The notes under the pieces: generated by a model
Told to the model about the DNA's origin: nothing
Seen by the model: the letters and a program-made list of their open reading frames with translations, nothing else
Database searches by the model: none
Program-made: the position numbers and the translations under genes
In this document: piece after piece, positions 1 to 64,000 of the stretch
How the letters are laid out: the number at the start of each line of letters is the position of its first letter
Numbering within the stretch: the first letter of the stretch is position 1
Assembly (NCBI GenBank): GCA_026874595.1
Contig: CM049322.1
Coordinates: 49,951,340-50,015,339, forward strand
Reading direction: 5' to 3'
Origin: Sipunculus nudus
Taxonomy: Eukaryota; Annelida; Sipuncula; Golfingiida; Sipunculidae
DNA: 64,000 nucleotides

Positions 1-261
1 CACAGAGTATTTGACTATAATAGTCATATTTGAGGTCACATGGCTATTCTGGTGAAAAATTGCTTGATATTATGTGACCATGTATAATTACACATTGTTT
101 GATCAGGTGAAAAGGGACATTACTCTTACTGGAGTTAATCAATCAAATGTTTTATTTTCACTCTTTGAATTCATGAAACCTTTCAATGATTATGTATGTG
201 GTGTTATTAATTATGTGGCGTGTTGTTCTTTGATTAGGTTCTGTCATATACATGAATGTCA

Positions 262-472
262 CGTGGCTTCATAGAGGTTATACTGGTATGCACAAAGTGC
301 AACATTTCTGGGGTTTGTCTTATAGTTGTCACAATGTGACGAAAAATCAACACATATAATGAGTGGTAGCCCCCGTTGTCTCCCTTGCACTTTTAGAAAA
401 TCAGTATACATATACATGTTCAATCAGTAATATATATGTATTGAAAATGCACCTTTCCTTTGGTACTTAAAT
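262..472. other. Only single-copy segment in the window (A1)
   Basis: These 211 bp, from cgtggcttcatagagg to just before ggtgaaaatgg, occur once in the window. They are absent from the B-to-A junctions of A2-A5 and from the A-to-B junctions. They lie between sequence shared with all B-to-A junctions (1-261) and sequence shared with all B starts (473-665), so they are most simply retained ancestral monomer sequence. No reading frame or RNA gene is evident. Confidence 0.85.
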
Positions 473-666
473 GGTGAAAATGGTCTTGATCATAAAAAAA
501 TTGATATAACTTATTACAAGATCAAACATTTCCTTATTCAGTTTCAATGATATTACATTTGAAATTTAAACAAGTGCTTGCCCCTGCTAATTTGATATCT
601 GATTTCCTACCAACTAGTGTTGTTATCAAGTTATATATATATATCGTCAGCCATCCAGTTTAGCCA
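473..666. repeat. Segment present in A1 and all B copies, lost from A2-A5
   Basis: Runs from ggtgaaaatggtcttgatc to gtttagcca. It matches the beginning of every B monomer (7211 onward, 21062 onward and so on) almost exactly, but is missing from A2-A5. It contains a short (TA)n run near 632-645. No other function is visible. Confidence 0.88.
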
Positions 667-837
667 GGCATATAACTTTGTTTTATTATAACCTGCATCT
701 CAAGAAACTCTAAGCAATCAGGCATATGTAGTGAGTGTATTGTGAAGTTTTTTTAGGATTAAATAACTGATGTAGACGAGGCTTACAGCGGGCTGTAATG
801 TACCTTCAGATTGCTTTTGTAAATTAATTTCAGGTGG

Positions 838-840
<3 letters not shown>

Positions 841-872
<32 letters not shown>
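841..872. repeat. TA-1 microsatellite, A1
   Basis: (TA)16. At this locus A2-A5 have only about 13-15 bp (14749-14761, 28628-28642, 42499-42512, 56387-56401) running into ttaatatatg. B copies are long: B1 7576-7623 (interrupted by ttttt), B2 21429-21502, B3 35312-35379, B4 49187-49252, B5 63070-63137. Confidence 0.95.
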
Positions 873-875
<3 letters not shown>

Positions 876-949
876 GATAAATATATGCTTTCTCATTATA
901 TACTTTCTTTGGTTTGATGATCCATATACATTCATTTTGGTTCTATATT

Positions 950-1430
950 AGCTGAGTGGTGGCAGCCATTTTGGGGTAAAATAGTCCTTTCACCAGAAAC
1001 CCCCAGTTTATTGTGTTATCTCTGTCCGAGTCAATATGATTCTCATCGACGTAGCAGCTGGTCTGACATCAAAGGATCTTTTAAATAAACAATAAAACAG
1101 ATTTATAATCTTAGCTGTCAGGAAAATGCTGAGCCTCTTTGGCCGGAGGTCTTTTCTTCATACAGCAGGAAATAATAGAATGCAGCAACTGTTCCTGTTG
1201 TGATCAAAACTGATTCCAGCAGGGCCTCTTGTATGGGAGATTGGAAACTAAGGTGGTTTTAGTTTCATCAGTTAGGTGGGAGAATGGTAGTTTGTGTCAT
1301 GGCAAAGAGCTGACATGTGCACTGCCTCAGAAGACTGTCAGATGCCAATATATAATAACAATGTCACGTCACACTAAAACACAAGGGTTAACAAGACAGA
1401 CTGTGGTCAGATAGATTATAATGTTACAAT
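950..1430. other. GC-richer block with lowest A-B divergence
   Basis: Runs from gctgagtggtggcagcc to gtggtcagatagatt. Comparing A2 with B2 over the equivalent 480 bp I count about five differences (about 1%), against about 6% in the block near 5.7-6.2 kb of the monomer. A 61-codon frame (1229-1414) lies here but is stopped in B1 by tctag, and A and B differ at the TKVV/TKKV codons. The block may be a constrained non-coding element or a recently converted stretch. Equivalents begin near 7700, 14830, 21580, 28715, 35457, 42585, 49330, 56470 and 63216. Confidence 0.5.
962..973 (-). promoter_or_regulatory. YY1-like site, A1
   Basis: Read on the minus strand this is CAAAATGGCTGC, close to the YY1 consensus AARATGGCNGC. 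One copy is at the same place in every monomer. Sequence match only; no binding evidence. Confidence 0.45.
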
Positions 1431-1856
1431 GGAGATAAGATTTTGGAGAATATAAATTCTCTGAATATTTTTGATAAAAATAGAACATGTAGCAAAATCT
1501 TCACACATTCATAAATATACATGAAAATATTAATATGTATGAGATTATAGTATTATATATGATAATAATAATAATGATGAACTTTTAGTCCCGGCAGTTC
1601 TGGAGAGGAGTTTAGATATTTGTGGCAGCCAGTTTTAATAGTTTAAATCAAGTGTCAAAATGGATTGTATGATATTTGTACATGAATGTTGAATATGCAT
1701 GCAGGGAACCTTCAGAGGTACACAGTCAGGATAAGAGCTACTTTATGTAAATAACATGTACAAATTGGTTATCATTTGCCGTGAACGACTATGGTCATTT
1801 TTTGTACACATCCATATGTAAAATAATGGCCTACCAGTGAAAGTTTGTCATCGATA

Positions 1857-1876
1857 ATATATATATATATATATAT
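1857..1876. repeat. TA-2 microsatellite, A1 (short class)
   Basis: 20 bp of AT between tcgata and gcagccctg. The A class is short throughout: 18 bp at 15741-15758, 29622-29639, 43492-43509 and 57381-57398. The B class is long: 46 (8607-8652), 56 (22487-22542), 46 (36364-36409) and 48 bp (50237-50284). Confidence 0.95.
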
Positions 1877-2179
1877 GCAGCCCTGAATTGTGCATGGTAT
1901 TGATAAATAAATCCATTTAGGCATGCTTGTAATAGTGACCAGTGCACAGTTTTGCGATTTTTTTTGCACAGCAGAAGGAATTGTATATAAATCTTGTAAT
2001 TGAAATCTTGTACCGATGCCAGGCTGTGACCTTGGCTAGTTATAATAAAGCTTATTTCCTGTATATACTGGGTTTGTCTTCTAGTACGAGTTTGTGATAT
2101 ATTCTCATGTCAAGTTGCTGCAATGGATGTCTTTTATGCGTCCAAAAACACATGTAAATATTTGTTTGATGAGTTAGAA

Positions 2180-2191
2180 CCCCCCCCCCCC
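2180..2191. repeat. Poly-C tract, A1
   Basis: C12 after gttagaa. A2-A5 instead have the interrupted cccctccctcc, whose length is constant in all four copies. B copies have pure C of variable length. Confidence 0.95.
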
Positions 2192-2249
2192 AATAATACC
2201 CAATGCCATTCAAGAAGTCGGTGGAATTCACTCTCTACTAAACGTAAAA

Positions 2250-3050
2250 AATCTCGGAATCCGGCATCATTTATATCTCTTCTGGCAAGCTTTTGGTTAT
2301 CAACATCTAAGAAAGAAAGGGGGGCATGTGGAGAGGGACAGGAATTTGGTTTAAAGGATATTTAACTCTGTGGGTACCGGTGTTTGCATATACATGTGCT
2401 GCGATTCTGTCAGAGAATTAGTTCTTTATAAATGCTATTTATGATTATCATTCATAATATTATTTAACTGTTCAGCATCAGTTGTCTGATGATCATCAAC
2501 TTACACAAAAGTCGTAGGGTAAGATTTCCATATGCCTTAACATGCATATGATCACACATGGTATGGTGGTTAACTTAGAAGAAATAGGAGAGTAATAAGG
2601 AAATACATATTTACTTTAGTTGGGTTTAAACATTTATTTTAACATCTGTTGAAAGCAAGCGGTAAATTTTTCCTATGTAATCATTAGTTTACAGCGCAGC
2701 TACATGTATATCCCACCCACCTATCACATCTATGTGTCGGCTACATCGTAATTCAAATCTCTAAGTCGTTAAGAGCATAATGGAATTAACCTCCTAGTAA
2801 ACCAGCATCATTTAAATATACTTATCGTGATATTCTCACTTAAAGCTGTCTGGATAAATTACTAGCAGAAGAGATGCAATAGTATCCCTGGAGTCTTAAA
2901 TCCGTTTTGAACGTGTCTCTGTTAAGAAAAATATCAACCGGCATGGTATATACGTGGCAGCAGAAGACTTGTTCAATGGATAAAACTGTCAAAGATGTAA
3001 GGGCATACCTCCCAAATTTCACAGCTGCCCTTGGAGAAAATCTCTCACTC
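2250..3050. repeat. Internal duplication, unit I (A1)
   Basis: This stretch is a diverged copy of 3050-3960. Collinear matching words include ggcaagcttttggttat (2284) with ggcaagcttttagttat (3090), gttaact (2569 and 3321), tcctatgtaa (2671 and 3436), tacatgtata (2701 and 3470) and acttgttca (2967 and 3854). Offsets of 752-806 rise to 887 because unit I has about 115 extra bases near 2840-2960. The same pair is in B1 (9065/9868 and 9746/10631), so it predates the A-B split. Confidence 0.75.
2380..2470 (+). mobile_element. LINE/SINE-like 3' tail, unit I
   Basis: The sequence ttctttataaatgctattt followed by an AT-rich run resembles the gctatataaatgc plus ATT-repeat 3' end seen in L2/CR1-type LINEs and the SINEs that use their tails. 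The match is by recall of that style of tail. The element body is not recognised. Confidence 0.35.
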
Positions 3051-3960
3051 TCTCATCAATAAAAGCCAATTTAAAATATCATGACTTATGGCAAGCTTTT
3101 AGTTATTTTGTACAAAGGAGAAAGACAGTGGGTCTTGGGGAGAGGTACAAGGGTAAGGTTTCCCAAAAATTCCGTTCTGTATGTGCCACATTGTGGGTAC
3201 AAATCTATGAGACAATAAGTGCTATATAAATACTTTTTATTCTTATAATTATTATTTTTATTATTATATGCATTCATGCCCACATGCCTTGACATTAATA
3301 AAATCACCAATGGCATGAGCGTTAACTAAGAACATATAACACAGTATAATGAATAAAGACAAATATTTCCTTCAGTTGGTTTAAACATATTTATTTGAAC
3401 AGGATTACATCTGTTCCAGGCTAGCTTTAAGATTTTCCTATGTAAAACATTCTTCGAGGGTTTTACAGCTACATGTATATCTCGCCCACCCATCACAGCA
3501 GGCTTATCATGAAGATAAATATTCTTACCACCTCATGTAATCTGCTTTCTCTTCAGTTTCCTGTCACGGGTAAAATGCCGTGGCAATTCAGGTCGAGAAT
3601 AGTAATTTCTATTGTGGCAGTAATTTACCCATTAAAAGCATATCAGTGCACAAAGATAATCCCACATCATACAAATTTACTAATGCCTAACTGGCAGAAC
3701 TGTCCATTGCCAGATAACAAATATAGATTTCTCCCAACAGAGGTACAATGATATACATAGAGTCATAAGCTTGACATTAACCCCTTAGAAATATGGCTCT
3801 ATTATGTAATGTAGTTAGGTATCAACTGAGATGATGTAACGTGGCACCATGAGACTTGTTCAAAAGATAAACTATCAGATACTAGTGTATAAGGGCTTAC
3901 TAATTTATACAATGATGCACAAAGCAGATCATGAGAAACGTGATAGTTTAAATTCTGTAG
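3050..3960. repeat. Internal duplication, unit II (A1)
   Basis: Second copy of the internal duplication. It has a longer AT-rich tail after gctatataaatac (3231) and is followed directly by the CTCF-like site at 3961, which unit I lacks. Confidence 0.75.
3190..3268 (+). mobile_element. LINE/SINE-like 3' tail, unit II
   Basis: Contains gagacaataagtgctatataaatac (split here as gagacaataag and tgctatataaatac) and an ATT-rich run ending near 3268. This is a better match to an L2-like tail than the unit I version. Upstream sequence from 3090 could be the rest of an old SINE, but no tRNA-like A and B boxes were recognised. Confidence 0.4.
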
Positions 3961-3974
3961 ACTGCAGGTGGCGC
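3961..3974 (+). promoter_or_regulatory. CTCF-like site, A1
   Basis: ACTGCAGGTGGCGC matches the CTCF core CCASYAGRKGGCRS at 12 of 14 positions, including all of AGRKGGCRS. It occurs once per monomer, always in the + orientation, and is unchanged in all nine complete monomers although A and B differ elsewhere. CTCF is conserved across bilaterians. Binding is not shown. Confidence 0.5.
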
Positions 3975-5015
3975 TCCAAGTATGGTCCGGCAGAAAAAGC
4001 ATCCAAAGCTGCTGGGCGCAAAGATTGATGAAAAGACATGATCCTTAAATCGTCAATATGTAATGAATAAAGTTAAATTAAAACATGAAGTTGGCAAAAC
4101 GGGACTTGTTGGGTGGAAAAAGCAGTCCTAGATCTTGGGTCATATACTAAATTTCAGAACATAACACTAAGTAGCCATTTGAGCAAAATGAGATTTTTTA
4201 TATATTAAAATCAGCTGACAAGCCTTATACATGTATATGTTCAAGGTTACTCTCCACATCATTGACCCAAATCTGAATTTGGTATATCTTTGTATATCTA
4301 TATCTATGCTTGGCCTAAACAACAACAAACAAAATAATCCAAAATCTTCAGCAATATCAAATTTCAGGGCTATCCTTCAAGACACTCTTTTGATATCTCA
4401 TGTATAAATAATCATAAATGTATGGTTTTCACTTGAACCATATCAATTCAAGGCTAAAGTCACTCTCATAGCTTACTGGTAGTAGGTTTTGTCCACTAAA
4501 CCAATACCTGTGCACATTCATAGAGCTACAGTTTATGAGTCCTCAGGAATCAGTATTCACTGATCATAGTCAGGCCTTGCTGATAAATAAATAAAGTGAA
4601 TGTCACATTTGTGAAACCTTGACCTTGCAGATCTCAGTTTCATGTACATGGTAGTTATTAGTGTGTTTTGTCACAAAAAAACAAATATCAAACATTATAA
4701 ATTACCAGATAGATAGCAGAACTGGGACGATATACAGGTAAATCAACACATCAATACATCAGTATATATAATATATGATATGATTGTTGGCAGCTCTGAC
4801 AAGGGTCAATATGATAAAGGATTGCTCTTGTGATAATGGATAAAACAATGGATGACTGAAGTCACGCTTGATATCTACATCCCATGGGAATTTACAAACC
4901 CTTGACAGAGTGTATCAAGATATTTGAAGGTAATAAGTTGCACCTGATTCATGTAACCTTTTTACTGGATTCCCAAAGAGAATTCATCACCCAATCTTTC
5001 ATTATTTTACCACAG

Positions 5016-5017
<2 letters not shown>

Positions 5018-5051
<34 letters not shown>
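5018..5051. repeat. TA-3 microsatellite, A1
   Basis: 34 bp AT tract after accacagaa. Other copies: B1 11793-11834, A2 18881-18914, B2 25681-25720, A3 32760-32797, B3 39548-39588, A4 46631-46666, B4 53419-53461, A5 60520-60555. Lengths run from 34 to 43 bp, with B slightly longer than A. B2 ends in tttgaaaatg rather than attgaaaatg. Confidence 0.95.
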
Positions 5052-5057
<6 letters not shown>

Positions 5058-5094
5058 TGTAACGGTTCCAAATAGAAATACAAATAGGGTAACC

Positions 5095-5158
5095 TATTAT
5101 TATTATTATAATAATTATTATTATTATTATCTTCATTATTATTATTATCTTCATTATT
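5095..5158. repeat. ATT trinucleotide tract, A1
   Basis: Imperfect (ATT)n with ataataatt and two atcttc interruptions. In A3 and A4 one ATT has become ATC (near 32871 and 46741). B copies have a shorter, differently interrupted version (B1 about 11879-11918, with attgtt). Confidence 0.9.
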
Positions 5159-5199
5159 TTTCCTTTTGACCGTTAAACACATTTAACTTTACACTTATC

Positions 5200-6629
5200 T
5201 CGGTCAAATTAAAAATCTAACTGGCGACGCAGATTGAATAATTATTTAGTCTCATATATTCACACAGCGAGGGGCCCATATTGTTTTAAATTTAGCTATA
5301 AATGCGCAAGATTATTTATTAATTCCGTCTATTAAAAATGGAAAAATAATATGAATAATATTGTAAACGGTTTAATTTTTTTTTTTTCAACAATCACAGT
5401 ATCAGTGCATAAATGAGCCATAAAAATCTCTCCGAAAATTCTCCCGTGGATTCTCCGACTATAAATTCAGGCAGACGCATTATTACTTCTATATGTTATC
5501 ATTGTAAATAAAGCGGTGTTTTTCATATACATATCTGTCCAATTCTAACAGTTCCAACAAATGTGCTTGAGAGACTGACATTAACTTATCAAAAAATGCC
5601 GCGAAAGTGGCGCCTCATGTATCTCATTTGGGAACTAAGAGCCTATAGTTATCTAGCAGATGCCAGCTTCTCCTTGGGGCAATGGTGAAAAAGCACAATC
5701 TGTTGGTACCATTTTTCTCTCTGCAGAAAAAAAAATGTTGGTGCATGATGAAAACGCTAAAATCCTATATTATCAAAAAAATAGAGCCACATATTAATGG
5801 CCCTTTAATTAGTTTGAGGTTGACTCTTCAGCCCGGACCTGTCATATTACATTTGATCCGGTGGACCCTACACAAATTGCCCAACTGCTCTGTTACTCGC
5901 ACCTACTTTAGACAGACACGGCAGTTGGTGAGCGACAATGAGAGTAATCTGAACAATTGCCCTGGAACATGCGTAAGTTTAACTAGGCGTCATAGCTGTT
6001 GGGTATTAAGGAAGTTGCGTCTGGTTAATATTTCATTTCAAACCTCAAATTGAAATCCCTAACCCTATCTATGTAGATCAACCCGTGAAAATGTCTTCAA
6101 GTTGAAAATGAATTGGAAATGTTGATCTCTTGGAAGGGTATGAACCCTGAAACAATATACTGTGGTTGACTTAAAAATTTTCTGAACCCTGTGTTATTTT
6201 CCCTCTGTATCAATGTGAGATGTTGACACTCTGGGCTACAAAAAGTAAGGCTAACATATCACCACCCTGAGTACTTAGGATTCCACTTTTAAGTGTTTTT
6301 AATACGTTTTTGGGTCATGCTTTGGATACTTGTTGATACCGTGAAGTATACATCATCCCATGATATACACCAAAACCTTCAGATAATCGCATGATAGGGA
6401 CAGGATAAGGAAATGAGTTTCAATGGTTTAGGTACTCTTGAGTCAATAAAGGGACAAGTGGCCTTACCTACGCTTTTGTAAAAGAATGCATGATACATGT
6501 CTATTTTATATCCAATGGAAAATGATAAACCACTAAAACACAACAGAGCATCACAACTATTTTGGTATGAGTGAATGATTGAATACTGCATAGAAATATG
6601 CACACGTTCAACAGAACTAATGTGTTAAC

Positions 6630-6632
<3 letters not shown>
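5200..6632. other. Fast-diverging block, A form
   Basis: This 1.4 kb is where A and B differ most. Over about 440 bp beginning at gttggtgcat I count roughly 27 differences between A2 and B2 (about 6%), several of them indels. A reads catatacatatctgtcc where B has only ttagttcc; A lacks the ccttgacatcaggc words of B. A 123-codon frame (5682-6053) is intact in all A copies but destroyed in B. No recognised product; treated as non-coding. Confidence 0.7.

Positions 6633-6679
<47 letters not shown>
6633..6679. repeat. TA-4 microsatellite, A1
   Basis: 47 bp TA tract before ttatgaaaataac. Other A copies: 20496-20531, 34379-34413, 48248-48289 and 62139-62171. Confidence 0.95.
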
Positions 6680-6682
<3 letters not shown>

Positions 6683-7202
6683 GAAAATAACATAAATATT
6701 TATGGCGTAAGACTGAGTGTGGTGTATATATGGGTGAAAGTTTCTTGAGGTTACAAGACTTTCAGGAGTATCAACAGTTTACAGTCAGGGCTGGAGTCCA
6801 TATTGTCTATGAATTATAAATGTATTTATGTGATCTGTATAGTCGGATTCGCACATTATACCGATCCTCCAGTCTGTTAGGGTCCATGTATAACATTGAA
6901 TAAAACACAGGTATTATACAGAGCAAAATATGAAATAGCCCTATATTGTTACCTTAATACTGCAACTATGTATAGTTGTACATCCAATATAATTATATGA
7001 ATAAAATATGACAGGGTTTGGCCATGGTTCAGACTGTAGTTATATAAACCATACATGATTATTATAGCAATATATCCCTTAATCAGCACATGGTGATCTA
7101 TTGTGGGGCATCCTGTCTGATCAACCATCTTGCGAACAGAAAGAGTCAGCGTCATGTGATCAAATGACCTGATCATGTGATCATTCCCCCATATAATTCA
7201 AG

Positions 7203-7218
7203 TATCGCCTGGTGAAAA
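7203..7218. other. Deletion scar B (A-to-B junction, about 709 bp)
   Basis: At A-to-B junctions gtatcgcct is followed at once by ggtgaaaatgg. At B-to-A junctions the equivalent gtatcacct is followed by about 237 bp (14073-14309) and then the A start. With the 472 bp seen in A1, about 709 bp is missing here. The same join is at 21061/21062, 34944/34945, 48819/48820 and 62702/62703. Confidence 0.85.
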
Positions 7219-7589
7219 TGGTCTTGATCATAAAAAAATTGATATAACTTATCACAAGATCAAACATTTCCTTATTCAGTTTCAATGATATTACATTTGA
7301 AATTTAAACAAGTGCTTGCCCCTGCTAATTTGATATCTGATTTCCTACCAACTAGTGTTGTTATCAAGTTATATATATATATCGTCAGCCATCCAGTTTA
7401 GCCAGGCATATAACTTTGTTTTATTATAACCTGCATCTCAAGAAACTCTAAGCAATCAGGCATATGTAGTGAGTGTATTGTGAAGTTTTTTAGGATTAAA
7501 TAACGGATGTAGACGAGGCTTACAGCGGGCTGTAATGTTCCTTCAGATTGCTTTTGTTAATTAATTTCAGGTGGCTATATATTTTTATA

Positions 7590-7623
<34 letters not shown>

Positions 7624-7712
7624 AATGATTAATATATGCTTTCTCATTATATACTTTCTTTGGTTTGATGATCCATATTCATTCATTTTGGTTCTATATT
7701 AGCTGAGTGGTG

Positions 7713-7724
7713 GCAGCCATTTTG
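7713..7724 (-). promoter_or_regulatory. YY1-like site, B1
   Basis: Same CAAAATGGCTGC word on the minus strand as in A1. Confidence 0.45.
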
Positions 7725-8603
7725 GGGTAAAATAGTCCTTTCACCAGAAACCCCCAGTTTATTGTGTTATCTCTGTCCGAGTCAATATGATTCTCATCGA
7801 CGTAGCAGCTGGTCTGACACCAAAAGATCTTTTAAATAAACAATAAAACAGATTTATAATCTTAGCTGTCAGGAAAATGCTGAGCCTCTTTGGCCGGAGG
7901 TCTTTTCTTCATACAGCAGGAAATAATAGAATGCAGCAACTGTTCCTGTTGTGATCAAAACTGATTCCAGCAGGGCCTCTTGTATGGGAGATTGGAAACT
8001 AAGAAGTTCTAGTTTCATCAGTTAGGTGGGAGAATGGTAGTTTGTGTCATGGCAAAGAGCTGACATGTGCACTGCCTCAGAAGACTGTCAGATGCCAATA
8101 TATAATAACAATGTCACGTCACACTAAAACACAAGGGTTAACAAGACAGACTGTGGTCAGATAGATTATAATGTTACAATAGAGATAAGATTTTGGAGAA
8201 TATAAATTCTCTGAATATTTTTGATAAAAATAGAACATGTAGCAAAATCTTCACACATTCATAAATATACATGAAAATATGAATATGTATGAGATTATAG
8301 TATTATATATGATAATAATAATAATGATGAACTTTTAGTCCCGGCAGTTCTGGAGAGGAGTTTAGATATTTATGGCAGCCAGTTTTAATAGTTTAAATCA
8401 AGTGTCAAAATGGATTGTATGATATTTGTACATGAATGTTGAATATGCATGCAGGGAACCTTCAGAGGTACACAGTCAGGATTAGAGCTACTTTATGTAA
8501 ATAACATGTACAAATTGGTTATCATTTGCCGTGAACGACTATGGTCATATTTTGTACACATCCATATGTAAAATAATGGTCTACCAGTGAAAGTTTGTTA
8601 TCG

Positions 8604-8606
<3 letters not shown>

Positions 8607-8652
<46 letters not shown>
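8607..8652. repeat. TA-2 microsatellite, B1
   Basis: 46 bp pure AT tract, at least twice the length of the A-class tract at the same locus. Confidence 0.95.
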
Positions 8653-8655
<3 letters not shown>

Positions 8656-8955
8656 GCCCTGAATTGTGCATGGTATTGATAAATAAATCCATTTAGGCAT
8701 GCTTGTAATAGTGACCAGTGCACAGTTTTGCCATTTTTTTTTTTGCAGAGCAGAAGGAATTGTATATAAATCTTGTAATTGAAATTTTGTACCATTGCCA
8801 GGCTGTGACCTTGGCTAGTTATAATAAAGCTTATTTCCTGTATATACTGGGTTTGTCTTCTAGTACGAGTTTGTGATATATTCTCATGTCAAGTTGCTGC
8901 ACTGGATGTCTTTTATGCGTCCAAAACATGTAAATATTTGTTTGATGAGTTAGAA

Positions 8956-8972
8956 CCCCCCCCCCCCCCCCC
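8956..8972. repeat. Poly-C tract, B1
   Basis: C17, the longest of the pure tracts at this locus. Confidence 0.95.
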
Positions 8973-10737
8973 AATAATACCAAATGCCATTCAAGAAGTC
9001 GGTGGAATTCACTCTCTACTAAACGTAAAAAATCTCGGAATCCGACATCATTTATATCTCTTCTGGCAAGCTTTTGGTTATCAACATCTAAGAAAGAAAG
9101 GGGGGCATGGGGAGAGGGACAGGAATTAGGTTTAAAGGATATTTAACTCTGTGGGTACCGGTGTTTGCATATACGTGCTGCGATTCTGTCAGAGAATTAG
9201 TTCTTTATAAATGCTATTTATGATTATCATTCATAATATTATTTAACTGTTCAGCATCAGTTGTCTGATGATCATCAATTTACACAAGAGTCGTAGGGTA
9301 AGATTTCCATATGCCTTAACATGCATATGATCACACATGGTATGGTGGTTAACTTAGAAGAAATAGCAAAGTAATAAGGAAATACATATTTACTTTAGTT
9401 GGGTTTAAACATTTATTTAAACATCTGTTGAAAGCAAGCGGTAAGGTTTTCCTATGTAAATCATTAGTTTACAGCGCAGCTACATGTATATCCCACCCAC
9501 CTATCACATCTATGTGTCGGCTACATCGTAATTCAAATCTTAAGTCGTTAACAGCATAATGGAAGTAACCTCCTAGTAAACCAGCATCATTTAAATATAC
9601 TTATCGTGATATTCTCACTTAAAGGTGTCTGGATAAATTACTAGCAGAAGAGATGCAATAGTATCCCTGGAGTCTTAAATCCGTTTTGAACGTGTCTCTG
9701 TTAAGAAAAATATCAACCGGCATGGTATATAGGTGGCAGCAGAAGACTTGTTCAATGGATAAAACTGTCAAAGATGTAAGGGCATACCTCCCAAATTTCA
9801 CAGCTGCTATGGAGAAAATCTCTCACTCTCTCATCAATAAAAGCCAATTTAAAATATCATGACTTATGGCAAGCTTTTAGTTATTTTGTACAAAGGAGAA
9901 AGACAGTGGGTCTTGGGGAGAGGTACAAGGGTAAGGTTTTCCCAAAAATTCCGTTCTGTATGTGCCACATTGTGGGTACAAATCTATGAGACAATAAGTG
10001 CTATATAAATACTATTTATTCTTATAATTATTATTTTTATTATTATATGCATTCATGCCCATATGCCTTGACAATAATATCACCAATGGCATGAGCGTTA
10101 ACTAAGAACATATAACACAGTATAATGAATAAAGACAAATATTTCCTTCAGTTGGTTTAAACATATTTATTTGAACAGGATTACATCTGTTCCAGGCTAG
10201 CTTTAAGATTTTCCTATGTAAAACATTCTTCGAGGGTTTTACAGCTACATGTATATCTCGCCCACCCATCACAGCAGACTTATCATGAAGATAAATATTC
10301 TTACCACCTCCTGTAATCTGCTTTCTCTTCAGTTCCCTGTCACGGGTAAAATGCCGTGGCAATTCAGGTCGAGAACAGTAATTACTATTGTGGCAGTAAT
10401 TTACCCATTAAAAGCATATCGGTGCACAAAGATAATCCAACATCATACAAATTTACTAATGCCTAACTGGCAGAACTGTCCATTGCCAGATAACAAATAT
10501 AGATTTCTCCCAACAGAGATACAATGATATACATAGAGTCATAAGCTTGACATTAACCCCTTAGAAATATCGCTCTATTATGTAATGTAGTTAGGTATCA
10601 ACTGAAATGATGTATACGTGGCACCATGAGACTTGTTCAAAAGATAAACTATCAGATACTAGTGTATAAGGGCTTACTAATTTTTACAATGATGCACAAA
10701 GCAGATCATGAGAAACGTGATAGTTTAAATTCTGTAG

Positions 10738-10751
10738 ACTGCAGGTGGCGC
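10738..10751 (+). promoter_or_regulatory. CTCF-like site, B1
   Basis: Identical 14-mer, 6777 bp from the A1 site. Confidence 0.5.
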
Positions 10752-11790
10752 TCCAAGTATGGTCCGGCAGAAAAAGCATCCAAAGCTGCTGGGCGCAAAG
10801 ATTGATGAAAAGACATGATCCTTAAATCGTCAATATGTAATGAATAAAGTTAAATTAAAACATGAAGTTGGCAAAACGGGACTTGTTGGGTGGAAAAAGC
10901 AGTCCTAGATCTTGGGTCATATACTAAATTTCAGAACATAACACTAAGTAGCCATTTGAGCAAAATGAGATTTTGTATATATTAAAATCAGCTGACAAGC
11001 CTTATACATGTATATGTTCAAGGTTACTCTCCACGTCATTGACCCAAATCTGAATTTGGTATATCTTTGTATATCTATATCTATGCTTGGCCTAAACAAC
11101 AACAAACAAAATAATCCAAAATCTTCAGCAATATCAAATTTCAGGGCTATCCTTCAAGACACTCTTTTGATATCTTATGAATAAATAATCATAAATGTAT
11201 TGTTTTCACTTGAACCATATCAATTCAAGGCTAAAGTCACTCTGATAGCTTACTGGTAGTAGGTTTTGTCCACTAAACCAATACCTGTGCACATTCATAG
11301 CGCTACAGTTTATGAGTCCTCAGGAATCAGTATTCACTGATCATAGTCAGGCCTTGCTGATAATAAATAAAGTGAATGTCACATTTGTGAAACCTTGACC
11401 TTGCAGATCTCAATTTCATGTTCATGGTAATTATTTGTGTATTTTGTCACAAAAAACAAATATCAAACATTATAAATTACCAGATAGATAGCAGAATTGG
11501 GACGATATACAGGTAACTCAACACATCAATATATCAGTATATATAATATATGATATGATTGTTGGCAGCTCTGACAAGGGTCAATATGATAAAGTATTGC
11601 TCTTGTGATAATGGATAAAACAATGGATAACTGAAGTCACGCTTTATATCTACATCCCATGGAAATTTACAAACGCTTGCCAGAGTGTATCAAGATATTT
11701 GAAGGTAATAAGTTGCAGCTGATTCATGTAACCTTTTCACTGGATTCCCAAAGAGAATTCATCACCCAGTCTTTCATTTTTTTACCACAG

Positions 11791-11836
<46 letters not shown>

Positions 11837-11984
11837 AAAATGTAACGGTTCCAAATAGAAATACAAATAGGGTAACCTTTTATTATTATTATTATTGTTA
11901 TTATTGTCTTCATTATTTTACCTTATTATCGTTAAACACATTAAACTTTACACTTATCTCGGTCAAATTAAAAATCTAACTGGC

Positions 11985-13440
11985 GACGCAGATTGAATAA
12001 TTATTTTGTCTCATATATTCACACAGCGACGAGCCCACATTGTTTTAAATTTAGGTATAAATTCGCAAGATTATTAATTAATTCCGTCTATTAAAAGTGG
12101 AAAAATAATATGAAAAATATTGTAAACGGTTTAATGTTTTTTTTTTTCAACTATCACAGTATCAGTGCATAAATGAGCCATAAAATTCTCTCCGAAAATT
12201 CTCCTTGACATCAGGCTTTCCGTGGATTCTCCGACTATTAGGTCAGGCAGACGCATTATTACTTCTATATATTATCATTGTAAATAAAGCGGTGTTTTTT
12301 AGTTCCAGCAAATGTGCTTGAGAGACTAACATTAACTTATCAAAAAATGCCGCGAAAGTGGCACCTCATGTTTCTCATTTGGGAACTGAGAGCCTATATT
12401 TATCTAGCAGATGCCAGCTACTCCTTTTGCAAACTGTGAAAAAGCACAATCTGTTGGTACCATTTTTCTCTCTGCAGAAAAAAAAATGTTGGTGCATTTT
12501 GAAAACGCTAAAATCCTAAAAAAAATGAGCCACATATTAATGGCCCTTTAATTAGTTTGAAGTTGACACCCTTCAGCCCGGACATGTCATATTACAATTG
12601 ATCCGGTGGACCCTACACAAATTGCCCAACTGCTCTCTTACTCACACCTACTTTAGACAGACCCGGCACCTGGTGAGCGACAATGAGAGTAATCTGAACA
12701 ATATCCCTGGAACATGCGTAAGTGTAACTAGGCGGTCATAGCTATGGGTATTAAGGAAATTGCGTCTGGTAGATATTTCATTTCAAAACTCAAATTGAAA
12801 TCCCTAACCCTATCTATGTAGATCAACCCATGAAAATGTCTTGAAAATGAATTGGAAATGTTGATCTTTTGGAAGCGTATGAACCCTTGAACAATTTATT
12901 GTGGTTGACTTAAAAAGTTTCTGAACCATGTGTTATTTTCCCTCTGTATCAATGTGAGATGTTGACACTCCGGGCTACCAAAAGTAAGGCTAACATTTCA
13001 CCATCCAGGGTACTTAGGATTCCACTTTTAAGTTTTTTTTTTAATACATATTTTTGGGTCATGCTTTGGATTCTTAATGATACCATGAAGTATACATCAT
13101 CCCATGGTATACAACAAAGTCATATTAAGTCTTCAAATAATTTCCCTCGCAGCCTTTCATAATTTGTGCTTTACATACATGTAGATTCTGTCAATCGCAT
13201 AATGGGGACAGGATAATGGAGATGAGTTTCAGTGGTTTAGGTACTCTTGAGTCATTAAAGGGGAAAGTGGCCTTGCCTACGCTTTTGTGAAAGAATGCAT
13301 GTTAGATGTCTATTTTTATATGCACTGGAAAACGAAACAACACTAAAACACAACAGAGCATCACAACTATTTTGGTATGAGTGAATGATTGAATATTGCA
13401 TAGAAATATGTACACGTTCAACAGAGCTAATGTGTTTACA
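11985..13440. other. Fast-diverging block, B form
   Basis: B counterpart of 5200-6632. It contains B-only sequence at about 12203-12220 (ttgacatcaggcttt) and about 13139-13193. No coding potential was recognised. Confidence 0.7.
13139..13193. other. B-specific segment of about 55 bp
   Basis: Between cttcaaat and aatcgcata all B copies have about 55 bp (including cctcgcagcc and acatacatgtag) that A copies lack (A1 near 6382-6387). Whether it is an insertion in B or a deletion in A cannot be told from this window. No terminal repeats were seen. Confidence 0.8.
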
Positions 13441-13443
13441 TAG

Positions 13444-13445
<2 letters not shown>

Positions 13446-13505
<60 letters not shown>

Positions 13506-13528
13506 TAAAAAATATATATATATATATT
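13446..13528. repeat. TA-4 compound microsatellite, B1
   Basis: About 50 bp of TA, then (AAAT)n-like aaataaataaataaaaa, then a second TA run of about 17 bp. The compound form is specific to B. Main TA runs in other B copies: B2 27333-27374, B3 41199-41244, B4 55072-55133. Confidence 0.95.
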
Positions 13529-13989
13529 CTGAAAATAACATAAATATTTATGTAGAGATTTTATGGCGTAAGACTGAGTGTGGTGTAAATATGGGTGGAA
13601 GTTTCATGAGGTGACAAGACTTTCAGGAGTATCAACAGTTTACAGTCAGGGCTGGAATCCATATTGTCTGTGAATTATCAATGTATTTATGTGATCCGTA
13701 TAGTCGGATTCGCACATTTTACCGATCCTCCAGTCTGTTAGGGTCCATGTATAACATTGAATTAAACACAGGTATTATACAGAGCAAAATGTGAAATAGC
13801 CCTACATTGTAACCTTAATACTGCAACAATGTATAGTTGTACATCATAAATAATTATATGAATGTAATATGACGGGGTATGACCATGGTTCAGACTATAG
13901 TTAAATTAACCATACATAATTATTATAGCAATATATCCCTTAATCAGCACATGGTGATCTATTGTGGGGCATCCTGTTTGATCAACCAT

Positions 13990-14460
13990 CTTGCGAACAT
14001 AATGAGTCAGCGCCATGTGACCAAATGGCCTGATCATGTGATCATTCCCCCATGTTAATTCAGGTATCACCTAATTGTGAGACTATAACGGTGGCGCATG
14101 ACCATATGACCTTATCATGTGATTATTTGATCCTATTGCTTCACTCAAGATATGACTATATATGACTATAATAGTTGTACGATCATGTGACCAGATCTTA
14201 TGATGGTCTGACCATAATATTCTATAACCACTTGAGTGTATGACTGTATTAGTCAAGTATGATCATTAAATCCTGATCTTATGATCATTTGGCCATAACA
14301 AACAAAGTTCACAGAGTATTTGACTATAATAGTCATATTTGAGGTCACATGGCTATTCTTGTGAAAAATTGCTTGATATTATGTGACCATGTATAATTAC
14401 ACATTGTTTGATCAGGTGAAAAGGGACATTACTCTTACTGGAGTTAATCAATCAAATGTT
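13990..14460. repeat. CATGTGA-rich degenerate repeat zone at B-to-A junction
   Basis: CATGTGA words lie at about 14013, 14034, 14116 and 14184. Related words include a GTCACATG near 14344, an ATGTGACCAT at 14381 and gaccatatgacc near 14100. Gactataatag and cttatgat words also recur. The spacing is irregular, so this is either a decayed short-period repeat or an E-box/M-box cluster. Equivalent zones are at about 27869-28339, 41739-42209 and 55628-56098; part is also at 1-140 and 7140-7190. Confidence 0.6.
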
Positions 14461-14569
14461 TTATTTTCACTCTTTGAATTCATGATACCTTTCAATGATT
14501 ATGTATCAATGTGGTGTTATTAATTATGTGGCGTGTTGTTCTTTGATTAGGTTCTGTCATATACATGAA

Positions 14570-14577
14570 TGTCAGGC
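14570..14577. other. Deletion scar A (405 bp relative to A1)
   Basis: In A2 the sequence jumps from gaatgtca directly to ggcatatac, whereas A1 has 405 extra bases (262-666) between them. The bases ca occur at both edges in A1, a 2-bp microhomology. The same join is at 28452 (A3), 42322 (A4) and 56211 (A5), so the deletion predates amplification of these dimers. Confidence 0.88.
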
Positions 14578-14844
14578 ATATACCTTTGTTTTATTATAAC
14601 CTGCATCTCAAGAAACTCCAAGCAATCAGGCATATGTAGTGAGTGTATTGTGAAGTTTTTTTAGGATTAAATAACTGATGTAGACGAGGCTTACAGCGGG
14701 CTGTAATGTACCTTCAGATTGATTTTGTAAATTAATTTCAGGTAGCTTTATATATATATATTAATATATGCTTTCTCATTATATACTTTCTTTGGTTTGA
14801 TGATCCATATTCATTCATTTTGGTTCTATATTAGCTGAGTGGTG

Positions 14845-14855
14845 GCAGCCATTTT
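14845..14855 (-). promoter_or_regulatory. YY1-like site, A2
   Basis: AAAATGGCTGC core kept. A2-A5 have one more T and one fewer G downstream (atttttggg), outside the core. Confidence 0.45.
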
Positions 14856-17823
14856 TGGGTAAAATAGTCCTTTCACCAGAAACCCCCAGTTTATTGTGTT
14901 ATCTCTGTCCGAGTCAATATGATTCTCATCGACGTAGCAGCTGGTCTGACACCAAAGGATCTTTTAAATAAACAATAAAAACAGATTTATAATCTTAGCT
15001 GTCAGGAAAATGCTGAGCCTCTTTGGCCGGAGGTCTTTTCTTCATACAGCAGGAAATAATAGAATGCAGCAACTGTTCCTGTTGTGATCAAAACTGATTC
15101 CAGCAGGGCCTCTTGTATGGGAGATTGGAAACTAAGGTGGTTTTAGTTTCATCAGTTAGGTGGGAGAATGGTAGTTTGTGTCATGGCAAAGAGCTGACAT
15201 GTGCACTGCCTCAGAAGACTGTCAGATGCCAATATATAATAACAATGTCACGTCACACTAAAACACAAGGGTTAACAAGACAGACTGTGGTCAGATAGAT
15301 TATAATGTTACAATGGAGATAAGATTTTGGAGAATATAAATTCTCTGAATATTTTTGATAAAAATAGAACATGTAGCAAAATCTTCACACATTCATCAAT
15401 ATACATGAAAATATGAATATGTATGAGATTATAGTATTATACATGATAATAATAATAATGATGAACTTTTAGTCCCGGCAGTTCTGGAGAGGAGTTTAGA
15501 TATTCATGGCAGCCAGTTTTAATAGTTTAAATCAAGTGTCAAAATGGATTGTATGATATTTGTACATGAATGTTGAATATGCATGCAGGGAACCTTCAGA
15601 GGTACACAGTCAGGATTAGAGCTACTTTATGTAAATAACATGTACAAATTGGTTATCATTTGCCGTGAACGACTATGGTCATATTTTGTACACATCCATA
15701 TGTAAAATAATGGTCTACCAGTGAAAGTTTGTTATCGATAATATATATATATATATATGCAGCCCTGAATTGTGCATGGTATTGATAAATAAATCCATTT
15801 AGGCATGCTTGTAATAGTGACCAGTGCACAGTTTTGCCATTTTTTTTTTTTTGCAGAGCAGAAGGAATTGTATATAAATCTTGTAATTGAAATCTTGTAC
15901 CAATGCCAGGCTGTGACCTTGGCTAGTTATAATAAAGCTTATTTCCTGTATATACTGGGTTGGTCTTCTAGTACAAGTTTGTGATATATTCTCATGTCAA
16001 GTTGCTGCACTGGATGTCTTTTATGCGTCCAAAACATGTAAACATTTGTTTGATGAGTTAGAACCCCTCCCTCCAATAATACCAAATGCCATTCAAGAAG
16101 TCGGTGGAATTCACTCTCTACTAAACGTAAAAAATCTCGGAATCCGACATCATTTATATCTCTTCTGGCAAGCTTTTGGTTATCAACATCTAAGAAAGAA
16201 AGGGGGCATGGGGAGAGGGACAGGAATTAGGTTTAAAGGATATTTATCTGTGGGTACCGGTGTTTGCATATACGTGCTGCGATTCTGTCAGAGAATTAGT
16301 TCTTTATAAATGCTATTCATGATTATCATTCATAATATTATTTAATTGTTCAGCATCAGTTGTCTGATGATCATCAACTTACACAAGAGTCGTAGGGTAA
16401 GATTTCCATATGCCTTAACATGCATATGATCACACATGGTATGGTGGTTAACTTAGAAGAAATAGCAAAGTAATAAGGAAATACATATTTACTTTAGTTG
16501 AGTTTAAACATTTATTTTAACATCTGTTGAAAGCAAGCGGTAAGGTTTTACTATGTAAATCATTAGTTTACAGCGCAGCTACATGTATATCCCACCCACC
16601 TATCACATCTATGTGTCGGCTACATCGTAATTCAAATCTAAAGTCGTTAACAGCATAATGGAAGTAACCTCCTAGTAAACCAGCATCATTTGAATATACT
16701 TATCGTGATATTCTCACTTAAAGGTGTCTGGATAAATTACTAGCAGAAGAGATGCAATAGTATCCCTGGAGTCTTAAATCCGTTTTGAACGTGTCTCAAC
16801 CGGCATGGTATATAGGTGGCAGCAGAAGACTTGTTCAATGGATAAAACTGTCAAAGATGTAAGGGCATACCTCCCAAATTTCACAGCTGCCCTTGGAGAA
16901 AATCTCTCACTCTCTCACCAATAAAAGCCAATTTAAAATATCATGACTTATGGCAAGCTTTTAGTTATTTTGTACAAAGGAGAAAGACAGTGGGTCTTGG
17001 GGAGAGGTACAAGGGTAAGGTTTCCCATAAATTCCGTTCTGTATGTGCCACATTGTGGGTACAAATCTATGAGACAATAAGTGCTATATAAATACTATTT
17101 ATTCTTATAATTATTATTTTTATTATTATATGCATTCATGCCCATATGCCTTGACATTAATAATATCACCAATGGCATGAGCGTTAACTAAGAACATATA
17201 ACACAGTATAATGAATAAAGACAAATATTTACTTCAGTTGGTTTAAACATATTTATTTGAACAGGATAACATCTGTTCCAGCCTAGCTTTAAGATTTTCC
17301 TATGTAAAACATTCTTCGAGGGTTTTACAGCTACATGTATATCTCGCCCACCCATCACAGCAGGCTTATCATGAAGATAAATATTCTTACCACCTCATGT
17401 AATCTGCTTTCTCTTCAGTTCCCTGTCACGGGTAAAATGCCGTGGCAATTCAGGTCGACAATAGTAATTACTATTGTGGCAGTAATTTACCCATTAAAAG
17501 CATATCAGTGCACAAAGATAATCCCACATCATACAAATTTACTAATGCCTAACTGGCAGAACTGTCCATTGCCAGATAACAAATATGGATTTCTCCCAAC
17601 AGAGATACAATGATATACATAGAGTCATAAGCTTGACATTAACCCCTTAGAAATATGGCTCTATTATTTAATGTAGTTAGTTATCAACTGAAATGATGTA
17701 TACTTGGCACCATGAGACTTGTTCAAAAGATAAACTATCAGATACTAGTGTATAAGGGCTTACTAATTTATACAATGATGCACAAAGCAGATCATGAGAA
17801 ACGTGATAGTTTAAATTCTGTAG

Positions 17824-17837
17824 ACTGCAGGTGGCGC
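17824..17837 (+). promoter_or_regulatory. CTCF-like site, A2
   Basis: Identical 14-mer, 7086 bp after the B1 site. Confidence 0.5.
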
Positions 17838-18878
17838 TCCAAGTATGGTCCGGCAGAAAAAGCATCCAAAGCTGCTGGGCACAAAGATTGATGAAAAGAC
17901 ATGATCCTTAAATCGTCAATATGTAATGAATAAAGTTAAATTAAAACATGAAGTTGGCAAAACGGGACTTGTTGGGTGGAAAAAGCAGTCCTAGATCTTG
18001 GGTCATATACTAAATTTCAGAACATAACACTAAGTAGCCATTTGAGCAAAATGAGATTTTTTATATATTAAAATCAGCTGACAAGCCTTATACATGTATA
18101 TGTTCAAGGTTACTCTCCACATCATAGACCCAAATCTGAATTTGGTATATCTTTGTATATCTATATCTATGCTTGGCCTAAACAACAACAAACAAAATAA
18201 TCCAAAATCTTCAGCAATATCAAATTTCAGGGCTATCCTTCAAGACACTCTTTTGATATCTCATGTATAAATAATCATAAATGTATGGTTTTCACTTGAA
18301 CCATATCAATTCAAGGCTAAAGTCACTCTCATAGCTTACTGGTAGTAGGTTTTGTCCACTAAACCAATACCTGTGCACATTCATAGAGCTACAGTTTATG
18401 AGTCCTCAGGAATCAGTATTCACTGATCATAGTCAGGCCTTGCTGATAAATAAATAAAGTGAATGTCACATTTGTGAAACCTTGACCTTGCAGATCTCAG
18501 TTTCATGTACATGGTAGTTATTAGTGTGTTTTGTCACAAAAAAACAAATATCAAACATTATAAATTACCAGATAGATAGCAGAACTGGGACGATATACAG
18601 GTAAATCAACACATCAATACATCAGTATATATAATATATGATATGATTGTTGGCAGCTCTGACAAGGGTCAATATGATAAAGGATTGCTCTTGTGATAAT
18701 GGATAAAACAATGGATGACTGAAGTCACGCTTGATATCTACATCCCATGGGAATTTACAAACCCTTGACAGAGTGTATCAAGATATTTGAAGGTAATAAG
18801 TTGCACCTGATTCATGTAACCTTTTTACTGGATTCCCAAAGAGAATTCATCACCCAATCTTTCATTATTTTACCACAG

Positions 18879-18920
<42 letters not shown>

Positions 18921-20492
18921 TGTAACGGTTCCAAATAGAAATACAAATAGGGTAACCTATTATTATTATTATAATAATTATTATTATTATTATCTTCATT
19001 ATTATTATTATCTTCATTATTTTTCCTTTTGACCGTTAAACACATTTAACTTTACACTTATCTCGGTCAAATTAAAAATCTAACTGGCGACGCAGATTGA
19101 ATAATTATTTAGTCTCATATATTCACACAGCGAGGGGCCCATATTGTTTTAAATTTAGCTATAAATGCGCAAGATTATTTATTAATTCCGTCTATTAAAA
19201 ATGGAAAAATAATATGAATAATATTGTAAACGGTTTAATTTTTTTTTTTTCAACAATCACAGTATCAGTGCATAAATGAGCCATAAAAATCTCTCCGAAA
19301 ATTCTCCCGTGGATTCTCCGACTATAAATTCAGGCAGACGCATTATTACTTCTATATGTTATCATTGTAAATAAAGCGGTGTTTTTCATATACATATCTG
19401 TCCAATTCTAACAGTTCCAACAAATGTGCTTGAGAGACTGACATTAACTTATCAAAAAATGCCGCGAAAGTGGCGCCTCATGTATCTCATTTGGGAACTA
19501 AGAGCCTATAGTTATCTAGCAGATGCCAGCTTCTCCTTGGGGCAATGGTGAAAAAGCACAATCTGTTGGTACCATTTTTCTCTCTGCAGAAAAAAAAATG
19601 TTGGTGCATGATGAAAACGCTAAAATCCTATATTATCAAAAAAATAGAGCCACATATTAATGGCCCTTTAATTAGTTTGAGGTTGACTCTTCAGCCCGGA
19701 CCTGTCATATTACATTTGATCCGGTGGACCCTACACAAATTGCCCAACTGCTCTGTTACTCGCACCTACTTTAGACAGACACGGCAGTTGGTGAGCGACA
19801 ATGAGAGTAATCTGAACAATTGCCCTGGAACATGCGTAAGTTTAACTAGGCGTCATAGCTGTTGGGTATTAAGGAAGTTGCGTCTGGTTAATATTTCATT
19901 TCAAACCTCAAATTGAAATCCCTAACCCTATCTATGTAGATCAACCCGTGAAAATGTCTTCAAGTTGAAAATGAATTGGAAATGTTGATCTCTTGGAAGG
20001 GTATGAACCCTGAAACAATATACTGTGGTTGACTTAAAAATTTTCTGAACCCTGTGTTATTTTCCCTCTGTATCAATGTGAGATGTTGACACTCTGGGCT
20101 ACAAAAAGTAAGGCTAACATATCACCACCCTGAGTACTTAGGATTCCACTTTTAAGTGTTTTTAATACGTTTTTGGGTCATGCTTTGGATACTTGTTGAT
20201 ACCGTGAAGTATACATCATCCCATGATATACACCAAAACCTTCAGATAATCGCATGATAGGGACAGGATAAGGAAATGAGTTTCAATGGTTTAGGTACTC
20301 TTGAGTCAATAAAGGGACAAGTGGCCTTACCTACGCTTTTGTAAAAGAATGCATGATACATGTCTATTTTATATCCAATGGAAAATGATAAACCACTAAA
20401 ACACAACAGAGCATCACAACTATTTTGGTATGAGTGAATGATTGAATACTGCATAGAAATATGCACACGTTCAACAGAACTAATGTGTTAAC

Positions 20493-20533
<41 letters not shown>

Positions 20534-21425
20534 GAAAATAACATAAATATTTATGGCGTAAGACTGAGTGTGGTGTATATATGGGTGAAAGTTTCTTGAG
20601 GTTACAAGACTTTCAGGAGTATCAACAGTTTACAGTCAGGGCTGGAGTCCATATTGTCTATGAATTATAAATGTATTTATGTGATCTGTATAGTCGGATT
20701 CGCACATTATACCGATCCTCCAGTCTGTTAGGGTCCATGTATAACATTGAATAAAACACAGGTATTATACAGAGCAAAATATGAAATAGCCCTATATTGT
20801 TACCTTAATACTGCAACTATGTATAGTTGTACATCCAATATAATTATATGAATAAAATATGACAGGGTTTGGCCATGGTTCAGACTGTAGTTATATAAAC
20901 CATACATGATTATTATAGCAATATATCCCTTAATCAGCACATGGTGATCTATTGTGGGGCATCCTGTTTGATCAACCATCTTGCGAACAGAAAGAGTCAG
21001 CGTCATGTGATCAAATGACCTGATCATGTGATCATTCCCCCATATAATTCAAGTATCGCCTGGTGAAAATGGTCTTGATCATAAAAAAATTGATATAACT
21101 TATCACAAGATCAAACATTTCCTTATTCAGTTTCAATGATATTACATTTGAAATTTAAACAAGTGCTTGCCCCTGCTAATTTGATATCTGATTTCCTACC
21201 AACTAGTGTTGTTATCAAGTTATATATATATATCGTCAGCCATCCAGTTTAGCCAGGCATATAACTTTGTTTTATTATAACCTGCATCTCAAGAAACTCT
21301 AAGCAATCAGGCATATGTAGTGAGTGTATTGTGAAGTTTTTTAGGATTAAATAACGGATGTAGACGAGGCTTACAGCGGGCTGTAATGTTCCTTCAGATT
21401 GCTTTTGTTAATTAATTTCAGGTGG

Positions 21426-21428
<3 letters not shown>

Positions 21429-21502
<74 letters not shown>
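21429..21502. repeat. TA-1 microsatellite, B2 (long)
   Basis: About 74 bp of TA with a single TACATA interruption near 21481, just after the gtggcttta border. It is the longest TA tract in the window. Confidence 0.95.
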
Positions 21503-21591
21503 AATGATTAATATATGCTTTCTCATTATATACTTTCTTTGGTTTGATGATCCATATTCATTCATTTTGGTTCTATATTAGCTGAGTGGTG

Positions 21592-21603
21592 GCAGCCATT
21601 TTG
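21592..21603 (-). promoter_or_regulatory. YY1-like site, B2
   Basis: Identical to the B1 site. Confidence 0.45.
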
Positions 21604-22483
21604 GGGTAAAATAGTCCTTTCACCAGAAACCCCCAGTTTATTGTGTTATCTCTGTCCGAGTCAATATGATTCTCATCGACGTAGCAGCTGGTCTGACACC
21701 AAAAGATCTTTTAAATAAACAATAAAACAGATTTATAATCTTAGCTGTCAGGAAAATGCTGAGCCTCTTTGGCCGGAGGTCTTTTCTTCATACAGCAGGA
21801 AATAATAGAATGCAGCAACTGTTCCTGTTGTGATCAAAACTGATTCCAGCAGGGCCTCTTGTATGGGAGATTGGAAACTAAGAAGGTTTTAGTTTCATCA
21901 GTTAGGTGGGAGAATGGTAGTTTGTGTCATGGCAAAGAGCTGACATGTGCACTGCCTCAGAAGACTGTCAGATGCCAATATATAATAACAATGTCACGTC
22001 ACACTAAAACACAAGGGTTAACAAGACAGACTGTGGTCAGATAGATTATAATGTTACAATAGAGATAAGATTTTGGAGAATATAAATTCTCTGAATATTT
22101 TTGATAAAAATAGAACATGTAGCAAAATCTTCACACATTCATAAATATACATGAAAATATGAATATGTATGAGATTAAAGTATTATATATGATAATAATA
22201 ATAATGATGAACTTTTAGTCCCGGCAGTTCTGGAGAGGAGTTTAGATATTTATGGCAGCCAGTTTTAATAGTTTAAATCAAGTGTCAAAATGGATTGTAT
22301 GATATTTGTACATGAATGTTGAATATGCATGCAGGGAACCTTCAGAGGTACACAGTCAGGATTAGAGCTACTTTATGTAAATAACATGTACAAATTGGTT
22401 ATCATTTGCCGTGAACGACTATGGTCATATTTTGTACACATCCATATGTAAAATAATGGTCTACCAGTGAAAGTTTGTTATCG

Positions 22484-22486
<3 letters not shown>

Positions 22487-22542
<56 letters not shown>
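22487..22542. repeat. TA-2 microsatellite, B2
   Basis: 56 bp pure AT tract, the longest at this locus. Confidence 0.95.
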
Positions 22543-22545
<3 letters not shown>

Positions 22546-22845
22546 GCCCTGAATTGTGCATGGTATTGATAAATAAATCCATTTAGGCATGCTTGTAATA
22601 GTGACCAGTGCACAGTTTTGCCATTTTTTTTTTTGCAGAGCGGAAGGAATTGTATATAAATCTTGTAATTGAAATTTTGTACCATTGCCAGGCTGTGACC
22701 TTGGCTAGTTATAATAAAGGTTATTTCCTGTATATACTGGGTTTGTCTTCTAGTACGAGTTTGTGATATATTCTCATGTCAAGTTGCTGCACTGGATGTC
22801 TTTTATGCGTCCAAAACATGTAAATATTTGTTTGATGAGTTAGAA

Positions 22846-22860
22846 CCCCCCCCCCCCCCC
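22846..22860. repeat. Poly-C tract, B2
   Basis: C15. Confidence 0.95.
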
Positions 22861-24625
22861 AATAATACCAAATGCCATTCAAGAAGTCGGTGAAATTCAC
22901 TCTCTACTAAACGTAAAAAATCTCGGAATCCGACATCATTTATATCTCTTCTGGCAAGCTTTTGGTTATCAACATCTAAGAAAGAAAGGGTAGCATGGGG
23001 AGAGGGACAGGAATTAGGTTTAAAGGATATTTAACTCTGTGGGTACCGGTGTTTGCATATACGTGCTGCGATTCTGTCAGAGAATTAGTTCTTTATAAAT
23101 GCTATTTATGATTATCATTCATAATATTATTTAACTGTTCAGCATCAGTTGTCTGATGATCATCAATTTACACAAGAGTCGTAGGGTAAGATTTCCATAT
23201 GCCTTAACATGCATATGATCACACATGGTATGGTGGTTAACTTAGAAGAAATAGCAAAGTAATAAGGAAATACATATTTACTTTAGTTGGGTTTAAACAT
23301 TTATTTAAACATCTGTTGAAAGCAAGCGGTAAGGTTTTCCTATGTAAATCATTAGTTTACAGCGCAGCTACATGTATATCCCACCCACCTATCACATCTA
23401 TGTGTCGGCTACATCGTAATTCAAATCTTAAGTCGTTAACAGCATAATGGAAGTAACCTCCTAGTAAACCAGCATCATTTAAATATACTTATCGTGATAT
23501 TCTCACTTAAAGGTGTCTGGATAAATTACTAGCAGAAGAGATGCAATAGTATCCCTGGAGTCTTAAATCCGTTTTGAACGTGTCTCTGTTAAGAAAAATA
23601 TCAACCGGCATGGTATATAGGTGGCAGCAGAAGACTTGTTCAATGGATAAAACTGTCAAAGATGTAAGGGCATACCTCCCAAATTTCACAGCTGCTATGG
23701 AGAAAATCTCTCACTCTCTCATCAATAAAAGCCAATTTAAAATATCATGACTTATGGCAAGCTTTTAGTTATTTTGTACAAAGGAGAAAGACAGTGGGTC
23801 TTGGGGAGAGGTACAAGGGTAAGGTTTTCCCAAAAATTCCGTTCTGTATGTGCCACATTGTGGGTACAAATCTATGAGACAATAAGTGCTATATAAATAC
23901 TATTTATTCTTATAATTATTATTTTTATTATTATATGCATTCATGCCCATATGCCTTGACAATAATATCACCAATGGCATGAGCGTTAACTAAGAACATA
24001 TAACACAGTATAATGAATAAAGACAAATATTTCCTTCAGTTGGTTTAAACATATTTATTTGAACAGGATTACATCTGTTCCAGGCTAGCTTTAAGATTTT
24101 CCTATGTAAAACATTCTTCGAGGGTTTTACAGCTACATGTATATCTCGCCCACCCATCACAGCAGACTTATCATGAAGATAAATATTCTTACCACCTCCT
24201 GTAATCTGCTTTCTCTTCAGTTCCCTGTCACGGGTAAAATGCCGTGGCAATTCAGGTCGAGAACAGTAATTACTATTGTGGCAGTAATTTACCCATTAAA
24301 AGCATATCGGTGCACAAAGATAATCCAACATCATACAAATTTACTAATGCCTAACTGGCAGAACTGTCCATTGCCAGATAACAAATATAGATTTCTCCCA
24401 ACAGAGATACAATGATATACATAGAGTCATAAGCTTGACATTAACCCCTTAGAAATATCGCTCTATTATGTAATGTAGTTAGGTATCAACTGAAATGATG
24501 TATACGTGGCACCATGAGACTTGTTCAAAAGATAAACTATCAGATACTAGTGTATAAGGGCTTACTAATTTTTACAATGATGCACAAAGCAGATCATGAG
24601 AAACGTGATAGTTTAAATTCTGTAG

Positions 24626-24639
24626 ACTGCAGGTGGCGC
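24626..24639 (+). promoter_or_regulatory. CTCF-like site, B2
   Basis: Identical 14-mer, 6802 bp after the A2 site. Confidence 0.5.
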
Positions 24640-25678
24640 TCCAAGTATGGTCCGGCAGAAAAAGCATCCAAAGCTGCTGGGCGCAAAGATTGATGAAAAG
24701 ACATGATCCTTAAATCGTCAATATGTAATGAATAAAGTTAAATTAAAACATGAAGTTGGCAAAACGGGACTTGTTGGGTGGAAAAAGCAGTCCTAGATCT
24801 TGGGTCATATACTAAATTTCAGAACATAACACTAAGTAGCCATTTGAGCAAAATGAGATTTTGTATATATTAAAATCAGCTGACAAGCCTTATACATGTA
24901 TATGTTCAAGGTTACTCTCCACGTCATTGACCCAAATCTGAATTTGGTATATCTTTGTATATCTATATCTATGCTTGGCCTAAACAACAACAAACAAAAT
25001 AATCCAAAATCTTCAGCAATATCAAATTTCAGGGCTATCCTTCAAGACACTCTTTTGATATCTTATGAATAAATAATCATAAATGTATTGTTTTCACTTG
25101 AACCATATCAATTCAAGGCTAAAGTCACTCTGATAGCTTACTGGTAGTAGGTTTTGTCCACTAAACCAATACCTGTGCACATTCATAGCGCTACAGTTTA
25201 TGAGTCCTCAGGAATCAGTATTCACTGATCATAGTCAGGCCTTGCTGATAATAAATAAAGTGAATGTCACATTTGTGAAACCTTGACCTTGCAGATCTCA
25301 ATTTCATGTTCATGGTAATTATTTGTGTATTTTGTCACAAAAAACAAATATCAAACATTATAAATTACCAGATAGATAGCAGAATTGGGACGATATACAG
25401 GTAACTCAACACATCAATATATCAGTATATATAATATATGATATGATTGTTGGCAGCTCTGACAAGGGTCAATATGATAAAGTATTGCTCTTGTGATAAT
25501 GGATAAAACAATGGATAACTGAAGTCACGCTTTATATCTACATCCCATGGAAATTTACAAACGCTTGCCAGAGTGTATCAAGATATTTGAAGGTAATAAG
25601 TTGCAGCTGATTCATGTAACCTTTTCACTGGATTCCCAAAGAGAATTCATCACCCAGTCTTTCATTTTTTTACCACAG

Positions 25679-25724
<46 letters not shown>

Positions 25725-27330
25725 AAAATGTAACGGTTCCAAATAGAAATACAAATAGGGTAACCTTTTATTATTATTATTATTGTTATTATTGTCTTCA
25801 TTATTTTACCTTATTATCGTTAAACACATTAAACTTTACACTTATCTCGGTCAAATTAAAAATCTAACTGGCGACGCAGATTGAATAATTATTTTGTCTC
25901 ATATATTCACACAGCGACGAGCCCACATTGTTTTAAATTTAGGTATAAATTCGCAAGATTATTAATTAATTCCGTCTATTAAAAGTGGAAAAATAATATG
26001 AAAAATATTGTAAACGGTTTAATGTTTTTTTTTTTCAACTATCACAGTATCAGTGCATAAATGAGCCATAAAATTCTCTCCGAAAATTCTCCTTGACATC
26101 AGGCTTTCCGTGGATTCTCCGACTATTAGGTCAGGCAGACGCATTATTACTTCTATATATTATCATTGTAAATAAAGCGGTGTTTTTTAGTTCCAGCAAA
26201 TGTGCTTGAGAGACTAACATTAACTTATCAAAAAATGCCGCGAAAGTGGCACCTCATGTTTCTCATTTGGGAACTGAGAGCCTATATTTATCTAGCAGAT
26301 GCCAGCTACTCCTTTTGCAAACTGTGAAAAAGCACAATCTGTTGGTACCATTTTTCTCTCTGCAGAAAAAAAAATGTTGGTGCATTTTGAAAACGCTAAA
26401 ATCCTAAAAAAAATGAGCCACATATTAATGGCCCTTTAATTAGTTTGAAGTTGACACCCTTCAGCCCGGACATGTCATATTACAATTGATCCGGTGGACC
26501 CTACACAAATTGCCCAACTGCTCTCTTACTCACACCTACTTTAGACAGACCCGGCACCTGGTGAGCGACAATGAGAGTAATCTGAACAATATCCCTGGAA
26601 CATGCGTAAGTGTAACTAGGCGGTCATAGCTATGGGTATTAAGGAAATTGCGTCTGGTAGATATTTCATTTCAAAACTCAAATTGAAATCCCTAACCCTA
26701 TCTATGTAGATCAACCCATGAAAATGTCTTGAAAATGAATTGGAAATGTTGATCTTTTGGAAGCGTATGAACCCTTGAACAATTTACTGTGGTTGACTTA
26801 AAAAGTTTCTGAACCATGTGTTATTTTCCCTCTGTATCAATGTGAGATGTTGACACTCCGGGCTACCAAAAGTAAGGCTAACATTTCACCATCCAGGGTA
26901 CTTAGGATTCCACTTTTAAGTTTTTTTTTAATACATATTTTTGGGTCATGCTTTGGATTCTTAATGATACCATGAAGTATACATCATCCCATGGTATACA
27001 ACAAAGTCATATTAAGTCTTCAAATAATTTCCCTCGCAGCCTTTCATAATTTGTGCTTTACATACATGTAGATTCTGTCAATCGCATAATGGGGACAGGA
27101 TAATGGAGATGAGTTTCAGTGGTTTAGGTACTCTTGAGTCATTAAAGGGGAAAGTGGCCTTGCCTACGCTTTTGTGAAAGAATGCATGTTAGATGTCTAT
27201 TTTTATATGCACTGGAAAACGAAACAACACTAAAACACAACAGAGCATCACAACTATTTTGGTATGAGTGAATGATTGAATATTGCATAGAAATATGTAC
27301 ACGTTCAACAGAGCTAATGTGTTTACATAG

Positions 27331-27332
<2 letters not shown>

Positions 27333-27384
<52 letters not shown>

Positions 27385-27407
27385 TAAAAAATATATATAT
27401 ATATATT
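27333..27407. repeat. TA-4 compound microsatellite, B2
   Basis: 42 bp TA, aaataaataaataaaaa, second TA run. Shortest main tract among B copies. Confidence 0.95.
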
Positions 27408-27868
27408 CTGAAAATAACATAAATATTTATGTAGAGATTTTATGGCGTAAGACTGAGTGTGGTGTAAATATGGGTGGAAGTTTCATGAGGTGACAAGACT
27501 TTCAGGAGTATCAACAGTTTACAGTCAGGGCTGGAATCCATATTGTCTGTGAATTATCAATGTATTTATGTGATCCGTATAGTCGGATTCGCACATTTTA
27601 CCGATCCTCCAGTCTGTTAGGGTCCATGTATAACATTGAATTAAACACAGGTATTATACAGAGCAAAATGTGAAATAGCCCTACATTGTAACCTTAATAC
27701 TGCAACAATGTATAGTTGTACATCATAAATAATTATATGAATGTAATATGACGGGGTATGACCATGGTTCAGACTATAGTTAAATTAACCATACATAATT
27801 ATTATAGCAATATATCCCTTAATCAGCACATGGTGATCTATTGTGGGGCATCCTGTTTGATCAACCAT

Positions 27869-28339
27869 CTTGCGAACATAATGAGTCAGCGCCATGTGAC
27901 CAAATGGCCTGATCATGTGATCATTCCCCCATGTTAATTCAGGTATCACCTAATTGTGAGACTATAACGGTGGCGCATGACCATATGACCTTATCATGTG
28001 ATTATTTGATCCTATTGCTTCACTCAAGATATGACTATATATGACTATAATAGTTGTACGATCATGTGACCAGATCTTATGATGGTCTGACTATAATATT
28101 CTATAACCACTTGAGTGTATGACTGTATTAGTCAAGTATGATCATTAAATCCTGATCTTATGATCATTTGGCCATAACAAACAAAGTTCACAGAGTATTT
28201 GACTATAATAGTCATATTTGAGGTCACATGGCTATTCTTGTGAAAAATTGCTTGATATTATGTGACCATGTATAATTACACATTGTTTGATCAGGTGAAA
28301 AGGGACATTACTCTTACTGGAGTTAATCAATCAAATGTT
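27869..28339. repeat. CATGTGA-rich zone, B2-to-A3 junction
   Basis: Copy of the zone at the B1-to-A2 junction, with the same words. One substitution distinguishes it from the first copy (gtctgactat instead of gtctgaccat near 28087). Confidence 0.6.
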
Positions 28340-28725
28340 TTATTTTCACTCTTTGAATTCATGATACCTTTCAATGATTATGTATCAATGTGGTGTTATT
28401 AATTATGTGGCGTGTTGTTCTTTGATTAGGTTCTGTCATATACATGAATGTCAGGCATATACCTTTGTTTTATTATAACCTGCATCTCAAGAAACTCCAA
28501 GCAATCAGGCATATGTAGTGAGTGTATTGTGAAGTTTTTTTAGGATTAAATAACTGATGTAGACGAGGCTTACAGCGGGCTGTAATGTACCTTCAGATTG
28601 ATTTTGTAAATTAATTTCAGGTAGCTTTATATATATATATATTAATATATGCTTTCTCATTATATACTTTCTTTGGTTTGATGATCCATATTCATTCATT
28701 TTGGTTCTATATTAGCTGAGTGGTG

Positions 28726-28736
28726 GCAGCCATTTT
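28726..28736 (-). promoter_or_regulatory. YY1-like site, A3
   Basis: Identical to the A2 site. Confidence 0.45.
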
Positions 28737-31702
28737 TGGGTAAAATAGTCCTTTCACCAGAAACCCCCAGTTTATTGTGTTATCTCTGTCCGAGTCAATA
28801 TGATTCTCATCGACGTAGCAGCTGGTCTGACACCAAAGGATCTTTTAAATAAACAATAAAAACAGATTTATAATCTTAGCTGTCAGGAAAATGCTGAGCC
28901 TCTTTGGCCGGAGGTCTTTTCTTCATACAGCAGGAAATAATAGAATGCAGCAACTGTTCCTGTTGTGATCAAAACTGATTCCAGCAGGGCCTCTTGTATG
29001 GGAGATTGGAAACTAAGGTGGTTTTAGTTTCATCAGTTAGGTGGGAGAATGGTAGTTTGTGTCATGGCAAAGAGCTGACATGTGCACTGCCTCAGAAGAC
29101 TGTCAGATGCCAATATATAATAACAATGTCACGTCACACTAAAACACAAGGGTTAACAAGACAGACTGTGGTCAGATAGATTATAATGTTACAATGGAGA
29201 TAAGATTTTGGAGAATATAAATTCTCTGAATATTTTTGATAAAAATAGAACATGTAGCAAAATCTTCACACATTCATCAATATACATGAAAATATGAATA
29301 TGTATGAGATTATAGTATTATACATGATAATAATAATAATGATGAACTTTTAGTCCCGGCAGTTCTGGAGAGGAGTTTAGATATTCATGGCAGCCAGTTT
29401 TAATAGTTTAAATCAAGTGTCAAAATGGATTGTATGATATTTGTACATGAATGTTGAATATGCATGCAGGGAACCTTCAGAGGTACACAGTCAGGATTAG
29501 AGCTACTTTATGTAAATAACATGTACAAATTGGTTATCATTTGCCGTGAACGACTATGGTCATATTTTGTACACATCCATATGTAAAATAATGGTCTACC
29601 AGTGAAAGTTTGTTATCGATAATATATATATATATATATGCAGCCCTGAATTGTGCATGGTATTGATAAATAAATCCATTTAGGCATGCTTGTAATAGTG
29701 ACCAGTGCACAGTTTTGCCATTTTTTTTTTTGCAGAGCAGAAGGAATTGTATATAAATCTTGTAATTGAAATCTTGTACCAATGCCAGGCTGTGACCTTG
29801 GCTAGTTATAATAAAGCTTATTTCCTGTATATACTGGGTTGGTCTTCTAGTACAAGTTTGTGATATATTCTCATGTCAAGTTGCTGCACTGGATGTCTTT
29901 TATGCGTCCAAAACATGTAAACATTTGTTTGATGAGTTAGAACCCCTCCCTCCAATAATACCAAATGCCATTCAAGAAGTCGGTGGAATTCACTCTCTAC
30001 TAAACGTAAAAAATCTCGGAATCCGACATCATTTATATCTCTTCTGGCAAGCTTTTGGTTATCAACATCTAAGAAAGAAAGGGGGCATGGGGAGAGGGAC
30101 AGGAATTAGGTTTAAAGGATATTTATCTGTGGGTACCGGTGTTTGCATATACGTGCTGCGATTCTGTCAGAGAATTAGTTCTTTATAAATGCTATTCATG
30201 ATTATCATTCATAATATTATTTAATTGTTCAGCATCAGTTGTCTGATGATCATCAACTTACACAAGAGTCGTAGGGTAAGATTTCCATATGCCTTAACAT
30301 GCATATGATCACACATGGTATGGTGGTTAACTTAGAAGAAATAGCAAAGTAATAAGGAAATACAAATTTACTTTAGTTGAGTTTAAACATTTATTTTAAC
30401 ATCTGTTGAAAGCAAGCGGTAAGGTTTTACTATGTAAATCATTAGTTTACAGCGCAGCTACATGTATATCCCACCCACCTATCACATCTATGTGTCGGCT
30501 ACATCGTAATTCAAATCTAAAGTCGTTAACAGCATAATGGAAGTAACCTCCTAGTAAACCAGCATCATTTGAATATACTTATCGTGATATTCTCACTTAA
30601 AGGTGTCTGGATAAATTACTAGCAGAAGAGATGCAATAGTATCCCTGGAGTCTTAAATCCGTTTTGAACGTGTCTCAACCGGCATGGTATATAGGTGGCA
30701 GCAGAAGACTTGTTCAATGGATAAAACTGTCAAAGATGTAAGGGCATACCTCCCAAATTTCACAGCTGCCCTTGGAGAAAATCTCTCACTCTCTCACCAA
30801 TAAAAGCCAATTTAAAATATCATGACTTATGGCAAGCTTTTAGTTATTTTGTACAAAGGAGAAAGACAGTGGGTCTTGGGGAGAGGTACAAGGGTAAGGT
30901 TTCCCATAAATTCCGTTCTGTATGTGCCACATTGTGGGTACAAATCTATGAGACAATAAGTGCTATATAAATACTATTTATTCTTATAATTATTATTTTT
31001 ATTATTATATGCATTCATGCCCATATGCCTTGACATTAATAATATCACCAATGGCATGAGCGTTAACTAAGAACATATAACACAGTATAATGAATAAAGA
31101 CAAATATTTACTTCAGTTGGTTTAAACATATTTATTTGAACAGGATAACATCTGTTCCAGCCTAGCTTTAAGATTTTCCTATGTAAAACATTCTTCGAGG
31201 GTTTTACAGCTACATGTATATCTCGCCCACCCATCACAGCAGGCTTATCATGAAGATAAATATTCTTACCACCTCATGTAATCTGCTTTCTCTTCAGTTC
31301 CCTGTCACGGGTAAAATGCCGTGGCAATTCAGGTCGACAATAGTAATTACTATTGTGGCAGTAATTTACCCATTAAAAGCATATCAGTGCACAAAGATAA
31401 TCCCACATCATACAAATTTACTAATGCCTAACTGGCAGAACTGTCCATTGCCAGATAACAAATATGGATTTCTCCCAACAGAGATACAATGATATACATA
31501 GAGTCATAAGCTTGACATTAACCCCTTAGAAATATCGCTCTATTATTTAATGTAGTTAGTTATCAACTGAAATGATGTATACTTGGCACCATGAGACTTG
31601 TTCAAAAGATAAACTATCAGATACTAGTGTATAAGGGCTTACTAATTTATACAATGATGCACAAAGCAGATCATGAGAAACGTGATAGTTTAAATTCTGT
31701 AG

Positions 31703-31716
31703 ACTGCAGGTGGCGC
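31703..31716 (+). promoter_or_regulatory. CTCF-like site, A3
   Basis: Identical 14-mer, 7077 bp after the B2 site. Confidence 0.5.
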
Positions 31717-32757
31717 TCCAAGTATGGTCCGGCAGAAAAAGCATCCAAAGCTGCTGGGCGCAAAGATTGATGAAAAGACATGATCCTTAAATCGTCAATA
31801 TGTAATGAATAAAGTTAAATTAAAACATGAAGTTGGCAAAACGGGACTTGTTGGGTGGAAAAAGCAGTCCTAGATCTTGGGTCATATACTAAATTTCAGA
31901 ACATAACACTAAGTAGCCATTTGAGCAAAATGAGATTTTTTATATATTAAAATCAGCTGACAAGCCTTATACATGTATATGTTCAAGGTTACTCTCCACA
32001 TCATAGACCCAAATCTGAATTTGGTATATCTTTGTATATCTATATCTATGCTTGGCCTAAACAACAACAAACAAAATAATCCAAAATCTTCAGCAATATC
32101 AAATTTCAGGGCTATCCTTCAAGACACTCTTTTGATATCTCATGTATAAATAATCATAAATGTATGGTTTTCACTTGAACCATATCAATTCAAGGCTAAA
32201 GTCACTCTCATAGCTTACTGGTAGTAGGTTTTGTCCACTAAACCAATACCTGTGCACATTCATAGAGCTACAGTTTATGAGTCCTCAGGAATCAGTATTC
32301 ACTGATCATAGTCAGGCCTTGCTGATAAATAAATAAAGTGAATGTCACATTTGTGAAACCTTGACCTTGCAGATCTCAGTTTCATGTACATGGTAGTTAT
32401 TAGTGTGTTTTGTCACAAAAAAACAAATATCAAACATTATAAATTACCAGATAGATAGCAGAACTGGGACGATATACAGGTAAATCAACACATCAATACA
32501 TCAGTATATATAATATATGATATGATTGTTGGCAGCTCTGACAAGGGTCAATATGATAAAGGATTGCTCTTGTGATAATGGATAAAACAATGGATGACTG
32601 AAGTCACGCTTGATATCTACATCCCATGGGAATTTACAAACCCTTGACAGAGTGTATCAAGATATTTGAAGGTAATAAGTTGCACCTGATTCATGTAACC
32701 TTTTTACTGGATTCCCAAAGAGAATTCATCACCCAATCTTTCATTATTTTACCACAG

Positions 32758-32803
<46 letters not shown>

Positions 32804-34375
32804 TGTAACGGTTCCAAATAGAAATACAAATAGGGTAACCTATTATTATTATTATAATAATTATTATTATTATCATCTTCATTATTATTATTATCTTCAT
32901 TATTTTTCCTTTTGACCGTTAAACACATTTAACTTTACACTTATCTCGGTCAAATTAAAAATCTAACTGGCGACGCAGATTGAATAATTATTTAGTCTCA
33001 TATATTCACACAGCGAGGGGCCCATATTGTTTTAAATTTAGCTATAAATGCGCAAGATTATTTATTAATTCCGTCTATTAAAAATGGAAAAATAATATGA
33101 ATAATATTGTAAACGGTTTAATTTTTTTTTTTTCAACAATCACAGTATCAGTGCATAAATGAGCCATAAAAATCTCTCCGAAAATTCTCCCGTGGATTCT
33201 CCGACTATAAATTCAGGCAGACGCATTATTACTTCTATATGTTATCATTGTAAATAAAGCGGTGTTTTTCATATACATATCTGTCCAATTCTAACAGTTC
33301 CAACAAATGTGCTTGAGAGACTGACATTAACTTATCAAAAAATGCCGCGAAAGTGGCGCCTCATGTATCTCATTTGGGAACTAAGAGCCTATAGTTATCT
33401 AGCAGATGCCAGCTTCTCCTTGGGGCAATGGTGAAAAAGCACAATCTGTTGGTACCATTTTTCTCTCTGCAGAAAAAAAAATGTTGGTGCATGATGAAAA
33501 CGCTAAAATCCTATATTATCAAAAAAATAGAGCCACATATTAATGGCCCTTTAATTAGTTTGAGGTTGACTCTTCAGCCCGGACCTGTCATATTACATTT
33601 GATCCGGTGGACCCTACACAAATTGCCCAACTGCTCTGTTACTCGCACCTACTTTAGACAGACACGGCAGTTGGTGAGCGACAATGAGAGTAATCTGAAC
33701 AATTGCCCTGGAACATGCGTAAGTTTAACTAGGCGTCATAGCTGTTGGGTATTAAGGAAGTTGCGTCTGGTTAATATTTCATTTCAAACCTCAAATTGAA
33801 ATCCCTAACCCTATCTATGTAGATCAACCCGTGAAAATGTCTTCAAGTTGAAAATGAATTGGAAATGTTGATCTCTTGGAAGGGTATGAACCCTGAAACA
33901 ATATACTGTGGTTGACTTAAAAATTTTCTGAACCCTGTGTTATTTTCCCTCTGTATCAATGTGAGATGTTGACACTCTGGGCTACAAAAAGTAAGGCTAA
34001 CATATCACCACCCTGAGTACTTAGGATTCCACTTTTAAGTGTTTTTAATACGTTTTTGGGTCATGCTTTGGATACTTGTTGATACCGTGAAGTATACATC
34101 ATCCCATGATATACACCAAAACCTTCAGATAATCGCATGATAGGGACAGGATAAGGAAATGAGTTTCAATGGTTTAGGTACTCTTGAGTCAATAAAGGGA
34201 CAAGTGGCCTTACCTACGCTTTTGTAAAAGAATGCATGATACATGTCTATTTTATATCCAATGGAAAATGATAAACCACTAAAACACAACAGAGCATCAC
34301 AACTATTTTGGTATGAGTGAATGATTGAATACTGCATAGAAATATGCACACGTTCAACAGAACTAATGTGTTAAC

Positions 34376-34416
<41 letters not shown>

Positions 34417-35308
34417 GAAAATAACATAAATATTTATGGCGTAAGACTGAGTGTGGTGTATATATGGGTGAAAGTTTCTTGAGGTTACAAGACTTTCAGG
34501 AGTATCAACAGTTTACAGTCAGGGCTGGAGTCCATATTGTCTATGAATTATAAATGTATTTATGTGATCTGTATAGTCGGATTCGCACATTATACCGATC
34601 CTCCAGTCTGTTAGGGTCCATGTATAACATTGAATAAAACACAGGTATTATACAGAGCAAAATATGAAATAGCCCTATATTGTTACCTTAATACTGCAAC
34701 TATGTATAGTTGTACATCCAATATAATTATATGAATAAAATATGACAGGGTTTGGCCATGGTTCAGACTGTAGTTATATAAACCATACATGATTATTATA
34801 GCAATATATCCCTTAATCAGCACATGGTGATCTATTGTGGGGCATCCTGTTTGATCAACCATCTTGCGAACAGAAAGAGTCAGCGTCATGTGATCAAATG
34901 ACCTGATCATGTGATCATTCCCCCATATAATTCAAGTATCGCCTGGTGAAAATGGTCTTGATCATAAAAAAATTGATATAACTTATCACAAGATCAAACA
35001 TTTCCTTATTCAGTTTCAATGATATTACATTTGAAATTTAAACAAGTGCTTGCCCCTGCTAATTTGATATCTGATTTCCTACCAACTAGTGTTGTTATCA
35101 AGTTATATATATATATCGTCAGCCATCCAGTTTAGCCAGGCATATAACTTTGTTTTATTATAACCTGCATCTCAAGAAACTCTAAGCAATCAGGCATATG
35201 TAGTGAGTGTATTGTGAAGTTTTTTAGGATTAAATAACGGATGTAGACGAGGCTTACAGCGGGCTGTAATGTTCCTTCAGATTGCTTTTGTTAATTAATT
35301 TCAGGTGG

Positions 35309-35311
<3 letters not shown>

Positions 35312-35379
<68 letters not shown>
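35312..35379. repeat. TA-1 microsatellite, B3
   Basis: About 68 bp of TA with the same TACATA interruption as in B2. Confidence 0.95.
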
Positions 35380-35468
35380 AATGATTAATATATGCTTTCT
35401 CATTATATACTTTCTTTGGTTTGATGATCCATATTCATTCATTTTGGTTCTATATTAGCTGAGTGGTG

Positions 35469-35480
35469 GCAGCCATTTTG
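35469..35480 (-). promoter_or_regulatory. YY1-like site, B3
   Basis: Identical to the B1 site. Confidence 0.45.
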
Positions 35481-36360
35481 GGGTAAAATAGTCCTTTCAC
35501 CAGAAACCCCCAGTTTATTGTGTTATCTCTGTCCGAGTCAATATGATTCTCATCGACGTAGCAGCTGGTCTGACACCAAAAGATCTTTTAAATAAACAAT
35601 AAAACAGATTTATAATCTTAGCTGTCAGGAAAATGCTGAGCCTCTTTGGCCGGAGGTCTTTTCTTCATACAGCAGGAAATAATAGAATGCAGCAACTGTT
35701 CCTGTTGTGATCAAAACTGATTCCAGCAGGGCCTCTTGTATGGGAGATTGGAAACTAAGAAGGTTTTAGTTTCATCAGTTAGGTGGGAGAATGGTAGTTT
35801 GTGTCATGGCAAAGAGCTGACATGTGCACTGCCTCAGAAGACTGTCAGATGCCAATATATAATAACAATGTCACGTCACACTAAAACACAAGGGTTAACA
35901 AGACAGACTGTGGTCAGATAGATTATAATGTTACAATAGAGATAAGATTTTGGAGAATATAAATTCTCTGAATATTTTTGATAAAAATAGAACATGTAGC
36001 AAAATCTTCACACATTCATAAATATACATGAAAATATGAATATGTATGAGATTAAAGTATTATATATGATAATAATAATAATGATGAACTTTTAGTCCCG
36101 GCAGTTCTGGAGAGGAGTTTAGATATTTATGGCAGCCAGTTTTAATAGTTTAAATCAAGTGTCAAAATGGATTGTATGATATTTGTACATGAATGTTGAA
36201 TATGCATGCAGGGAACCTTCAGAGGTACACAGTCAGGATTAGAGCTACTTTATGTAAATAACATGTACAAATTGGTTATCATTTGCCGTGAACGACTATG
36301 GTCATATTTTGTACACATCCATATGTAAAATAATGGTCTACCAGTGAAAGTTTGTTATCG

Positions 36361-36363
<3 letters not shown>

Positions 36364-36409
<46 letters not shown>
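36364..36409. repeat. TA-2 microsatellite, B3
   Basis: 46 bp pure AT tract. Confidence 0.95.
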
Positions 36410-36412
<3 letters not shown>

Positions 36413-36712
36413 GCCCTGAATTGTGCATGGTATTGATAAATAAATCCATTTAGGCATGCTTGTAATAGTGACCAGTGCACAGTTTTGCCATTTTTTTTTT
36501 TGCAGAGCGGAAGGAATTGTATATAAATCTTGTAATTGAAATTTTGTACCATTGCCAGGCTGTGACCTTGGCTAGTTATAATAAAGGTTATTTCCTGTAT
36601 ATACTGGGTTTGTCTTCTAGTACGAGTTTGTGATATATTCTCATGTCAAGTTGCTGCACTGGATGTCTTTTATGCGTCCAAAACATGTAAATATTTGTTT
36701 GATGAGTTAGAA

Positions 36713-36727
36713 CCCCCCCCCCCCCCC
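36713..36727. repeat. Poly-C tract, B3
   Basis: C15. Confidence 0.95.
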
Positions 36728-38492
36728 AATAATACCAAATGCCATTCAAGAAGTCGGTGAAATTCACTCTCTACTAAACGTAAAAAATCTCGGAATCCGA
36801 CATCATTTATATCTCTTCTGGCAAGCTTTTGGTTATCAACATCTAAGAAAGAAAGGGTAGCATGGGGAGAGGGACAGGAATTAGGTTTAAAGGATATTTA
36901 ACTCTGTGGGTACCGGTGTTTGCATATACGTGCTGCGATTCTGTCAGAGAATTAGTTCTTTATAAATGCTATTTATGATTATCATTCATAATATTATTTA
37001 ACTGTTCAGCATCAGTTGTCTGATGATCATCAATTTACACAAGAGTCGTAGGGTAAGATTTCCATATGCCTTAACATGCATATGATCACACATGGTATGG
37101 TGGTTAACTTAGAAGAAATAGCAAAGTAATAAGGAAATACATATTTACTTTAGTTGGGTTTAAACATTTATTTAAACATCTGTTGAAAGCAAGCGGTAAG
37201 GTTTTCCTATGTAAATCATTAGTTTACAGCGCAGCTACATGTATATCCCACCCACCTATCACATCTATGTGTCGGCTACATCGTAATTCAAATCTTAAGT
37301 CGTTAACAGCATAATGGAAGTAACCTCCTAGTAAACCAGCATCATTTAAATATACTTATCGTGATATTCTCACTTAAAGGTGTCTGGATAAATTACTAGC
37401 AGAAGAGATGCAATAGTATCCCTGGAGTCTTAAATCCGTTTTGAACGTGTCTCTGTTAAGAAAAATATCAACCGGCATGGTATATAGGTGGCAGCAGAAG
37501 ACTTGTTCAATGGATAAAACTGTCAAAGATGTAAGGGCATACCTCCCAAATTTCACAGCTGCTATGGAGAAAATCTCTCACTCTCTCATCAATAAAAGCC
37601 AATTTAAAATATCATGACTTATGGCAAGCTTTTAGTTATTTTGTACAAAGGAGAAAGACAGTGGGTCTTGGGGAGAGGTACAAGGGTAAGGTTTTCCCAA
37701 AAATTCCGTTCTGTATGTGCCACATTGTGGGTACAAATCTATGAGACAATAAGTGCTATATAAATACTATTTATTCTTATAATTATTATTTTTATTATTA
37801 TATGCATTCATGCCCATATGCCTTGACAATAATATCACCAATGGCATGAGCGTTAACTAAGAACATATAACACAGTATAATGAATAAAGACAAATATTTC
37901 CTTCAGTTGGTTTAAACATATTTATTTGAACAGGATTACATCTGTTCCAGGCTAGCTTTAAGATTTTCCTATGTAAAACATTCTTCGAGGGTTTTACAGC
38001 TACATGTATATCTCGCCCACCCATCACAGCAGACTTATCATGAAGATAAATATTCTTACCACCTCCTGTAATCTGCTTTCTCTTCAGTTCCCTGTCACGG
38101 GTAAAATGCCGTGGCAATTCAGGTCGAGAACAGTAATTACTATTGTGGCAGTAATTTACCCATTAAAAGCATATCGGTGCACAAAGATAATCCAACATCA
38201 TACAAATTTACTAATGCCTAACTGGCAGAACTGTCCATTGCCAGATAACAAATATAGATTTCTCCCAACAGAGATACAATGATATACATAGAGTCATAAG
38301 CTTGACATTAACCCCTTAGAAATATCGCTCTATTATGTAATGTAGTTAGGTATCAACTGAAATGATGTATACGTGGCACCATGAGACTTGTTCAAAAGAT
38401 AAACTATCAGATACTAGTGTATAAGGGCTTACTAATTTTTACAATGATGCACAAAGCAGATCATGAGAAACGTGATAGTTTAAATTCTGTAG

Positions 38493-38506
38493 ACTGCAGG
38501 TGGCGC
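38493..38506 (+). promoter_or_regulatory. CTCF-like site, B3
   Basis: Identical 14-mer, 6790 bp after the A3 site. Confidence 0.5.
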
Positions 38507-39545
38507 TCCAAGTATGGTCCGGCAGAAAAAGCATCCAAAGCTGCTGGGCGCAAAGATTGATGAAAAGACATGATCCTTAAATCGTCAATATGTAATGAAT
38601 AAAGTTAAATTAAAACATGAAGTTGGCAAAACGGGACTTGTTGGGTGGAAAAAGCAGTCCTAGATCTTGGGTCATATACTAAATTTCAGAACATAACACT
38701 AAGTAGCCATTTGAGCAAAATGAGATTTTGTATATATTAAAATCAGCTGACAAGCCTTATACATGTATATGTTCAAGGTTACTCTCCACGTCATTGACCC
38801 AAATCTGAATTTGGTATATCTTTGTATATCTATATCTATGCTTGGCCTAAACAACAACAAACAAAATAATCCAAAATCTTCAGCAATATCAAATTTCAGG
38901 GCTATCCTTCAAGACACTCTTTTGATATCTTATGAATAAATAATCATAAATGTATTGTTTTCACTTGAACCATATCAATTCAAGGCTAAAGTCACTCTGA
39001 TAGCTTACTGGTAGTAGGTTTTGTCCACTAAACCAATACCTGTGCACATTCATAGCGCTACAGTTTATGAGTCCTCAGGAATCAGTATTCACTGATCATA
39101 GTCAGGCCTTGCTGATAATAAATAAAGTGAATGTCACATTTGTGAAACCTTGACCTTGCAGATCTCAATTTCATGTTCATGGTAATTATTTGTGTATTTT
39201 GTCACAAAAAACAAATATCAAACATTATAAATTACCAGATAGATAGCAGAATTGGGACGATATACAGGTAACTCAACACATCAATATATCAGTATATATA
39301 ATATATGATATGATTGTTGGCAGCTCTGACAAGGGTCAATATGATAAAGTATTGCTCTTGTGATAATGGATAAAACAATGGATAACTGAAGTCACGCTTT
39401 ATATCTACATCCCATGGAAATTTACAAACGCTTGCCAGAGTGTATCAAGATATTTGAAGGTAATAAGTTGCAGCTGATTCATGTAACCTTTTCACTGGAT
39501 TCCCAAAGAGAATTCATCACCCAGTCTTTCATTTTTTTACCACAG

Positions 39546-39589
<44 letters not shown>

Positions 39590-41196
39590 AAAATGTAACG
39601 GTTCCAAATAGAAATACAAATAGGGTAACCTTTTATTATTATTATTATTGTTATTATTGTCTTCATTATTTTACCTTATTATCGTTAAACACATTAAACT
39701 TTACACTTATCTCGGTCAAATTAAAAATCTAACTGGCGACGCAGATTGAATAATTATTTTGTCTCATATATTCACACAGCGACGAGCCCACATTGTTTTA
39801 AATTTAGGTATAAATTCGCAAGATTATTAATTAATTCCGTCTATTAAAAGTGGAAAAATAATATGAAAAATATTGTAAACGGTTTAATGTTTTTTTTTTT
39901 CAACTATCACAGTATCAGTGCATAAATGAGCCATAAAATTCTCTCCGAAAATTCTCCTTGACATCAGGCTTTCCGTGGATTCTCCGACTATTAGGTCAGG
40001 CAGACGCATTATTACTTCTATATATTATCATTGTAAATAAAGCGGTGTTTTTTAGTTCCAGCAAATGTGCTTGAGAGACTAACATTAACTTATCAAAAAA
40101 TGCCGCGAAAGTGGCACCTCATGTTTCTCATTTGGGAACTGAGAGCCTATATTTATCTAGCAGATGCCAGCTACTCCTTTTGCAAACTGTGAAAAAGCAC
40201 AATCTGTTGGTACCATTTTTCTCTCTGCAGAAAAAAAAATGTTGGTGCATTTTGAAAACGCTAAAATCCTAAAAAAAATGAGCCACATATTAATGGCCCT
40301 TTAATTAGTTTGAAGTTGACACCCTTCAGCCCGGACATGTCATATTACAATTGATCCGGTGGACCCTACACAAATTGCCCAACTGCTCTCTTACTCACAC
40401 CTACTTTAGACAGACCCGGCACCTGGTGAGCGACAATGAGAGTAATCTGAACAATATCCCTGGAACATGCGTAAGTGTAACTAAGCGGTCATAGCTATGG
40501 GTATTAAGGAAATTGCGTCTGGTAGATATTTCATTTCAAAACTCAAATTGAAATCCCTAACCCTATCTATGTAGATCAACCCATGAAAATGTCTTGAAAA
40601 TGAATTGGAAATGTTGATCTTTTGGAAGCGTATGAACCCTTGAACAATTTACTGTGGTTGACTTAAAAAGTTTCTGAACCATGTGTTATTTTCCCTCTGT
40701 ATCAATGTGAGATGTTGACACTCCGGGCTACCAAAAGTAAGGCTAACATTTCACCATCCAGGGTACTTAGGATTCCACTTTTAAGTTTTTTTTTTAATAC
40801 ATATTTTTGGGTCATGCTTTGGATTCTTAATGATACCATGAAGTATACATCATCCCATGGTATACAACAAAGTCATATTAAGTCTTCAAATAATTTCCCT
40901 CGCAGCCTTTCATAATTTGTGCTTTACATACATGTAGATTCTGTCAATCGCATAATGGGGACAGGATAATGGAGATGAGTTTCAGTGGTTTAGGTACTCT
41001 TGAGTCATTAAAGGGGAAAGTGGCCTTGCCTACGCTTTTGTGAAAGAATGCATGTTAGATGTCTATTTTTATATGCACTGGAAAACGAAACAACACTAAA
41101 ACACAACAGAGCATCACAACTATTTTGGTATGAGTGAATGATTGAATATTGCATAGAAATATGTACACGTTCAACAGAGCTAATGTGTTTACATAG

Positions 41197-41198
<2 letters not shown>

Positions 41199-41254
<56 letters not shown>

Positions 41255-41276
41255 TAAAAAATATATATATATATAT
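41199..41276. repeat. TA-4 compound microsatellite, B3
   Basis: 46 bp TA run followed by the same AAAT linker and second TA run. Confidence 0.95.
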
Positions 41277-41738
41277 TCTGAAAATAACATAAATATTTAT
41301 GTAGAGATTTTATGGCGTAAGACTGAGTGTGGTGTAAATATGGGTGGAAGTTTCATGAGGTGACAAGACTTTCAGGAGTATCAACAGTTTACAGTCAGGG
41401 CTGGAATCCATATTGTCTGTGAATTATCAATGTATTTATGTGATCCGTATAGTCGGATTCGCACATTTTACCGATCCTCCAGTCTGTTAGGGTCCATGTA
41501 TAACATTGAATTAAACACAGGTATTATACAGAGCAAAATGTGAAATAGCCCTACATTGTAACCTTAATACTGCAACAATGTATAGTTGTACATCATAAAT
41601 AATTATATGAATGTAATATGACGGGGTATGACCATGGTTCAGACTATAGTTAAATTAACCATACATAATTATTATAGCAATATATCCCTTAATCAGCACA
41701 TGGTGATCTATTGTGGGGCATCCTGTTTGATCAACCAT

Positions 41739-42209
41739 CTTGCGAACATAATGAGTCAGCGCCATGTGACCAAATGGCCTGATCATGTGATCATTCCCCC
41801 ATGTTAATTCAGGTATCACCTAATTGTGAGACTATAACGGTGGCGCATGACCATATGACCTTATCATGTGATTATTTGATCCTATTGCTTCACTCAAGAT
41901 ATGACTATATATGACTATAATAGTTGTACGATCATGTGACCAGATCTTATGATGGTCTGACTATAATATTCTATAACCACTTGAGTGTATGACTGTATTA
42001 GTCAAGTATGATCATTAAATCCTGATCTTATGATCATTTGGCCATAACAAACAAAGTTCACAGAGTATTTGACTATAATAGTCATATTTGAGGTCACATG
42101 GCTATTCTTGTGAAAAATTGCTTGATATTATGTGACCATGTATAATTACACATTGTTTGATCAGGTGAAAAGGGACATTACTCTTACTGGAGTTAATCAA
42201 TCAAATGTT
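41739..42209. repeat. CATGTGA-rich zone, B3-to-A4 junction
   Basis: Copy of the junction zone with the same motif order as at B2-to-A3. Confidence 0.6.
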
Positions 42210-42595
42210 TTATTTTCACTCTTTGAATTCATGATACCTTTCAATGATTATGTATCAATGTGGTGTTATTAATTATGTGGCGTGTTGTTCTTTGATTAGG
42301 TTCTGTCATATACATGAATGTCAGGCATATACCTTTGTTTTATTATAACCTGCATCTCAAGAAACTCCAAGCAATCAGGCATATGTAGTGAGTGTATTGT
42401 GAAGTTTTTTTAGGATTAAATAACTGATGTAGACGAGGCTTACAGCGGGCTGTAATGTACCTTCAGATTGATTTTGTAAATTAATTTCAGGTAGCTTTAT
42501 ATATATATATATTAATATATGCTTTCTCATTATATACTTTCTTTGGTTTGATGATCCATATTCATTCATTTTGGTTCTATATTAGCTGAGTGGTG

Positions 42596-42606
42596 GCAGC
42601 CATTTT
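42596..42606 (-). promoter_or_regulatory. YY1-like site, A4
   Basis: Identical to the A2 site. Confidence 0.45.
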
Positions 42607-45573
42607 TGGGTAAAATAGTCCTTTCACCAGAAACCCCCAGTTTATTGTGTTATCTCTGTCCGAGTCAATATGATTCTCATCGACGTAGCAGCTGGTCTGA
42701 CACCAAAGGATCTTTTAAATAAACAATAAAAACAGATTTATAATCTTAGCTGTCAGGAAAATGCTGAGCCTCTTTGGCCGGAGGTCTTTTCTTCATACAG
42801 CAGGAAATAATAGAATGCAGCAACTGTTCCTGTTGTGATCAAAACTGATTCCAGCAGGGCCTCTTGTATGGGAGATTGGAAACTAAGGTGGTTTTAGTTT
42901 CATCAGTTAGGTGGGAGAATGGTAGTTTGTGTCATGGCAAAGAGCTGACATGTGCACTGCCTCAGAAGACTGTCAGATGCCAATATATAATAACAATGTC
43001 ACGTCACACTAAAACACAAGGGTTAACAAGACAGACTGTGGTCAGATAGATTATAATGTTACAATGGAGATAAGATTTTGGAGAATATAAATTCTCTGAA
43101 TATTTTTGATAAAAATAGAACATGTAGCAAAATCTTCACACATTCATCAATATACATGAAAATATGAATATGTATGAGATTATAGTATTATACATGATAA
43201 TAATAATAATGATGAACTTTTAGTCCCGGCAGTTCTGGAGAGGAGTTTAGATATTCATGGCAGCCAGTTTTAATAGTTTAAATCAAGTGTCAAAATGGAT
43301 TGTATGATATTTGTACATGAATGTTGAATATGCATGCAGGGAACCTTCAGAGGTACACAGTCAGGATTAGAGCTACTTTATGTAAATAACATGTACAAAT
43401 TGGTTATCATTTGCCGTGAACGACTATGGTCATATTTTGTACACATCCATATGTAAAATAATGGTCTACCAGTGAAAGTTTGTTATCGATAATATATATA
43501 TATATATATGCAGCCCTGAATTGTGCATGGTATTGATAAATAAATCCATTTAGGCATGCTTGTAATAGTGACCAGTGCACAGTTTTGCCATTTTTTTTTT
43601 TTGCAGAGCAGAAGGAATTGTATATAAATCTTGTAATTGAAATCTTGTACCAATGCCAGGCTGTGACCTTGGCTAGTTATAATAAAGCTTATTTCCTGTA
43701 TATACTGGGTTGGTCTTCTAGTACAAGTTTGTGATATATTCTCATGTCAAGTTGCTGCACTGGATGTCTTTTATGCGTCCAAAACATGTAAACATTTGTT
43801 TGATGAGTTAGAACCCCTCCCTCCAATAATACCAAATGCCATTCAAGAAGTCGGTGGAATTCACTCTCTACTAAACGTAAAAAATCTCGGAATCCGACAT
43901 CATTTATATCTCTTCTGGCAAGCTTTTGGTTATCAACATCTAAGAAAGAAAGGGGGCATGGGGAGAGGGACAGGAATTAGGTTTAAAGGATATTTATCTG
44001 TGGGTACCGGTGTTTGCATATACGTGCTGCGATTCTGTCAGAGAATTAGTTCTTTATAAATGCTATTCATGATTATCATTCATAATATTATTTAATTGTT
44101 CAGCATCAGTTGTCTGATGATCATCAACTTACACAAGAGTCGTAGGGTAAGATTTCCATATGCCTTAACATGCATATGATCACACATGGTATGGTGGTTA
44201 ACTTAGAAGAAATAGCAAAGTAATAAGGAAATACAAATTTACTTTAGTTGAGTTTAAACATTTATTTTAACATCTGTTGAAAGCAAGCGGTAAGGTTTTA
44301 CTATGTAAATCATTAGTTTACAGCGCAGCTACATGTATATCCCACCCACCTATCACATCTATGTGTCGGCTACATCGTAATTCAAATCTAAAGTCGTTAA
44401 CAGCATAATGGAAGTAACCTCCTAGTAAACCAGCATCATTTGTATATACTTATCGTGATATTCTCACTTAAAGGTGTCTGGATAAATTACTAGCAGAAGA
44501 GATGCAATAGTATCCCTGGAGTCTTAAATCCGTTTTGAACGTGTCTCAACCGGCATGGTATATAGGTGGCAGCAGAAGACTTGTTCAATGGATAAAACTG
44601 TCAAAGATGTAAGGGCATACCTCCCAAATTTCACAGCTGCCCTTGGAGAAAATCTCTCACTCTCTCACCAATAAAAGCCAATTTAAAATATCATGACTTA
44701 TGGCAAGCTTTTAGTTATTTTGTACAAAGGAGAAAGACAGTGGGTCTTGGGGAGAGGTACAAGGGTAAGGTTTCCCATAAATTCCGTTCTGTATGTGCCA
44801 CATTGTGGGTACAAATCTATGAGACAATAAGTGCTATATAAATACTATTTATTCTTATAATTATTATTTTTATTATTATATGCATTCATGCCCATATGCC
44901 TTGACATTAATAATATCACCAATGGCATGAGCGTTAACTAAGAACATATAACACAGTATAATGAATAAAGACAAATATTTACTTCAGTTGGTTTAAACAT
45001 ATTTATTTGAACAGGATAACATCTGTTCCAGCCTAGCTTTAAGATTTTCCTATGTAAAACATTCTTCGAGGGTTTTACAGCTACATGTATATCTCGCCCA
45101 CCCATCACAGCAGGCTTATCATGAAGATAAATATTCTTACCACCTCATGTAATCTGCTTTCTCTTCAGTTCCCTGTCACGGGTAAAATGCCGTGGCAATT
45201 CAGGTCGACAATAGTAATTACTATTGTGGCAGTAATTTACCCATTAAAAGCATATCAGTGCACAAAGATAATCCCACATCATACAAATTTACTAATGCCT
45301 AACTGGCAGAACTGTCCATTGCCAGATAACAAATATGGATTTCTCCCAACAGAGATACAATGATATACATAGAGTCATAAGCTTGACATTAACCCCTTAG
45401 AAATATCGCTCTATTATTTAATGTAGTTAGTTATCAACTGAAATGATGTATACTTGGCACCATGAGACTTGTTCAAAAGATAAACTATCAGATACTAGTG
45501 TATAAGGGCTTACTAATTTATACAATGATGCACAAAGCAGATCATGAGAAACGTGATAGTTTAAATTCTGTAG

Positions 45574-45587
45574 ACTGCAGGTGGCGC
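45574..45587 (+). promoter_or_regulatory. CTCF-like site, A4
   Basis: Identical 14-mer, 7081 bp after the B3 site. Confidence 0.5.
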
Positions 45588-46628
45588 TCCAAGTATGGTC
45601 CGGCAGAAAAAGCATCCAAAGCTGCTGGGCGCAAAGATTGATGAAAAGACATGATCCTTAAATCGTCAATATGTAATGAATAAAGTTAAATTAAAACATG
45701 AAGTTGGCAAAACGGGACTTGTTGGGTGGAAAAAGCAGTCCTAGATCTTGGGTCATATACTAAATTTCAGAACATAACACTAAGTAGCCATTTGAGCAAA
45801 ATGAGATTTTTTATATATTAAAATCAGCTGACAAGCCTTATACATGTATATGTTCAAGGTTACTCTCCACATCATAGACCCAAATCTGAATTTGGTATAT
45901 CTTTGTATATCTATATCTATGCTTGGCCTAAACAACAACAAACAAAATAATCCAAAATCTTCAGCAATATCAAATTTCAGGGCTATCCTTCAAGACACTC
46001 TTTTGATATCTCATGTATAAATAATCATAAATGTATGGTTTTCACTTGAACCATATCAATTCAAGGCTAAAGTCACTCTCATAGCTTACTGGTAGTAGGT
46101 TTTGTCCACTAAACCAATACCTGTGCACATTCATAGAGCTACAGTTTATGAGTCCTCAGGAATCAGTATTCACTGATCATAGTCAGGCCTTGCTGATAAA
46201 TAAATAAAGTGAATGTCACATTTGTGAAACCTTGACCTTGCAGATCTCAGTTTCATGTACATGGTAGTTATTAGTGTGTTTTGTCACAAAAAAACAAATA
46301 TCAAACATTATAAATTACCAGATAGATAGCAGAACTGGGACGATATACAGGTAAATCAACACATCAATACATCAGTATATATAATATATGATATGATTGT
46401 TGGCAGCTCTGACAAGGGTCAATATGATAAAGGATTGCTCTTGTGATAATGGATAAAACAATGGATGACTGAAGTCACGCTTGATATCTACATCCCATGG
46501 GAATTTACAAACCCTTGACAGAGTGTATCAAGATATTTGAAGGTAATAAGTTGCACCTGATTCATGTAACCTTTTTACTGGATTCCCAAAGAGAATTCAT
46601 CACCCAATCTTTCATTATTTTACCACAG

Positions 46629-46672
<44 letters not shown>

Positions 46673-48244
46673 TGTAACGGTTCCAAATAGAAATACAAAT
46701 AGGGTAACCTATTATTATTATTATAATAATTATTATTATTATCATCTTCATTATTATTATTATCTTCATTATTTTTCCTTTTGACCGTTAAACACATTTA
46801 ACTTTACACTTATCTCGGTCAAATTAAAAATCTAACTGGCGACGCAGATTGAATAATTATTTAGTCTCATATATTCACACAGCGAGGGGCCCATATTGTT
46901 TTAAATTTAGCTATAAATGCGCAAGATTATTTATTAATTCCGTCTATTAAAAATGGAAAAATAATATGAATAATATTGTAAACGGTTTAATTTTTTTTTT
47001 TTCAACAATCACAGTATCAGTGCATAAATGAGCCATAAAAATCTCTCCGAAAATTCTCCCGTGGATTCTCCGACTATAAATTCAGGCAGACGCATTATTA
47101 CTTCTATATGTTATCATTGTAAATAAAGCGGTGTTTTTCATATACATATCTGTCCAATTCTAACAGTTCCAACAAATGTGCTTGAGAGACTGACATTAAC
47201 TTATCAAAAAATGCCGCGAAAGTGGCGCCTCATGTATCTCATTTGGGAACTAAGAGCCTATAGTTATCTAGCAGATGCCAGCTTCTCCTTGGGGCAATGG
47301 TGAAAAAGCACAATCTGTTGGTACCATTTTTCTCTCTGCAGAAAAAAAAATGTTGGTGCATGATGAAAACGCTAAAATCCTATATTATCAAAAAAATAGA
47401 GCCACATATTAATGGCCCTTTAATTAGTTTGAGGTTGACTCTTCAGCCCGGACCTGTCATATTACATTTGATCCGGTGGACCCTACACAAATTGCCCAAC
47501 TGCTCTGTTACTCGCACCTACTTTAGACAGACACGGCAGTTGGTGAGCGACAATGAGAGTAATCTGAACAATTGCCCTGGAACATGCGTAAGTTTAACTA
47601 GGCGTCATAGCTGTTGGGTATTAAGGAAGTTGCGTCTGGTTAATATTTCATTTCAAACCTCAAATTGAAATCCCTAACCCTATCTATGTAGATCAACCCG
47701 TGAAAATGTCTTCAAGTTGAAAATGAATTGGAAATGTTGATCTCTTGGAAGGGTATGAACCCTGAAACAATATACTGTGGTTGACTTAAAAATTTTCTGA
47801 ACCCTGTGTTATTTTCCCTCTGTATCAATGTGAGATGTTGACACTCTGGGCTACAAAAAGTAAGGCTAACATATCACCACCCTGAGTACTTAGGATTCCA
47901 CTTTTAAGTGTTTTTAATACGTTTTTGGGTCATGCTTTGGATACTTGTTGATACCGTGAAGTATACATCATCCCATGATATACACCAAAACCTTCAGATA
48001 ATCGCATGATAGGGACAGGATAAGGAAATGAGTTTCAATGGTTTAGGTACTCTTGAGTCAATAAAGGGACAAGTGGCCTTACCTACGCTTTTGTAAAAGA
48101 ATGCATGATACATGTCTATTTTATATCCAATGGAAAATGATAAACCACTAAAACACAACAGAGCATCACAACTATTTTGGTATGAGTGAATGATTGAATA
48201 CTGCATAGAAATATGCACACGTTCAACAGAACTAATGTGTTAAC

Positions 48245-48291
<47 letters not shown>

Positions 48292-49183
48292 GAAAATAAC
48301 ATAAATATTTATGGCGTAAGACTGAGTGTGGTGTATATATGGGTGAAAGTTTCTTGAGGTTACAAGACTTTCAGGAGTATCAACAGTTTACAGTCAGGGC
48401 TGGAGTCCATATTGTCTATGAATTATAAATGTATTTATGTGATCTGTATAGTCGGATTCGCACATTATACCGATCCTCCAGTCTGTTAGGGTCCATGTAT
48501 AACATTGAATAAAACACAGGTATTATACAGAGCAAAATATGAAATAGCCCTATATTGTTACCTTAATACTGCAACTATGTATAGTTGTACATCCAATATA
48601 ATTATATGAATAAAATATGACAGGGTTTGGCCATGGTTCAGACTGTAGTTATATAAACCATACATGATTATTATAGCAATATATCCCTTAATCAGCACAT
48701 GGTGATCTATTGTGGGGCATCCTGTTTGATCAACCATCTTGCGAACAGAAAGAGTCAGCGTCATGTGATCAAATGACCTGATCATGTGATCATTCCCCCA
48801 TATAATTCAAGTATCGCCTGGTGAAAATGGTCTTGATCATAAAAAAATTGATATAACTTATCACAAGATCAAACATTTCCTTATTCAGTTTCAATGATAT
48901 TACATTTGAAATTTAAACAAGTGCTTGCCCCTGCTAATTTGATATCTGATTTCCTACCAACTAGTGTTGTTATCAAGTTATATATATATATCGTCAGCCA
49001 TCCAGTTTAGCCAGGCATATAACTTTGTTTTATTATAACCTGCATCTCAAGAAACTCTAAGCAATCAGGCATATGTAGTGAGTGTATTGTGAAGTTTTTT
49101 AGGATTAAATAACGGATGTAGACGAGGCTTACAGCGGGCTGTAATGTTCCTTCAGATTGCTTTTGTTAATTAATTTCAGGTGG

Positions 49184-49186
<3 letters not shown>

Positions 49187-49252
<66 letters not shown>
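49187..49252. repeat. TA-1 microsatellite, B4
   Basis: About 66 bp of TA with the TACATA interruption near 49231. Confidence 0.95.
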
Positions 49253-49341
49253 AATGATTAATATATGCTTTCTCATTATATACTTTCTTTGGTTTGATGA
49301 TCCATATTCATTCATTTTGGTTCTATATTAGCTGAGTGGTG

Positions 49342-49353
49342 GCAGCCATTTTG
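49342..49353 (-). promoter_or_regulatory. YY1-like site, B4
   Basis: Identical to the B1 site. Confidence 0.45.
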
Positions 49354-50233
49354 GGGTAAAATAGTCCTTTCACCAGAAACCCCCAGTTTATTGTGTTATC
49401 TCTGTCCGAGTCAATATGATTCTCATCGACGTAGCAGCTGGTCTGACACCAAAAGATCTTTTAAATAAACAATAAAACAGATTTATAATCTTAGCTGTCA
49501 GGAAAATGCTGAGCCTCTTTGGCCGGAGGTCTTTTCTTCATACAGCAGGAAATAATAGAATGCAGCAACTGTTCCTGTTGTGATCAAAACTGATTCCAGC
49601 AGGGCCTCTTGTATGGGAGATTGGAAACTAAGAAGGTTTTAGTTTCATCAGTTAGGTGGGAGAATGGTAGTTTGTGTCATGGCAAAGAGCTGACATGTGC
49701 ACTGCCTCAGAAGACTGTCAGATGCCAATATATAATAACAATGTCACGTCACACTAAAACACAAGGGTTAACAAGACAGACTGTGGTCAGATAGATTATA
49801 ATGTTACAATAGAGATAAGATTTTGGAGAATATAAATTCTCTGAATATTTTTGATAAAAATAGAACATGTAGCAAAATCTTCACACATTCATAAATATAC
49901 ATGAAAATATGAATATGTATGAGATTAAAGTATTATATATGATAATAATAATAATGATGAACTTTTAGTCCCGGCAGTTCTGGAGAGGAGTTTAGATATT
50001 TATGGCAGCCAGTTTTAATAGTTTAAATCAAGTGTCAAAATGGATTGTATGATATTTGTACATGAATGTTGAATATGCATGCAGGGAACCTTCAGAGGTA
50101 CACAGTCAGGATTAGAGCTACTTTATGTAAATAACATGTACAAATTGGTTATCATTTGCCGTGAACGACTATGGTCATATTTTGTACACATCCATATGTA
50201 AAATAATGGTCTACCAGTGAAAGTTTGTTATCG

Positions 50234-50236
<3 letters not shown>

Positions 50237-50284
<48 letters not shown>
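50237..50284. repeat. TA-2 microsatellite, B4
   Basis: 48 bp pure AT tract. Confidence 0.95.
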
Positions 50285-50287
<3 letters not shown>

Positions 50288-50587
50288 GCCCTGAATTGTG
50301 CATGGTATTGATAAATAAATCCATTTAGGCATGCTTGTAATAGTGACCAGTGCACAGTTTTGCCATTTTTTTTTTTGCAGAGCGGAAGGAATTGTATATA
50401 AATCTTGTAATTGAAATTTTGTACCATTGCCAGGCTGTGACCTTGGCTAGTTATAATAAAGGTTATTTCCTGTATATACTGGGTTTGTCTTCTAGTACGA
50501 GTTTGTGATATATTCTCATGTCAAGTTGCTGCACTGGATGTCTTTTATGCGTCCAAAACATGTAAATATTTGTTTGATGAGTTAGAA

Positions 50588-50598
50588 CCCCCCCCCCC
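50588..50598. repeat. Poly-C tract, B4
   Basis: C11, the shortest pure tract in a B copy. Confidence 0.95.
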
Positions 50599-52363
50599 AA
50601 TAATACCAAATGCCATTCAAGAAGTCGGTGAAATTCACTCTCTACTAAACGTAAAAAATCTCGGAATCCGACATCATTTATATCTCTTCTGGCAAGCTTT
50701 TGGTTATCAACATCTAAGAAAGAAAGGGTAGCATGGGGAGAGGGACAGGAATTAGGTTTAAAGGATATTTAACTCTGTGGGTACCGGTGTTTGCATATAC
50801 GTGCTGCGATTCTGTCAGAGAATTAGTTCTTTATAAATGCTATTTATGATTATCATTCATAATATTATTTAACTGTTCAGCATCAGTTGTCTGATGATCA
50901 TCAATTTACACAAGAGTCGTAGGGTAAGATTTCCATATGCCTTAACATGCATATGATCACACATGGTATGGTGGTTAACTTAGAAGAAATAGCAAAGTAA
51001 TAAGGAAATACATATTTACTTTAGTTGGGTTTAAACATTTATTTAAACATCTGTTGAAAGCAAGCGGTAAGGTTTTCCTATGTAAATCATTAGTTTACAG
51101 CGCAGCTACATGTATATCCCACCCACCTATCACATCTATGTGTCGGCTACATCGTAATTCAAATCTTAAGTCGTTAACAGCATAATGGAAGTAACCTCCT
51201 AGTAAACCAGCATCATTTAAATATACTTATCGTGATATTCTCACTTAAAGGTGTCTGGATAAATTACTAGCAGAAGAGATGCAATAGTATCCCTGGAGTC
51301 TTAAATCCGTTTTGAACGTGTCTCTGTTAAGAAAAATATCAACCGGCATGGTATATAGGTGGCAGCAGAAGACTTGTTCAATGGATAAAACTGTCAAAGA
51401 TGTAAGGGCATACCTCCCAAATTTCACAGCTGCTATGGAGAAAATCTCTCACTCTCTCATCAATAAAAGCCAATTTAAAATATCATGACTTATGGCAAGC
51501 TTTTAGTTATTTTGTACAAAGGAGAAAGACAGTGGGTCTTGGGGAGAGGTACAAGGGTAAGGTTTTCCCAAAAATTCCGTTCTGTATGTGCCACATTGTG
51601 GGTACAAATCTATGAGACAATAAGTGCTATATAAATACTATTTATTCTTATAATTATTATTTTTATTATTATATGCATTCATGCCCATATGCCTTGACAA
51701 TAATATCACCAATGGCATGAGCGTTAACTAAGAACATATAACACAGTATAATGAATAAAGACAAATATTTCCTTCAGTTGGTTTAAACATATTTATTTGA
51801 ACAGGATTACATCTGTTCCAGGCTAGCTTTAAGATTTTCCTATGTAAAACATTCTTCGAGGGTTTTACAGCTACATGTATATCTCGCCCACCCATCACAG
51901 CAGACTTATCATGAAGATAAATATTCTTACCACCTCCTGTAATCTGCTTTCTCTTCAGTTCCCTGTCACGGGTAAAATGCCGTGGCAATTCAGGTCGAGA
52001 ACAGTAATTACTATTGTGGCAGTAATTTACCCATTAAAAGCATATCGGTGCACAAAGATAATCCAACATCATACAAATTTACTAATGCCTAACTGGCAGA
52101 ACTGTCCATTGCCAGATAACAAATATAGATTTCTCCCAACAGAGATACAATGATATACATAGAGTCATAAGCTTGACATTAACCCCTTAGAAATATCGCT
52201 CTATTATGTAATGTAGTTAGGTATCAACTGAAATGATGTATACGTGGCACCATGAGACTTGTTCAAAAGATAAACTATCAGATACTAGTGTATAAGGGCT
52301 TACTAATTTTTACAATGATGCACAAAGCAGATCATGAGAAACGTGATAGTTTAAATTCTGTAG

Positions 52364-52377
52364 ACTGCAGGTGGCGC
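52364..52377 (+). promoter_or_regulatory. CTCF-like site, B4
   Basis: Identical 14-mer, 6790 bp after the A4 site. Confidence 0.5.
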
Positions 52378-53416
52378 TCCAAGTATGGTCCGGCAGAAAA
52401 AGCATCCAAAGCTGCTGGGCGCAAAGATTGATGAAAAGACATGATCCTTAAATCGTCAATATGTAATGAATAAAGTTAAATTAAAACATGAAGTTGGCAA
52501 AACGGGACTTGTTGGGTGGAAAAAGCAGTCCTAGATCTTGGGTCATATACTAAATTTCAGAACATAACACTAAGTAGCCATTTGAGCAAAATGAGATTTT
52601 GTATATATTAAAATCAGCTGACAAGCCTTATACATGTATATGTTCAAGGTTACTCTCCACGTCATTGACCCAAATCTGAATTTGGTATATCTTTGTATAT
52701 CTATATCTATGCTTGGCCTAAACAACAACAAACAAAATAATCCAAAATCTTCAGCAATATCAAATTTCAGGGCTATCCTTCAAGACACTCTTTTGATATC
52801 TTATGAATAAATAATCATAAATGTATTGTTTTCACTTGAACCATATCAATTCAAGGCTAAAGTCACTCTGATAGCTTACTGGTAGTAGGTTTTGTCCACT
52901 AAACCAATACCTGTGCACATTCATAGCGCTACAGTTTATGAGTCCTCAGGAATCAGTATTCACTGATCATAGTCAGGCCTTGCTGATAATAAATAAAGTG
53001 AATGTCACATTTGTGAAACCTTGACCTTGCAGATCTCAATTTCATGTTCATGGTAATTATTTGTGTATTTTGTCACAAAAAACAAATATCAAACATTATA
53101 AATTACCAGATAGATAGCAGAATTGGGACGATATACAGGTAACTCAACACATCAATATATCAGTATATATAATATATGATATGATTGTTGGCAGCTCTGA
53201 CAAGGGTCAATATGATAAAGTATTGCTCTTGTGATAATGGATAAAACAATGGATAACTGAAGTCACGCTTTATATCTACATCCCATGGAAATTTACAAAC
53301 GCTTGCCAGAGTGTATCAAGATATTTGAAGGTAATAAGTTGCAGCTGATTCATGTAACCTTTTCACTGGATTCCCAAAGAGAATTCATCACCCAGTCTTT
53401 CATTTTTTTACCACAG

Positions 53417-53462
<46 letters not shown>

Positions 53463-55069
53463 AAAATGTAACGGTTCCTAATAGAAATACAAATAGGGTA
53501 ACCTTTTATTATTATTATTATTGTTATTATTGTCTTCATTATTTTACCTTATTATCGTTAAACACATTAAACTTTACACTTATCTCGGTCAAATTAAAAA
53601 TCTAACTGGCGACGCAGATTGAATAATTATTTTGTCTCATATATTCACACAGCGACGAGCCCACATTGTTTTAAATTTAGGTATAAATTCGCAAGATTAT
53701 TAATTAATTCCGTCTATTAAAAGTGGAAAAATAATATGAAAAATATTGTAAACGGTTTAATGTTTTTTTTTTTCAACTATCACAGTATCAGTGCATAAAT
53801 GAGCCATAAAATTCTCTCCGAAAATTCTCCTTGACATCAGGCTTTCCGTGGATTCTCCGACTATTAGGTCAGGCAGACGCATTATTACTTCTATATATTA
53901 TCATTGTAAATAAAGCGGTGTTTTTTAGTTCCAGCAAATGTGCTTGAGAGACTAACATTAACTTATCAAAAAATGCCGCGAAAGTGGCACCTCATGTTTC
54001 TCATTTGGGAACTGAGAGCCTATATTTATCTAGCAGATGCCAGCTACTCCTTTTGCAAACTGTGAAAAAGCACAATCTGTTGGTACCATTTTTCTCTCTG
54101 CAGAAAAAAAAATGTTGGTGCATTTTGAAAACGCTAAAATCCTAAAAAAAATGAGCCACATATTAATGGCCCTTTAATTAGTTTGAAGTTGACACCCTTC
54201 AGCCCGGACATGTCATATTACAATTGATCCGGTGGACCCTACACAAATTGCCCAACTGCTCTCTTACTCACACCTACTTTAGACAGACCCGGCACCTGGT
54301 GAGCGACAATGAGAGTAATCTGAACAATATCCCTGGAACATGCGTAAGTGTAACTAGGCGGTCATAGCTATGGGTATTAAGGAAATTGCGTCTGGTAGAT
54401 ATTTCATTTCAAAACTCAAATTGAAATCCCTAACCCTATCTATGTAGATCAACCCATGAAAATGTCTTGAAAATGAATTGGAAATGTTGATCTTTTGGAA
54501 GCGTATGAACCCTTGAACAATTTACTGTGGTTGACTTAAAAAGTTTCTGAACCATGTGTTATTTTCCCTCTGTATCAATGTGAGATGTTGACACTCCGGG
54601 CTACCAAAAGTAAGGCTAACATTTCACCATCCAGGGTACTTAGGATTCCACTTTTAAGTTTTTTTTTTAATACATATTTTTGGGTCATGCTTTGGATTCT
54701 TAATGATACCATGAAGTATACATCATCCCATGGTATACAACAAAGTCATATTAAGTCTTCAAATAATTTCCCTCGCAGCCTTTCATAATTTGTGCTTTAC
54801 ATACATGTAGATTCTGTCAATCGCATAATGGGGACAGGATAATGGAGATGAGTTTCAGTGGTTTAGGTACTCTTGAGTCATTAAAGGGGAAAGTGGCCTT
54901 GCCTACGCTTTTGTGAAAGAATGCATGTTAGATGTCTATTTTTATATGCACTGGAAAACGAAACAACACTAAAACACAACAGAGCATCACAACTATTTTG
55001 GTATGAGTGAATGATTGAATATTGCATAGAAATATGTACACGTTCAACAGAGCTAATGTGTTTACATAG

Positions 55070-55071
<2 letters not shown>

Positions 55072-55143
<72 letters not shown>

Positions 55144-55166
55144 TAAAAAATATATATATATATATT
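55072..55166. repeat. TA-4 compound microsatellite, B4
   Basis: 62 bp main TA run, then the AAAT linker and second TA run. Longest at this locus. Confidence 0.95.
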
Positions 55167-55627
55167 CTGAAAATAACATAAATATTTATGTAGAGATTTT
55201 ATGGCGTAAGACTGAGTGTGGTGTAAATATGGGTGGAAGTTTCATGAGGTGACAAGACTTTCAGGAGTATCAACAGTTTACAGTCAGGGCTGGAATCCAT
55301 ATTGTCTGTGAATTATCAATGTATTTATGTGATCCGTATAGTCGGATTCGCACATTTTACCGATCCTCCAGTCTGTTAGGGTCCATGTATAACATTGAAT
55401 TAAACACAGGTATTATACAGAGCAAAATGTGAAATAGCCCTACATTGTAACCTTAATACTGCAACAATGTATAGTTGTACATCATAAATAATTATATGAA
55501 TGTAATATGACGGGGTATGACCATGGTTCAGACTATAGTTAAATTAACCATACATAATTATTATAGCAATATATCCCTTAATCAGCACATGGTGATCTAT
55601 TGTGGGGCATCCTGTTTGATCAACCAT

Positions 55628-56098
55628 CTTGCGAACATAATGAGTCAGCGCCATGTGACCAAATGGCCTGATCATGTGATCATTCCCCCATGTTAATTCA
55701 GGTATCACCTAATTGTGAGACTATAACGGTGGCGCATGACCATATGACCTTATCATGTGATTATTTGATCCTATTGCTTCACTCAAGATATGACTATATA
55801 TGACTATAATAGTTGTACGATCATGTGACCAGATCTTATGATGGTCTGACTATAATATTCTATAACCACTTGAGTGTATGACTGTATTAGTCAAGTATGA
55901 TCATTAAATCCTGATCTTATGATCATTTGGCCATAACAAACAAAGTTCACAGAGTATTTGACTATAATAGTCATATTTGAGGTCACATGGCTATTCTTGT
56001 GAAAAATTGCTTGATATTATGTGACCATGTATAATTACACATTGTTTGATCAGGTGAAAAGGGACATTACTCTTACTGGAGTTAATCAATCAAATGTT
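55628..56098. repeat. CATGTGA-rich zone, B4-to-A5 junction
   Basis: Copy of the junction zone with the same motif order as at B2-to-A3. Confidence 0.6.
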
Positions 56099-56484
56099 TT
56101 ATTTTCACTCTTTGAATTCATGATACCTTTCAATGATTATGTATCAATGTGGTGTTATTAATTATGTGGCGTGTTGTTCTTTGATTAGGTTCTGTCATAT
56201 ACATGAATGTCAGGCATATACCTTTGTTTTATTATAACCTGCATCTCAAGAAACTCCAAGCAATCAGGCATATGTAGTGAGTGTATTGTGAAGTTTTTTT
56301 AGGATTAAATAACTGATGTAGACGAGGCTTACAGCGGGCTGTAATGTACCTTCAGATTGATTTTGTAAATTAATTTCAGGTAGCTTTATATATATATATA
56401 TTAATATATGCTTTCTCATTATATACTTTCTTTGGTTTGATGATCCATATTCATTCATTTTGGTTCTATATTAGCTGAGTGGTG

Positions 56485-56495
56485 GCAGCCATTTT
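56485..56495 (-). promoter_or_regulatory. YY1-like site, A5
   Basis: Identical to the A2 site. Confidence 0.45.
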
Positions 56496-59462
56496 TGGGT
56501 AAAATAGTCCTTTCACCAGAAACCCCCAGTTTATTGTGTTATCTCTGTCCGAGTCAATATGATTCTCATCGACGTAGCAGCTGGTCTGACACCAAAGGAT
56601 CTTTTAAATAAACAATAAAAACAGATTTATAATCTTAGCTGTCAGGAAAATGCTGAGCCTCTTTGGCCGGAGGTCTTTTCTTCATACAGCAGGAAATAAT
56701 AGAATGCAGCAACTGTTCCTGTTGTGATCAAAACTGATTCCAGCAGGGCCTCTTGTATGGGAGATTGGAAACTAAGGTGGTTTTAGTTTCATCAGTTAGG
56801 TGGGAGAATGGTAGTTTGTGTCATGGCAAAGAGCTGACATGTGCACTGCCTCAGAAGACTGTCAGATGCCAATATATAATAACAATGTCACGTCACACTA
56901 AAACACAAGGGTTAACAAGACAGACTGTGGTCAGATAGATTATAATGTTACAATGGAGATAAGATTTTGGAGAATATAAATTCTCTGAATATTTTTGATA
57001 AAAATAGAACATGTAGCAAAATCTTCACACATTCATCAATATACATGAAAATATGAATATGTATGAGATTATAGTATTATACATGATAATAATAATAATG
57101 ATGAACTTTTAGTCCCGGCAGTTCTGGAGAGGAGTTTAGATATTCATGGCAGCCAGTTTTAATAGTTTAAATCAAGTGTCAAAATGGATTGTATGATATT
57201 TGTACATGAATGTTGAATATGCATGCAGGGAACCTTCAGAGGTACACAGTCAGGATTAGAGCTACTTTATGTAAATAACATGTACAAATTGGTTATCATT
57301 TGCCGTGAACGACTATGGTCATATTTTGTACACATCCATATGTAAAATAATGGTCTACCAGTGAAAGTTTGTTATCGATAATATATATATATATATATGC
57401 AGCCCTGAATTGTGCATGGTATTGATAAATAAATCCATTTAGGCATGCTTGTAATAGTGACCAGTGCACAGTTTTGCCATTTTTTTTTTTTGCAGAGCAG
57501 AAGGAATTGTATATAAATCTTGTAATTGAAATCTTGTACCAATGCCAGGCTGTGACCTTGGCTAGTTATAATAAAGCTTATTTCCTGTATATACTGGGTT
57601 GGTCTTCTAGTACAAGTTTGTGATATATTCTCATGTCAAGTTGCTGCACTGGATGTCTTTTATGCGTCCAAAACATGTAAACATTTGTTTGATGAGTTAG
57701 AACCCCTCCCTCCAATAATACCAAATGCCATTCAAGAAGTCGGTGGAATTCACTCTCTACTAAACGTAAAAAATCTCGGAATCCGACATCATTTATATCT
57801 CTTCTGGCAAGCTTTTGGTTATCAACATCTAAGAAAGAAAGGGGGCATGGGGAGAGGGACAGGAATTAGGTTTAAAGGATATTTATCTGTGGGTACCGGT
57901 GTTTGCATATACGTGCTGCGATTCTGTCAGAGAATTAGTTCTTTATAAATGCTATTCATGATTATCATTCATAATATTATTTAATTGTTCAGCATCAGTT
58001 GTCTGATGATCATCAACTTACACAAGAGTCGTAGGGTAAGATTTCCATATGCCTTAACATGCATATGATCACACATGGTATGGTGGTTAACTTAGAAGAA
58101 ATAGCAAAGTAATAAGGAAATACAAATTTACTTTAGTTGAGTTTAAACATTTATTTTAACATCTGTTGAAAGCAAGCGGTAAGGTTTTACTATGTAAATC
58201 ATTAGTTTACAGCGCAGCTACATGTATATCCCACCCACCTATCACATCTATGTGTCGGCTACATCGTAATTCAAATCTAAAGTCGTTAACAGCATAATGG
58301 AAGTAACCTCCTAGTAAACCAGCATCATTTGAATATACTTATCGTGATATTCTCACTTAAAGGTGTCTGGATAAATTACTAGCAGAAGAGATGCAATAGT
58401 ATCCCTGGAGTCTTAAATCCGTTTTGAACGTGTCTCAACCGGCATGGTATATAGGTGGCAGCAGAAGACTTGTTCAATGGATAAAACTGTCAAAGATGTA
58501 AGGGCATACCTCCCAAATTTCACAGCTGCCCTTGGAGAAAATCTCTCACTCTCTCACCAATAAAAGCCAATTTAAAATATCATGACTTATGGCAAGCTTT
58601 TAGTTATTTTGTACAAAGGAGAAAGACAGTGGGTCTTGGGGAGAGGTACAAGGGTAAGGTTTCCCATAAATTCCGTTCTGTATGTGCCACATTGTGGGTA
58701 CAAATCTATGAGACAATAAGTGCTATATAAATACTATTTATTCTTATAATTATTATTTTTATTATTATATGCATTCATGCCCATATGCCTTGACATTAAT
58801 AATATCACCAATGGCATGAGCGTTAACTAAGAACATATAACACAGTATAATGAATAAAGACAAATATTTACTTCAGTTGGTTTAAACATATTTATTTGAA
58901 CAGGATAACATCTGTTCCAGCCTAGCTTTAAGATTTTCCTATGTAAAACATTCTTCGAGGGTTTTACAGCTACATGTATATCTCGCCCACCCATCACAGC
59001 AGGCTTATCATGAAGATAAATATTCTTACCACCTCATGTAATCTGCTTTCTCTTCAGTTCCCTGTCACGGGTAAAATGCCGTGGCAATTCAGGTCGACAA
59101 TAGTAATTACTATTGTGGCAGTAATTTACCCATTAAAAGCATATCAGTGCACAAAGATAATCCCACATCATACAAATTTACTAATGCCTAACTGGCAGAA
59201 CTGTCCATTGCCAGATAACAAATATGGATTTCTCCCAACAGAGATACAATGATATACATAGAGTCATAAGCTTGACATTAACCCCTTAGAAATATGGCTC
59301 TATTATTTAATGTAGTTAGTTATCAACTGAAATGATGTATACTTGGCACCATGAGACTTGTTCAAAAGATAAACTATCAGATACTAGTGTATAAGGGCTT
59401 ACTAATTTATACAATGATGCACAAAGCAGATCATGAGAAACGTGATAGTTTAAATTCTGTAG

Positions 59463-59476
59463 ACTGCAGGTGGCGC
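59463..59476 (+). promoter_or_regulatory. CTCF-like site, A5
   Basis: Identical 14-mer, 7099 bp after the B4 site. Confidence 0.5.
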
Positions 59477-60517
59477 TCCAAGTATGGTCCGGCAGAAAAA
59501 GCATCCAAAGCTGCTGGGCGCAAAGATTGATGAAAAGACATGATCCTTAAATCGTCAATATGTAATGAATAAAGTTAAATTAAAACATGAAGTTGGCAAA
59601 ACGGGACTTGTTGGGTGGAAAAAGCAGTCCTAGATCTTGGGTCATATACTAAATTTCAGAACATAACACTAAGTAGCCATTTGAGCAAAATGAGATTTTT
59701 TATATATTAAAATCAGCTGACAAGCCTTATACATGTATATGTTCAAGGTTACTCTCCACATCATAGACCCAAATCTGAATTTGGTATATCTTTGTATATC
59801 TATATCTATGCTTGGCCTAAACAACAACAAACAAAATAATCCAAAATCTTCAGCAATATCAAATTTCAGGGCTATCCTTCAAGACACTCTTTTGATATCT
59901 CATGTATAAATAATCATAAATGTATGGTTTTCACTTGAACCATATCAATTCAAGGCTAAAGTCACTCTCATAGCTTACTGGTAGTAGGTTTTGTCCACTA
60001 AACCAATACCTGTGCACATTCATAGAGCTACAGTTTATGAGTCCTCAGGAATCAGTATTCACTGATCATAGTCAGGCCTTGCTGATAAATAAATAAAGTG
60101 AATGTCACATTTGTGAAACCTTGACCTTGCAGATCTCAGTTTCATGTACATGGTAGTTATTAGTGTGTTTTGTCACAAAAAAACAAATATCAAACATTAT
60201 AAATTACCAGATAGATAGCAGAACTGGGACGATATACAGGTAAATCAACACATCAATACATCAGTATATATAATATATGATATGATTGTTGGCAGCTCTG
60301 ACAAGGGTCAATATGATAAAGGATTGCTCTTGTGATAATGGATAAAACAATGGATGACTGAAGTCACGCTTGATATCTACATCCCATGGGAATTTACAAA
60401 CCCTTGACAGAGTGTATCAAGATATTTGAAGGTAATAAGTTGCACCTGATTCATGTAACCTTTTTACTGGATTCCCAAAGAGAATTCATCACCCAATCTT
60501 TCATTATTTTACCACAG

Positions 60518-60561
<44 letters not shown>

Positions 60562-62133
60562 TGTAACGGTTCCAAATAGAAATACAAATAGGGTAACCTA
60601 TTATTATTATTATAATAATTATTATTATTATTATCTTCATTATTATTATTATCTTCATTATTTTTCCTTTTGACCGTTAAACACATTTAACTTTACACTT
60701 ATCTCGGTCAAATTAAAAATCTAACTGGCGACGCAGATTGAATAATTATTTAGTCTCATATATTCACACAGCGAGGGGCCCATATTGTTTTAAATTTAGC
60801 TATAAATGCGCAAGATTATTTATTAATTCCGTCTATTAAAAATGGAAAAATAATATGAATAATATTGTAAACGGTTTAATTTTTTTTTTTTCAACAATCA
60901 CAGTATCAGTGCATAAATGAGCCATAAAAATCTCTCCGAAAATTCTCCCGTGGATTCTCCGACTATAAATTCAGGCAGACGCATTATTACTTCTATATGT
61001 TATCATTGTAAATAAAGCGGTGTTTTTCATATACATATCTGTCCAATTCTAACAGTTCCAACAAATGTGCTTGAGAGACTGACATTAACTTATCAAAAAA
61101 TGCCGCGAAAGTGGCGCCTCATGTATCTCATTTGGGAACTAAGAGCCTATAGTTATCTAGCAGATGCCAGCTTCTCCTTGGGGCAATGGTGAAAAAGCAC
61201 AATCTGTTGGTACCATTTTTCTCTCTGCAGAAAAAAAAATGTTGGTGCATGATGAAAACGCTAAAATCCTATATTATCAAAAAAATAGAGCCACATATTA
61301 ATGGCCCTTTAATTAGTTTGAGGTTGACTCTTCAGCCCGGACCTGTCATATTACATTTGATCCGGTGGACCCTACACAAATTGCCCAACTGCTCTGTTAC
61401 TCGCACCTACTTTAGACAGACACGGCAGTTGGTGAGCGACAATGAGAGTAATCTGAACAATTGCCCTGGAACATGCGTAAGTTTAACTAGGCGTCATAGC
61501 TGTTGGGTATTAAGGAAGTTGCGTCTGGTTAATATTTCATTTCAAACCTCAAATTGAAATCCCTAACCCTATCTATGTAGATCAACCCGTGAAAATGTCT
61601 TCAAGTTGAAAATGAATTGGAAATGTTGATCTCTTGGAAGGGTATGAACCCTGAAACAATATACTGTGGTTGACTTAAAAATTTTCTGAACCCTGTGTTA
61701 TTTTCCCTCTGTATCAATGTGAGATGTTGACACTCTGGGCTACAAAAAGTAAGGCTAACATATCACCACCCTGAGTACTTAGGATTCCACTTTTAAGTGT
61801 TTTTAATACGTTTTTGGGTCATGCTTTGGATACTTGTTGATACCGTGAAGTATACATCATCCCATGATATACACCAAAACCTTCAGATAATCGCATGATA
61901 GGGACAGGATAAGGAAATGAGTTTCAATGGTTTAGGTACTCTTGAGTCAATAAAGGGACAAGTGGCCTTACCTACGCTTTTGTAAAAGAATGCATGATAC
62001 ATGTCTATTTTATATCCAATGGAAAATGATAAACCACTAAAACACAACAGAGCATCACAACTATTTTGGTATGAGTGAATGATTGAATACTGCATAGAAA
62101 TATGCACACGTTCAACAGAACTAATGTGTTAAC

Positions 62134-62174
<41 letters not shown>

Positions 62175-63066
62175 GAAAATAACATAAATATTTATGGCGT
62201 AAGACTGAGTGTGGTGTATATATGGGTGAAAGTTTCTTGAGGTTACAAGACTTTCAGGAGTATCAACAGTTTACAGTCAGGGCTGGAGTCCATATTGTCT
62301 ATGAATTATAAATGTATTTATGTGATCTGTATAGTCGGATTCGCACATTATACCGATCCTCCAGTCTGTTAGGGTCCATGTATAACATTGAATAAAACAC
62401 AGGTATTATACAGAGCAAAATATGAAATAGCCCTATATTGTTACCTTAATACTGCAACTATGTATAGTTGTACATCCAATATAATTATATGAATAAAATA
62501 TGACAGGGTTTGGCCATGGTTCAGACTGTAGTTATATAAACCATACATGATTATTATAGCAATATATCCCTTAATCAGCACATGGTGATCTATTGTGGGG
62601 CATCCTGTTTGATCAACCATCTTGCGAACAGAAAGAGTCAGCGTCATGTGATCAAATGACCTGATCATGTGATCATTCCCCCATATAATTCAAGTATCGC
62701 CTGGTGAAAATGGTCTTGATCATAAAAAAATTGATATAACTTATCACAAGATCAAACATTTCCTTATTCAGTTTCAATGATATTACATTTGAAATTTAAA
62801 CAAGTGCTTGCCCCTGCTAATTTGATATCTGATTTCCTACCAACTAGTGTTGTTATCAAGTTATATATATATATCGTCAGCCATCCAGTTTAGCCAGGCA
62901 TATAACTTTGTTTTATTATAACCTGCATCTCAAGAAACTCTAAGCAATCAGGCATATGTAGTGAGTGTATTGTGAAGTTTTTTAGGATTAAATAACGGAT
63001 GTAGACGAGGCTTACAGCGGGCTGTAATGTTCCTTCAGATTGCTTTTGTTAATTAATTTCAGGTGG

Positions 63067-63069
<3 letters not shown>

Positions 63070-63137
<68 letters not shown>
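63070..63137. repeat. TA-1 microsatellite, B5 (uninterrupted)
   Basis: About 68 bp of pure TA. The TACATA interruption present in B1-B4 is missing, so the C has been lost by slippage or substitution. Confidence 0.95.
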
Positions 63138-63140
<3 letters not shown>

Positions 63141-63226
63141 GATTAATATATGCTTTCTCATTATATACTTTCTTTGGTTTGATGATCCATATTCATTCAT
63201 TTTGGTTCTATATTAGCTGAGTGGTG

Positions 63227-63238
63227 GCAGCCATTTTG
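63227..63238 (-). promoter_or_regulatory. YY1-like site, B5
   Basis: Identical to the B1 site. Confidence 0.45.
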
Positions 63239-64000
63239 GGGTAAAATAGTCCTTTCACCAGAAACCCCCAGTTTATTGTGTTATCTCTGTCCGAGTCAAT
63301 ATGATTCTCATCGACGTAGCAGCTGGTCTGACACCAAAAGATCTTTTAAATAAACAATAAAACAGATTTATAATCTTAGCTGTCAGGAAAATGCTGAGCC
63401 TCTTTGGCCGGAGGTCTTTTCTTCATACAGCAGGAAATAATAGAATGCAGCAACTGTTCCTGTTGTGATCAAAACTGATTCCAGCAGGGCCTCTTGTATG
63501 GGAGATTGGAAACTAAGAAGGTTTTAGTTTCATCAGTTAGGTGGGAGAATGGTAGTTTGTGTCATGGCAAAGAGCTGACATGTGCACTGCCTCAGAAGAC
63601 TGTCAGATGCCAATATATAATAACAATGTCACGTCACACTAAAACACAAGGGTTAACAAGACAGACTGTGGTCAGATAGATTATAATGTTACAATAGAGA
63701 TAAGATTTTGGAGAATATAAATTCTCTGAATATTTTTGATAAAAATAGAACATGTAGCAAAATCTTCACACATTCATAAATATACATGAAAATATGAATA
63801 TGTATGAGATTAAAGTATTATATATGATAATAATAATAATGATGAACTTTTAGTCCCGGCAGTTCTGGAGAGGAGTTTAGATATTTATGGCAGCCAGTTT
63901 TAATAGTTTAAATCAAGTGTCAAAATGGATTGTATGATATTTGTACATGAATGTTGAATATGCATGCAGGGAACCTTCAGAGGTACACAGTCAGGATTAG

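Follow-up and report, generated by a model that had tools for sequence, protein, structure and literature searches.

A probable single-locus macrosatellite behind CBL in Sipunculus nudus, apparently non-coding and organized in part as dimers

The region behind the CBL gene of Sipunculus nudus contains a tandem array of 173 kb (C17:49,913,915-50,086,944), which we consider likely to be a locus-specific, apparently non-coding macrosatellite of the intergenic DNA. The window, that is the whole stretch of 64,000 nucleotides analyzed here, is the middle part of this array. In total, the array comprises 24 units of about 7 kb, the last of which is truncated, and an older fragment on the left. The units are arranged head-to-tail in a single orientation, which is the organization of a macrosatellite or megasatellite, and the DNA has a GC content of about 34%. 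Four families (A-D) are distinguished by the right parts of the units, so that C and D units are found besides A and B, and the order along the array is C4 D (AB)6 D D A B B D A'. The central dimer block consists of six A-B copies and spans 83.3 kb. The original prediction of about 4.6 dimers is correct as a description of the window content, but as a count for the array it merely reflects where the window was cut.

The predicted monomer of about 7 kb and the A-B dimer of about 13.88 kb were borne out by the repeat spacing and by the identities between units (Table 1). Shared 24-mers in the window most often lie 13,889, 13,871 or 13,879 apart, multiples of these distances recur near 27.7 and 41.6 kb, and the A-B dimers measure 13.86-13.89 kb. 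The window holds five A units (6,681-6,738 bp) and four full B units (7,170-7,199 bp); a fifth B is cut off by the window end after 1,070 bp. The A units in the window are 99.00-99.99% identical to each other and the four full B units 99.80-99.97% (99.52-99.91% against the fragment of the fifth), whereas full A and B units in the window share 94.34-94.47%. An identity of at least 99% within A and within B, as opposed to about 94.4% between them, is characteristic of a higher-order repeat.

Table 1. Units and other features of the window; CTCF-like sites are matrix predictions, and percentages for the modules are divergences among units.
Feature	Position	Strand	Remark
End of unit U05	1..700	+	family D right part
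Unit A1 (U06)	701..7438	+	recombinant: left haplotype L9 and A right part
Unit B1 (U07)	7439..14608	+	
Unit A2 (U08)	14609..21289	+	reference unit
Unit B2 (U09)	21290..28487	+	
Unit A3 (U10)	28488..35172	+	
Unit B3 (U11)	35173..42357	+	
Unit A4 (U12)	42358..49047	+	
Unit B4 (U13)	49048..56246	+	
Unit A5 (U14)	56247..62930	+	
Start of unit B5 (U15)	62931..64000	+	cut by window end
Left module of reference unit	14609..18126	+	families little diverged; 1.29% on average and at most 2.06% over unit positions 1-3500 (24 units)
Breakpoint zone	18126..18216	.	common to several unit pairs; unit positions 3518-3608
Right module of reference unit	18216..20998	+	differs by family; 4.62% on average and at most 7.72% over unit positions 3600-6390 (23 units)
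CTCF-like 19-bp word	17821..17839	+	
Further copies of this word	3958, 10735, 24623, 31700, 38490, 45571, 52361, 59460		
(AT)n microsatellite	18881..18914	.	length varies among units; one of several per unit
Stretch of ~440 bp	19330..19769	.	73-75% identical copies on other chromosomes; old interspersed repeat

The units are mosaics, in which left and right parts have been recombined among the families, often near 3.5 kb. Left haplotype L6 is joined to A right parts as well as to the D right parts of U18 and U23, L5 to C right parts as well as to the D right part of U05, and A right parts bear three left haplotypes, L6, L9 and L1. Substitutions left and right of unit position 3560 were counted for six pairs, and the contrast is pronounced for U08-U18 (4/163), U08-U20 (65/9), U03-U05 (9/128) and U18-U19 (48/4), whereas the pair U18-U05 is without such a contrast (47/30). 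In the remaining pair, the first A unit of the window (U06) differs from the next A (U08) by 63 substitutions up to this position and by a single one thereafter; the near identity that had been proposed does not extend to this unit. The breakpoints are not all common, as B and U22 switch near unit position 1.5-2.0 kb and not at 3.5 kb. Indels of at least 10 bp between family representatives number 0-4 per pair in the left and 2-7 in the right part, with the B-D pair running against the trend (two right, four left). The divergence of the left part, both mean and maximum, is of the order of the allelic divergence within one worm, for which a heterozygosity of 2.03% between the two alleles has been published (PMC10212961). 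The low divergence of the left part might also be an effect of constraint.

The array is preceded, at a distance of 1.5 kb, by the UBA exon of CBL; the Pfam scan of the flanks covered the plus strand of four 10-kb stretches. A genome search with window positions 1-3000, 2900-5100 and 18400-21300 gave long matches only at C17:49.91-50.09 Mb, and elsewhere in the genome only a piece of about 440 bp and short matches were found, in each case for these three stretches and among the best-scoring candidates. Within this scope the sequence is thus confined to one or few loci, as is usual for a macrosatellite. The label "satellite" in the original prediction may suggest a centromere, but as far as searched there is one locus, and it lies directly behind a conserved gene. 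Centromeres typically have higher-order repeats, which is the general ground on which the array could be taken for the centromeric satellite of chromosome 17. We consider this very improbable, given the closeness of CBL and given that the other chromosomes have no long match to the searched stretches among the best-scoring candidates, whereas centromeric satellites are usually common to several chromosomes.

That the DNA is gene-free was confirmed as far as tested: a Pfam search of one dimer (about 14200-28400), run on 18 translations from all six frames, gave no family at E<=1, no Rfam family reached its gathering score in the whole window, a tRNA scan with the bacterial code yielded no tRNA, and a PDB sequence search with one of the six frames of 14201-19000 gave no match. 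Six weak Rfam matches at E<=1 in one dimer, to mir-297 and mir-1277, were rejected, as all lie at or beside (AT)n and far below the gathering scores. Profile libraries might overlook a repeated exon in each unit, or a gene that is short or evolves rapidly, and 14 ORF rows of 50-101 codons are open in all four family representatives (counted from A and B, with places partly shared), and a minus-strand ORF of 51 codons has nine silent changes out of 19, where 24% are expected (P 0.021). However, this P value is one among 21 ORF rows, defined as open in at least two of the three other families, and these rows together have 256 changes, of which 58 (23%) are silent, compared with 22-26% expected without selection. 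The 547 stop-to-stop ORFs of at least 60 aa in the array are all shorter than 150 aa and as dense as those of the flanks; it also speaks against a hidden gene that the UBA exon of CBL lies before the array and that the six frames of the dimer are devoid of Pfam families. As the Pfam, ORF and silent-change results do not reveal an open and conserved coding sequence in each unit, we think that a tandem gene or exon array is very unlikely. A DXZ4-like boundary array, in which each unit would carry a same-facing CTCF site and the array would insulate CBL from the next gene, is likewise very unlikely. A 19-bp word, which we take to be CTCF-like by its matrix score, scores 19.4 of 33.2 in 18 of the 24 units, on one strand throughout, and this score was reached in 1% of 400 trials with random sequence generated by an order-1 model of one A unit; moreover, five CTCF-like sites with scores of 13.6-21.4 are clustered from 4.4 kb right of the array. 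In overlapping 6.7-kb segments of the flanks, however, the same score was reached in 12% of 112 on the left and in 30% of 44 on the right (cluster included), and the uniform orientation follows from tandem growth alone. The score falls to 15.4 in two and to 11.8 in four of the 24 units, and two variable positions in the 19 bp, against 1.0 expected locally, do not point to constraint. A constrained CTCF site in each unit, as in DXZ4, is therefore not what is found, since 18 of 24 are intact and the variability is not under the local rate. It is very improbable that the array would act as a copy-number-variable chromatin boundary behind CBL, in which the 24 same-facing predicted sites (18 intact) and the five-site cluster at the right would split CBL from the next domain, as an invertebrate counterpart of DXZ4.

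The dimer block might also have been inflated by the assembler, which we consider highly improbable. The published assembly was built from HiFi reads with an N50 of 14,008 bp (PMC10212961), which is about one dimer, and dimers five and six differ from each other by no substitution. If the lengths of (AT)n and homopolymers are ignored, these two dimers share an identical run of 17,372 letters, so that one of the six dimers is supported by microsatellite length alone. The next longest such run, however, has 8,774 letters, the longest exact repeat within the array is 4,872 bp, 264 kb are without any N, the flanks are unlike on both sides, and there are four unit families.

Neutral growth by unequal crossing-over, with homogenization mainly in the more alike part of the unit, is in our view the best explanation and a likely one; the model rests on one genome assembly. 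The process would have started with DNA behind CBL being duplicated in tandem, and unequal crossing-over would have enlarged this duplication. Exchanges were presumably concentrated in the left 3.5 kb, a part in which the units resemble each other and indels are fewer, and such a concentration would have kept this part shuffled and homogenized. The right parts, separated by substitutions and by indels of up to about 2 kb, may meanwhile have diverged into the families A-D. Later, one A-B pair would have been multiplied into the dimer block by unequal exchange in a two-unit register. Zero substitutions separate U14 from U16 and U15 from U17, and each pair clusters in the tree, which is what stepwise growth predicts. 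A function is not required to explain the array. The copy number is probably polymorphic.

The array is real and another case of an already known kind, as gene-free higher-order repeats at the kilobase scale are known in humans (PMC2588610). The human survey lists 96 additional arrays with units >2 kb, of which 53 have genes or repeated exons, and in gene-free LTR arrays six monomers of about 3.5 kb form the higher-order unit (PMC2588610), which by multiplication amounts to about 21 kb. A dimeric higher-order structure of the present size is therefore only partly as unusual as had been supposed. The human LTR megasatellites at 13q11, 18p11 and 21q11 likewise have gene-free kilobase monomers, higher-order units and unequal crossing-over, but their 3.5-kb monomers are made of MaLR retrotransposons, six per unit and on many chromosomes (PMC2588610), whereas the Sipunculus array has two monomers per unit at one locus, and its 7-kb monomers are, for the stretches searched, largely without a counterpart in the remaining genome. 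DXZ4 is also locus-specific, with a kilobase unit and without obvious protein coding; it differs in its 3-kb unit, its X-linkage and the reported CTCF binding (PMC3218863), compared with a 7-kb unit and predicted CTCF sites in S. nudus. An XY or ZW chromosome was not seen in S. nudus (PMC10212961). The human tRNA repeat at 1q23.3 is similar in its 7.3-kb unit and its 9-43 copies, but is GC-rich, contains tRNA genes and is CTCF-bound (PMC4041453), unlike the AT-richer Sipunculus array, in which tRNAs were not found. The PRR20 macrosatellite resembles it in unit size (6.6 kb) and as a single tandem array, but has a PRR20 gene in every unit (PMC3018141), and the NBPF 3mer repeats share the higher-order structure from kilobase monomers, which are however 1.6 kb long and lie within genes (PMC9584774). 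The array is a well resolved non-vertebrate case of a kilobase-scale higher-order array adjoining a conserved gene, and it shows how large tandem arrays may grow and shuffle. As the parts of its units differ in recombination history, it can be used to test whether sequence likeness sets the sites of exchange. In this worm, which is of economic use, the region behind CBL may also be variable. In its CpG observed/expected ratio, considered as a sign of gene-body methylation, the array (0.446) is nearer to the right intergenic flank (0.453) than to the CBL body (0.347); the left flank has 0.324.

The window consists of head-to-tail units of about 7 kb, in which A units (6.68-6.74 kb) and B units (7.17-7.20 kb) alternate with a dimer period of 13.86-13.89 kb. 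Within the window, A units are 99.00-99.99% identical to each other and B units 99.52-99.97%, the low end coming from the fifth B, which is cut by the window edge, while full A and B units share about 94.4% identity. The monomer of about 7 kb and the A-B dimer of about 13.88 kb of the original prediction are thus confirmed. The size differences are in part due to (AT)n tracts, whose lengths vary from unit to unit.

In a stretch that extends the window by 100 kb to either side (264 kb in total, without N), the array comprises 24 units (U01-U24), of which the final one is truncated, and one older fragment on the left. The right parts of the units define four families, which follow one another as C C C C D (A B)x6 D D A B B D A', where A' is the truncated last unit, assigned by tree. 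The block of six A-B dimers (U06-U17), which share variants, spans 83.3 kb. The assembly contains 1,426,538,692 bases in 153 contigs (N50 80,869,746), with 61,128,531 bases in chromosome 17 (C17). Among the best candidates scored for three stretches (window 1-5100 and 18400-21300), long matches were found only at this array, and a unit piece of about 440 bp has copies of 73-75% identity elsewhere, in at least 14 places on 10 chromosomes (best 40 of 479 candidates scored). Two D units carry a transposon-like insert in their right part, with the ends AGCTCAGCTGA / TCAGCTGAGC, and U23 holds a shortened form of it.

Coordinates of the array and of features in and around it (C17 unless a fetched stretch, L010 to L028, is given)
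Feature	Coordinates	Remarks
Short-repeat open frames, left of CBL	49,869,138-49,869,832 (L010)	minus strand; HPPCVN and PVSMW recurring
End of CBL UBA-part match	49,912,410	1.5 kb short of array
91-bp stretch behind CBL	49,913,079-49,913,169
Its repeat	49,914,659-49,914,749	97.8% identity; within first array fragment only
Array	49,913,915-50,086,944	about 173 kb
Window	49,951,340-50,015,339
1.9-kb insert in U18	L021:4577-6462
1.9-kb insert in U19	L022 from about 4006
Five CTCF-like sites	50,091,342-50,092,006 (L026:6003-6667)	same strand; scores 13.6-21.4; 4.4 kb right of array
475-aa open frame	50,108,404-50,109,828 (L028)	begins 21.5 kb past array

The units are mosaics. In positions of the reference unit U08, mean divergence is 1.29% (maximum 2.06%) over 1-3500 in the 24 units and 4.62% (maximum 7.72%) over 3600-6390 in the 23 full units. 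Left parts form nine haplotype clusters at a cut of 0.6% and right parts four clusters at 1.5%, and they are paired in several ways: left haplotype L6 occurs on A and D, L5 on C and D, and A right parts are found with L6, L9 and L1. Substitutions left/right of position 3560 were counted in six unit pairs, which were picked after the divergence profile had been seen, so that P values for them are descriptive. They are 4/163 for U08-U18, 63/1 for U08-U06, 65/9 for U08-U20, 9/128 for U03-U05 and 48/4 for U18-U19; in U18-U05 (47/30) the contrast is absent. Several pairs switch divergence near position 3518-3608, and the pair of B and U22 near 1.5-2.0 kb.

Most likely, unequal exchange took place in the left part, where units resemble each other more, and both shuffled the right parts and held the left parts homogeneous. 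The right parts probably diverged into families because their differences and their indels, which reach about 2 kb, hinder exchange, and one A-B pair was then probably multiplied by exchanges in a two-unit register. The left-part divergence is close to the heterozygosity of 2.03% given for the sequenced genome (PMC10212961), as expected under ongoing homogenisation. Constraint may also keep the left part alike.

It is probably not an assembly artefact that produced the array. The assembly is based on HiFi reads (72.63x, N50 14,008 bp) and Hi-C (PMC10212961), and exact repeats in the array do not exceed 4,872 bp, as against a read N50 of 14 kb. Once (AT)n and homopolymer lengths are disregarded, the fifth dimer matches the sixth without a difference for 17,372 letters, and the dimer count of six is therefore uncertain by about one. 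That each unit hides a small or fast-evolving gene or exon appears very unlikely. Over 21 ORF rows, each open in no fewer than two of the three other families, 58 of 256 changes are silent, compared with 22-26% per ORF expected without selection; the smallest P, 0.021, is one among 21 ORFs. The array holds 547 ORFs of at least 60 aa, none as long as 150 aa, at 3.16 per kb, a density equal to that of the flanks (3.21 left and 3.19 right). Pfam searches with 18 translations of a single A-B dimer gave no family at E<=1, the whole window gave no Rfam family at gathering score, and no tRNA was found; the earlier description as gene-free holds in these searches. The array belongs to an already known kind of repeat: gene-free human megasatellite arrays with a higher-order unit of six 3.5-kb monomers (PMC2588610) and macrosatellites with units of 2.4-6.6 kb (PMC3018141) or 7.3 kb (PMC4041453) have been described. 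Among the matches listed for S. nudus and tandem repeats, the genome paper alone concerns this genome, judged by title, and those listed for annelid satellites contain nothing nearer to the array.

CBL exons lie on the plus strand left of the array, as mapped with a human CBL sequence, which also served to locate the UBA part. As this UBA match ends before the array, three A[AT]TAAA words follow in between, and the 475-aa frame on the right encodes a BTB_2 domain (Pfam, E 2.7e-20), the array is probably intergenic and outside the CBL introns. The same frame shows weak DUSP and ubiquitin-like matches under the Pfam cut-offs. A DXZ4-like chromatin boundary behind CBL, built on predicted CTCF sites, has a low probability. 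With a CTCF matrix (maximum score 33.2), every unit has one CTCF-like site; its score is 19.4 for 18 of the 24 units, 15.4 for two others and 11.8 for the remaining four. Simulated sequence seldom reaches the score of 19.4 (1% of 400 trials), but in the real flanks it is not rare: 12% of 112 overlapping windows on the left reach it, as do 30% of 44 on the right, where the windows include the cluster. The site is no less variable than its surroundings. In that cluster, scored with the same matrix, the last four sites are spaced by 122-133 bp in an apparent diverged repeat.
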